DNA of 48,066 nucleotides from Marinisporobacter sp. (GTDB taxonomy: Bacteria; Bacillota; Clostridia; Peptostreptococcales; Thermotaleaceae): assembly GCA_025210525.1 (NCBI GenBank), contig JAOARP010000004.1, positions 1 through 48,066 of the forward strand. The letters are read 5' to 3'. The notes beneath the pieces were generated by a model, which saw nothing but the letters and a program-made list of their open reading frames with translations, was not told where the DNA came from and searched no databases. Position 1 is the first letter of the stretch, and each line of letters starts with the position of its first letter. The position numbers were made by a program, and so were the translations under genes. Below are positions 1-48,066 of the stretch, one piece after another.

Positions 1-58
1 GTAGCGCATCTGGTTTGGGACCAGAGGGCCGCGGGTTCAAATCCTGCCACCTCGACCA
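1..58 (+). tRNA. tRNA-Pro (TGG), 5' end cut by window
   Basis: Only the part from the D-arm onward is present. The anticodon stem 9-13/21-25 encloses the 7-base loop 14-20 with anticodon TGG at 16-18. A T-arm with the GTTCAAAT loop follows and CCA is encoded at 56-58. The acceptor 5' strand lies outside the window. It is the first visible member of a four-tRNA cluster. Confidence 0.93.
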
Positions 59-74
59 TTTTAAAACTCATAGG

Positions 75-151
<77 letters not shown>

Positions 152-176
152 ATTAAATAAAACGATATTTTTATGA

Positions 177-253
177 GGGCCTTTAGCTCAGTTGGTTAGA
201 GCGTCCGGCTCATAACCGGCAGGTCCGGGGTTCGAATCCCTGAAGGCCCACCA
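177..253 (+). tRNA. tRNA with CAT anticodon (elongator Met or Ile2)
   Basis: Complete 77-base cloverleaf. Acceptor GGGCCTT (177-183) pairs with AAGGCCC (243-249), and CCA is encoded at 251-253. The loop CTCATAA (209-215) gives anticodon CAT. The paired first base argues against initiator tRNA, which has an unpaired position 1. The loop occurs both in elongator tRNA-Met and in the tRNA-Ile2 whose wobble C becomes lysidine; sequence reading alone does not separate these. Confidence 0.9.
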
Positions 254-281
254 TCATACAAATAAATAAAATTTATTATAT

Positions 282-357
282 GCCCAGATAGCTCAGTCGG
301 TAGAGCAGGGGACTGAAAATCCCCGTGTCGGTGGTTCGATTCCGCCTCTGGGCACCA
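282..357 (+). tRNA. tRNA-Phe (GAA)
   Basis: Complete 76-base cloverleaf. Acceptor GCCCAGA (282-288) pairs with TCTGGGC (347-353), followed by discriminator A and encoded CCA (355-357). Anticodon stem GGGGA/TCCCC encloses loop CTGAAAA (313-319) with anticodon GAA at 315-317. It is the last gene of the cluster and is followed directly by a terminator. Confidence 0.97.
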
Positions 358-364
358 CTTATTG

Positions 365-400
365 AAATAGCAAGCAGAAACTGCTTGCTATTTATTTTTT
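365..400 (+). terminator. Rho-independent terminator of the tRNA cluster
   Basis: A perfect 13-bp inverted repeat (365-377 and 381-393) with a 3-base AAA loop is followed by a T-rich tract from 395. It begins 8 bases after tRNA-Phe, so it should end the tRNA transcript before the transporter gene. Confidence 0.9.
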
Positions 401-516
401 TATCTTTTATTATAGTAAGTGTGAAAAATATATATTATCTCTCATATTCAGCTATACTAAATGAGTGTGGATCACTTATGATTGAGATAAAAGAGCCTTT
501 AGACAGGAGGATTACC

Positions 517-1449
517 ATGGCAACTACGGGCAAAAAAAGATTATATATTTTATTGACTTTAACAGTGATTTTTTGGGGAACATCCTTTGCAGCAGTAAAG
601 ACTGGTATGGGGGATTTGGCACCTGTACAGTTTCTCTTTTTAAGAACTTTCTTTGCATCCATTATTTTTGCTGGAGTTTTGTTAAATGTAGATGAGAAAA
701 AGAGGAAAATAGAGAAAAAGGATCTTCCCTATATTACTTATTTAGGATTCATGGGAATGGCAGGTTACTTTGCAGTACAATATACAGCATTAAAATTTAC
801 TACTACGGTAAATGCCTCTTTACTTGTAGGTATTGCACCGATTATCATTGCCATATATTCAAAATTTTTCTTGAATGAAGATTTAAATTTTAGGAGAATG
901 ATAGGAATATTACTATGTTTTATGGGGATATGTATGATTATTACAAAGGGCAATTTTTCTAGTTTTTCTTTTGGAAAAACACTATTTGGAGATATACTTA
1001 TGATTATTAATGCAGTTATGCTTGCAGCCTTTTCACTAGGAGCAAAGAAGATATTAAATAAGTATGATCCTTTTATCGCTGTGGCATATATCAACATGGC
1101 TGCATGTATTTTATTGATTCCTGTTAGCTTTATACCAAACTTTTTATCTCCTGTATCTCTTTTACATAGCTTTTCTAAAATTCATGTAAAAACGGTGCTA
1201 TCAGCTCTTTATTTAGCCGTTACTTGTACGGTTTTAGGGTATTATGCTTGGTACAATGCTATAAAGGAAATAGGTCCTTCACGAACTTCTGTTTTTAATT
1301 ATATTAATCCCTTAGTGGCGGCTATTGTTTCTTTTTTATTCTTTCAGGAGGATATGAGTATATTTACGATTTTAGGGGGAATGAGTATTGTTGGAGGCGT
1401 GTCATTAAATAATATGAATCAGCCTGTGAGACAATGTGAGTTAGATTGA
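517..1449 (+). CDS. EamA/DMT-family transporter
   Basis: A 310-residue integral membrane protein of the drug/metabolite transporter superfamily, probably an exporter of amino acids or other small metabolites; the substrate is not predictable. The translation has about ten hydrophobic segments arranged as two EamA repeats. The first repeat begins with FWGTSFAAVKTGM after helix 1, and the second ends with an EIGPSRTSVFNYINPLVA segment typical of the family. The start at 517 is chosen because AGGAGG (505-510) lies 6 bases upstream. The longer open frame back to 325 would overlap tRNA-Phe. The gene follows the tRNA terminator, and the aminotransferase gene starts 43 bases after it, so the two may form one transcript. 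Confidence 0.85.
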   Translation: MATTGKKRLYILLTLTVIFWGTSFAAVKTGMGDLAPVQFLFLRTFFASIIFAGVLLNVDEKKRKIEKKDLPYITYLGFMGMAGYFAVQYTALKFTTTVNASLLVGIAPIIIAIYSKFFLNEDLNFRRMIGILLCFMGICMIITKGNFSSFSFGKTLFGDILMIINAVMLAAFSLGAKKILNKYDPFIAVAYINMAACILLIPVSFIPNFLSPVSLLHSFSKIHVKTVLSALYLAVTCTVLGYYAWYNAIKEIGPSRTSVFNYINPLVAAIVSFLFFQEDMSIFTILGGMSIVGGVSLNNMNQPVRQCELD

Positions 1450-1492
1450 CGTATAATAAAGATAAAAAATATCTAATGAAGAGGGGATCAAA

Positions 1493-2320
1493 ATGAAAAG
1501 TGAAGCTTTTTTAGATTATTATATTTATAATGGAAAGGAGTATACAACTGAAAATAAAGAAGGATTTTCAAAAATTATAGCTCCTATTATCTATGAAGTG
1601 ATCAGGATTATTGATGGTGTACCTTTATTTTTAGAAGAGCATTTAGAAAGAATGAGAAAATCAGCTACTCTTTTAGATGTATTAATTGAGAAATCAGATG
1701 AAGCTATAAAGAATGAAATCAATAGATTAATAGAAATAAATAATTGTAAAAATATGAATGTAAAGCTGCTTTGTAGCAATTTAAAAGAAGAACAAGATTT
1801 TTTTGTATATTTTATCAAAAGCTATTATCCAGAAGATGAAGTTTATGAAAAAGGCATTCATACGATTCTTTATGATTCTGAGAGGGAAAATCCAAATGCG
1901 AAGGTAATAAATACTTCTTTTAGAGAGCATGTAAATGAAAAAATGAAGAAACATAATGCTTTTGAAGCATTATTAGTGAATAAGGAAGGAATCATTACAG
2001 AGGGAAGTCGATCGAATATGTTTTTTGTAAAGGGAGAAGAGATTTTTACAGCTCCTCCTAAGGATGTCCTTTTAGGAGTAACAAGAAACCGTATTATGAA
2101 GGTTTGTAAGGATTTAAAGATTCCTGTAAAAGAGGAAGCTATTGGTATTGATGATATAAAGAATCTCACTGGGGCTTTTATGAGTGGAACTTCTGTAAAT
2201 GTATTACCTATTCGTAGTATTGATGAAAGCCATTTGGATTCTATACATAATGAAATTATTTTAAAAATTTCAAAGGGATATATACAGGAAATGAAAAATT
2301 ACATAGATGCCAGAGCATAA
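1493..2320 (+). CDS. PLP-dependent class IV aminotransferase
   Basis: A 275-residue fold-type IV PLP enzyme of the family holding branched-chain aminotransferases, D-amino acid aminotransferases and aminodeoxychorismate lyase. K137 in KVINTSFRE fits the catalytic lysine (K-x-x-N pattern), and E170 in ITEGSRSN fits the residue that contacts the pyridine nitrogen. LLGVTR near residue 193 matches the phosphate-binding segment. The length is normal for aminodeoxychorismate lyase and short for BCAT (usually 300 or more), so the substrate stays open. No pabA/pabB neighbour is present to support folate synthesis. The start ATG follows a GAGGGG ribosome binding site by 7 bases. A terminator overlaps the stop codon. 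Confidence 0.85.
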   Translation: MKSEAFLDYYIYNGKEYTTENKEGFSKIIAPIIYEVIRIIDGVPLFLEEHLERMRKSATLLDVLIEKSDEAIKNEINRLIEINNCKNMNVKLLCSNLKEEQDFFVYFIKSYYPEDEVYEKGIHTILYDSERENPNAKVINTSFREHVNEKMKKHNAFEALLVNKEGIITEGSRSNMFFVKGEEIFTAPPKDVLLGVTRNRIMKVCKDLKIPVKEEAIGIDDIKNLTGAFMSGTSVNVLPIRSIDESHLDSIHNEIILKISKGYIQEMKNYIDARA

Positions 2321-2337
2321 TCTGGCATTTGTTTTAT
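2307..2337 (+). terminator. Rho-independent terminator
   Basis: ATGCCAGA (2307-2314) pairs with TCTGGCAT (2321-2328) across a 6-base loop and is followed by TTGTTTTATT. The stem begins inside the last codons of the aminotransferase gene and the stop codon lies in the loop. Confidence 0.8.
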
Positions 2338-2342
2338 TAATT

Positions 2343-2370
2343 TTGAAAAGAAGAAAATAGATGGTATAAT
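2343..2370 (+). promoter_or_regulatory. Sigma-A promoter for the S41 protease gene
   Basis: TTGAAA at 2343-2348, a 16-base spacer and TATAAT at 2365-2370. The -10 is preceded by TGG, giving an extended -10. It lies about 120 bases upstream of the protease start codon and just after the aminotransferase terminator. Confidence 0.65.
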
Positions 2371-2491
2371 AAGGAATAAACTTTTTTATGAGGGAATGGT
2401 ACTATTCGATTTTCTTTAAGAATAAAATAGTTATGTAGCATAAAATGGAAGTAGGGGTTTTTATAAAAATTAAATTTGAGGAAGTGAATGT

Positions 2492-3724
2492 ATGATCAGT
2501 AAAAGAAAAGCTGCAATGGGAGCGTTGATTCTAGTACTTATTACAGGAATGTTAACTTTTACAATAACCAATGTGGTAGGATTAACCATTGGCGATAAAG
2601 TTCTTATTTCTAAACAAAATTATGAGTATTTTAAGGAACTAAATAAAAAATATACGAAAATGATTTACTTAAAAGATTTTGTAAAAGAAAATTATTACAT
2701 ACCTGTAGATGAGAGTAAATTTGAAGATGGTATTATAAAAGGATTATTTGAATCTTTAGATGATCCCTATTCTGTATATATGAATGAAAAAGAATTTACA
2801 AGTCTTATGGAGCACACAAAGGGAACTTATGATGGCATTGGTGTTATTATGACAGCAGGAAAAGATGGATTTATTACAGTTGTGTCTCCTATTGAAGATA
2901 CACCAGGGGAGAAGGCAGGTCTTAGGACAGGAGATAAAATTGTAAAGGTAAATGATAAAGAAGTAAGAGCATCAACAGCAGAGCAGTTAGATAAAGCTGT
3001 AAATATGATAAAAGGAAAGCATGGAACAAAAGTATCTTTAACGGTTATACGTCCAGAAAAGAAAGAACCCTTTGTTGTAGACATTGTAAGGGAAGAAATC
3101 CGATTGAAAACAGTAAAATCAAAAATGCTACAGGATGATATTGGATACATCAGAATCACTATGTTTGATGAGAAAACACCAAAGGATTTTATGAAGCAAT
3201 TAGATGAGCTTGAAAAGAAAAATATAAAAGGGTTAGTCATTGATTTAAGGAATAATCCTGGAGGATTATTAGATGAATGTGCAGAAATTGCAGATAGACT
3301 TTTAGGAAAGCAGGATATTGTCTATACTCAAGATCGAGCAGGAAAGCGTGAATATAAAAGATCTGATAAAGAAAAAGTAGATTATCCTTTTGTACTCCTT
3401 GTAAACGGGGGAAGTGCCAGTGCATCAGAGATTTTGTCTGGGGCTGTAAAGGATACAAAATCTGGAACACTTATTGGAACAACTACATTTGGAAAAGGAT
3501 TGGTACAGCAAGTAATTCCTCTTAAGGATGGTAGTGGCTTTAAGCTAACAACAGCCCAATACTTTACACCAAATGGTACGTATATCCATGGAAAAGGAAT
3601 TGAGCCAGATATTGTGATTGATCTACCAGAAGAATTAAAAGAGAAGGTTGATATAACAGATGAAGAGGATGTACAGCTTCAAAAGGGTATTGAAGTGTTG
3701 AAAAAGAAAATAGAAGGACAGTAA
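2492..3724 (+). CDS. S41-family carboxy-terminal processing protease (CtpA/CtpB-like)
   Basis: A 410-residue serine protease that cleaves C-termini of extracytoplasmic substrates. An N-terminal hydrophobic segment (about 9-30) serves as signal anchor. A PDZ domain (about 112-200, GIGV...GLRTGDKI) recognises substrate tails, and the S41 catalytic core follows. S310 in NGGSASASEI and K335 in TTFGKG are 25 residues apart, as in E. coli Prc (S430/K455), and mark the Ser/Lys dyad. A C-terminal tail carries the PDI-type strand typical of Ctp proteins. In B. subtilis, CtpB acts in sporulation signalling and its gene lies near minJ and uvrBA. The same neighbours occur here, so CtpB is the likely counterpart. 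The start has a GAGGAAG ribosome binding site. Confidence 0.93.
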   Translation: MISKRKAAMGALILVLITGMLTFTITNVVGLTIGDKVLISKQNYEYFKELNKKYTKMIYLKDFVKENYYIPVDESKFEDGIIKGLFESLDDPYSVYMNEKEFTSLMEHTKGTYDGIGVIMTAGKDGFITVVSPIEDTPGEKAGLRTGDKIVKVNDKEVRASTAEQLDKAVNMIKGKHGTKVSLTVIRPEKKEPFVVDIVREEIRLKTVKSKMLQDDIGYIRITMFDEKTPKDFMKQLDELEKKNIKGLVIDLRNNPGGLLDECAEIADRLLGKQDIVYTQDRAGKREYKRSDKEKVDYPFVLLVNGGSASASEILSGAVKDTKSGTLIGTTTFGKGLVQQVIPLKDGSGFKLTTAQYFTPNGTYIHGKGIEPDIVIDLPEELKEKVDITDEEDVQLQKGIEVLKKKIEGQ

Positions 3725-3735
3725 AATAAGCATTA

Positions 3736-3772
3736 GAAAGATATTGGTGTCTATTGGGCATCAATATCTTTC
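3736..3772 (+). terminator. Hairpin after the protease gene, probable terminator
   Basis: A 14-bp stem (3736-3749 with 3759-3772, one G-T pair) with a 9-base loop starts 11 bases after the stop codon. Only a short T-run follows, so termination may be weak. Confidence 0.55.
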
Positions 3773-3850
3773 GTTCATTAGGAGATTATAAACTTTAAGG
3801 ATATGGACTATTTATGATTGAAAAATCAAATATTTGACCACTTTGAGTAA

Positions 3851-3884
3851 GTTTCATTACAAAAAAGTGGTTTTGTAATGAAAC
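3851..3884. repeat. Perfect 14-bp inverted repeat upstream of the PDZ membrane protein gene
   Basis: GTTTCATTACAAAA (3851-3864) is matched exactly by its reverse complement at 3871-3884, with a 6-base centre. No T-run follows, and the right arm ends directly before the putative -35 of the next promoter. It could be a repressor operator or an mRNA/DNA hairpin. I do not recognise the sequence as a known operator. Confidence 0.6.
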
Positions 3885-3914
3885 TTGCGAGATGAGCATA
3901 TGCGAAAGTATAAT
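3885..3914 (+). promoter_or_regulatory. Possible promoter for the PDZ membrane protein gene
   Basis: TTGCGA (3885-3890), an 18-base spacer and TATAAT (3909-3914). The -35 match is 4 of 6. It lies about 85 bases upstream of the TTG start codon and abuts the inverted repeat 3851-3884. Confidence 0.45.
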
Positions 3915-3999
3915 GCGAATTTTTGTATATAAATGGTAATATAAGGTATATACTCTTTATAGATAGGAATCAATCCATAAGGGGGAGGAGGAATAGATT

Positions 4000-5238
4000 T
4001 TGACAGCTTTTTTAGAATTGCTACAAATGAGCATTATTACATTGGTTACTGTATTTTTTAATCCTTTTTTTTGGCTAGTTGTTTTTTTAGTATATCTTCA
4101 ATATAAGAGAATTCATAAAATGAGTATAAAGGTAATAGGAAAGAATAGTATTTCTCCCAAAAAGATGACTATTTCTTCAATGAAAGCTGGAATCATAGGA
4201 GGAATTATAGGAACAATACTTATGATGAGTGTGGGAATTACTGTAAATGTAAAGGATTTTTATTATATATTTCCTTTAGCTATCTTACTCATGCTTATCA
4301 ATATTAGGTATATATGCTTTTCTTATTCAGGAGGATTGTTATCTTTATTTAGTTTAATCGTAGGATTTCCAAAGATGAATGTACCAAGCATTATAGGGAT
4401 TATTGCTATTTTACACCTTATTGAAAGTATACTCATCTATGTAGATGGACATGAGGAGGCTGTGCCTATATTTTTGGAGGATAAAAAATATGGTATCATA
4501 GGAGGCTTTACATTACAGAGGTTTTGGCCGATTCCTTTTATCGTGTTGATTTTTGCATCTGGAATATTAGAAGGGTCTACAGAAATCAATCTTCCTGATT
4601 GGTGGCCTCTTTTTAAAGGAAATATGAATCTTGAAAATGTAACGCTGCAGATGGCAGTAGTAGTGGCAGCCCTTGGATATGGAGATATTGCTATTTCTAG
4701 TGTACCGAAGGATAAATGTAAGGCTTCTTCTAAAAGATTATTTCTTTATAGCACTATTTTATTAATTATTTCAATGATTTCTACCAAAATAGAAATTTTT
4801 CAGTGGATTGGTGCCATTTTTTCACCCCTTGCTCATGAATATTTGATTATTTATGGACAAAGGGAAGAAAAGACAAAAACACCTATGTTCAGAAGACATA
4901 GTAGAGGAGTGACTATATTATATAGGAAGGATGGAGGCGTAGGGCATAAGATTGGGTTAAATCCAGGAGATGTCATCGTTAAGTTAAATAGTCATTGGGT
5001 CAATGATCAAGAAGAGATAAAAGAGATTCTAAAGGGATTTCCTCCCTTTATTTGGATGGAAGTCATCGAACCTTTAGGAAAAATCAAAACCCTTGAGTAT
5101 AAAGATTACCAAAGGGGAATTAAAAGCTTGGATATAGTTATGATTCCAAAGGATACTTCTTTTGTTTTTGATATAGAGACTTCTAGTTGTCTTTTAAAAA
5201 AGATGATTCACTTTGTCAGAAAGAAAATAAAGAAATAA
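4000..5238 (+). CDS. MinJ-like polytopic membrane protein with C-terminal PDZ domain
   Basis: A 412-residue protein with about eight hydrophobic segments in the first 290 residues, a short basic linker (FRRHSRG, near 305) and a PDZ-like domain (about 305-385) with the HKIGLNPGDVIVKLN carboxylate-loop region. Topology and length resemble B. subtilis MinJ, which bridges DivIVA and MinD in division-site selection. The position next to a CtpB-like protease and close to uvrBA repeats the B. subtilis gene neighbourhood. The start is TTG at 4000, supported by GGGGGAGGAGG (3981-3991). The final 20 residues are basic. The MinJ role is inferred from topology and synteny; a generic PDZ membrane protein is the alternative. 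Confidence 0.72.
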   Translation: MTAFLELLQMSIITLVTVFFNPFFWLVVFLVYLQYKRIHKMSIKVIGKNSISPKKMTISSMKAGIIGGIIGTILMMSVGITVNVKDFYYIFPLAILLMLINIRYICFSYSGGLLSLFSLIVGFPKMNVPSIIGIIAILHLIESILIYVDGHEEAVPIFLEDKKYGIIGGFTLQRFWPIPFIVLIFASGILEGSTEINLPDWWPLFKGNMNLENVTLQMAVVVAALGYGDIAISSVPKDKCKASSKRLFLYSTILLIISMISTKIEIFQWIGAIFSPLAHEYLIIYGQREEKTKTPMFRRHSRGVTILYRKDGGVGHKIGLNPGDVIVKLNSHWVNDQEEIKEILKGFPPFIWMEVIEPLGKIKTLEYKDYQRGIKSLDIVMIPKDTSFVFDIETSSCLLKKMIHFVRKKIKK

Positions 5239-5243
5239 TGAAG

Positions 5244-5266
5244 CTAAGAAACGCGAGGTTTCTTAG
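5244..5266 (+). terminator. Hairpin after the MinJ-like gene
   Basis: CTAAGAAAC (5244-5252) pairs with GTTTCTTAG (5258-5266) across a 5-base loop, starting 6 bases after the stop codon. No strong T-tract follows, so it is a weak terminator or an RNA 3' end stabiliser. Confidence 0.5.
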
Positions 5267-5311
5267 TATTGCAATGACACAAAATATAAAATTTTTGTAA
5301 TTGCAACAAAA

Positions 5312-5349
5312 CCATGAAAGAAATATGTAGATTACATATTTTTATTCAT
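5312..5349 (-). terminator. Probable terminator of the diguanylate cyclase gene
   Basis: On the minus strand CCATGAA...ATATGTA pairs, with a few mismatches, to TACATAT...TTCATGG and is followed by TTTTG. The stem includes the last codons and stop of the GGDEF gene. Confidence 0.5.
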
Positions 5350-6555
5350 GGCTTTATTTTTATACATTCTCGTATCTGCTATTTTTAATAATTCTTTACG
5401 ATCCTTTGTATCTTTAGGGAAAGAGGAAATGCCATAGCTAAATTGTACATGGAAATTATGTTGATCATAGTTTAATGGATTTTCACAGATCATAGAAGAG
5501 ATGGATTTCATTTTATTCTCTACTTGTTCGTAGGTGGCGTTGATAAAAAGGAGTACGAATTCATCTCCACCAAACCTTCCTAAAATATCCGAAGTTCTTA
5601 TATTATTTCTTAAGGTGTTTGCAAAATGTTTGATGGCTAGATCTCCTGCTAAGTGACCATATACATCATTAATCTTTTTCAGATTATTTAAATCCACGAT
5701 GCATAAGCAAAAGGTCTCGTTATATCTTTTAGATCTTTCATAAAGATTGTTAAACAATTCGTCAAAATAGTGGCGATGATAGACCTTTGTTAAACCGTCA
5801 TAGCGAGATAAAAATAACGTTTTCTCAAAAAGGAGCACGTTTTTGATAGCAACACTGAGCTGTCCTGTTAAATATTCCATTACCATAACATCTTCTTTGT
5901 TAAAAGAGTCATGATTTTTAATACTATCTACGTTAATGAGTCCATATAATTCTCCATCTAAGAGAATAGGTGTACTAATTGTAGAGGTAATATCTAATGT
6001 CTTTGCATTTTGAAAAGATTGAAAATTTGTTTTTTTCGTATAGGAAAAATCAAATAGTGCAGGATTGTGTATAATGACAGATTTTTTATAGTTGCTTTCA
6101 CTTAAAAAGGTTTCATCCATGGGAAGCTTTATTTTAGAAAGCTCTTCTAGGTCGAATCCAACTGCTGCTTTAAATTCAAATAAATCCTCTTCATTTTTAA
6201 TGAGAATACTTGCTGTATCTGCTTTATCAAGGATCTGAACGGCACTATTTACAAAAAGCTGTAACAGTGCATCCATATTCTTTATATAGACAATAGAATT
6301 ACTGATTTGAAGCATAACATCTTTGATCTCATTATATTTTTCAATTTCCTTATTGTCATGAAGGAGCTTTTCTATTAGCTGATGGATAGAATAAAATCTA
6401 TAAAAAAATAATCCCCCAATGAAAATAGAAGTCAATGTAGGGAATAATAAACCAAAAGCTATACCCAGAAACTCGAAAAAAATATATAAGATAAAAGGTA
6501 TACTTATACAGAGCATAAAGACGAAAAAACTCTTTTGAGTTAATTTATTTTTCAC
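5332..6555 (-). CDS. GAF-GGDEF diguanylate cyclase, membrane-anchored
   Basis: A 407-residue protein that should make cyclic di-GMP from two GTP. Two hydrophobic segments (about 10-35 and 38-55) anchor it. A GAF-like sensor domain spans about 80-240, and the GGDEF domain about 245-405. The active-site motif GGDEF is intact at 329-333, with D288 in the CIVDLNNLKKIND metal-binding segment. RTSD at 320-323 is exactly five residues before GGDEF, the place of the product-inhibition I-site, so feedback control is expected. The start is GTG at 6555 behind an AGGTGA site on the minus strand. It is transcribed divergently from uvrB. No EAL or HD-GYP partner is in the window. Confidence 0.92.
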   Translation of the reverse strand: MKNKLTQKSFFVFMLCISIPFILYIFFEFLGIAFGLLFPTLTSIFIGGLFFYRFYSIHQLIEKLLHDNKEIEKYNEIKDVMLQISNSIVYIKNMDALLQLFVNSAVQILDKADTASILIKNEEDLFEFKAAVGFDLEELSKIKLPMDETFLSESNYKKSVIIHNPALFDFSYTKKTNFQSFQNAKTLDITSTISTPILLDGELYGLINVDSIKNHDSFNKEDVMVMEYLTGQLSVAIKNVLLFEKTLFLSRYDGLTKVYHRHYFDELFNNLYERSKRYNETFCLCIVDLNNLKKINDVYGHLAGDLAIKHFANTLRNNIRTSDILGRFGGDEFVLLFINATYEQVENKMKSISSMICENPLNYDQHNFHVQFSYGISSFPKDTKDRKELLKIADTRMYKNKAMNKNM

Positions 6556-6595
6556 AATAGTTCACCTACAATTTATTATTAGTGTACTATATTTA

Positions 6596-6623
6596 ATTAT
6601 ATACTATTCCTATTTTCTTTCAA
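6596..6623 (-). promoter_or_regulatory. Sigma-A promoter for the diguanylate cyclase gene
   Basis: On the minus strand TTGAAA (plus 6618-6623), a 16-base spacer and TATAAT (plus 6596-6601). It lies about 40 bases upstream of the GTG start codon. Confidence 0.65.
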
Positions 6624-6660
6624 CTAATTTCTGTAAAAAGAATAAATAGATATTCGTCCA

Positions 6661-6689
6661 TTGACTTTATAAAAACATAAGGATATAAT
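6661..6689 (+). promoter_or_regulatory. Strong sigma-A promoter for uvrBA
   Basis: TTGACT (6661-6666), a 17-base spacer and a perfect TATAAT (6684-6689). Transcription should begin near 6696, just before or in the LexA box and about 30 bases upstream of the uvrB start codon. Confidence 0.85.
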
Positions 6690-6698
6690 TTTTAAAGA

Positions 6699-6712
6699 CG
6701 AACAAATGTTTG
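6699..6712 (+). promoter_or_regulatory. LexA (SOS) box of uvrB
   Basis: CGAACAAATGTTTG matches the Gram-positive LexA consensus CGAACRNRYGTTYG at every defined position. It overlaps the predicted transcription start of the promoter 6661-6689. This shows that uvrBA is repressed by LexA and induced by DNA damage. Confidence 0.88.
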
Positions 6713-6728
6713 ATAGGGGTGAGGGAAG

Positions 6729-8705
6729 ATGCAAAAGTTTGAAATCGTTTCAGATTATAGACCTACAGGAGATCAGCCACAAGCTATTGAGAAATTAAGT
6801 GATGGAATATATAAAGGAATGAAGCATCAGAACCTTTTAGGAGTTACAGGTTCTGGAAAAACTTTTACAATGGCAAATGTGATTGAAAAGGTGCAAAAGC
6901 CTACTTTAGTCATAGCTCACAACAAAACATTAGCAGCACAACTTTGTAGTGAGTTCAAGGAATTTTTTCCTAATAATGCGGTAGAATATTTTGTAAGCTA
7001 TTATGACTACTATCAACCAGAAGCTTATGTAGCACATACAGATACCTATATAGAAAAGGATGCACAAATAAATGATGAAATCGATAAATTAAGACACTCG
7101 GCTACTGCTGCACTATTTGAAAGAAGGGATGTAATCATTGTAGCTAGTGTATCTTGTATTTATGGTTTAGGAGATCCTGTTGATTATGAAAATCAGGTAT
7201 TATCTTTACGACCTGGGATGATCAAAAGTAGAGATGAAATATTAAAAAAATTAGTAGAGATTCAATATGCAAGAAATGATATTAATTTTATTAGAGGAAC
7301 CTTTCGAGTAAGAGGAGATGTGATAGAAATCTTTCCAGCAGCAGCTTCTGAAAATGCCATAAGAGTAGAATTATTTGGAGATGAAATCGACCGGATTACA
7401 GAAGTAAATACTTTAACAGGAGAGATTGTAGGACTAAGAAATCATATATCTATTTTTCCAGCTTCCCATTATGTAACTACAAAGGAAAAGCTAGAAGAAG
7501 CTATTGTTCATATAGAAGATGAACTAGAAAGTCGAGTAAAATATTTTAAAGAAAATGAAAAATTAATCGAAGCTCAAAGAATCAAGCAAAGGACCATGTA
7601 TGATATAGAAATGCTAAGGGAAGTAGGATTTTGCCAAGGAATCGAAAATTATTCAAGGCATATTTCTAAGAGGAAAGCTGGAAGTAGACCTTTTACTTTG
7701 ATTGATTATTTTCCTGATGACTTTTTAATCATAGCAGATGAATCCCATGTTAGTATTCCACAGATTCGGGGTATGTATGGAGGAGATCGATCAAGAAAAG
7801 GAAATTTGATTGAATATGGATTTCGTCTTCCTTCGGCATATGATAATCGGCCTCTTAATTTTGAAGAATTTGAAAGTCTTGTGAACCAAATCGTTTATGT
7901 AAGTGCAACGCCAGGTCCTTATGAAAGAGAGCATACAGAAAATACAGTAGAGCAAATCATAAGACCCACTGGTCTACTTGATCCTTCTATAGATGTAAGA
8001 CCTACAAAGGGACAAATTGATGATTTGATTGGGGAAATCAATGAAGTGACAGCTAAAGATCAAAGGGTACTCGTAACAACTCTTACAAAAAGGATGGCTG
8101 AGGATTTAACAAGCTATTTTAAAGATGTAGGGATTAAGGTAAGATATCTTCATTCAGATATAGATACCTTAGAAAGACTTGAGATTGTAAGGGATTTAAG
8201 ACTTGGAAAATTCCATGTATTAGTAGGAATCAACCTTTTAAGAGAAGGACTAGATTTACCAGAAGTTTCTTTAGTTGCCATCCTTGATGCAGATAAGGAA
8301 GGGTTCCTTCGTTCTGAGACAAGCCTTATTCAGACTATAGGTAGGGCTGCAAGAAACTTAGAAGGAAAAGTAATTATGTATGCTGATAAAATAACGGATT
8401 CTATGAAAAAAGCTATAGGTGAGACCAATAGAAGAAGAGGTATTCAGGAAGAATATAATAAGGAAAATAAAATCACACCTAAAGGAATCATAAAAAAGGT
8501 AAGAGATGTGATAGAAGCTACAAAGGTAGCTGAAGAAGATGTGAAATATGGAATAGATAAAGATTTAAATATAATGGAAAAAGAGGATGTAGAAGATTTA
8601 GTGAAAAAACTTGAAGCTGAAATGCTAGAAGCTGCTGAAAATTTACAGTTTGAAAGGGCAGCTGAGCTAAGAGATAAAATTACAGAGTTAAAAGAGAAGC
8701 TGTAG
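6729..8705 (+). CDS. uvrB: Excinuclease ABC subunit B
   Basis: A 658-residue UvrB, the DNA-damage verifying helicase-like subunit of nucleotide excision repair. Walker A GVTGSGKT is at 38-45. The tyrosine-rich beta-hairpin that clamps DNA is around 92-110 ([11 protein letters not shown]). The DEAD-like box is ADESHV near 337, and helicase motif VI carries QTIGRAARN near 537. The C-terminal UVR motif (about 622-656) is the contact for UvrC. Length is typical. The ATG at 6729 follows AGGGGTGAGGG. uvrA starts 10 bases after the stop, so they form an operon, controlled by the LexA box upstream. Confidence 0.99.
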
Positions 8706-8715
8706 AGGTGAAAAT

Positions 8716-11535
8716 ATGACAAAAAGTATTGTTGTAAAAGGTGCAAGAGAGCATAATTTAAAAAATATTGATATTGAAATCCCAAGAGACAAATTTGTAG
8801 TCATGACGGGGCTAAGTGGCTCTGGAAAATCATCCTTAGCCTTTGATACGATTTATGCAGAGGGGCAAAGAAGATATGTAGAAAGCTTATCTGCTTATGC
8901 AAGACAGTTTTTAGGGCAGATGGAAAAACCAGATGTAGATGATATAGAAGGGTTATCCCCTGCTATATCTATTGATCAAAAGACTACTAGTAAAAATCCT
9001 CGTTCTACTGTTGGAACGGTAACAGAGATTTATGATTATTTAAGATTATTATTTGCAAGAGTTGGGACTCCCCATTGTCCTGTGTGTGGCCGTGAAATTT
9101 CTCAACAGACAATAGATCAAATAGTAGATAAAATATTAGCTTTACCTGAGAGAACGAAGATTCAAATATTGGCTCCTATCATAAGAGGAAGAAAAGGAGA
9201 GCATGTAAAGGTCTTTGAAAGAATCAAAAAAGAGGGCTATGTCCGTGTAAGAGTGGATGGAGAGATAAGAGAAATTACAGAAGAAATTAAGCTTGAAAAA
9301 AATAAAAAGCATACTATAGAAGTAGTCATTGATAGAATCATTGTAAAGGAAGGCATTGAAAATAGATTATCTGATTCAATAGAAACGACCCTTTCCCTAT
9401 CAGAAGGATTAGTCATTGTAAGCCTTATAGATGGAGAAGACTTAACCTTTAGTACAAAGTTTTCTTGTCCAGACCATGGGTTAGGTATTGAAGAATTAGA
9501 GCCTAGAATGTTTTCCTTTAATAGTCCCTATGGAGCGTGTCCTGATTGTAATGGAATAGGACATTTAAGGACTATTGATAAGGATTTAATCATTCCAAAT
9601 AAGTCCCTTAGTATCAAAGAGGGAGGCCTTGTTCCTATGGCAAATTCAGGAGAAGGAACTTATTATTTTGAAATGATTGATTCATTAGCAAAGGAGCATG
9701 GTGTAGATCTTTCTACTCCTATAGAAGAATTGCCAAAGACTTTTGTAGACGAATTGTTATATGGAACAGGAAAGAAAAATATAGAATTTACCTATGAAAG
9801 TAAATATGGAGGAGAGAGAAAATATCGTGCACCCTTTGAAGGAATAATCAATAATCTTACAAGGAGATATAAAGAAACTAATTCCGATTATATGAGAGAA
9901 AAAATTGAAGAATATATGAGTTTGACTCCTTGTAGCTCATGTAAGGGATATCGATTAAAGCCAGAGGTATTGGCTGTAACGATCAATGATAAAAATATTT
10001 CACAGGTTACAGAGTTCTCTATAAGAGAAGGGAAGGATTTTTTCAAGGAGTTAAAGCTAGATCAGAAAAAAGAGACTATTGCTAAGCAGATTTTAAAAGA
10101 AATCAATGAAAGATTAGGATTTTTAGTAGATGTAGGACTAGATTATTTGACCCTTTCTCGTTCAGCAGGAACATTATCTGGAGGAGAATCTCAAAGAATA
10201 CGTCTTGCAACACAAATTGGGTCAAGTCTTGTAGGGGTACTTTATATACTGGATGAACCAAGTATAGGGCTTCATCAAAAGGATAATGAAAAGCTCATTA
10301 AAACCCTTAGAAATTTAACGGATATAGGAAATACCCTAATCGTTGTAGAGCATGATGAGGATACTATGTATGCAGCAGATCATATTATCGATATAGGTCC
10401 TGGTGCTGGGGAGCATGGTGGAAAGATTATTGCAGAAGGAAATGTGGAAGAAATAAAGAATTGTGAAAAATCTATAACGGGTCAATATTTATCTGGAAGG
10501 AAAAAGATAGAAATTCCAGAGAGTAGAAGAAAGCCCAATGGAAAATGGATCAAGGTAGTAGGGGCAAAGGAAAATAACCTTAAAAATATTACTGCAAAAT
10601 TCCCATTAGGGGTATTTAGCTGTGTCACAGGAGTATCAGGATCAGGGAAAAGTACTTTAGTCAATGAAATCTTTTATAAAAGCTTAGCAATGAATCTACA
10701 TCGTGCAAAAGCTAGACCTGGAAAGCATAAAGAGATCAAAGGGATAGAGCATATTGATAAGGTCATTGATATTGACCAATCTCCGATTGGAAGAACGCCA
10801 AGATCTAATCCTGCAACCTATACAGGCGTATTTGACCTTATAAGGGATTTATTCGCTAAAGTTCCAGAAGCAAAAATGAGAGGATATCAAAAGGGAAGAT
10901 TTAGCTTTAATGTAAAGGGGGGAAGATGTGAAGCTTGTAGGGGAGATGGAATTATCAAAATAGAGATGCATTTTCTTCCAGATGTATATGTACCTTGTGA
11001 TGTATGTAAGGGGAAAAGGTACAATAGAGAAACATTAGAAGTAAAATATAAAGGAAAATCCATATCAGATGTACTCAATATGACTGTAGAGGAAGCATTA
11101 AAGTTCTTTGAAAATGTACCAGGAATCAAGAGAAAACTAGCTACTTTATTTGAGGTGGGTCTTGGATATATTAAGCTAGGACAGCCTTCAACTCAATTAT
11201 CTGGTGGAGAAGCTCAGAGGGTAAAGCTTGCTACAGAGCTTAGTAAGAGAAGTACAGGAAAGACTTTATATATTTTAGATGAGCCAACAACGGGTCTTCA
11301 TGTGGCAGATATTCATAAGCTTATAGGGGTACTTAATCGTCTTGTACAGGGGGGCAATACGGTACTAGTAATTGAGCATAATCTAGATGTGATTAAAGCC
11401 AGTGATTATATTATTGATTTAGGACCAGATGGAGGAGATCGAGGAGGTCAAATCGTAGGAGTTGGTACACCTGAGGAGATTGCAAAGATTCCAGAGTCTT
11501 ATACAGGCATGTATCTTAAGAACATTTTAAAATAA
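8716..11535 (+). CDS. uvrA: Excinuclease ABC subunit A
   Basis: A 939-residue UvrA, the damage-recognition ATPase of nucleotide excision repair. Two ABC ATPase modules are visible: Walker [10 protein letters not shown] near 31 and GVSGSGKST near 640, with LSGGESQR and LSGGEAQR signatures. Zinc-binding cysteine sets include CPVCG near 120, CPDCNGIG near 275 and the pair CEACRGDG...CDVCKG near 740-765. All expected motifs are intact and the length is normal. The start ATG lies 10 bases after uvrB with AGAGGTG upstream. Two small membrane-protein genes follow. Confidence 0.99.
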
Positions 11536-11562
11536 GTATAAAGGGAAAAAGGGGATGTAAAA

Positions 11563-11763
11563 TTGTTTTTTGATTGGTTAAGTGATCTAGGGATACTGGA
11601 TAAAATCATCGTTATCTTTTCTGCTATTTTATTCATCGTTTTTATAGGGTATTTATGGATTTGTCGATTTAAATATGAATGGAAAAGGGAACAATGTGAC
11701 GAGTACCTAAAAGCATGTCACGATGATGAAAAATTTAAGAACTTAAAAGATAAAAACAATTAG
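11563..11763 (+). CDS. Small single-pass membrane protein, unknown
   Basis: A 66-residue protein with one hydrophobic helix (about 13-33) followed by a charged, mostly cytoplasmic-type tail with three cysteines. The start is TTG at 11563 behind AAAAAGGGGATG. It begins 28 bases after uvrA, so it may be the distal gene of the SOS-controlled transcript. In B. subtilis a small membrane protein gene (csbA) also lies next to uvrBA, but I see no clear sequence resemblance. Function unknown. Confidence 0.62.
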   Translation: MFFDWLSDLGILDKIIVIFSAILFIVFIGYLWICRFKYEWKREQCDEYLKACHDDEKFKNLKDKNN

Positions 11764-11826
11764 ATGAAATAATTTTTATAAGGGATAAAGGACGTTTTTA
11801 GGGTATAGGGATAAGGGAGATTATAC

Positions 11827-12147
11827 ATGAAATTCAAAATAGATCAAAAAGGAATGCTTAAGATAGTATGCATTGTATTACTTATAACCTTTATTATTTC
11901 TTTTGCTTTGAGTATGAAATATGTTGAGGATAAAGTATATGCAATCATAGCCCATAGTATTTTAGTAATGGTGTGGAGCATTATTCTAATGATTCCAAAA
12001 TCTATATTTAATATGCTTCAAACTATGTTCAGTGTAGGGAAGAATAGAGAATTATACAAATTTGAAATCTTGATTTATAGAGTGATAGCAGTCTATTGTA
12101 TGTTATCTACATTGCTTTATATTAGGTACTTATGGATTTACGGATAA
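11827..12147 (+). CDS. Small three-helix membrane protein, unknown
   Basis: A 106-residue protein with hydrophobic segments at about 9-27, 38-56 and 84-103. The middle loop (SIFNMLQTMFSVGKNRELYKFE) is amphipathic and charged. ATG at 11827 follows AAGGGAG by 8 bases. It lies 63 bases after the preceding small gene and a clear terminator follows, making it the likely last gene of the uvrBA transcript. I do not recognise the family. Confidence 0.6.
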   Translation: MKFKIDQKGMLKIVCIVLLITFIISFALSMKYVEDKVYAIIAHSILVMVWSIILMIPKSIFNMLQTMFSVGKNRELYKFEILIYRVIAVYCMLSTLLYIRYLWIYG

Positions 12148-12151
12148 AAAC

Positions 12152-12196
12152 AAAAGCACTATGTATCTTAGCATACATGGTGCTTTTATTATTTTT
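12152..12196 (+). terminator. Rho-independent terminator
   Basis: A 14-bp stem (12152-12165 with 12174-12187, one G-T pair) and an 8-base loop are followed by ATTATTTTTT. It starts 4 bases after the stop of the small membrane protein gene and closes the uvrBA unit. Confidence 0.88.
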
Positions 12197-12319
12197 TATG
12201 TTTTCGTAGCTTTTTTACAATTTCACATATTTTTATGATATTTTTACCACATTCTTTTTTTATAATAAAGACAAAGATTAGGAAAGCTTCCTAAAAGATA
12301 AAAAAAGGAGAGGATTTAT

Positions 12320-13003
12320 ATGAAAATGAATTTAAAAGCTTTAGGACTAGGGGCCATATTGACATGCACTTTGATTACGCCAGCATTTGCAAACCAGAAT
12401 GTAGAGCTAGTTAAGAAGATGGATATTGTAAAACTAAAAAAAGAACAGAAAGTATTTAGTGTAGAAGAACAAATTAAAAACCTTGAAGAAACTTTAGAGA
12501 AAATAGAAAAGTCCTATAAGGATGGCAAGATAAAAGAAGAAACCTATATGGCGAAGAAAGAAAATATCAAAAAGATTATAGAAGATATAAAAAGTGGCAA
12601 AGCTACCCTACGTTACAAAAGTGTAAATGGCTTAAAGAAGATGACACCAGAAGAAATGATGAAGAAATATGAGGGATGGCTACAAAAACTAGAAACTTCT
12701 TATAAAGAAGGAAAAATAGAAAAAGAAAAATATACTGTACAAAAAGAAAAAATGACAAAGATCATAGAAGATCTAAAAAATGGGAAAAAACCAGAAATAT
12801 TTAAAAAAGCATATTCTGTAAAGAAAATGACACCAGAGGAAATGAAAAAGAAATATGAAGGCTGGTTACAAGAACTAGAAACTTCTTATAAAGAAGGGAA
12901 AATAGAAAAAGAAAAATATAATGAAAAGAAAGAAAATATTATAAAGATCATAGAAAATCTTAAAAATGGTAAGGCATTAAAACAATTAGTAGTAAATCAT
13001 TAA
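12320..13003 (+). CDS. Secreted protein with three helical-hairpin repeats
   Basis: A 227-residue protein. Residues 1-25 form a signal peptide with cleavage after AFA. The mature part is very rich in Lys and Glu and holds three similar units at about 50-94, 109-156 and 170-217. Each has the pattern of a helix, SYK(D/E)GKI(E/K), a second helix with KIIE(D/N), and NGK or SGK. Units 2 and 3 start with KKMTPEEM, as in short SHOCT/DUF2680-type two-helix repeats of exported Firmicute proteins. The ATG follows AAAAAGGAGAGG. TATAAT at 12261-12266 is a possible -10. The gene directly precedes a two-component pair and may be its target or input. Molecular function unknown. Confidence 0.72.
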   Translation: MKMNLKALGLGAILTCTLITPAFANQNVELVKKMDIVKLKKEQKVFSVEEQIKNLEETLEKIEKSYKDGKIKEETYMAKKENIKKIIEDIKSGKATLRYKSVNGLKKMTPEEMMKKYEGWLQKLETSYKEGKIEKEKYTVQKEKMTKIIEDLKNGKKPEIFKKAYSVKKMTPEEMKKKYEGWLQELETSYKEGKIEKEKYNEKKENIIKIIENLKNGKALKQLVVNH

Positions 13004-13078
13004 AAAATAAAGCAATTTATTTGAACATGAAAAGGATTGAAATTTCTAAGAATAATCTATATATGATAGAATAATGAT

Positions 13079-13115
13079 GAGGATGAATAGAGGGTTGAAA
13101 ATATTCATCCTTATC
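13079..13115. repeat. Inverted repeat before the two-component operon
   Basis: GGATGAATA (13081-13089) is repeated inverted at 13102-13110 around a 12-base centre, with a short T-rich stretch after it. It may be a weak terminator for the repeat-protein gene or an operator or attenuator for the two-component genes; it overlaps the expected 5' leader of the latter. Confidence 0.45.
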
Positions 13116-13152
13116 TTATAGGATGAAATCAATAAGAGAGGGGATCAAAAGG

Positions 13153-13827
13153 GTGGAGAAAATTTTTCTTGTAGAAGATGAAAAAAATTTAAATGATATT
13201 TTTGTATTCTATTTAGAAAATGAAGGCTATGAAGTAAAAAGCTTTTTATGTGGATTAGATGCAGAAAAATGTATACTAGAAGAACCAGATTTGTGGATTT
13301 TAGATATTATGCTACCAGATATGGATGGATATGAACTCATCAAAAGAATCAAAGGGCATAATGAAGAAACCCCTGTGATTTTTATATCTGCTAGAGATGC
13401 AGATTTAGATCGAGTGGTAGGACTACAAATGGGAAGTGATGATTATATTGCAAAGCCCTTTTTACCTATGGAATTAGTTATAAGAACGAGAAACCTTTTA
13501 AAAAGAATACCGAAGAAGAGTAAAATAAAAGAAAATATAAAATCTATAAGTGGATACACTATTGATATGGATAAGAGAATCGTTTTTGAAGGAGATGAAA
13601 GAATTGAACTCACTTCAAAAGAATTCGATTTTTTAGTTAAGATCATACAAAATAAAAACCAAGCTTTAGATCGAGAGACCCTTTTAAAGGAAATATGGGG
13701 AGAGGACTATTTTGGAAGTGATCGGGTGGTAGATGATTTGGTAAGAAGAATCAGAAAGAAAATGGTGCATTTATCCATAGAAACGTTATATGGATATGGC
13801 TATAGGTTGTGTGGCAATGAAGATTAA
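13153..13827 (+). CDS. OmpR-family response regulator
   Basis: A 224-residue regulator with an N-terminal receiver domain and a C-terminal winged helix. The acidic pair (VEDEKN) is present, the phospho-acceptor is D in WILDIMLPDMDGYE, and the conserved Lys is in DDYIAKPF. The DNA-binding domain has LTSKEFDFL and ends with TLYGYGYRL, typical of OmpR/PhoB. The GTG at 13153 is preferred over the in-frame ATG at 13123, because GAGAGGGG stands about 9 bases before it and the product then begins VEKIFLVEDE like its relatives. The kinase gene overlaps its end by 11 bases, so the pair is translationally coupled. Confidence 0.92.
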   Translation: MEKIFLVEDEKNLNDIFVFYLENEGYEVKSFLCGLDAEKCILEEPDLWILDIMLPDMDGYELIKRIKGHNEETPVIFISARDADLDRVVGLQMGSDDYIAKPFLPMELVIRTRNLLKRIPKKSKIKENIKSISGYTIDMDKRIVFEGDERIELTSKEFDFLVKIIQNKNQALDRETLLKEIWGEDYFGSDRVVDDLVRRIRKKMVHLSIETLYGYGYRLCGNED

Positions 13828-15394
13828 ATCAGTAAAATTTCCACTAGTGGCTTCTTTTATGGTAATCATTTTAATTTTTTCATTTATCATGTCATTTTTT
13901 TTAATACAAGCCTTCAAAAAATATTATTATGAAGATGTCTATAAAACACTAGAAGCAAATGCAAATAATTGGATTAGTGGAATGACCAAGAGTGAATTAG
14001 ATGAAAGCATGACTTTAGATGCATTTATGAAAATTGGAAAAAAAGATATCAGAAAGATCGAAGAAATCTATTGGTTTGAAACAAGGGATGGAAATCTTAT
14101 TAGAAAAACAAAGAATAAAATCAAAAGTCATTTTACAGCAAGTATTTTAGAAAATATAGAAGAAACAATAAAAAATCAAACAGAACCAGTAAAAAGGTAT
14201 GAAATGAAGGTAAAGGATCGAACTCTTTTTTACGTTATAGCAAAGTATGAAAATAATCTAAATAATATAAAGATCCTTAGTAATTTAAATAATGTAGATC
14301 TTATAAAAAAAGTTAATAATACAAATAAGATGAGCAATATAAAAAAGAATATAGAAGATTCACAAAATGAAAAGGATATAAATTCTAAAATTGATGTTAT
14401 AAAGGATATGAAAAATATTAAAAAAGATACGAAGAGTCAGTTTGTTTTAAATGTGAATAAAGTTTATCCTGTGCAGTTTTATAGAGGCTTTTTAAAATGG
14501 AAAACAGAGGATGAGACCTTTATAGAAAAATTGCACTTTGAAGTAGCAATGGTCTTTATTTTGGTAATAATGACCATGTTTTTTATTTCTATATATTTAT
14601 CTCGATTTCTAACAAAACCTTTAGTAGAATTAAAAAATTCTGTTAAAAATATTTCTAATAGAAAATTAGATATGCCTATAGAAATTAGTAGAGATGATGA
14701 AATAGGATTTTTAGCCAATGCTATTGAAGAAATGAGAAAAGAATTATTGAAGTATGATGAAGATCAACAATTTAAATTACATGCTATATCTCATGAATTG
14801 AAAACCCCTATCATGTCTGTGAAAAGTTATCTGGAAGCTCTAAAAAACGGCCTTTATCCTAAGGGAACCTTAGAATCTTCTCTAGAAGTCATAGATGAAG
14901 AATGTAATCGCCTTGAAAATTTGGTTTATAATCTATTGTATATTCAAAGATTAGATTATTTAGATACGGAAATAAAGAGTAGAAAAAAAATCAATTTAAA
15001 AGAGATGATAGAAGAATCAATAAGAAGCTTTTCTCTACAATTAAAAGCTTTAAAGGTAGAACTGGATATGGATAATGTTTGGATGTATGGAGATGATGAA
15101 CAATTAAAAATGATCATTCAAAACATCTTAAGTAATCAAGTAAGATATGCAAAAGATCAAATGAAAATAGCTTTAAAACAAGACACTGAAAAGATTTATT
15201 TGAATTTTTATAATGATGGGGAAAAAATTGAACATATAGATGAACTATTTGAATTATTTAAAAAAGGGAAAAATGGAAGAACGGGGATGGGGCTATATAT
15301 CGTGAAAAGACTTCTGAAAATGAACAAAGGAAAAATAGTTGCTATCAATGAAGAAAATTGGGTATCCTTTCAAATTGAAATAAGTAAAGATTAA
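13817..15394 (+). CDS. HAMP-type sensor histidine kinase
   Basis: A 525-residue membrane kinase that should phosphorylate the regulator encoded just upstream. Transmembrane helices at about 10-31 and 243-262 flank an extracytoplasmic sensor. HAMP follows (about 262-315). The HisKA box HAISHELKTP puts the phospho-acceptor at H326, and the ATPase domain has the N box (NILSNQVRYA) and GMGLYIVKRL. The sensor contains an odd Asn/Lys-rich stretch (about 145-207) with a run of NN-I-x-N units, which looks like an AT-rich expansion. ATG at 13817 overlaps the response regulator stop; an upstream in-frame ATG at 13790 would add nine residues and lacks a ribosome binding site. Confidence 0.92.
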   Translation: MKIKSVKFPLVASFMVIILIFSFIMSFFLIQAFKKYYYEDVYKTLEANANNWISGMTKSELDESMTLDAFMKIGKKDIRKIEEIYWFETRDGNLIRKTKNKIKSHFTASILENIEETIKNQTEPVKRYEMKVKDRTLFYVIAKYENNLNNIKILSNLNNVDLIKKVNNTNKMSNIKKNIEDSQNEKDINSKIDVIKDMKNIKKDTKSQFVLNVNKVYPVQFYRGFLKWKTEDETFIEKLHFEVAMVFILVIMTMFFISIYLSRFLTKPLVELKNSVKNISNRKLDMPIEISRDDEIGFLANAIEEMRKELLKYDEDQQFKLHAISHELKTPIMSVKSYLEALKNGLYPKGTLESSLEVIDEECNRLENLVYNLLYIQRLDYLDTEIKSRKKINLKEMIEESIRSFSLQLKALKVELDMDNVWMYGDDEQLKMIIQNILSNQVRYAKDQMKIALKQDTEKIYLNFYNDGEKIEHIDELFELFKKGKNGRTGMGLYIVKRLLKMNKGKIVAINEENWVSFQIEISKD

Positions 15395-15395
15395 T

Positions 15396-15440
15396 AAAAA
15401 GCAAAGTCAGAAAAAAATACTTTATCCGACTTTGCTTTTT
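15396..15440. terminator. Bidirectional terminator between convergent genes
   Basis: A 13-bp stem of AAAAAGCAAAGTC (15396-15408) and its inverse (15428-15440) gives a T-run on both strands. It serves the histidine kinase gene (plus) and the stalk-domain gene (minus), whose stop codon directly adjoins it. Confidence 0.9.
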
Positions 15441-15992
15441 TTACTCTGATAAAATGATTCCCCGGGCAATATTTTCTTTATTTAATACAGCTCCAATCAG
15501 GTCACCAACCTTTAAATCATTAAAATCTAAATTCATTTTTTTATTATTACGTTGCATAATAATGACTAGATTTTCAGAAACATGGATATTCGGTTCTATA
15601 GAGATACTATTATCATCAAAATGCTGCTCTATGGTTAGAATTTTACTTTTTTTATCCATTTTAACAATTTCTCCATAGACAAAGTTTTCCCCTTTGTATG
15701 GATTAGACTGGGGAAAGTCTTTAAATACCCTATTATTTTTTAATAAAAGGGTGTTGTTTTCTCCATCACAAAGAACAGAACAATTTAGCTTTTCTGATAA
15801 AAGAGGTGCGGGAATATATAGAATGCCTTTGTAATAGATGGTTTTTAGGGTTTCACTTTCATTATTCACAGAGATATTTGTATCTTTTAAATAAGCTTTA
15901 ATGACTTCAAAGTTTTGTGCAGCTAAAGAGATGGACGTTGTAAGTATGCATAGAATAAAAACAACTAAACCTTTTTTTAATAAACGATTCAT
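15441..15992 (-). CDS. Exported protein with copper-amine-oxidase-N-like (stalk) domain
   Basis: A 183-residue protein. Residues 1-25 (MNRLLKKGL..., ending ISLAA) are a signal peptide. Residues about 35-95 have the pattern of the copper amine oxidase N-terminal 'stalk' domain common in exported Clostridia proteins: a short strand, YYKGILYIPAPLLSEKLNC, then strands ending NNTLLLKNN. The C-terminal half (about 100-183) is beta-rich and ends in a segment suggesting a small OB-like domain. ATG at 15992 is chosen for its perfect GGAGGAAG site; the longer frame to 16055 has none. The signal peptide resembles that of the CapA-like gene upstream. Function unknown; cell-wall binding is an inference. 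Confidence 0.72.
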   Translation of the reverse strand: MNRLLKKGLVVFILCILTTSISLAAQNFEVIKAYLKDTNISVNNESETLKTIYYKGILYIPAPLLSEKLNCSVLCDGENNTLLLKNNRVFKDFPQSNPYKGENFVYGEIVKMDKKSKILTIEQHFDDNSISIEPNIHVSENLVIIMQRNNKKMNLDFNDLKVGDLIGAVLNKENIARGIILSE

Positions 15993-16283
15993 GATTCTTC
16001 CTCCTTGACAATTTTTATAGTATAAGTGTAGACAAGGGGTTGAAAAAGTATACATATTTTAATAAGAATAGGGAATACTAATCTTTTGTTATTTTAGTTA
16101 CATAATATAGTCTTACACTTCTGCATAGAATTATGGAAAATACTATTTTAAAAAATGCAAAACAGTAGCTAAATATTCATTTTTAAAGTGTATACAATTC
16201 TAATCTACTCAATCAATTTGTAGTCTTGTTGTATTGCATAGCTTACTATAACTTTATTGGAATGTAATACTATCTTTAGGGTA
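15993..16283. other. Intergenic region between two minus-strand exported-protein genes
   Basis: About 290 bases with no open frame that looks coding. It contains the GGAGGAAG ribosome binding site of the stalk-domain gene and must hold its promoter, but no clear -35/-10 pair was seen. No hairpin with a T-run was found after the CapA-like gene, so read-through into the next gene is possible. Confidence 0.5.
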
Positions 16284-17582
16284 TTAAAATATTTGAGCCT
16301 TTGTTTCTACTAAAACTTCCTTTAATCTTTTATAATCCTTAGAGCTTAATAAAGGGTCTTTTTTCTCTTCGTAATCCTTAATAGCTTTTTCTACAGGTAA
16401 AATTCTAAAGTTAAGTCCTTTTTTGGTGCGAGATTTATCTACCCAAGTAGGCACAAAAGAGACATTTGTAATTGCTGTTTTATTTGTCTCAAAATTCTTT
16501 GTAATGTCAAGTAAGGTAATGAGACCACTATAGGTATATTTTCTTTTCTGATCTGCTACAAGATTTCCTTGAGAATAAATTACAAAGCATTTCTTTTTTT
16601 CTCCGTCTATGGTTGTAACTTCTTTCATCTCTGCTGGTTGGATCACATGGGGGTGTCCTCCTAAAACAATGTCTACGCCATTTTCAAATAAAAAGTTGAC
16701 TAATTCCTCTTGATGATTATTTTGCTTTCTTTGATATTCTTGTCCAAAATGAAGACTAAAAATGATTACATCAACTTGATTGTCCTTTGCCTTTTTTATA
16801 TCTTCTAGCATTTTTTCTTTGTTGATCATATTGATGGCAGATGGATTTTCCTTTGGAATAGGGATGCCGTTTGTTCCGTATGTATAGCTCATAAAAGCCA
16901 TTTTAATATCCTTTATGGTTTCAATTAAAAGGGTATCCCTTTCTTCTTTATTTCTAAAGGTTCCTGTATGCTTTATGGAAAGGTTGTCCAACGTATTTAA
17001 AGTATGAATAATACCATAATTCCTTTTATCAAGAGAATGATTGTTTGCTGTTGCTAAAATATCAAAGCCTATATCTTTAAGGGTAGTACCTAATTGCTCT
17101 GGCGTGTTGAAGGCTGGATAGCTACTATATTTTTTCTCTTTCCCAGAAAAGGTAGTTTCTAAATTCCCAATAGCTACATCTGCTGAAGAGATATGGGGTT
17201 TTATAGGATTAAAACAGGATGAAAAATCATAAGTCCCAGTAGTACTAGTTTTACGAGCAGAAATATATTGGGTATTGTGGCACATGATGTCTCCGACTGA
17301 AGCTAATTGCAAAGTAGTAGTAATATTTTCTTCTTGAATAGGATTGCTGCTTTCATCATAATACATAGAAAAAGAAGTATTTTTAAATAAATTTCTTATA
17401 GGAAATAAAAGCTCTTCCTCAGAAGGGATCTTTTTTATTGGGTCGTTTTTTTCAGTTGTGGTTAGATTTTGATTTCTTAAATAATTATTTGGTTTTTGGA
17501 TGCTTTCTTCTCCAAAGGATATAGAAGCTGTAAGAATGAATAGAATAAGAACAATAAAACTTTTTTTCAATAAATGTTGCAT
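16284..17582 (-). CDS. CapA-family exported metallophosphatase-like protein
   Basis: A 432-residue CapA-type protein (PgsA/CapA family, poly-gamma-glutamate capsule association and related roles). A signal peptide (1-24) is followed by an extended linker and the metallophosphatase-like domain from about 92. Motifs in order: SVGDIMCHNTQY (D98), IGNLETTFSG, ATANNHSLDK, SLHFGQEY and GGHPHVIQPAE. These match the metal-site motifs of the family. Length is normal. AGGAGG stands 7 bases before the ATG. No capB, capC or pgs genes are nearby, so a role in polyglutamate synthesis is unsupported; stand-alone CapA proteins are common in Clostridia. Confidence 0.9.
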   Translation of the reverse strand: MQHLLKKSFIVLILFILTASISFGEESIQKPNNYLRNQNLTTTEKNDPIKKIPSEEELLFPIRNLFKNTSFSMYYDESSNPIQEENITTTLQLASVGDIMCHNTQYISARKTSTTGTYDFSSCFNPIKPHISSADVAIGNLETTFSGKEKKYSSYPAFNTPEQLGTTLKDIGFDILATANNHSLDKRNYGIIHTLNTLDNLSIKHTGTFRNKEERDTLLIETIKDIKMAFMSYTYGTNGIPIPKENPSAINMINKEKMLEDIKKAKDNQVDVIIFSLHFGQEYQRKQNNHQEELVNFLFENGVDIVLGGHPHVIQPAEMKEVTTIDGEKKKCFVIYSQGNLVADQKRKYTYSGLITLLDITKNFETNKTAITNVSFVPTWVDKSRTKKGLNFRILPVEKAIKDYEEKKDPLLSSKDYKRLKEVLVETKAQIF

Positions 17583-17946
17583 GAAAATTCCTCCTTGGTT
17601 TATGTTAAAATAAGCTACTTATATATTAGCATAAAGAACCACAAAGTTTATGTAGAAATGAGAAAAGAAAAATGTTTGATAGAAAAGGAACCTCTAGAGA
17701 AATTGCTGGAGAATATTGATGGTTGTCCTTTAAAGAATGATATGTTTTAGGATAAAGAAAGGATATTTTATTGAAAATAATCAAATTTTTGTGAGCTTAT
17801 TTTGATAAAATATAATATAAGGAATAAATATTTGTAAAAACATTTGAGTGGAAATTTACTGATAGATCTTTTGTTATATATTCAATTTATGATGAGTTTT
17901 GATTGAAAAGGCTAAAGTTTATTTTAAAGAAATGAGAGGGAAAAAT
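17583..17946. other. Intergenic region upstream of uvrC
   Basis: A 364-base stretch between the divergent CapA-like gene and uvrC. It holds the ribosome binding site and unseen promoter of the CapA-like gene at its left end, and a possible uvrC promoter at 17789-17816. An in-frame TTG at 17899 could extend uvrC by 16 residues but lacks a ribosome binding site. No LexA box, hairpin or small gene was seen. Confidence 0.5.
17789..17816 (+). promoter_or_regulatory. Possible uvrC promoter
   Basis: TTGTGA (17789-17794), a 16-base spacer and a perfect TATAAT (17811-17816), about 130 bases upstream of the uvrC start codon. The -35 match is weak. Unlike uvrB, there is no LexA box here. Confidence 0.4.
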
Positions 17947-19833
17947 ATGTTTGATTTAAAAGAACAACTAAAGAAGTTACCAGAAACTCCTGGGGTTTAT
18001 CTGATGAAAAGTAAATCTGGAGAAATTATTTATGTTGGAAAGGCCATTAGCTTAAAAAATAGAGTTCGTCAATATTTCCAATCACAAAAGAATAAACCTC
18101 CAAAAGTACAAGCTATGGTTGCCAATATTGATGAATTTGAATATATATTAACAGATTCAGAGGTAGAGGCATTAATACTAGAAGCCAATCTTATAAAAAA
18201 ATATCAACCCAAATATAATGTACTCCTTCGAGATGACAAGCAGTATCCTTATATAAAAGTAACATTAGGAGAAAAGTATCCACGCATATTCAAAACAAGG
18301 AAGGTCATAAAGGATCGGTCAAAATATTTTGGACCCTTCATCAATATAGGTGCAGTGAATCATACTATTGAAATGCTAAAGAAGTTTTATCCTTTAAAGA
18401 CTTGCAATAAAAATCTTGATAAGAATAAGGATAGACCTTGCCTGAATTATCATATTGGTAGATGCTTAGGACCTTGTAGTGGGAAGGTAGCTCATGAAAC
18501 TTACATGAAAGTCATTGATGAGATTTTATTATTTTTAAGTGGAAAATATGAGGATTTAGTAAAAAAGATTGAGATAAAAATGAAGGAAGCATCTACTACT
18601 ATGAATTTTGAAAAGGCAGCAGAATATAGAGATCAAATCAATGCCATTCATAGTATTATGGAAAAACAAAAAATTATTTCCTCATCAGATATTGATCAGG
18701 ATTTGATTGCTATGGCAAGAGGAACTGAGGATGTTTGCGTAATGGTTTTCTTTAATAGAGGGGGAAAACTTATCGGAAGAGAGCATTATATGGTAAGAGC
18801 ATCAGAAGAAGACTCACGAGGGGAGATTATGAGTGCTTTTATCAAACAATTTTATGCAGGAACAGCCCTTGTACCGAAGGAAATCCTATTACAGGATGAA
18901 GCTGAGGATTTAGAATTGATTGAAAAATGGCTTTCTGCTAAGAAGGGATCGAAAGTAACGGTAAAGATTCCTAAAAGAGGGGATAAAAAGGGTTTACTAG
19001 ATCTTGTTCATAAAAATGCGCTAGAGACCTTAGAGCAATTCAGGGAAAAGCTCATAAGAGATCGAGAAAAGCGAGAAGGAGCAATCAAAGCATTAGGGGT
19101 TTATTTGGAGCTTGAAAAGAAGCCTTTTCGGATAGAGAGCTTTGATATTTCTAATACCCAAGGGGTAGATTCTGTTGCTTCTATGGTTGTTTTTGAAAAT
19201 GGAAAGCCTAAATATAGTGATTACCGAAGATTTAAGATTAAAACAATAGAAGGACCTAATGATTATGGGAGTATGCAGGAGGTTATTTATAGAAGATTTA
19301 AAAGAGGAATAGAAGAAAGAACGGCTATGGAGGAAAAAGGAATACTAGATCATACAGGAAAATTTTCTAAATTTCCAGATTTAATCCTCATTGATGGCGG
19401 GAGAGGTCACGTAAATGCAGTTTTAGAAGTCTTATCAGCATTAGAGGTCAATATTCCTACAGCAGGGATGGTAAAGGATGATTATCATAGAACGAAGGAT
19501 TTACTATACAAGAATAAAGAGATCCATATTCAAAAGGACAAAATAGTCTTTCAATTGATTGGAAAAATTCAAGAAGAGACCCATAGATTTGCTATTACTT
19601 ATCACAAAAGCTTAAGAGGTAAAACTATGGTGCAGTCCGTATTAGAAGAAATTCCTGGTATTGGACAAAAAAGAAGAATTGCCCTTTTAAAGCACTTTGG
19701 TGCTATAGATAAAATCAAGAAGGCTTCTATAGAGGAATTAAGTCAAATAGAAGGAATGAACAAAAAAGCTGCCAAAGGGATAAAAGATTATTTTACTAAA
19801 AAGGAAGAAGAAAATAAGAATAGAGTCTTATAA
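17947..19833 (+). CDS. uvrC: Excinuclease ABC subunit C
   Basis: A 628-residue UvrC, the dual-incision nuclease of nucleotide excision repair. The GIY-YIG nuclease domain is N-terminal (about 12-92, TPGVYLMK...IIYVGKA). A UVR motif lies near 200-235 and the RNase H-like 5' incision domain around 395-500 (ESFDISNTQGVDSVASMVVF). The C-terminal tandem helix-hairpin-helix (EIPGIGQKRR and IEGMNKKAAKGI) binds DNA. A cluster CNKNLDKNKDRPCLNYHIGRC near 155-175 fits the Cys-rich segment of the family. ATG at 17947 follows GAGAGGG; the protein then begins MFDLKEQLKKLP as usual. Confidence 0.98.
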   Translation: MFDLKEQLKKLPETPGVYLMKSKSGEIIYVGKAISLKNRVRQYFQSQKNKPPKVQAMVANIDEFEYILTDSEVEALILEANLIKKYQPKYNVLLRDDKQYPYIKVTLGEKYPRIFKTRKVIKDRSKYFGPFINIGAVNHTIEMLKKFYPLKTCNKNLDKNKDRPCLNYHIGRCLGPCSGKVAHETYMKVIDEILLFLSGKYEDLVKKIEIKMKEASTTMNFEKAAEYRDQINAIHSIMEKQKIISSSDIDQDLIAMARGTEDVCVMVFFNRGGKLIGREHYMVRASEEDSRGEIMSAFIKQFYAGTALVPKEILLQDEAEDLELIEKWLSAKKGSKVTVKIPKRGDKKGLLDLVHKNALETLEQFREKLIRDREKREGAIKALGVYLELEKKPFRIESFDISNTQGVDSVASMVVFENGKPKYSDYRRFKIKTIEGPNDYGSMQEVIYRRFKRGIEERTAMEEKGILDHTGKFSKFPDLILIDGGRGHVNAVLEVLSALEVNIPTAGMVKDDYHRTKDLLYKNKEIHIQKDKIVFQLIGKIQEETHRFAITYHKSLRGKTMVQSVLEEIPGIGQKRRIALLKHFGAIDKIKKASIEELSQIEGMNKKAAKGIKDYFTKKEEENKNRVL

Positions 19834-19913
19834 AACAATGATATTTAGCGCGAAAAAACTGCGTAAGAATAGGAAATAAATGATATAATGAAGAAGGCAT
19901 GGGCAAAGTATAG

Positions 19914-19943
19914 ATGCTTACTTCAATTTGTTGAAGTAAGCAT
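19914..19943 (+). repeat. Perfect 13-bp hairpin in the leader of the chemotaxis receptor gene
   Basis: ATGCTTACTTCAA (19914-19926) is followed by TTTG and its exact reverse complement (19931-19943). It lies between a TATAAT (19884-19889) and the start codon at 19979, so it should be in the 5' UTR. An AT-rich tract follows rather than a clean T-run. A terminator for uvrC, an attenuator or an mRNA stabiliser are all possible. Confidence 0.6.
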
Positions 19944-19978
19944 AAAATTTTCTAAGAAATTTTTGAGGGGGAAAAGAG

Positions 19979-22027
19979 ATGGAAAAAAAATCAAAAAAGA
20001 GAGGAAAAATAGCAAATAAAATCACATTATTAACATTTATTGCCGTATTAGGTGTTTTCATAGTAAGTGGTATATTGAATTATCAAAGCGTCAAAAAAAA
20101 TATGGTTGTAGCTATTGAAGAAAAAATACAATTAAATACAATGGTTGTTGAAAAAAGTATTTCAGATATATTTGAAAGTACTTCAGTGATTACAGAACAA
20201 ATGTCTAAAAATAAAGAGGTAATAGATTATTTAAGAGATATTAAGACGCGTTCAGATATAAAGACTCATGAAAATTGGAATCGTGTAGTAGAGACACTAG
20301 CAGATATAAAAAAGAGTAATCATTATATAGGCTCTGCATGGATTGCTAATGATGCAGCTAGTTTCTATCTTGATGAAGATGGGGATTCTCCTAGTGGGGA
20401 ATATAATACGAGCGAAAAAGATTGGCAACATATGGCGAAAGCTTCTCAAAATGTTATTTTTACAAAACCCTATGTAGATGATGATACGAAGGAGCTTGTG
20501 ATAACAAGTGCAAAAGCTATTAAAGAAAATGATCAGGTAGTAGGGTATGTAGCATTAGATATGTTTTTAAGTGATATTCCTAAAGTGATGAAAGAACATA
20601 TTATTGGGGAAAAGGGAAGAAACATTATCATAGCAGAAGATGGAACCTATATCTATTCAGAGGATAAGGAAAAGATCCTTAAAAATAAAATAACAGATGA
20701 TAAAGAATTACAAGAAATTGGTGTAAAAATGACCAATGGAGAATATAGGGTTGAAAAATGTGATGTAAAGGGTGAAGCTTATTATATAGGATATGCACCT
20801 ATTGAGTTAAATGGCTGGTCTGTTGGTGTTTTAGTAAATCAAGAAGAGATCCTTAGACATTTGCAAGAAATATTAATGAGACTTACTTTTATGTATTTTA
20901 TAGGTGGTTGTTTATTATGTATTTTAATTTATTTAGCAATCAAGCGTAATATAAAAGCTGTTACAGCTGTTACAAACCATGCAGAAGTATTAGCAAAAGG
21001 AGATTTTACAAAAGATATAGATGGGGAATTTTTAAAGAGAAATGATGAACTAGGTACAATGGCAAATTCTTTCAAGACCATGACTAGAAATGTTCAATCA
21101 TTATTAGGGGATATTATGCATTCTTCAGAACAGTTAATGCAGTCATCTCAGTATCTTTCAAATACATCACAGCAAGTAGCCAATGCTTCAGAAATGGTAG
21201 GATGTGCAGTAGATGAAATTGCTAAAGGAGCTACACATCAAGCACAGGATACAGAAAAAGGTTCTGAGGATGCGATGTATTTAGGAGAGTTGATTGAAGC
21301 GAATAAAATACATATGAATGATTTGAATAAGGCTTCTAATGAAGTAAATGATCTTATTGACAAAGGAATGACCATTGTAGAGGAGTTAAAGCAGAAAACG
21401 AAGATTAATGAAGAGTCATCAAAAAAGATTTATAAACATATTCAAAAAACAAATGATAGTGCAGGTAATATTGGAAATGTCAGTAAAATTATTGCGGATA
21501 TAGCAGAGCAGACCAATCTGTTAGCCCTGAATGCAGCTATTGAAGCGGCTCGTGCTGGAGAATCAGGAAAAGGCTTTGCCGTTGTAGCGGAAGAGATTCG
21601 AAAGCTTGCGGAACAATCTACCAATTCTACAAAAAAAATAGATCTAAGTGTTCAAGAACTCATCAATGATGCTAGAACATCTGTAGAAATAATAGACGAT
21701 GTTAAAGAGACGGTAGCATCTCAAGTGGAAAGTGTTGAAAAAACATTTGATCAATATAAAATGATTATAAAAGCAACAGATATAATAGAAAAAGCCGTAG
21801 AGAATATGAATGTTTCGAGTGCGAATATGGAAAACCAGAAGAAAAAGATTGTAGATATTATGCAAAATTTATCTGCTATTGCAGAGGAAAATGCTGCAGG
21901 AACACAAGAAGCAGCAGCATCTATAGAGGAGCAGATTGCATCTATTGAAGAAGTTTCTAATTCGACTCAAGAACTAGCGTCTCTAGCAGAAGAATTGAAA
22001 AAAGCTATCAATATGTTTAAAATATAA
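19979..22027 (+). CDS. Methyl-accepting chemotaxis protein with dCache-like sensor
   Basis: A 682-residue chemoreceptor. A basic N-terminus precedes TM1 (about 15-33). A periplasmic-type sensor of about 265 residues (dCache-like, with [11 protein letters not shown] and [18 protein letters not shown]) is followed by TM2 (about 302-320) and HAMP. The cytoplasmic signalling domain ends near the C-terminus and contains the conserved hairpin tip [19 protein letters not shown]...[16 protein letters not shown]. It would control CheA. The ligand is unknown; Cache receptors often bind amino or organic acids. No che or flagellar genes are in the window. ATG at 19979 follows GAGGGGG. Confidence 0.95.
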
Positions 22028-22038
22028 AGATCCCCTAG

Positions 22039-22068
22039 TAGACATAGAACAATTTATTTAGGTATAAT
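22039..22068 (+). promoter_or_regulatory. Promoter of hprK
   Basis: TAGACA (22039-22044), an 18-base spacer and a perfect TATAAT (22063-22068), about 50 bases upstream of the hprK start codon and just after the chemoreceptor gene. Confidence 0.5.
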
Positions 22069-22119
22069 AGTATAAACCTTCAAACAGTTTTAATAAAATG
22101 AAAATAAGGAGTGGCTACT

Positions 22120-23037
22120 ATGGCTTTTGTAACGATTGATGAATTGATTAGAGATTTAGAACTTGAGGTAATCTATAGACCCGAAAATGCAGAAATCAAC
22201 ATAACTGTAGCAGACATTAATAGACCAGGACTTCAGCTTGCGGGCTTTTATGAATATTTTGCTTATGAAAGAATACAAGTAGTAGGAAAAGTAGAGTGGA
22301 CCTACTATGATAGTATTTGTTCTGAGGTGAGGAAGAAAAGATCAGAAAAATTATTTTCTCATCCAATACCTTGTTTAGTCATGGCAAGAGATTTGGAAAC
22401 CCATAAGGAATGTTTTGAAGCTGCTAAGAAATTTAATAGACCTCTTCTTAGAACAAAAACAAATACAACAAAATTTATTAGTCAGCTGACTAATTATTTA
22501 GAGGACAAGCTAGCACCCGTTATTACAAGACATGGGGTATTAGTAGATGTATATGGAATAGGAATATTTCTAGTAGGGGAAAGTGGTATTGGAAAAAGTG
22601 AAACGGCACTAGAACTAATCAAGAGAGGACATCGATTAGTAGCAGATGATGCAGTACAAATCAAGAGAAAAGATAAAAATAGCCTAGAAGGAAGTGCACC
22701 AGAATTAACAAAGCATTTTATGGAGCTTAGAGGTATTGGTATACTAGATATTCAACATCTATATGGTGTAGGGGCAGTAAGAGATAAGAAGCAGATTGAA
22801 CTAGTCATAGAAATGGAAAATTGGAAGCAAGGAAAAGCTTATGATCGATTAGGAATGGATGAAGAATTTATGGAAATTCTTGGAGTAGATGTTTATAAAA
22901 TAACCATCCCAATCAAACCAGGAAGAAACTTAGCTATGATCATTGAAGCAGCTGCTAGAAATCATAGACAAAAAAGAATGGGCTATAATGCTGCAGAGAT
23001 ACTAAATGATAGATTGATGAAAAATGCCATGAAGTAA
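22120..23037 (+). CDS. hprK: HPr kinase/phosphorylase
   Basis: A 305-residue bifunctional enzyme that phosphorylates and dephosphorylates HPr on a serine (Ser46 in B. subtilis), the central switch of CcpA-dependent carbon catabolite repression. The N-terminal domain (about 1-130) is followed by the catalytic domain with P-loop GESGIGKS (about 153-160) and the family signature LRGIGILDI near 207. The conserved His of the HGVLVDVYGIG segment is present. Length is typical. ATG at 22120 is chosen because AAGGAG (22106-22111) would overlap the alternative GTG at 22111. A hairpin follows the stop codon. Confidence 0.98.
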   Translation: MAFVTIDELIRDLELEVIYRPENAEINITVADINRPGLQLAGFYEYFAYERIQVVGKVEWTYYDSICSEVRKKRSEKLFSHPIPCLVMARDLETHKECFEAAKKFNRPLLRTKTNTTKFISQLTNYLEDKLAPVITRHGVLVDVYGIGIFLVGESGIGKSETALELIKRGHRLVADDAVQIKRKDKNSLEGSAPELTKHFMELRGIGILDIQHLYGVGAVRDKKQIELVIEMENWKQGKAYDRLGMDEEFMEILGVDVYKITIPIKPGRNLAMIIEAAARNHRQKRMGYNAAEILNDRLMKNAMK

Positions 23038-23044
23038 TATAAAA

Positions 23045-23069
23045 AACCAAGGGAATCATTCCCTTGGTT
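23045..23069. terminator. Terminator hairpin after hprK
   Basis: An 11-bp perfect stem (23045-23055 with 23059-23069) and a 3-base loop start 8 bases after the hprK stop. The plus-strand T-run is short (TTCAATTTA), while an A-run precedes the stem, so it would work better for the minus strand. Partial read-through into the next gene is likely. Confidence 0.6.
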
Positions 23070-23102
23070 CAATTTATAAAGTTATAGAAAGAAGTGGAAT
23101 AA

Positions 23103-24401
23103 ATGAAACTAAAATTAGGGATTATTGGACCAGTGGATACGGTGAATAAGATTGAAAGTGTCACTGAAAAATTTTCAGAAGAAATTGAAAGTATTCCCTA
23201 TCCTTATAAAGATAAAAATGAAACTATTGAAATATTAAGAAAACACCAAGGAGAGGTAGATGTACTTTTATTTTCTGGACAGGTACCCTACTTTAGAGCA
23301 AAAGAAAATGGCGTTATTCATAAGCCTGCTGTATATATACCAAGAAGGGGAAGTAGCGTATATAAGGTTTTTTGGCAGATGAAGGAATGTAGCATCGATT
23401 ATACAAAAATTAGCTTTGATACCATTGATGAATTAGCCATAGATGAGGTTATTAAGGAATTAAATATTCCCATGGAGAGGGTGTTTGTAAAACCATTTTC
23501 AGAGGATATAGATCATGAGACATTACTGGATTTTCATTATAAGTTATGGAAGGAAAAAAAGATAAATATTGCCGTTACTTGTGTGAGTATGGTATATGAA
23601 AAGCTAAAAGAGTTAAACGTACCTGTATTTAAGCTATATCCAACTGCTTCTTTGATAAGAGAATATGTAAATAAGGCTATTTACAAGGGCGATGTGGAAA
23701 AAATAAAGGGAAGTCAAATCGCTGTTCAAATTGTAAAAATAAAGAACAAAACATCTAATATGGCTTCTCAATATGAATTCTTAAAATTAAAAAATAAAAT
23801 AGAGGAAGGACTCATCTCTTATACCCAAGAGAATTTTGGTTCACTTTTTCCCTTTGGTAGAGATGAATATATGATTTTTACTACTCGTGGTGCTATATCT
23901 GCACAATGGAAGAGTTTTGAGCTTTATCAGCATTTACAAATAGAGGATGTATCAAAAATAAAGCTAGCCTCAGGAATAGGCTTTGGTAACTCAGTACATG
24001 AAGCAGAAGCTAATGCACGAATTGCTTTAGGGCATGGGATAGATGAAGATGAAAACTGTTGTTTTGTGGTAGATGAAAAGGGAAAAATCACAGGACCTAT
24101 AAGAGAAAATAATGATGCATCCCTTTCTTATGATATTACAGTTGTAGAAAAAGAAATAAAGGAAATGGCAGAAAAAATAAAAATCAGTGCTACCTATATT
24201 TCAAAGATGAAATCTATTATAAAGAGAACAGGTAAAAACGAAATGAGTGCAGAGGAGCTAGCCAATTATTTAGGGATCAGCGTAAGAAGTGGAAGAAGAA
24301 TCCTCAAACAAATCACAGATGCTGGGTATGCAGAAATTGTTGCTACGAAAAGTATTGCAAGCTCAGGTAGACCAAGACAAATATATAAGCTTTTATTGTA
24401 G
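23103..24401 (+). CDS. Winged-helix regulator with cyclase-fold-like middle domain, unknown
   Basis: A 432-residue protein with three parts. Residues 1-195 begin with an alpha/beta stretch (KLKLGIIGPVDTV, DVLLFSGQVPYFRA) like a Rossmann-type sensor. Residues about 203-325 have an alternating strand/helix pattern, with FGRDEYMIFTTRG at the place of a GGDEF loop and ASGIGFGNSVHEAEANARIAL as in degenerate GGDEF/nucleotidyl-cyclase folds. Residues about 365-432 form a winged helix (MSAEELANYLGISVRSGRRILKQI) with a basic wing. The GG(D/E)EF motif is not intact, so it is probably a nucleotide-sensing rather than a nucleotide-making domain. ATG at 23103 follows AAGAAGTGG. Located after hprK; function unknown. 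The overall transcription-regulator call is firm, the domain identity is inferred. Confidence 0.6.
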   Translation: MKLKLGIIGPVDTVNKIESVTEKFSEEIESIPYPYKDKNETIEILRKHQGEVDVLLFSGQVPYFRAKENGVIHKPAVYIPRRGSSVYKVFWQMKECSIDYTKISFDTIDELAIDEVIKELNIPMERVFVKPFSEDIDHETLLDFHYKLWKEKKINIAVTCVSMVYEKLKELNVPVFKLYPTASLIREYVNKAIYKGDVEKIKGSQIAVQIVKIKNKTSNMASQYEFLKLKNKIEEGLISYTQENFGSLFPFGRDEYMIFTTRGAISAQWKSFELYQHLQIEDVSKIKLASGIGFGNSVHEAEANARIALGHGIDEDENCCFVVDEKGKITGPIRENNDASLSYDITVVEKEIKEMAEKIKISATYISKMKSIIKRTGKNEMSAEELANYLGISVRSGRRILKQITDAGYAEIVATKSIASSGRPRQIYKLLL

Positions 24402-24428
24402 GACTTGTTTTTTAGCAAGTCTTTTTTT
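24402..24428 (+). terminator. Rho-independent terminator
   Basis: GACTTG (24402-24407) pairs with CAAGTC (24416-24421) around an 8-base loop and is followed by seven T. It begins directly after the regulator stop codon. Confidence 0.85.
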
Positions 24429-24584
24429 GTAGAAGAAGCTTAAAATATGTAAGATAGACAGATTTTATGAAAGCGTATACAATAAAAATTGTTAAAGAGA
24501 AGTAAAACAATAAATGATAAAAAATGAACAAGTAAAAAAAAACAGCATAGCTATGAAAATATATGAATTATAGAGGGTTTTTAA

Positions 24585-27500
24585 ATGAAAAGTATAAAAA
24601 AATTACAGAAAAATTCAATTATAGGGATTATTTTTGTTGTTGTGATTTGTATGATTTTTTTTATGGTGAATGGATTAATATTTTTGAACAATGATTTTAA
24701 AGAGAATAATGGAAAGAAAGTATTAAAAGGTGTTATGTATCTAGAAAAAAATGATCTGAAGGAGGATCATATACTTTTTTTAAATGGAGAATGGTCTTTT
24801 TTTCCGAATGTTTTCTTAGAACCAGAGGAAGTGAAAAATCATGAAAACAATGAGCAGTACATAGATTTTCCAAATTTGTGGGAAGGAAAAAAGTTTGGAG
24901 ATACGATCATGGAGGAAAAAGGTTATGGGACTTATCAAGTAAAGCTTATTAATAAAGGAAAACCAGAAAAAGTCATGTTTTATTTTACACCATCACCAGC
25001 AGAAGCCTATAAGGTATATATGAATGATGAACTTGTACTTAAGGTTGGAGAAGTTGGCAAAAATAAAGAAACGACAAAAGCTGAATATAAAACAGAAGCT
25101 GTTACATACGATTTTGATAAAGAACTTACTATTACTATACAGGTTGCTAGCTTCACGTATAATGGTGGAGGCTATTATAAACCTATTATATTTGGAAAAG
25201 CAGATACTATATTAAAGCTTAAAACATTTAATTTGGCGAAAGATGTATTCATATTAGGCGTTTTAACGATACTTTTTTTATACTTTGGTATGACTCGAAT
25301 AAAAAATAAGCATACAGGATATGTATTATCCTGCTTTGTTGCAACAGCTTTTTTGGGCATTTTGTATACTGTTTCAACGGGAGAAATGATTATTCGTATG
25401 TTATTCCCTCAATTGCCCTTTAGAGTATATTATATGATGTATTATATGATTTCCATTACAGGAGGAAGTTTATATATATTCTTATTAAGTGATTTATTTC
25501 CAGTAGAAAGCAATAGAAAAATAAAAGATTTAACCACTATAAAAGTAGTTATATTTATAGGAATTATATTATTTTTTGAAAACTATTTTATTGGAAAAGT
25601 GGCTGTTATTAAAGATGTACTTGTGATTTTAGAATTTCTTTATGGGATTTATGTATTATCAAAAGCAACTTATAATAAAAAAAGGGGAAGCATAACTATT
25701 TTGTTTGGAACAATATCCTTAATTGCAGCTGTAGTATATGATATATTATACCTTTATGCTGTCTTTGTTACTCCTTATGAACTGATTACACCCTTTGGAC
25801 TTGCTACCTTTATCTTATGCTTTGCAATCATTTTATCAAGAAGATATGAAAGCTCTTTTCAAGAAGTAGAAAATCTATCTAAAAGACTTATAGAAATGGA
25901 TAAAATAAAGGATCAATTTTTAGCGAATACGTCTCATGAGCTTAGAACACCCCTTAATAGTATGATTGCATTAACAAAATCTTTGCTAGAGGAATCAAGA
26001 ACATTTGATCTAAAGGAAAGGGAATCTTTAGATATGGTTATATCTAGTGGAAAAAGATTAAGAAACCTTGTAAATGATTTGTTAGATTATTCAAGTATGA
26101 AATATAGTCAAATCAAGCTGGTTAAAAGTCATTTTGATATAAAAAAGGCTATAGAAAATACCATAAAAGAATTTGAGCCTATTGCAAATAATAAAAATAT
26201 AAAATTAAGTAGTGAAATAGAAGAAGAGATAAAAAAGATTTATGGAGATAAATATAGATTTATACAGGTTTTGTATAACTTGATAGGAAATGCTATTAAG
26301 TTTACTCCTGAAAATGGGCATATACATATAAAAGTTTATAAAAAAGAGAATAAATTTTATATAGCTATAGAAGATACAGGGATTGGAATTAGTGAAGAAA
26401 AGCTAAAAAATATTTTCAATTCCTTTGAGCAGGCAAATGAAAAAATAGGAGAAAAGTATGGAGGGTTTGGACTGGGTTTAAGTATTTCCAAGGAAATTAT
26501 ATTAGCACATGAAGGGGAACTTGTAGTAGATAGTAGAGAGGGCGTAGGATCTATTTTTACTATTATTTTACCAATGAAAGAAGTAATTGTAGAGGATGAA
26601 GTTCAAGAACATGAGGAATATAATTTACCACAAATAAAAGAAGATTTACAAAAAAATACTACTATTGATATAAAAGGTGAATTAGAAGATACAATTGTTA
26701 TTATTGATGACTATTATTCAAATATATTTGCTGCTGCAAGTATATTAAAAACAGAGGGGTATAGTATAAAAGGATATGTAAATGCAGAAGAAGGAATGGA
26801 TGAAATTAATAATAATCCTAGGGTTGTATTAGCTATTATAGATTTAATGATGCCAGAAATTTCTGGCGAGGAAATTTGTAAACGTATCAGAGAAAAATTT
26901 GATCTATTGCAATTACCTATTTTGGTCCTAACAGCCAATATGCAAATGAGTGGATTAGTAAAAAGTTTTGAAAATGGAGCCAATGATTTTTTGCACAAAC
27001 CTTTTGAAACGGAAGAACTAAAGGCAAGGGTTCGTACTTTAGCACAGCTCAAAAAAGCAAAAACAACAGCAATAGAGAATGAATTAAGTATGCTGCAAGC
27101 CCAAATTAATCCTCATTTTTTATATAATGCTATGAATGCTATTGCAGCGTGTTGTTATGATAGCGGAGAAAAGGCTGCAGATATTATCATTGATTTAGCA
27201 GATTATTTAAGATATACCTTTGAATTTGATCATAAGATAAAAGAAATAACCCTTAGTAAAGAGCTAGAATTAGTCAAGGTATATTTAGCTATAGAAAAGA
27301 TAAGGTTTGAGGATCAATTAGAATATGAATTTCATATAGAAGATGAAGTATTTGTGACTATACCACCCTTTACATTACAAACTATCGTAGAAAATGCAGT
27401 AAGACATGGTATTCGAAAAAAGCCTAATGGCGGGAAAATAACCATAAAAGGATCTATAAAAAATAATTATTATAGCATTGAAATAAAAGATACAGGGATA

Positions 27501-27680
27501 GGCATGACAAAGGAGGATTTAGAATTAGTTTTAGCAGGGAAAAAGTCTACAGGAACTGGACTGGGCATTGCAAATGTAAGGAGAAGGCTTAAAAGTATTT
27601 ATGGAACAAATATAAAAATAGAAAGCAACTATGGACAAGGAACGAATGTAATCTTACAGTTAGGTTTAAATAAAATATAA
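24585..27680 (+). CDS. Dual-core hybrid histidine kinase: 7TMR-DISM, HisKA, receiver, LytS-type kinase
   Basis: A 1031-residue hybrid sensor. N-terminal TM (11-34), then a jelly-roll extracellular domain (about 45-205, LNGEWSFFP, GYGTYQVKL) as in 7TMR-DISM proteins, then seven helices (about 220-418). Cytoplasmic order: HisKA with H451 in NTSHELRTPLNS; ATPase 1 with NLIGNAIKFTP, DTGIGI and GGFGLGLSIS; receiver with D753 in IIDLMMPE and K805 in LHKPF; then a second, LytS/YehU-type kinase with H844 in INPHFLYNAMNAI, N box VENAVRHGI and GLGIANVRRR. Two complete kinase cores around one receiver in one chain is unusual. The receiver-SARP regulator gene starts 33 bases after the stop. ATG at 24585 follows AGAGGG. 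The ligand is unknown; jelly-roll domains often bind carbohydrates. Confidence 0.9.
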   Translation: MKSIKKLQKNSIIGIIFVVVICMIFFMVNGLIFLNNDFKENNGKKVLKGVMYLEKNDLKEDHILFLNGEWSFFPNVFLEPEEVKNHENNEQYIDFPNLWEGKKFGDTIMEEKGYGTYQVKLINKGKPEKVMFYFTPSPAEAYKVYMNDELVLKVGEVGKNKETTKAEYKTEAVTYDFDKELTITIQVASFTYNGGGYYKPIIFGKADTILKLKTFNLAKDVFILGVLTILFLYFGMTRIKNKHTGYVLSCFVATAFLGILYTVSTGEMIIRMLFPQLPFRVYYMMYYMISITGGSLYIFLLSDLFPVESNRKIKDLTTIKVVIFIGIILFFENYFIGKVAVIKDVLVILEFLYGIYVLSKATYNKKRGSITILFGTISLIAAVVYDILYLYAVFVTPYELITPFGLATFILCFAIILSRRYESSFQEVENLSKRLIEMDKIKDQFLANTSHELRTPLNSMIALTKSLLEESRTFDLKERESLDMVISSGKRLRNLVNDLLDYSSMKYSQIKLVKSHFDIKKAIENTIKEFEPIANNKNIKLSSEIEEEIKKIYGDKYRFIQVLYNLIGNAIKFTPENGHIHIKVYKKENKFYIAIEDTGIGISEEKLKNIFNSFEQANEKIGEKYGGFGLGLSISKEIILAHEGELVVDSREGVGSIFTIILPMKEVIVEDEVQEHEEYNLPQIKEDLQKNTTIDIKGELEDTIVIIDDYYSNIFAAASILKTEGYSIKGYVNAEEGMDEINNNPRVVLAIIDLMMPEISGEEICKRIREKFDLLQLPILVLTANMQMSGLVKSFENGANDFLHKPFETEELKARVRTLAQLKKAKTTAIENELSMLQAQINPHFLYNAMNAIAACCYDSGEKAADIIIDLADYLRYTFEFDHKIKEITLSKELELVKVYLAIEKIRFEDQLEYEFHIEDEVFVTIPPFTLQTIVENAVRHGIRKKPNGGKITIKGSIKNNYYSIEIKDTGIGMTKEDLELVLAGKKSTGTGLGIANVRRRLKSIYGTNIKIESNYGQGTNVILQLGLNKI

Positions 27681-27713
27681 AAATGATCATTCACCATAGA
27701 AGGGGGACACCTT

Positions 27714-28808
27714 ATGTTAAAAGCAGTATTATTTGATGATGAAAAGCTTGCTTTAAAAATGATGCAAATTCAATTAAACAAAGTTGAAAATGTAAAAATT
27801 ATAGGAGCATTTACAGTATATGATGAATTGATGAAGCATATAAACAAAGAACAAGCTGATATTGCTTTTTTAGATATCGAAACACCTTTTAAAAGTGGAC
27901 TTGAGATTGCACAGGAAATTCTTCATATAAGTCCGAATACGGAGATTGTATTTGTAACAGCTTATAAGGATTACGCCTTTGATGCTTACGAACTTGAAGC
28001 ACAGGACTATCTTTTAAAGCCTGTGAAAAAAGAACGACTAGAACGAGTAATTAAAAAAGTTGAGAGATTAAAGGAAAACAGCTTAAAGCACAATAAGGAT
28101 ACTTCTATAGAGCAAAATGATAAACTCTTTAAAATCAACATGATGAACAAATTTCAAGTAAAAGACCAACAGGGAAATATAATAAAATGGAGAACGAAGA
28201 AAACAGAAGAATTAATGGCTTTTTTAGTACATCATCATGATCATATAGTTACATCTGATAGGATCATCGAAGGATTATGGGAGGATAAAGAATTAGAAAA
28301 AGCAAAAAATATTTTATATACGACTATATATTATTTAAAAAAGATATTAGTGCCTAGGGGGATTTCTTTTATAGGAAACCAATATAGTATAAAAGAAATA
28401 GATTTTGATTCGGATTTTATTCAACTATCCAATTTGATGAAGCAGTTAGAAAACAATTCATCAGAAGATATATGGAAAAGTCATGAAATCATTATTTTTG
28501 AAAAGATCTATAATCTTTATATAGGAGGATATTTAGAAATAAATGCATATGAATGGGCATTGGTTAAAAAACTAGAATATGAAAGACGGTTTATTTCTTT
28601 AGCCAATCAAGGAATAAAATATTATAAAGCTCACAATAATTATGAAAAACAAATTGAATTATTAGAAAAATTATTAGAAATCAATGAATATGAAGAAAAA
28701 TATTATGAAGAATTATTATGTATTCATAAAAATATGAATAATAAAAAGAGATACGAAAAAATCAAGAAAAGATATGAAGAAACAATTAATCGGATAAAGA
28801 TAAAATAA
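27714..28808 (+). CDS. Response regulator with SARP-type DNA-binding and BTAD domains
   Basis: A 364-residue regulator and the likely partner of the hybrid kinase just upstream. The receiver (1-118) has the acidic pair FDDEK, phospho-acceptor D54 (FLDIETP), T in VFVTAYKD and K in YLLKPVKK. Residues about 135-230 form a SARP/OmpR-like winged helix (WRTKKTEELMAFLVHH...IIEGLWEDKELEKAKNIL), followed by a BTAD helical domain (about 235-360). SARP proteins bind short direct repeats of about 11-bp period next to the -10. Such boxes (TGTTGA) occur in the next two promoter regions, 28880-28924 and 38377-38421. ATG at 27714 follows AAGGGGG. A terminator follows the gene. Confidence 0.9.
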   Translation: MLKAVLFDDEKLALKMMQIQLNKVENVKIIGAFTVYDELMKHINKEQADIAFLDIETPFKSGLEIAQEILHISPNTEIVFVTAYKDYAFDAYELEAQDYLLKPVKKERLERVIKKVERLKENSLKHNKDTSIEQNDKLFKINMMNKFQVKDQQGNIIKWRTKKTEELMAFLVHHHDHIVTSDRIIEGLWEDKELEKAKNILYTTIYYLKKILVPRGISFIGNQYSIKEIDFDSDFIQLSNLMKQLENNSSEDIWKSHEIIIFEKIYNLYIGGYLEINAYEWALVKKLEYERRFISLANQGIKYYKAHNNYEKQIELLEKLLEINEYEEKYYEELLCIHKNMNNKKRYEKIKKRYEETINRIKIK

Positions 28809-28827
28809 AAAATAAATATTCCTAAGG

Positions 28828-28864
28828 AAAACAGTTAGATCAAAAAAGATTTAACTGTTTTTTT
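28828..28864 (+). terminator. Terminator T1, first copy of a recurrent cassette
   Basis: AAAACAGTTAGATC (28828-28841) pairs with 28848-28861 (one G-T pair) and is followed by more T. Closely related hairpins occur at 38322-38357 and 46615-46652, always ahead of a similar promoter region. Confidence 0.88.
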
Positions 28865-28879
28865 GTACAAATCAAAAAA

Positions 28880-28924
28880 TGTTGAAAATTGTTGAGATTT
28901 TGTTGAGGTAGTATTTGGTATTAT
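28880..28924 (+). promoter_or_regulatory. Promoter P1 with three TGTTGA boxes (predicted SARP site)
   Basis: TGTTGA at 28880-28885, 28890-28895 and 28901-28906 (intervals 10 and 11), then extended -10 TGGTATTAT (28916-28924). There is no good -35, as expected for an activator-dependent promoter. The same arrangement with identical spacing recurs at 38377-38421. It drives the pseudo-receiver gene and probably the giant surface protein after it. Confidence 0.7.
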
Positions 28925-28951
28925 AAGAAAAAATGAAAGAAGGAAATAAAA

Positions 28952-29341
28952 TTGAATACAGTTTTTATTTCAAAAGAACGTTTATTTGAAAAATATAGCT
29001 TTGATATAGTTTTTTGGATTGTAAAATATTCTGAAAAATTTTCGGGGATTTACAATTCCTATGAAAATTTTTTAAAAGAAATGGATGAGTTAGTACCGGA
29101 TTTATTTTATGTAGAGTTAAGTAGTAAGGGGGAGATGGATATAAACATGACTCAATTAATTCGTGAGCAATTTCCAAGGTCAGATATTGTTATATTGTCT
29201 GATGGGAAAAATTATGCCTATGAGGCCTTTGAAAGAGAGATTTTAGATTATTTGGTATACCCCATTCAAAAGCAAAGGTATGAAAAAACAATTGGTAAAT
29301 TGGCAAATAAGAATACAAGAATAAATATTTCTAAAGAATGA
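28952..29341 (+). CDS. Stand-alone degenerate receiver (pseudo-receiver) protein
   Basis: A 129-residue protein that aligns by eye with the receiver domain of the SARP regulator 27714-28808, e.g. SDIVILSDGKNYAYEAFE against TEIVFVTAYKDYAFDAYE, then DYLVYPIQKQR against DYLLKPVKKER. The phospho-acceptor position is Glu (E55, YVELSS), the conserved Lys is Tyr (Y103), Thr is Ser (S83), and the N-terminal acidic pair is missing. No output domain follows. It therefore cannot be phosphorylated normally and may mimic the phosphorylated state. The start is TTG at 28952 behind AGAAGGA, 28 bases after the -10 of P1. The binding partner is unknown; the SARP regulator or hybrid kinase is my inference. Confidence 0.72.
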   Translation: MNTVFISKERLFEKYSFDIVFWIVKYSEKFSGIYNSYENFLKEMDELVPDLFYVELSSKGEMDINMTQLIREQFPRSDIVILSDGKNYAYEAFEREILDYLVYPIQKQRYEKTIGKLANKNTRINISKE

Positions 29342-29440
29342 TAAAAAACAATTTTAAAATCTGATAGTGTCAAATTATTGGATCAAAATAATTAATAAAA
29401 TATAAATTTACAAACATTCCCCTAAAAAATATTTTTCCAA

Positions 29441-29510
29441 TAGACGATGAAGGAGCCACAGGGCTATGGAGTCTAAGATAAGAAACCATGTAAGCGTTGA
29501 TTGCTTGCAT
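29441..29510 (+). ncRNA. Candidate structured leader RNA of giant surface protein A
   Basis: Two hairpins lie in the 298-base gap before the giant gene. The first has an outer stem TAGAC/GTCTA (29441-29445, 29471-29475), asymmetric internal loops and an inner stem AGCC/GGCT (29454-29457, 29462-29465) with an ACAG loop. The second is an 8-bp stem ATGTAAGC/GCTTGCAT (29488-29495, 29503-29510). The GC content is higher than in the surroundings. I cannot assign a known riboswitch class; a few short motifs recall c-di-GMP-I RNAs, but the core is not there. Confidence 0.35.
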
Positions 29511-29639
29511 ACAAAATATATAAAAGTGTGAACTTTTTTTAAGGCGGTGATTATCTTGAAGTAGGTTAAAGAAGTAAGAATGGAAGTGCAAATATTTTAG
29601 AAATTTAAAGAAAATGGGAAAAGTGGGGGAATGACGAAC

Positions 29640-32600
29640 ATGAAAAGTAAAAACATTAGAAAAATCATTTCTATATTCATTGTTATCACAATGATATGGG
29701 GATATATACCTTTTATCCACCCAAATATCTTTAGTGCAGAAGGGGCTAGTGCTATGGCAGGGGCTGGTACAGAAGGGAATCCATATAGAATTAGCTCGAT
29801 TGAAAAGCTTTATGAAATGAGGGATGACAATTCTGGATGGTATTATATATTAATGCGAGACTTAGATTTTAATGATAATGCATCCTATGAAAATCCAAGT
29901 GATACATCCTATGGAGATATTAATGGGGATGGTAGTACAGAAGGCATTAAAAAAGAGCTTACAACAGGTAAAGGCTGGAGCAATGCTCTTTTTAAAGGGC
30001 ATTTAGATGGAAATTATCATGTCATTTATAATCTTTATTCTAATCGTGCAGGTGGAGTTGGATTATTTAAAAGTTTAGACCATGGAACTACTGTTAAAAA
30101 ATTTGGGATTGTTAATGCAAATCTTACAAAAGCAAGTGGGAATGGTGGAGTTTTAGCTTCAGAGATACATGGAACAACTATCCAAAAAGTAATTGCTACA
30201 GGAACTATTACTAGTAATGGAGCAAGAAATAATGGTGGTCTAATTGGTTGGGCAGTTGATGGAACAAGTACCATTACAGATTGCTATGTGAATGTGGGGA
30301 TTTCTGCCAATGATAATGAAGCTGGTGGGATTGTTGGTTTTCATACCAGTAATCTAACTATTTCTGATTCTATAGCATTAGGAGATATTACTGTTCCTAA
30401 TGGTGGTGGAGGAATCATTGGGATTGCTCCTAATAATTATCCAACAATAAATATTGAGAATAATATTGCTTTTATGAATAAGCTTTCAAATGTGACGGTA
30501 TCAGCACAGGTTAATAGAATTAGTGGTAATGGGGCAAGTCATAACTTAACCCTATCAAACAATTATGCTAATGCAAATATGACAGACCATACCAATGGAA
30601 CTATTATATCAAATGATGCCAATAGCTACGATGGAAAGAATATGACTTCAGCTGAATTGGTGGACAGTAATTTTTATTCAACCAATTTACCAACATGGGA
30701 TTTTAACAATACATGGAAATTAACAGATGAAGGTCCTAAACTTAGAGGATTTGAGCATAATGCTTTAGAACTTGATGGAGTAGATGATTATTTTCACGCA
30801 CCAACAACAGGATATAGTACTAGTAAAACATATACTGTAGAAATGTGGATAAAACCAACTAGTTTGAAAGAAGGGGTACATTTATGGGAAGGAATGAGTA
30901 CATCAGCGCCATCAATGGAAGGTTCTTCAAATAGACTAGTTTTTCTAACGAATAATTCAGATCCTATTAGTACAGGAATACTGTCTATTGGAGAATGGCA
31001 CCACATAGCGGCTACTTATGACAAAACGGCTAAAACAAAAACCTTATATGTTGATGGAAAAATGGTTAATCAATTAAATGGAATAGATGTTTCAGATACT
31101 TTTGGAAATAAGATATATATTGGGGATAGAGTAGGTTGGAGTAGACAATTTCCTATGGATATTGATGAAGTACGTATATGGAATATTGCAAGAACAGGGC
31201 AGCAGATTAGAGACAATATGTATAAAGAGTTAGCAGGTGATGAAGGAGGGCTTGTTGCATATTATGATTTTGATGAATCAAAGGGAAATATACTAGAAGA
31301 TAAAACAACGAATCATAATGATGGAACAATAGTAAATGGAACATGGGTAAATTCAGGAGCCATGTGCCCTAGGGTCATTTCCTTAACAGATATAAATACT
31401 ACAGGATTAACTGCAAATTGGGTAGAAGGTAAGAGTACAATGACCTATACTATACAGATTGATGATGATCCTAATTTTACAAGTCCAATCAATATTCAAG
31501 CTGGTGCAGATTCCAATGCAGATACTACTATTTATAGTAACAAAATAACAGGACAAAATTTCCCTCAGAATACAAAATATTATTATCGTATGTATGGAGA
31601 GGATGAAGGTTGGATCACCCCATACTCAGCAGTAGAGGAGTTTATGATAGAACCAGGAATGGCAATTGAGTTTGATGGAGTAGATGATTATATAAGTGCA
31701 TCAGATTCTGCTACTTTAGATTTAGATAGTGCTATGACCGTTGAATTTTGGGTAGAACCTTTAGTTAATGGATATCATACAATTTTATGTAAATCTGTAT
31801 CAGATGGTGATGAAAATTATAGAATAGTCATCAATCCAGAGCTTAATTATATCTATTGGGATTATGGTACTGGTGACCAATATGTAGGAACGAAGAGTGC
31901 TGATTTTAGTGCTAAAGAGTGGAATCATATTTCAGTATCTGTAACAAAAGGGAATAAGGGTAAAATATATTTGAATGGTAAAGAAGTAGTTAATTATTAT
32001 CATTCACAGGTAGCACCTGATCCATTGATGGTAAATGACGCTGATTTAATAATAGGAAAAGTATTCAATGACAGCAGTTATTCCAACGTGAGATTGGATG
32101 AATTAAAAATATGGAATACAGAGAGAACACCTGAACAAATTAAAGATAATATGTACAAAGGGTTAGAAGGAACTGAAACAGGTTTAGTAGCCTATTATAA
32201 TTTTAATGAAAAAAGTGGTACAACTGTACCGGATATAACAGGTAATAGCAATAAAGGAACAGTATCAGGAGCAACATGGAGAACTTCAGAAGCTATGGGT
32301 CCTTGTATAACAGCAATAACTAATGTAACTAATACATCAGCAACCTTTGCATGGGACAAAGTAGAGGGTGCAACAGGGTATATTATAGAGATCGCTAGTG
32401 ATGCATCTTTTAATAACATATCAAAAACAGAAAATGTAAATGATGGTACAACTACGAGCCATTCGATATCAGGTCTTACGTTAGGTGGTAATACAGAATG
32501 TTTTATTCGTATGAGAGCAAAAGTGAATGATTGGCAAAGTCCAAATTCACCTACTAAATCATTCTTTATTAAACCAGGGAAGGCACTTAAGTTTGATGGG

Positions 32601-35600
32601 AAAGGTGATAATCAACCTGGGAAATATATAGATTTAGGAACGAATCCTAACTTTGCAGGATTGACAGCTTTAACGGCAGAAGCTTGGGTAAAGCCTGATT
32701 CCACTAAAACGTGGCAAGAGGTTTTCCATAGACAAGACAATAATGGAGGTTCTAACTCTATTACTTTAGCAATAAGTGGAGGAAGAAATATTTATACATA
32801 TATCAATAGTGGAACAACTAATGCTAAAGCAGTTCAAATCAATAATGTATTAGAAGTAGGCAAATGGAATCACATTGCATATTCATGGAATAGCTCTGAT
32901 GGAAATATTATTGTATATGTAAATGGAAAAATTGTTGGAACAGATAGTGGAAGTACAGTAGCAACATGTGATAGTGGTACTGGAAAGGCATATATAGGAA
33001 CTTTATCGGGTACAACGGAGTTTTTTGACGGTAGTATAGATGAAGTTCGTATTTGGGGCGACGTTAGAACACAAGAAGAAATCAGAGGAAGTATGCATAC
33101 TGAGTTAAAGGGTAATGAAACAGACCTTGTAGCGTATTATAACTTTAATGAAGTCAATGGAACAACTTTGAAAGATATAATAGGTAGTGGATATAATGGG
33201 ACACTCGTTAATATAGAGGATAACGACTGGATCAAGTCAGAAGCCATGTGTCCATTTATAACAGCAGTAACTAATGTAAATAATACATCAGCAACTTTTG
33301 TATGGGAAAAGGTAGAGGGAGCAACAGGTTATATTATAGACATAGCAAGTGATGCATCATTTAGTAATATATTAAAAACAGAGACTGTAAATGATGGAAT
33401 AGCTACAAGATATTCCATATCAGGTCTTAATTTATCAAGGAATACAGAATATTTTATTCGCATGAGAGCAAAAATGAATGATTGGCAAAGTCCAAATTCT
33501 GCTACAAAATCATTCTTTGTTCAACTAGGGAAAGCACTTGATTTTGATGGAACAGATGATTATGTAGATTGTGGAAATGTGATTAATGGTTTATCTAATT
33601 TTACTATTGAGTGTTGGATGAAGATTGATAGCTTTACGGAACCAAATTATATGGGTCCTTACTGTCAAGCGAATACAGTGGTTCAAGCAGGATCTAGTAA
33701 TATTTCATTTTGCTCTGGAAATAGTGGGAATAGTTTTGGATTCATGGGATCATCAAGTGATGGTAGTCAAACATGGATCGATATGAGACAAAATATTCCT
33801 TTTGGAACAGATAAATGGAAGCATATTGCCACAGTTTATGATGGTACAAATATGAAGACTTATGTAGATGGTATAGAGGTGAATTCTAAACCTGAATCTG
33901 TTGATGATAACTCCATGACCAATCTAACTTTTGGTAATGAATTTGATTTATTAATAGGTAAAAATATTACTTATCCCCAGGACTCTGCCCGTGAATGGTA
34001 TTTTGATGGACAAATTGATGAATTTCGTATTTGGAACACAGCTAGAACTAAAGAAAATATTCAGGCTACTATGCATACAGAGTTAAAGGGTGATGAAATA
34101 GGTCTTGTGACTTATTATAACTTTAACGAAGCCAGAGGTATGAAATTACCTGATGCAACTGGTAACAATCATAACGGAATACTTGTGAATATGGCAGATG
34201 ATGATTGGGTAGATTCAACTGTTCCAACGGCACATATTATAAGCTTAAATTCTACTACACCAGATGGTAGCTATAAAACTGGAGATACTGTAAATATTAC
34301 AGTGGAATATAATGAAACTGTAAATGTAACAGGTACGCCAACATTGAGTTTAGATAGTAGTGCGACAGTGAACTATAAAGAGGGTAGTGGCACAAGTAGC
34401 TTGATTTTTGAATATATAGTTGCTGATGGTGAAAACTCATCCGATTTAGAAGTTACTGCTCTTAACTTAAATGGAGGAACTATTAAGAGTACAGATGGTA
34501 GAGATGCATTGTTAACAATTACAAAATCTTTAGCAGATACAAAAGCTATTGTAATTGATGCAACAGTTCCAGCAAAACCTACTATAGATAGCATAGATAG
34601 TAAAGCAACAGATACAGTAACAACATATGATACAACACCAAGTATGATTGTAAGTAATGTTACTATTGGTGATACAATTAAAGTCTTCAATGGAGAAACA
34701 CAATTAGACAGTAGTATGGTTACAGCAGTACCTTATACCTTAGACCTATCCACACTAACATTTGATACATATGAAATAACAGTGAAGGCAGTGGATGGCG
34801 CAGGGAATGAGAGCGAAGCATCAGATTCTGTTAGCATGACTGTAGCAGAACCTCTATCAACTGATTGTGAGATCCTTTCTGTTAGTACACCAAGTGATAC
34901 CACAACAAATGGAACAAATATAACAGCTAGCGTAGGGAATGAAACAACAGAGATTACAGTAGATGTAACCATAAGTAATGATGCAACATGGAAATTATAT
35001 AGTGATGCTAACTGCATAAATGAGACTACAAATAAAAAAATGAATCTAAATGTAGGAGCGAATAAAGCCTATATTAAAGTTACAGCAGAGGATGGTACGA
35101 CGACTAAAACATACAGCATAACAGTAACAAGAGAAGAAGCACCTCTATCAACTGATTGTGAGATTACTTCTGTTAGTACACCAAGTGGTGCAACAAAGAA
35201 TGGAACAAATGTAACAGCTAGTGTAGGGAATGAAACTACAGAGATTACAGTAGATGTAACCATAAGTAATGATGCAACATGGAAATTATATAGTGATACT
35301 AGCTGCATAAATGAAATCACAAATAAAAGGATGAATCTGATTGTAGGAGGGAATAAAGCCTATATTAAAGTTACAGCAGAGGATGGTATCACAACTAAAA
35401 CATACAGCATAACAGTAACAAGATTAATGCCAGAAGATGTATCAGCACCTAGTATAATAGCAACAAATCCAATAAATAATGAAGTAGATGTAGAGATATC
35501 AAAAACAATAACTATTACTTTTAGTGAAAACATATTAGCCGGTTTAAAGATCGATAGGATGACATTAAAGAATGGAGAGACGGTGGTTGAATATGTATAT

Positions 35601-38306
35601 GGTATTGATGATAATCAACTTACAATCAACCCAAAATCTGATTTAAAGGATGAAACACTATATATCTTGAATATACCAGAGAATACAGTGACAGATTATG
35701 TATACAATCAATTTGAAAATGAATATGAACTAAAATTTACAACAGAAAAAATAGCATCGAACAATACAGACCTAATATCTGTTACTACACCAAGTGGAGC
35801 AGTAAAAAATGGAACAAATATAAACGCTAGTGTAGTGAATGAAACAACAGAGATTACAGTAGATGTAACTATAAGTAATGATGCAACATGGAAATTATAT
35901 AGTGATGCTAGCTGCATAAATGAAATCACAAATAAAAGGATGAATCTAATTGTAGGAGCGAATAAAGCCTATATTAAAGTTACAGCAGAGGATGGTATCA
36001 CAACTAAAACATACAGTATAACAGTAACAAGAGAAGAAGCACCCCTATCAACTGATTGTGAGATTATTTTTGTTAGTACACCAAATGGAGCAGTAAAAAA
36101 TGGAACAAATATAACAGCTAGTGTAGAGAATGAAACAGCAGAGATTACAGTAGATGTAACTATAAGTAATGATGCAACATGGAAATTATATAGTGATGCT
36201 AACTGCATAAATGAAATCACAAATAAAAGGATGCATCTAAATGTAGGAGCGAATAGAGCCTATATTAAAGTAACAGCAGAGGATGGTATCACAAATAAAA
36301 CATACAGTACAACAGTAACAAGATTAATGCCAGAAGATGTATCAGCACCTAGTATAATGGCAACAAATCCAATAAACAATAAAGTAGATGTACCTGTATC
36401 AAAAACAATAACCATTACTTTTAGTGAAAACATACTAGCAGGTTCAACAATTGATAGGATGACATTAAAGAATGGAGATACGGTGGTTGAATATGTATAT
36501 AGTATTGAGGATAATCAACTTACAATCAATCCAAAATCTGATTTAAAGGATGGAACACTATATATCTTGAATATACCAGAGAATACAGTAACAGATTATG
36601 TATATAACTCATTAGAAGATAAATATGTACTAAACTTTACAACAAAAAGAATATTATCAAGTAATGCAGATTTATCAGGAATTAATTTAAGTAATGTGTC
36701 TTTGACACCAGCATTTAGTCCTAACAAAAAAGAATATACTGCAAAGGTAGATAATAGTGTAAGCAGTATAACGATAACACCAACAAAAGATGATAATAAT
36801 ACAAAAATAAGCGTAAATGGAAAAGAAGTAATTAGTGGACACGCTAGTGAAAGTATTAATCTAAATGTAGGAAGTAATATCATAACAATAGTAGTAACAG
36901 CAGAAGATCAAACAACCAAAACATATACAATAAAAGTAACAAGAGAAGCAAAAAAAGATAATGAAGGATCATCTTCTTCAGGGTCATCGTCAAGCACAAC
37001 CCCTTCGGAATCGGAAGTACAACAAGGATCAAAAATTATAGTAAATGGGGAAGAGCAAATAGCAGGAGAAGAAACAATAAAAGAGGAAAATGGACAAAAA
37101 AAGATAGAACTTGTGGTTGATTCAGAAATACTTAACAAAAAAATAAAAGAAGTGACTATGAAAGAGGAAGTAAACAATGTAGTAGAAATTGCTGTAAGAG
37201 CTAAGGATGCAGATCAAGTTGGAACAATTCTTACAGGTGATATCGTCAAAAAAATGGATGAAGAGGAATTGAAACTATCCATAAAAACAGATGAAATAGA
37301 TTACATTATACCAGCCAAAGAAGTAGGAATAGATCAAGTATCACAAATACTAGGAGTAAAGATGGATTCACTAAAAGATATAAAAGTAGAAGTACAAATA
37401 GAAAAGATAGATGAAAAAATAGTAAAAGAAATAGAAGAAAAAGCAAAAGCACAGGATTATGAAGTAGTATTTCCACCCGTTGAATTTAAAATTATAGCAA
37501 AAACAACTAATGATACAGGTGAAGTAAAATCCACAGAAATATCAAAATTCAAAAACTATGTAGAAAGAGTCATGGAAATACCAGAAGGAGTAGACCCATC
37601 AAAGATAACAACAGGAATCGTATATAATGCAGATGGAACCTTCTCCCATATACCAACAGAAGTATTCAAAAAAGGCGATAAATGGTTTGCAAAGTTAAAT
37701 TCACTTACCAACTCAAGTTATTCAGTAATATATAACCCAGTGACAGTAAAATCAGTAGAAAACCATTGGTCAAAAGAATATGTAAATGATTTAGCATCAA
37801 GACTTGTTATAAAAAATCCAGAAAGCTTCAAGCCAGATGAATCTATTACAAGGGGAGAATTTGCAGAATATATCACAAAAGCTATAGGGGTTTACAGAAC
37901 AAAAGTAGCAAAATCAGGTCAGTTTATAGACATAGAAGTAAATAATGAACTTGCAGATGCAATCACCATAGCAGTAGAGTATGATATCATCAAGGGGTAT
38001 CCAGATGGAACATTTAGACCAGATGGAAAAATAAATAGAGAAGAAGCCATGACCATGTATGCAAAAGCAATGGATATTGTAAACTTAGGTGAAGGCGATA
38101 AAAATCGAATAGAAGACTATAAAGACAAAAACCAAGTATCACCATGGGCATATGACTTTGTGAAAAAGACAATTAGTGCCAATGTCTTCAACGGAAGAAC
38201 AAAAGAAACAATAGCCCCACAAGGAACTTTCACTTATGCAGAAGCATCAGCAGCTATAGAAAATCTATTAATTGAATCAGAATTAATCAATGAGAGAAAA
38301 AAATAA
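29640..38306 (+). CDS. Giant SLH-anchored surface protein A with LamG, FN3-like and cadherin-like domains
   Basis: About 2888 residues, probably an adhesin or glycan-binding surface protein. Signal peptide (about 1-33); GLUG-like beta-helix region to about 370; four LamG/concanavalin-type domains starting near 374, 675, 981 and 1298 (each opens (A)LxFDGxDDY); FN3-like domains between them (near 577, 885 and 1202); an Ig-like region 1528-1735; cadherin-like domains near 1738, 1835, 2041, 2135 and 2341; SbsA-type Big_5 domains near 1936 and 2236; a Ser-rich linker near 2440; a conserved pre-anchor domain (2461-2700); three SLH motifs from about 2705. ATG at 29640 is preferred to ATG 29631 because GGGGG lies 10 bases ahead. 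Anchors to pyruvylated wall polymer. Likely controlled from P1. Confidence 0.9.
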   Translation: MKSKNIRKIISIFIVITMIWGYIPFIHPNIFSAEGASAMAGAGTEGNPYRISSIEKLYEMRDDNSGWYYILMRDLDFNDNASYENPSDTSYGDINGDGSTEGIKKELTTGKGWSNALFKGHLDGNYHVIYNLYSNRAGGVGLFKSLDHGTTVKKFGIVNANLTKASGNGGVLASEIHGTTIQKVIATGTITSNGARNNGGLIGWAVDGTSTITDCYVNVGISANDNEAGGIVGFHTSNLTISDSIALGDITVPNGGGGIIGIAPNNYPTINIENNIAFMNKLSNVTVSAQVNRISGNGASHNLTLSNNYANANMTDHTNGTIISNDANSYDGKNMTSAELVDSNFYSTNLPTWDFNNTWKLTDEGPKLRGFEHNALELDGVDDYFHAPTTGYSTSKTYTVEMWIKPTSLKEGVHLWEGMSTSAPSMEGSSNRLVFLTNNSDPISTGILSIGEWHHIAATYDKTAKTKTLYVDGKMVNQLNGIDVSDTFGNKIYIGDRVGWSRQFPMDIDEVRIWNIARTGQQIRDNMYKELAGDEGGLVAYYDFDESKGNILEDKTTNHNDGTIVNGTWVNSGAMCPRVISLTDINTTGLTANWVEGKSTMTYTIQIDDDPNFTSPINIQAGADSNADTTIYSNKITGQNFPQNTKYYYRMYGEDEGWITPYSAVEEFMIEPGMAIEFDGVDDYISASDSATLDLDSAMTVEFWVEPLVNGYHTILCKSVSDGDENYRIVINPELNYIYWDYGTGDQYVGTKSADFSAKEWNHISVSVTKGNKGKIYLNGKEVVNYYHSQVAPDPLMVNDADLIIGKVFNDSSYSNVRLDELKIWNTERTPEQIKDNMYKGLEGTETGLVAYYNFNEKSGTTVPDITGNSNKGTVSGATWRTSEAMGPCITAITNVTNTSATFAWDKVEGATGYIIEIASDASFNNISKTENVNDGTTTSHSISGLTLGGNTECFIRMRAKVNDWQSPNSPTKSFFIKPGKALKFDGKGDNQPGKYIDLGTNPNFAGLTALTAEAWVKPDSTKTWQEVFHRQDNNGGSNSITLAISGGRNIYTYINSGTTNAKAVQINNVLEVGKWNHIAYSWNSSDGNIIVYVNGKIVGTDSGSTVATCDSGTGKAYIGTLSGTTEFFDGSIDEVRIWGDVRTQEEIRGSMHTELKGNETDLVAYYNFNEVNGTTLKDIIGSGYNGTLVNIEDNDWIKSEAMCPFITAVTNVNNTSATFVWEKVEGATGYIIDIASDASFSNILKTETVNDGIATRYSISGLNLSRNTEYFIRMRAKMNDWQSPNSATKSFFVQLGKALDFDGTDDYVDCGNVINGLSNFTIECWMKIDSFTEPNYMGPYCQANTVVQAGSSNISFCSGNSGNSFGFMGSSSDGSQTWIDMRQNIPFGTDKWKHIATVYDGTNMKTYVDGIEVNSKPESVDDNSMTNLTFGNEFDLLIGKNITYPQDSAREWYFDGQIDEFRIWNTARTKENIQATMHTELKGDEIGLVTYYNFNEARGMKLPDATGNNHNGILVNMADDDWVDSTVPTAHIISLNSTTPDGSYKTGDTVNITVEYNETVNVTGTPTLSLDSSATVNYKEGSGTSSLIFEYIVADGENSSDLEVTALNLNGGTIKSTDGRDALLTITKSLADTKAIVIDATVPAKPTIDSIDSKATDTVTTYDTTPSMIVSNVTIGDTIKVFNGETQLDSSMVTAVPYTLDLSTLTFDTYEITVKAVDGAGNESEASDSVSMTVAEPLSTDCEILSVSTPSDTTTNGTNITASVGNETTEITVDVTISNDATWKLYSDANCINETTNKKMNLNVGANKAYIKVTAEDGTTTKTYSITVTREEAPLSTDCEITSVSTPSGATKNGTNVTASVGNETTEITVDVTISNDATWKLYSDTSCINEITNKRMNLIVGGNKAYIKVTAEDGITTKTYSITVTRLMPEDVSAPSIIATNPINNEVDVEISKTITITFSENILAGLKIDRMTLKNGETVVEYVYGIDDNQLTINPKSDLKDETLYILNIPENTVTDYVYNQFENEYELKFTTEKIASNNTDLISVTTPSGAVKNGTNINASVVNETTEITVDVTISNDATWKLYSDASCINEITNKRMNLIVGANKAYIKVTAEDGITTKTYSITVTREEAPLSTDCEIIFVSTPNGAVKNGTNITASVENETAEITVDVTISNDATWKLYSDANCINEITNKRMHLNVGANRAYIKVTAEDGITNKTYSTTVTRLMPEDVSAPSIMATNPINNKVDVPVSKTITITFSENILAGSTIDRMTLKNGDTVVEYVYSIEDNQLTINPKSDLKDGTLYILNIPENTVTDYVYNSLEDKYVLNFTTKRILSSNADLSGINLSNVSLTPAFSPNKKEYTAKVDNSVSSITITPTKDDNNTKISVNGKEVISGHASESINLNVGSNIITIVVTAEDQTTKTYTIKVTREAKKDNEGSSSSGSSSSTTPSESEVQQGSKIIVNGEEQIAGEETIKEENGQKKIELVVDSEILNKKIKEVTMKEEVNNVVEIAVRAKDADQVGTILTGDIVKKMDEEELKLSIKTDEIDYIIPAKEVGIDQVSQILGVKMDSLKDIKVEVQIEKIDEKIVKEIEEKAKAQDYEVVFPPVEFKIIAKTTNDTGEVKSTEISKFKNYVERVMEIPEGVDPSKITTGIVYNADGTFSHIPTEVFKKGDKWFAKLNSLTNSSYSVIYNPVTVKSVENHWSKEYVNDLASRLVIKNPESFKPDESITRGEFAEYITKAIGVYRTKVAKSGQFIDIEVNNELADAITIAVEYDIIKGYPDGTFRPDGKINREEAMTMYAKAMDIVNLGEGDKNRIEDYKDKNQVSPWAYDFVKKTISANVFNGRTKETIAPQGTFTYAEASAAIENLLIESELINERKK
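34851..36655 (+). repeat. Duplicated composite unit inside surface protein A
   Basis: The DNA from 34851 to 35754 (two cadherin-like domains and one Big_5 domain) is repeated at about 35755-36655 with the same order and high base identity. Within each unit the two cadherin-like domains are also similar at about 290-bp period. Signs are recurring segments such as GATGCAACATGGAAATTATA at several places. It looks like tandem duplication of a three-domain block. Confidence 0.75.
36655..38306 (+). repeat. C-terminal block shared with surface protein B (copy 1)
   Basis: This coding segment (last cadherin-like domain, linker, pre-anchor domain and three SLH motifs) is strongly similar to 44838-46521. 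Long stretches near 37547-37690 and 45765-45905 differ by only a few bases. Spacing between copies is about 8.2 kb in direct orientation. Confidence 0.85.
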
Positions 38307-38321
38307 TCTCTCGAATATTAG

Positions 38322-38357
38322 AAAACAGTTAAATCAAATACGATTTAACTGTTTTTT
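38322..38357 (+). terminator. Terminator T2, second copy of the recurrent cassette
   Basis: A perfect 14-bp stem (38322-38335 with 38342-38355), 6-base loop and T-run, starting 15 bases after the stop of surface protein A. It closely resembles T1 at 28828-28864. Confidence 0.92.
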
Positions 38358-38376
38358 GTGTGAATAAATCAAAAAA

Positions 38377-38421
38377 TGTTGAAAATTGTTGAGATTTTGT
38401 TGAGGTATAATTTGGTATTAT
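38377..38421 (+). promoter_or_regulatory. Promoter P2 with three TGTTGA boxes (predicted SARP site)
   Basis: TGTTGA at 38377-38382, 38387-38392 and 38398-38403 (intervals 10 and 11), then extended -10 TGGTATTAT (38413-38421). Spacing from the last box to the -10 is the same as in P1. A TATAAT overlaps at 38406-38411 but is not kept in P1, so the downstream -10 is preferred. It should drive surface protein B. Confidence 0.72.
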
Positions 38422-38454
38422 GAAAAAAATGAAAAAATCAGAGGAGGATGAAGT

Positions 38455-41400
38455 GTGAAGACAAATATGAAAAAGTACATGTCATGGATGCTTATATTAT
38501 CAATTATATTTACCATGATACCATTGAACACTGTAAAAGCTGAAACAACAGGGAATTGGCAAGATGATGGTGTTCCAGCTACTAGCTTTGTAGGTGGATC
38601 AGGAACAGAAGAATCACCTTATGAGATTGCAAATGCAAGTCAATTAGCATATTTAGCAAAGAAGGTCAATGAAGGGGATACTAGTTATAATGCAGCTTAT
38701 TATAAATTGACGGATAATATTGATCTAGGAACGCATTTTTGGACACCCATTGGGAATTTTAATGAAAGTAATGAAGAAAAAGTTTTTAAAGGTAAATTTG
38801 ATGGGAATGGAAAAGTTATCAGTAATGTGAAGATAGGTACAGAATCAAATCCTGATAATACATATGATTATGTAGGCTTATTTGGACGCATTTATACTAA
38901 TGCAAGTATAAAAAATGTTGGAGTGAGTGTGAAGATATTTTCATCTAAAGAACATGCATTAGTAGGTGGTCTTGTAGGAGATAATTGGCAAGCAACTATT
39001 AGTAACAGCTATGTAACGGGAAATGTGAAGGGTGGAAATAGTGATGCATATATAGGAGGGGTTACAGGGAGAAACACTGAAAGTACTATAAGTGATAGTT
39101 ATTTTAGAGGTAATGTGATCGGCGGAGATACTGCAATTATAGGAGGTCTTATAGGGACATCTTTGGATACTATGATAAGTAATAGTTATGCTATATGTGA
39201 TGTTACTGGTGGTGACTCATGGATAGGAGGATTAGCAGGGGAGTTTTCATCTAATGATAGTGATGGTAATAATGAGGGTGATTATTATATTGAAAATTGC
39301 TATGCAACAGGAGATATGACAGGTGGAGTAGATGCAATATTGGGAGGTTTTATAGGGCTTTGTAGTGGGAAAGATATCGTCAAAAATTGTTATTATGATA
39401 GTAGTTCAAAGCAGATTGTAAATGGTTCAGAACGTTCACTAGATGATAAAAAAGCACTAGGTGAGTCTGACGATGGATCTGATGATGGAGCAAGCAAAAT
39501 GACATCAGAAAATATGAAAGCTGGAGCAGGAACAGATGGAGCATTAGTTGATTTATTGAATGACAATAAAGGGGATCATTCAGCATGGAAGCAAGAAAAT
39601 GGTGTAAATGATGATTATCCTACTTTTGGAGTTTCTACAGCTGTACATAAATTGAATGTGAGTATTACTGCAGGTGGCGTGACTGGATCTGTAAAGGCAA
39701 CGATTACTGGAAGTGCAACATCAAAATTTGTAGTGAATATTACAGATGCTTCTGTAGTTACACCAAATGAAGGAGATGTAGCACCCACAACTGGAGATAA
39801 TCTTATAGATAGTTATATTAGTGAAGCAAATATTACAAATGGTGTAGAAGCAGATAAATACATACAAATATATGATGTAGATGTAAATGGAGAAGTAGTT
39901 AAGTTTTACCAAAAGAAAATAACAGCTGAAATCATAAAGCAAGATGAGGTGATTTCTGATGATGGCTTTGCAGGAGGATCAGGAACAGAAGAATCACCTT
40001 ATGAGATTGCAACGGTAAGCCAATTAGAATATTTAGCAGAGAAGGTAAATGAAGGGGATACGAATTATAATGCAGCTTATTATAAATTAACAGATAATAT
40101 TGATCTAGGTGAACGCTTGTGGACACCTATTGGTAATGAAGAAAAAGTTTTTAAGGGTAAATTTGATGGAAATGGAAAAGTCATCAGTAATGTGAATATA
40201 GGTACAGAATCAAATCCTGATGATACATATGAAATGTTAGGTTTATTTGGACATATCAAAGGTACGAATGAGGATCATGCAATCATAAAAAATGTGGGAG
40301 TGAGTGTAAAGCTATTTACATCTAAAGAACGTGCAGTAGTAGGAGGTATTGTAGGGCAAGGTTGGCATGCAACTATCGATAATAGTTATGTAACCGGTGA
40401 TATAAACGGTGGTAGTTTAGCAGGAGGACTTGCAGGTGGGTGTGTATTAAGTGATATTAGTAATAGTTATTTTAAAGGGAATGTAACCATTAAAACTGAT
40501 GATGGCTCAATAGGAGGACTTGTAGGGGATAGTGGAGATACTACTATCAGTAATAGCTATGCCATAGGGAATGTGACTAGCAGTGATGGTTCTCCAAATA
40601 CAGGAGGTTTAGTAGGGGCGTTACTTGGCAAACCTATTGAAAACAGTTATTTTTCAGGTAATATGAAAGGAGTAGGTGGAGAAAATTCAAGAGTAGGAGG
40701 AATAGTAGGGTATACTTTAACTAGTGATAATGTGAAAAATTGCTATTATAATATAGATTCAAAACAGATAGTAGATGATGTAGAACTTTCAATAGATGAT
40801 AAGAAAGCCGTAGGAACGTTTCCAGATGAAACTGCAGATAAAGTGACAAGTGAAATAACATCTGAAAAAATGAAAGCTATAGCAGGGACAAATGGAGCAT
40901 TAGTTGATTTATTGAATCAAAATAAAGGAGATCATTTATCGTGGAAGCAAGCAATAGGCGTGAATGATGATTATCCTACCTTTGCAGTTTCTAAACCTGT
41001 AGCAGTGTTAACAGTAAATGTTACTTCTGGTACAGCAATAGGGTCTACAAAAGTAAATATTAGTGAAGGTGCAACATCAAAATTTGTAGTGAATATTACA
41101 GATGCTTCTGTATCTATACCAAATGAAGGAGATTCAGTACCTACAACTGGAGACCATCTTATAGATGGATACATAAATGAAGCAGATATTAAAAAAGGTG
41201 TAGTAAAAGATAAATATTTACAAATATATGATGTAGATGCAGAGGGAAAAGTAGTTAAGTTTTATCAAAAACAATTAACGGCTGAAACTATAAATACTAC
41301 CAATTGGCAAGATGATGGAGCTGTTGCTACTAGTTTTGCAGGTGGAGCAGGAACAGAAAATAGCCCTTATGAGATTGCAAATGCTTCTCAATTAGCATAT

Positions 41401-44400
41401 TTAGCAAAGAAGGTAAATGAAGGGGATACTGATTATAACGGAGCTCATTACAAATTAACAAATAATATTGATGTAGGAGAAAGTTTTTGGACACCTATTG
41501 GTGATATGGGAAATCCTTTTAAAGGTAAATTTGATGGGGATGGAAAAAAGATTAGTAATATTTATATAGGTACAGAATCAAATCCTAACGATACACATGG
41601 TTTAGCTGGTTTATTTGGATATATTATAAATGGAAGCATAAAAAATGTTGGGGTTAGTGTACGTATATTCTTAGATAAAGAAGGCGCTACTATGGTAGGT
41701 GGTCTTAGTGGGGCTGCTGAGAATACAACCATTAGTAATAGTTATGTAACAGGTGTAGTAATAAATAGAGATGAAGGACATGTAGGAGGTTTTGTAGGCT
41801 CAGGGTTTGAGACGAGTATTAGTAATAGCTATGTTAGTTGTGATGTGACTGGCAACAAGGGAATGATAGGAGGATTTTTAGGGTTTTATATGTCTAGTAA
41901 TGCTGATTTATATAATATCCAAAATAGTTATACAACAGGTCATGTGACAGGTGGAGAAAATGCAGTAGTAGGAGCATTTATAGGGAATTCTATTAAAAGT
42001 GATAGCATAAAAAAATGTTACTATAATAGTGATTCTAAACAAGAAGTAAATGGTGTAGAACGTTTACTAGAGGATAAAAAAGGAATAGGTCAATCTGATG
42101 GTGATCCAATAATTAAAACAACATCAGAAAAGATGAAAGCTTCAAAAGGAACAGAAGGAGCTTTAGTAGATATATTGAATACAAATAAAGGCTCAGATTA
42201 TCCAACTTGGTATACATGGAATCAAGATAGTGGAAAAAATGATGCTTATCCAACGATGGCAGCTTCTGTACCTGCATCTACATTGAATGTAAGTATTGCT
42301 ACTGGTAGCGTTAGTGGGTCTACAAAGGCAACTATTAGTGATAGTGCAACATCAAAATTTGTAGTTAATATTACAGATGCTTCTGTAGCCACACCAAATG
42401 TAGGAGACATAGCACCTACAACAGGAGATAATCTTATAGATAATTATGTAAGTGAAGCAGATATTACAAATGGAGTAGAAGCAGATAAATATTTACAAAT
42501 ATATGATGTAGATGAAAACGGAGAAGTAGTTAAGTTCTATGAGAAAAAACTTGCAAATACAGATATAAATAAGGATATAGAAAATGCAAAGACAGCATTA
42601 GATGAAACAGACTTCACTTATGGAGCTGGAGATGACAAAGACAATGTTACGAAGAACTTCACCCTTCCACTTAATGGAGAAAATGAAACAAATATCACAT
42701 GGGAAGAAAAAACAGATATAGGGAATAATGTATCAATAGATAATGGAACAGGAGTAGTAACAGTAACAAGACCAGCCAATGGAAATGGAGATGCTCATGT
42801 AACATTAACAGCCACTATTTCAAAAGGTAGTGAGAGGGATACAAAAGAGTTAAGTATAATAGTAAAAGAAGAACCAAAAGTTATTGAAACAACAGTAGGA
42901 GATAAAACTCCTATATCAATAAGTTTTGATATGTTAGCAAATAATTATAAAAAAAGAGTATTCCTAGTATTACCACAAGGAATCGAGGTAGATAGTGACC
43001 AAAATATATCTATAATAAATAAGGATAACAATACCATTCATGTTGAGGATTATACTATTACTGACAATAGTATAAATGGAAAAGCATGTAAGCAAATATA
43101 TCAAATAATAAACAGTGATAATTCTGTTACAGATTATACAGTGACGCTACCAATAAAAGTTACAAATACTTTTGATACGAGTACGCTAGTGAATGACATA
43201 GTATCATTAGAATATATAATAGTAGAAAGTGCATCGTCGAATGTTCGTGTGGGAGAAGAAATCGGAGAAATAAAGTTAAAAGTAAATGTTGCTAATAATG
43301 ATGTACCAAATGCAAAGGAAGCATTAGATGAAACAGACTTTACCTATGGAGCTGGAGATGACAAAGACAATGTTACGAAAAACTTTACACTTCCACTTAG
43401 TGGAGAAAATGAAACAACTATCACATGGGAAGAAAAAACAGATACAGGGAATAATGTGTCAATAGATCATGAAACAGGAGTAGTAACAGTAACAAGACCA
43501 GACAATGGAAATGGAGATGCTCATGTAACATTAACAGCCACTATTTCAAAAGGTAGTGAGAGTGATACAAAAGAGTTAAGTATAACAGTAAAGGAAACCC
43601 CATTAACAGATGCAGGAGCAGTAGCATTAGACAAAGGAGCATTAAACATAACCTATGGTGGAAGCGATGCTATAAACAATGTTACAGAGGATATGACACT
43701 CCCAACAAGTGGAAGTAATGGAACAACAATAAGCTGGAGTTCAGGAGATACAAGTGCTGTAACTAATGATGGAACAGTAATAAGACCCACATATGGAAAT
43801 GGAGATGTCAATGTAAAGCTAACAGCTACGATTTCAAAAGGGCAAGCAAGTGATACAAAAGAATTTAATGTAACAGTAAAAGAAGGGCAGAACTATGCAA
43901 TTGAAAAAATAGATAACCAAACTATGAGCGAAAAAATTGTAGGCTATACATCAGGAAGCCAAGAAACAAAGAGCATAACGATAACAAAAACAGGAGCAGG
44001 AAATTTAGTAAATCTATCAGTGGCGTTAAGTGGAACAAATAGTAATGATTTTGAGATTACCCAACCAGGAGTAACAACATTAGATGAGAGTACAACATCT
44101 ACTAGTTTTACAATAAAAGCCAAGGATGGTTTAGCAGAAGGAACTTATATAGCAACTTTAACCCTATCTGCAAATAATATGACAGATGTAACATTTACCG
44201 TAACTCAAGTAGTTGCAGCAAAACCATTATCAACTGATTGTGATGTATCATCTATTACTAAACCAAGTGGAGCAACAAAAAATGGAAGCAATATTACAGC
44301 CAAAGTAGACAATGTAGCTACAGAGATTACATTAGATATGTCTGTAAGTAACAATGCAACATGGAAACTATATAGTGATGTGAATTGTACTAATGAAATA

Positions 44401-46521
44401 ACAAATAAAACTATGAATCTAAATGTAGGAGATAACACAGCTTATGTAAAAGTTATAGCAGAGAATGGTACAACCACTAAAATATATAACATAACTATAA
44501 CAAGAGGAGTAGCACCAGATTCATCAGCACCTTATATAAAAGGAACAAATCCTACAAACAATGCAGTAGATGTAGATATAGCTAAAACAATAGTAGTAAT
44601 CTTTAGTGAAGATATATTAGCAGGTTCAAACCTAGACAGGATCACATTGAAAAATGGAAATACGGTAGTTGACTATGTATACGGTATTGATGATGATAAA
44701 TTGACAATAAATCCAAAATTAGATTTAGATAATGGAACTCTTTACACATTGACTATACCAGAGCAAACAGTAACAGATACAGTGTATAACTCATTAGAAG
44801 ACCAGTATATACTAAATTTTACAACAAAGAAAATATTATCAAATAATGCAGACTTAGCAGGAATTAATTTAGGCAATATTACGTTAATACCAGCATTTAA
44901 TCCTAACCAAAAAGAATATACTGCAAGTGTAGGATATAGCATAGGTAGTATAACTATCACACCAACAAAAGCAGAGGATAATACAAAAATAAGCGTAAAT
45001 GGAAAAGAAGTAACTAGTGGACAAGCAAGTGAGGCTATCAACTTAAATGTAGGAAGCAACACTATAACAATAGTAGTAACAGCAGAAGATGAAACAACAA
45101 AAATATACACAATAAAAGTAACAAGAGAAGAAAAAAAGGATGATGGAGGATCATCTTCAGGAGATAACAATGATGGAGGATCATCTTCTTCAGGAGGGTC
45201 ACCATCAAGCACAACCCCTTCAGAATCAGAATCAAAACAAGGATCAAAAGTTATAGTAAATGGAGAAGAAGAAACAGCAGGAAAAGAAACAATAAAAGAA
45301 GAAAATGGACAAAAAAATGTAGAACTTGTTGTTGATTCAGAAATACTTAACAAAAAGATAGAAGAAGTGGATGTAAAAGAAGAAGCAAACAATGTAGTAG
45401 AAGTTGCTGTAGAAGCTAAACAAGCAGATAAAGTTGAAACAGTTCTTACAGGAGATATTGTCAAAAAAATGGATGAAAAAGAATTCAAATTATCCATAAA
45501 AACAGATGAAATAGACTATATTATCCCAGCTAAAGAAGTAGGAATAGATCAAGTATCAGAAATACTAGGAGTAAAAAAAGACTCACTAAAAGAAATAAAA
45601 GTAGAAGTACAAATAGAAAAACTAGATGCTAAAATAGTAAAAGAAATAGAAGAAAAAGCGAAAGCACAAGACTATGAAGTAGTCTTCCCACCCGTTGAAT
45701 TTAAAGTTGTAGCAAAAACAACTAATAATGCAGGGGAAGTAAAATCAACAGAAATATCAAAATTCAAAAACTATGTAGAAAGAGTCATGGAAATACCAGA
45801 AGGAGTAGACCCATCAAAAATTACAACAGGAATCGTATATAATGCAGATGGAACCTTCTCCCATATACCAACAGAAGTATTCAAAAAAGGTGATAAATGG
45901 TATGCAAAGCTAAATTCATTAACAAATTCAAGTTATTCAGTAATATGGAACCCAATAACTGTAGAATCAGTAGAAAACCACTGGTCAAAAGAATATGTCA
46001 ATGATTTAGCATCAAGATTGGTTATAAAAAATCCAGAAAACTTTAAGCCAGATGAATGTATTACAAGGGGAGAATTTGCAGAATATATCACAAAGGCTAT
46101 AGGGGTTTACAGAACAAAAGTAGCAGAAAAAGGTCAATTTACAGATGTAGAAGTAAAAGATGAACTTGCAGATGCAATCACCACAGCAGTAGAGTATGGC
46201 ATCATCAAGGGGTACCCAGATGGAACATTTAGATCAGATGGAAAAATAACTAGAGAAGAAGCTATGACCATGTATGCAAAAGCAATGGATATAGTGAAGC
46301 TAAGTGAAAAAGATAACAGCCGAATAGAAAACTACAAAGACAAAAACCAAGTATCACCATGGGCATATGACTTTGTGAAGAAGACAATCAGTGCAAATGT
46401 CTTCAATGGAAGAACAAAAGAAACAATAGCCCCACAAGGAACTTTCACTTATGCAGAAGCATCAGCAGCCATACAAAATCTATTGATTGAAGCAAAATTG
46501 ATCAATAAGAGAAAAAAATAA
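38455..46521 (+). CDS. Giant SLH-anchored surface protein B with GLUG modules and Ig-like domains
   Basis: 2688 residues. A signal peptide (about 1-29) precedes three large modules (about 43-495, 503-945, 960-1370). Each has an opening GGSGTEESPYEIA-type segment, a GLUG beta-helix (GGLVG...SNSY pattern) and a closing domain with ATSKFVVNITDASV. Then come atrophied-Ig-like domains near 1375, 1618 and 1717 (FTYGAGDDKDNVTKNFTLPL), an uncharacterised domain near 1811-1920, cadherin-like domains near 1924 and 2132, Big_5 near 2025, a Gly/Ser/Asp linker (2225-2262), the same pre-anchor domain as protein A and three SLH motifs from about 2505. GTG at 38455 lies 7 bases after AGGAGG. Likely adhesin or S-layer-associated protein. 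Controlled from P2. Confidence 0.9.
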   Translation: MKTNMKKYMSWMLILSIIFTMIPLNTVKAETTGNWQDDGVPATSFVGGSGTEESPYEIANASQLAYLAKKVNEGDTSYNAAYYKLTDNIDLGTHFWTPIGNFNESNEEKVFKGKFDGNGKVISNVKIGTESNPDNTYDYVGLFGRIYTNASIKNVGVSVKIFSSKEHALVGGLVGDNWQATISNSYVTGNVKGGNSDAYIGGVTGRNTESTISDSYFRGNVIGGDTAIIGGLIGTSLDTMISNSYAICDVTGGDSWIGGLAGEFSSNDSDGNNEGDYYIENCYATGDMTGGVDAILGGFIGLCSGKDIVKNCYYDSSSKQIVNGSERSLDDKKALGESDDGSDDGASKMTSENMKAGAGTDGALVDLLNDNKGDHSAWKQENGVNDDYPTFGVSTAVHKLNVSITAGGVTGSVKATITGSATSKFVVNITDASVVTPNEGDVAPTTGDNLIDSYISEANITNGVEADKYIQIYDVDVNGEVVKFYQKKITAEIIKQDEVISDDGFAGGSGTEESPYEIATVSQLEYLAEKVNEGDTNYNAAYYKLTDNIDLGERLWTPIGNEEKVFKGKFDGNGKVISNVNIGTESNPDDTYEMLGLFGHIKGTNEDHAIIKNVGVSVKLFTSKERAVVGGIVGQGWHATIDNSYVTGDINGGSLAGGLAGGCVLSDISNSYFKGNVTIKTDDGSIGGLVGDSGDTTISNSYAIGNVTSSDGSPNTGGLVGALLGKPIENSYFSGNMKGVGGENSRVGGIVGYTLTSDNVKNCYYNIDSKQIVDDVELSIDDKKAVGTFPDETADKVTSEITSEKMKAIAGTNGALVDLLNQNKGDHLSWKQAIGVNDDYPTFAVSKPVAVLTVNVTSGTAIGSTKVNISEGATSKFVVNITDASVSIPNEGDSVPTTGDHLIDGYINEADIKKGVVKDKYLQIYDVDAEGKVVKFYQKQLTAETINTTNWQDDGAVATSFAGGAGTENSPYEIANASQLAYLAKKVNEGDTDYNGAHYKLTNNIDVGESFWTPIGDMGNPFKGKFDGDGKKISNIYIGTESNPNDTHGLAGLFGYIINGSIKNVGVSVRIFLDKEGATMVGGLSGAAENTTISNSYVTGVVINRDEGHVGGFVGSGFETSISNSYVSCDVTGNKGMIGGFLGFYMSSNADLYNIQNSYTTGHVTGGENAVVGAFIGNSIKSDSIKKCYYNSDSKQEVNGVERLLEDKKGIGQSDGDPIIKTTSEKMKASKGTEGALVDILNTNKGSDYPTWYTWNQDSGKNDAYPTMAASVPASTLNVSIATGSVSGSTKATISDSATSKFVVNITDASVATPNVGDIAPTTGDNLIDNYVSEADITNGVEADKYLQIYDVDENGEVVKFYEKKLANTDINKDIENAKTALDETDFTYGAGDDKDNVTKNFTLPLNGENETNITWEEKTDIGNNVSIDNGTGVVTVTRPANGNGDAHVTLTATISKGSERDTKELSIIVKEEPKVIETTVGDKTPISISFDMLANNYKKRVFLVLPQGIEVDSDQNISIINKDNNTIHVEDYTITDNSINGKACKQIYQIINSDNSVTDYTVTLPIKVTNTFDTSTLVNDIVSLEYIIVESASSNVRVGEEIGEIKLKVNVANNDVPNAKEALDETDFTYGAGDDKDNVTKNFTLPLSGENETTITWEEKTDTGNNVSIDHETGVVTVTRPDNGNGDAHVTLTATISKGSESDTKELSITVKETPLTDAGAVALDKGALNITYGGSDAINNVTEDMTLPTSGSNGTTISWSSGDTSAVTNDGTVIRPTYGNGDVNVKLTATISKGQASDTKEFNVTVKEGQNYAIEKIDNQTMSEKIVGYTSGSQETKSITITKTGAGNLVNLSVALSGTNSNDFEITQPGVTTLDESTTSTSFTIKAKDGLAEGTYIATLTLSANNMTDVTFTVTQVVAAKPLSTDCDVSSITKPSGATKNGSNITAKVDNVATEITLDMSVSNNATWKLYSDVNCTNEITNKTMNLNVGDNTAYVKVIAENGTTTKIYNITITRGVAPDSSAPYIKGTNPTNNAVDVDIAKTIVVIFSEDILAGSNLDRITLKNGNTVVDYVYGIDDDKLTINPKLDLDNGTLYTLTIPEQTVTDTVYNSLEDQYILNFTTKKILSNNADLAGINLGNITLIPAFNPNQKEYTASVGYSIGSITITPTKAEDNTKISVNGKEVTSGQASEAINLNVGSNTITIVVTAEDETTKIYTIKVTREEKKDDGGSSSGDNNDGGSSSSGGSPSSTTPSESESKQGSKVIVNGEEETAGKETIKEENGQKNVELVVDSEILNKKIEEVDVKEEANNVVEVAVEAKQADKVETVLTGDIVKKMDEKEFKLSIKTDEIDYIIPAKEVGIDQVSEILGVKKDSLKEIKVEVQIEKLDAKIVKEIEEKAKAQDYEVVFPPVEFKVVAKTTNNAGEVKSTEISKFKNYVERVMEIPEGVDPSKITTGIVYNADGTFSHIPTEVFKKGDKWYAKLNSLTNSSYSVIWNPITVESVENHWSKEYVNDLASRLVIKNPENFKPDECITRGEFAEYITKAIGVYRTKVAEKGQFTDVEVKDELADAITTAVEYGIIKGYPDGTFRSDGKITREEAMTMYAKAMDIVKLSEKDNSRIENYKDKNQVSPWAYDFVKKTISANVFNGRTKETIAPQGTFTYAEASAAIQNLLIEAKLINKRKK
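38583..42560 (+). repeat. Three large tandem modules in surface protein B
   Basis: Modules begin near 38583, 39963 and 41332 (intervals about 1380 and 1369 bases). Each opens with a GCAGG(A/T)GGA(T)CAGGAACAGA-like segment and ends with a segment encoding FVVNITDASV and IYDVD. Ends are better conserved than the GLUG centre, as expected for old duplications with local drift or domain shuffling. Confidence 0.8.
44838..46521 (+). repeat. C-terminal block shared with surface protein A (copy 2)
   Basis: Direct repeat of 36655-38306, encoding the last cadherin-like domain, linker, pre-anchor domain and SLH motifs. The linker differs most: protein B has an extra GGSSSGDN-type insert. The SLH-coding end is nearly identical to that of protein A. 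Confidence 0.85.
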
Positions 46522-46614
46522 GCTATTAATAATTGAAATGAAATTACTTTATTAATTCTAATGGATCAAATGTTGATGGTGAATTTGTTAGTAATAACTT
46601 AAAGATATTTAAAG

Positions 46615-46652
46615 AAAACAGTTGAATCAAATGAAATTCGACTGTTTTTTTT
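46615..46652 (+). terminator. Terminator T3, third copy of the recurrent cassette
   Basis: AAAACAGTTGAAT (46615-46627) pairs with 46636-46648 (one G-T pair) and a T-run follows. Sequence and shape match T1 and T2. It begins about 95 bases after protein B. Confidence 0.88.
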
Positions 46653-46703
46653 AGGAAAATAGGTCGAAAAATTAAGAAAAATGAAACTTATTTGGGAAAA
46701 ATT

Positions 46704-46712
46704 TGGTATAAT
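46704..46712 (+). promoter_or_regulatory. Promoter P3, degenerate third copy without TGTTGA boxes
   Basis: Extended -10 TGGTATAAT (46704-46712) preceded by ATT, as in P1 and P2, about 75 bases before the next start codon. The upstream region resembles P1 and P2 in outline, but none of the three TGTTGA boxes is kept at the expected offsets. Confidence 0.5.
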
Positions 46713-46786
46713 GAAGGAAAATGAAATAGAGAACTATTACTTCAAAAGAGTTTTTATGAGTGTTTATTTTATAAAGGGAGGTAGTG

Positions 46787-48066
46787 ATGGTGAAAAAATC
46801 TAGTAAATGTTGTATAGCATTAGTGTTAATTGTATGTATGTTATTAGGAATATCTGTGAGTGAGGGGAATCATGTATATGCAGCAATGGAAGGAAAAATA
46901 TACTATTCTCAAGGAGATCCAAGTTATGATGTGAAGATGGCAAATTCAACGGATGGATCAGGAGCAACGCTTGTTTATAAGAGCCCAGCAGGAACTCCAG
47001 AGGCAGTGGCAGTTGATCTAAATGGAGGATATATTTATTATGCGGATAGACATCCTTCAAATCTTTCAGAGTCTAAAATATACAGAGCGAATTTTGATGG
47101 CTCAGGAGCGATAACTCTTATTGCTGGAGTGAAAGCCAACAGTATAGCTATTGATAGTATACATGGAAAAATATACTATTCTCAAGGAGATCCAAATTAC
47201 AATGTAGTGATGGCAAATTTATCGGATGGATCAGGAGCAACGCCTGTTTATACAAGTCCAGCAGGAACTCCGGAGGCAGTGGCAGTTGATCCAATTGGAG
47301 GGCATATTTATTATGCGGATAGACATCCTTCAAATCTTTCAGAGTCTAAAATATACAGAGCGAATCTTGACGGCTCAGAAGCGACAACTTTTATTGCTGG
47401 AGTCAAAGTCAACAGTATAGCTATTGATAGTATACATGGGAAAATATACTATGTAGATAAAAACACTTATAGTATAAAGAGGGCAAATTTGTCGGATGGA
47501 TCAGGAGCAACGCCTGTTTATACGAGTCCAGCAGGAACTCCAGAGGCAGTGGCAGTTGATCCAAATGAAGGATATATTTATTATACTGATAGACATCCTT
47601 CAAATCTTTCAGAGTCTAAAATATGCAGAGAGAATCTTGATGGCTCAGGAGCGATAACTCTTATTACTGGAGTTAAAGCCAATAGCATAGCTATTCCTTT
47701 TCAAATAGTAGTCCAAGCAGCCCCAGAAGCAAGCAGTGTAAGCATCAGTGGAACGGCTCAAGTAGGAGAAATACTGACAGGAAACTATAATTACAATGAT
47801 GTAAATGGAGATACAGAAGGAGCAAGTACATTTAAGTGGTATCGTTCAGATGATGTAAGTGGAACAAATAAGACAGAAATAAGTGGAGCAACAAGTAAGA
47901 CCTATGAACTAAAAAATACAGAATTAGGAAAATATATAAGCTTTGAAGTAACACCAGTAGCGAGTAGTGGAACAAGTCCAGGAAGTGCAGTAGAAAGTAG
48001 GGTTACAGGAAAAGTCGTAGCAGCAGAAGCAGCACCCGTAGCAAGTAGTGTAAGCAACAGAGGAAC
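46787..48066 (+). CDS. Secreted YWTD-like beta-propeller and Ig-like repeat protein, 3' end cut by window
   Basis: An open frame of at least 426 codons that runs off the window. A signal peptide spans about residues 1-33 (MVKKSSKCCIALVL... ending VYAA). Then three repeats of 91 residues follow, each with GKIYY, NxxDGSGAT, AGTPEAVAVDP, YIYYADRHPSNLSESKI and VKxNSIAI segments. These resemble the strands of LDL-receptor-type six-bladed propellers (YWTD repeats, here IYYAD). An Ig-like domain follows (from about residue 310: VSISGTAQVGEILTGNYNYNDVNG and GKYISFEVTPVAS), and a further copy begins at the edge. GGGAGG lies at 46776-46781, so ATG 46787 or GTG 46790 are both possible starts. An SLH anchor might lie beyond the window. 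Confidence 0.85.
   Translation, partial: MVKKSSKCCIALVLIVCMLLGISVSEGNHVYAAMEGKIYYSQGDPSYDVKMANSTDGSGATLVYKSPAGTPEAVAVDLNGGYIYYADRHPSNLSESKIYRANFDGSGAITLIAGVKANSIAIDSIHGKIYYSQGDPNYNVVMANLSDGSGATPVYTSPAGTPEAVAVDPIGGHIYYADRHPSNLSESKIYRANLDGSEATTFIAGVKVNSIAIDSIHGKIYYVDKNTYSIKRANLSDGSGATPVYTSPAGTPEAVAVDPNEGYIYYTDRHPSNLSESKICRENLDGSGAITLITGVKANSIAIPFQIVVQAAPEASSVSISGTAQVGEILTGNYNYNDVNGDTEGASTFKWYRSDDVSGTNKTEISGATSKTYELKNTELGKYISFEVTPVASSGTSPGSAVESRVTGKVVAAEAAPVASSVSNRG
46885..47700 (+). repeat. Three tandem 273-bp repeats in the propeller gene
   Basis: The segment TACTATTCTC starts at 46901 and 47174, and the matching TACTATG at 47447, both steps being exactly 273 bases (91 codons). Units 1 and 2 are nearly identical; unit 3 diverges only in its first 30 bases (TATGTAGATAAA in place of TATTCTCAAGGA) and at scattered sites. 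Recent duplication or gene conversion is likely. Confidence 0.85.

Follow-up and report, generated by a model that had tools for sequence, protein, structure and literature searches.

Does the sensor kinase encoded in a 48,066-nucleotide stretch of Marinisporobacter sp. DNA (contig JAOARP010000004.1; hereafter the window) control the giant surface proteins encoded behind it, and what is the role of the short receiver protein that lies between them? Anaerobic Gram-positive bacteria frequently encode giant SLH and repeat proteins, about whose control, to our knowledge, little is known. We consider it fairly probable that a two-component system at this locus switches giant cell-surface proteins, with feedback through a pseudo-receiver. 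Three comparative tests support a predicted route from the sensor through a receiver-BTAD regulator to surface-protein promoters with SARP-type repeats. That the pseudo-receiver is a built-in modulator of this switch, as an earlier note on the DNA had suggested, is plausible.

Organization of the locus

Gene order, coordinates and spacing agree with the earlier note (Table 1), including a gap of 33 bases between kinase and regulator (27680 to 27714). A consensus terminator scan, which demands at least three G-C pairs, gives no terminator at 28830–28866.

Table 1. Positions of genes and predicted control elements in the window
Feature	Position	Strand	Remarks
Hybrid sensor kinase, 1031 aa: 7TMR-DISM, HisKA-HATPase, receiver, LytS-type His_kinase-HATPase	24585–27680	+	Pfam
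Response regulator, 364 aa: receiver, winged helix and BTAD-like C-terminal half (SARP-type effector)	27714–28808	+	
Terminator-like hairpin with T tail	28830–28866	+	Read from sequence; a near-identical copy precedes the second operator
Predicted operator: TGTTGA in three direct copies, the second and third with an 11-bp period	28880–28906	+	
-10 box TATTAT	28919–28924	+	11 bp past the second 9-base copy
Stand-alone pseudo-receiver, 129 aa	28952–29341	+	Glu at the phospho-Asp position, Tyr at that of the conserved Lys
SLH surface protein, 2891 aa: Laminin_G_3, Cadherin-like, Big_5, SLH	29631–38306	+	
Predicted operator, second copy	38377–38403	+	-10 box at 38416–38421
SLH surface protein, 2688 aa: Glug, aBig_2, SbsC C-terminal, Cadherin-like, Big_5, SLH	38455–46521	+	
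Terminator-promoter module, decayed copy	46600–46737	+	TATAAT retained, repeats no longer clear
Third secreted repeat protein, 5' part	46784–48066	+	Open at window end

The 2891-aa and 2688-aa proteins each have three SLH stretches and a signal peptide, the latter judged by a crude hydrophobicity rule alone, and we class both as SLH surface proteins. The third protein is a secreted repeat protein, as the earlier note had it, but its separation from the SLH pair probably does not hold. Its Ig-like repeats are the same as those of an open frame at the start of contig C23 that closes with SLH domains, and it is therefore most likely a third SLH giant that is cut by the contig end and continues in C23; contigs C9 and C23 would be neighbours.

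We also considered that the 289 bases leading into the 2891-aa gene might contain a riboswitch, and rejected this for lack of a supporting match in Rfam or the genome. The sole Rfam match in 24400–29700 (E ≤ 10) is a chance one inside the kinase gene, and no second long copy of the leader is present in the genome, where its other matches span 17–37 bases (best E 0.0041).

Kinase and regulator

Pfam finds 7TMR-DISM_7TM, HisKA, HATPase_c (two stretches), Response_reg and His_kinase in the kinase gene. By sequence, a HisKA/His_kinase and HATPase kinase adjoins a regulator with an intact receiver, the hallmark of a two-component system. The window regulator scores 63.6 bits for Response_reg and 29.1 bits for Trans_reg_C (cut-off 26.2). 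It does not reach the Pfam BTAD model, which is reached at E ≤ 0.01 by 28 of 37 aligned regulators (L091 and L092 left out of the alignment). In a profile comparison, the effector half gives a match to EmbR (2fez, E = 0.0046) and a weak one to AfsR (8hvr, E = 0.056). A single-sequence AlphaFold model of the regulator was discarded (mean pLDDT 48.7).

Receiver residues D9, D54 and K102 are invariant across the 37 regulators, and in a wider set of 63, D54 is present in 62 and K102 in 60. A LytS-type kinase lies immediately upstream of 52 of these 63 receiver-BTAD regulators; a hybrid kinase adjoins 30.

The first comparison set consists of 41 matches in 40 regions, taken from the 42 that rank next after the window's own (G279:C1:3224090 omitted). 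These 41 loci give 39 regulators, since L069 (FIST in place of the receiver), L070 and L075 (ORF rule) are excluded and L085 counts twice. Control response regulators number 39 from 40 loci, without L123, whose receiver ORF has only 126 aa. The later set of 23 regulators comes from two batches: 20 regions hand-picked from lower ranks, not all in rank order, and 20 of the 21 best phylum-level matches outside the window's genome (G939, a 1126-aa frame, omitted). A contig scan with the window regulator gave four loci, L025 among them, none of which enters the counts.

A conserved family of degenerate receivers

The 129-aa protein scores 17.2 bits against the Pfam receiver model, under the cut-off of 30.2. 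Besides the two substitutions listed in Table 1, its Ser is kept and its acidic pair does not align. By the definition in PMC12548384, a pseudo-receiver is a receiver in which at least one of five residues (DD, D, T/S and K) is missing, and the 129-aa protein falls under this definition. No DNA-binding domain is found in it with Pfam at E ≤ 1, so that it is not a CmrR/CmrT-like fusion.

Thirteen degenerate receivers, the window's included, form one clade (98/91) in a tree that omits BT_L170, PS_L090, BT_L091, BT_L092 and the kinase receivers and in which the LytTR rows are thinned to 10. The phospho-aspartate position is occupied by Arg in 10 of them and by Lys, Pro and Glu in one each, Glu being that of the window. 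An initial tree had placed the window pseudo-receiver on a long branch, grouped with a long-branch regulator row (83/70); it was made before these omissions and the thinning.

For 11 of the 13, a receiver-BTAD regulator is no more than four genes away (seven of these 11 go with a non-hybrid kinase, unlike in the window), and nine of the 13 directly precede a secreted or SLH protein of at least 1100 aa. Since the pseudo-receiver often lies within the output operon, feedback is suggested. Four pairs have dN/dS of 0.08–0.34, indicating purifying selection. These data support the assignment of the pseudo-receiver, on sequence grounds, to a conserved family tied to receiver-BTAD loci.

The main alternative, possible but rather unlikely in our judgement, accepts regulator and repeats but lets the pseudo-receiver serve another partner (surface-protein secretion or another kinase) or regards it as a drifting remnant. 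It draws on the long branch and the Glu of the window copy where most have Arg, on the L161 relative, which sits on a contig fragment with no regulator beside it, and on the fact that most BTAD loci have no stand-alone receiver 3' of the regulator (present in 6/39 of the first set and 5/23 of the later set). Against it stand the 13 diverged copies in one clade and their positions near regulators and ahead of giants; the dN/dS values argue against a remnant in particular.

Direct repeats in the surface-protein promoters

The direct repeats that the earlier note had seen in two promoters are found as TGTTGA-N4-TGTTGA-N5-TGTTGA at both operators. A triple TGTTGA with spacers of 3–5 and 3–6 bases has two matches in the whole 4.69-Mb genome, compared with none for a reversed-pattern control. 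Operator-type sites number six in this genome (reversed control, 0). Four lead into secreted proteins of at least 1300 aa and two precede short ORFs only. Two of the four are on other contigs (C10 and C24), and the locus is therefore not self-contained, as had been claimed for it.

Across loci, we searched the first promoter 3' of each regulator for two direct repeats 11 bp apart ahead of a -10 box. Such repeats are present at p ≤ 0.01 in 16 of 31 first-set loci, as compared with 0/25 control-regulator promoters and 5/103 other promoters. It should be noted that the test was designed after inspection of promoter sequences. In loci fetched after the test was fixed, the repeats occur in 7/16 versus 7/108 other promoters (p ≤ 0.01). 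The remaining 15/31 and 9/16 promoters fall short of this threshold. Loci with no downstream gene or with a gap of less than 60 bases do not enter the counts, which leaves 31 of 39, 25 of 39 controls and 16 of 23. An earlier test for three copies, with no -10 box, gave a weak result (p ≤ 0.05 in 5/31 versus 2/25 and 7/73) and was dropped as wrongly designed. The -10 box lies 7–13 bp, mostly 9–11, past the second 9-base copy. Direct repeats with an 11-bp period just upstream of a -10 box are what is expected of a SARP site.

It is improbable that the regulator controls other genes and that the repeats belong to another DNA-binding protein. The same genome encodes at least two other receiver-BTAD regulators (on C10 and C66), and operator similarity correlates only weakly with regulator similarity (Mantel r = 0.26, p = 0.004); this is not clean support, since the upstream flank correlates as well (r = 0.18, p = 0.004). 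But at many loci the repeats occupy the first promoter 3' of the regulator, which is not seen with control regulators. Moreover, L069, whose FIST-BTAD regulator has the effector half alone in common, also has a TGTTGAG pair, ahead of a 1597-aa secreted protein and, next in line, an SLH protein of 468 aa.

Giant secreted proteins often follow receiver-BTAD regulators

A gene-neighbourhood search, which the earlier note had proposed as a check, bears out the association: a large secreted protein is among the next two genes of 22/39 receiver-BTAD regulators versus 1/39 controls (Fisher 5.9e-8). The corresponding numbers are 8/23 for the later loci and 0/17 for BTAD proteins with no receiver. The receiver of L118, the sole control with a giant neighbour, groups with that of a BTAD regulator (98/96), and L118 may therefore not be a true control. 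The combination, of which the earlier note knew no described example, is also present outside this family and, going by kinship labels, even in further classes of the phylum. Mere chance proximity in a genome with 67 SLH domain matches is very improbable, and already disfavoured by the neighbourhood counts and the promoter design common to the loci. Neighbourhoods, promoter repeats and genome-wide operator sites together support the control link of the proposed sensor-controlled surface switch.

Proposed mechanism

In our model, from the phosphotransfer onwards a series of steps that we infer, the 7TM hybrid kinase would sense an envelope signal and phosphorylate the receiver-wHTH-BTAD regulator. 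In the manner of SARP proteins, the regulator would then bind the direct repeats (~TTTGTTGAG, with an 11-bp period and their end some 10 bp ahead of the -10 box) and activate the promoters there. Its predicted targets are the operon of the pseudo-receiver and the 2891-aa SLH protein and, via a duplicated promoter, the 2688-aa SLH protein; the giant secreted proteins on other contigs may be served by this regulator or its paralogues. Made from a regulated promoter and devoid of the residues for normal phosphorylation, the pseudo-receiver would most likely pair with the regulator's receiver, or dock on the kinase, via its retained alpha4-beta5-alpha5 face. In this way it would feed the output level back on the switch, with either sign.

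More tentatively, stand-alone receivers with Asp replaced by Arg (in a few cases Lys, Glu or Pro) might constitute an ancient family dedicated to feedback in SARP-type two-component systems, as subunits co-transcribed with giants from the regulated promoter and pairing with the regulator's receiver; the amount of output operon made would then set the cell's surface coat. Receivers whose phosphorylation site carries a basic residue, long kept beside one kind of regulator, are a compact test case for what pseudo-receivers do, and a readable operator that marks giant-protein promoters would make surface regulons predictable straight from genomes.

Comparison with known systems

LytS/7TMR-DISM sensor kinases occur with LytTR or AraC-type (YesN) regulators. 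The present system resembles them in its His_kinase/HATPase kinase, 7TM sensor and adjoining regulator, but differs in the wHTH-BTAD output domain and in the giant secreted proteins downstream, found beside 1/39 control regulators. With the SARP activators (AfsR, EmbR, ActII-ORF4 and PapR2) it shares the winged helix, a BTAD-like half and the 11-bp-period direct repeats ending just upstream of the -10 box. Unlike these activators, it has an N-terminal receiver and a cognate histidine kinase, and its predicted targets are surface proteins rather than antibiotic clusters. The SARP site in the cited part of PMC7040171 consists of heptamers with 4-bp spacers, 8 bp before the -10 box in AfsR, as compared with 7–13 bp past the 9-base copy here.

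Among the matches listed for open-licence PMC papers, none has a title or opening of the abstract on surface proteins controlled by receiver-BTAD regulators. A close parallel is CmrRST of Clostridioides difficile, for which PMC12548384 reports a canonical response regulator paired with a pseudoreceiver protein, heterodimers in pull-downs and surface phenotypes. Both systems combine a canonical regulator with a pseudoreceiver and a link to the surface, the pairing in ours being predicted. CmrT is a full OmpR-family regulator, whereas the present pseudo-receiver stands alone and is encoded 3' of the predicted operator, within the output operon. The atypical receivers of Streptomyces BldM/WhiI act by heterodimer formation, as described in PMC12548384. 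There the DNA site involves both partners, and they are not stand-alone receivers, unlike the present pseudo-receiver.

Organization of the locus

Open reading frames and Pfam matches bear out the gene order read in the earlier note, namely a hybrid sensor, a regulator 33 bases further on, a stand-alone receiver, two SLH giants and a third secreted protein. The window is contig C9 of a genome assembled into 66 contigs (4.69 Mb). The third protein carries Ig-like repeats that continue in the open frame with which contig C23 of the same genome begins, and this frame terminates in SLH domains, like the 2891-aa and 2688-aa proteins; judged from sequence, the third protein is probably a third SLH giant, encoded by a single gene that was cut by a repeat-induced contig break between C9 and C23. 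The leader between the pseudo-receiver and the giant gene contains possible hairpins (read by eye), with neither an Rfam match nor a second long copy in the genome.

Features of the locus, operator-type sites in its genome and individual genes in other fetched regions
Feature	Location	Strand	Content
Hybrid kinase, 1031 aa	window 24585-27680	same as rest of locus	Pfam 7TMR-DISM_7TM, HisKA, two HATPase_c stretches, Response_reg, His_kinase
Regulator, 364 aa	window 27714-28808	same	Pfam Response_reg, Trans_reg_C
Stand-alone receiver, 129 aa	window 28952-29341	same	Pfam Response_reg, below threshold only
Leader, 289 bases	window 29341-29631
SLH protein, 2891 aa	window 29631-38306	same
SLH protein, 2688 aa	window 38455-46521	same
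Third secreted repeat protein, start only	window 46784-48066	same	Ig-like repeats
Open frame at contig start	C23:1-3933 (L220)		Ig-like repeats, SLH domains
Operator-type sites, 2 of 6	window
Operator-type site	C10:25045		precedes secreted protein, 3634 aa or longer, carrying DUF7507 and SdrD_B repeats
Operator-type site	C24:116462		precedes 1346-aa secreted protein
Operator-type site	C10:25974 (L211 about 11,400-12,008)	minus	only short ORFs follow, about 43 and 59 aa (by eye)
Operator-type site	C23:4098 (L220 about 4098-4330)		only short ORF follows, about 56 aa (by eye)
Receiver-GGDEF protein	L067:10681-11574		between hybrid kinase and receiver-BTAD regulator
FIST-FIST_C-wHTH-BTAD regulator	L069:8326-10341		without receiver
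Arg-type pseudo-receiver	L161:9718-10218		at contig end

By itself the window regulator stays below Pfam BTAD, which is reached by 28 of the 37 aligned regulators. Against solved structures, the effector-half profile matches EmbR (E=0.0046), AfsR weakly (E=0.056) and also OmpR-type winged helices. Receiver residues D9, D54 and K102 are invariant in all 37; among all 63 regulators examined, D54 is retained in 62 and K102 in 60.

Conservation of the neighbourhood

Relatives were found with a profile of the regulator's effector half. At the level of the order it has matches in 140 of 297 genomes (E<=1e-8), a count that takes in BTAD proteins without a receiver; at the level of the phylum, in 58 of 299 (E<=1e-18). 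The first set comprised 40 regions with 41 of the 42 best order-level matches below the window's own. The control set consisted of 40 regions from related genomes, each around a different response regulator, LytTR-sized in most cases and YesN-sized in some. Both sets were treated alike, with simple ORF calls, domain HMMs built here and a crude hydrophobicity rule for signal peptides.

In this neighbourhood comparison, which the earlier note had proposed, the co-location of regulator and giant recurs. By gene and secretion calls that are crude for all neighbourhood counts, a secreted protein 600 aa or longer is encoded in the next two same-strand genes for 22 of 39 receiver-BTAD regulators versus 1 of 39 controls (Fisher 5.9e-8), and an SLH protein in the next three genes for 11 of 39 versus 1 of 39. 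The sole positive control (L118) is a 237-aa gene before a 3018-aa SLH protein; its receiver groups with that of a BTAD regulator in the tree, and it could represent a shortened form within the receiver-BTAD family. A later set of 40 loci (20 chosen among lower-ranking matches, 20 taken from additional genomes across the phylum) contains 23 receiver-BTAD regulators, eight of them with a large secreted protein; BTAD proteins without a receiver in this set have such a neighbour in 0 of 17 cases.

A kinase lies immediately upstream of 52 of the 63 receiver-BTAD regulators, and it is of hybrid type in 30. The receiver-GGDEF protein of region L067 suggests that c-di-GMP signalling branches off this switch. 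In regions L078 and L082, a LytS-type kinase with a Reg_prop beta-propeller and Y_Y_Y sensor adjoins the receiver-BTAD regulator (domains scanned in L078; L082 kinase matched by equal length).

Direct repeats in the promoters

Two promoters of the locus do carry the direct repeats previously claimed for them: the genome contains the triple TGTTGA repeat at two sites, and both lie within the window. At other loci, promoters after the regulator show direct-repeat pairs at 11 bp just upstream of the -10 box (read by eye), with letters that vary with lineage (TTGTTGAGA, TTTTGGGAG, TTTTGGTGA, TTGTAAAGA, TTGTTTATT, TTTGTGAGA). A generic test required two 9-base copies 11 bp apart and a -10 box within a set range, with dinucleotide shuffles as null. 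It gave p<=0.01 for 16 of 31 promoters after a receiver-BTAD regulator, versus 0 of 25 promoters after control regulators; for other promoters in the same loci the count is 5 of 103. Since the test was designed after inspection of the first-set promoters, the later-fetched loci matter; there, the counts are 7 of 16 versus 7 of 108 other promoters. An earlier design (three copies, no -10 box) gave a weak signal. The similarity of operators tracks that of regulators only weakly, and the flank shows a correlation as well.

The receiver-less regulator of region L069 is accompanied by TGTTGAG-N4-TGTTGAG upstream of a 1597-aa secreted protein, which is followed by a 468-aa SLH protein. Effector half, repeats and surface-protein output may have been retained together here while the sensing part was exchanged.

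Within the window's own genome, TGTTNAG-N4-TGTTNAG-N(7-13)-TANNNT has six matches, and the reversed-pattern control none. The short ORFs behind two of these sites are possible small regulated proteins. Further receiver-BTAD regulators lie on contigs C10 and C66, so a given site may be served by one of these or by the window's regulator. The 129-aa and 2688-aa genes have nearly identical terminator-promoter modules upstream, and the third gene is preceded by a decayed version; this pattern points to duplication of promoter together with surface gene.

The pseudo-receiver family

Pseudo-receiver relatives were taken from the regulator neighbourhoods and from a profile search of 391 genomes of the class, which gave three new stand-alone matches at 105-115 bits (next best, 86 bits). 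Two of the 15 stand-alone receivers examined, a count that leaves aside a duplicate (L160) and three unrelated proteins (L065, L094, L123), retain the phospho-aspartate (L090, L201), and the L201 protein pairs with its own regulator's receiver in the tree. In the other 13 the position holds Arg (10), Lys (1), Pro (1) or, in the window, Glu (1), and the conserved Lys is absent from all. Arg in place of Asp, together with loss of this beta5 Lys, suggests that a fixed salt bridge may occupy the former phosphorylation pocket.

All 13 degenerate receivers lie on one side of a branch from the receivers of BTAD and LytTR regulators (support 98/91); a first tree with long-branch rows put the window's copy outside the group. 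Four pairs give dN/dS of 0.08-0.34, with dS >1 in three. Conservation is retained in a FIRLG stretch and the block YALxAFExGAxGYLLxP, which makes up alpha4-beta5-alpha5, the usual dimer face, in receivers.

A receiver-BTAD regulator lies at most four genes from 11 of the 13, and nine are directly followed by a secreted or SLH protein 1100 aa or longer; the pseudo-receiver of L161 has neither regulator nor giant alongside on its contig fragment. Since the pseudo-receiver gene comes first behind a repeat-test promoter (p<=0.01) in six loci (window, L061, L062, L064, L191, L194), it belongs to the predicted output. Repeats are visible by eye at L162, and the test gives p of 0.09 at L093, 0.015 at L196 and 0.85 at L200.

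Proposed mechanism and comparison with known systems

We think, on the strength of these sequence comparisons, that the kinase would phosphorylate the regulator, which would bind the direct repeats and activate the surface-protein promoters, while the pseudo-receiver, expressed from the same promoter, would pair with the regulator's receiver and feed back. Among the matches listed from the open-licence literature, no description of a receiver-BTAD, surface-protein and pseudo-receiver system was found. SARP sites are direct heptamers with 4-bp spacers, and the AfsR site lies 8 bp before the -10 box (PMC7040171). The period here is equal, and the distance is near that of AfsR: the second 9-base copy ends 7-13 bp before the -10 box, in most cases 9-11 bp. 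The nearest described case among those found is CmrR/CmrT of Clostridioides difficile, in which the canonical regulator has a pseudoreceiver regulator as its partner (PMC12548384). That pseudoreceiver is an OmpR-family regulator, whereas the pseudo-receiver described here stands alone.
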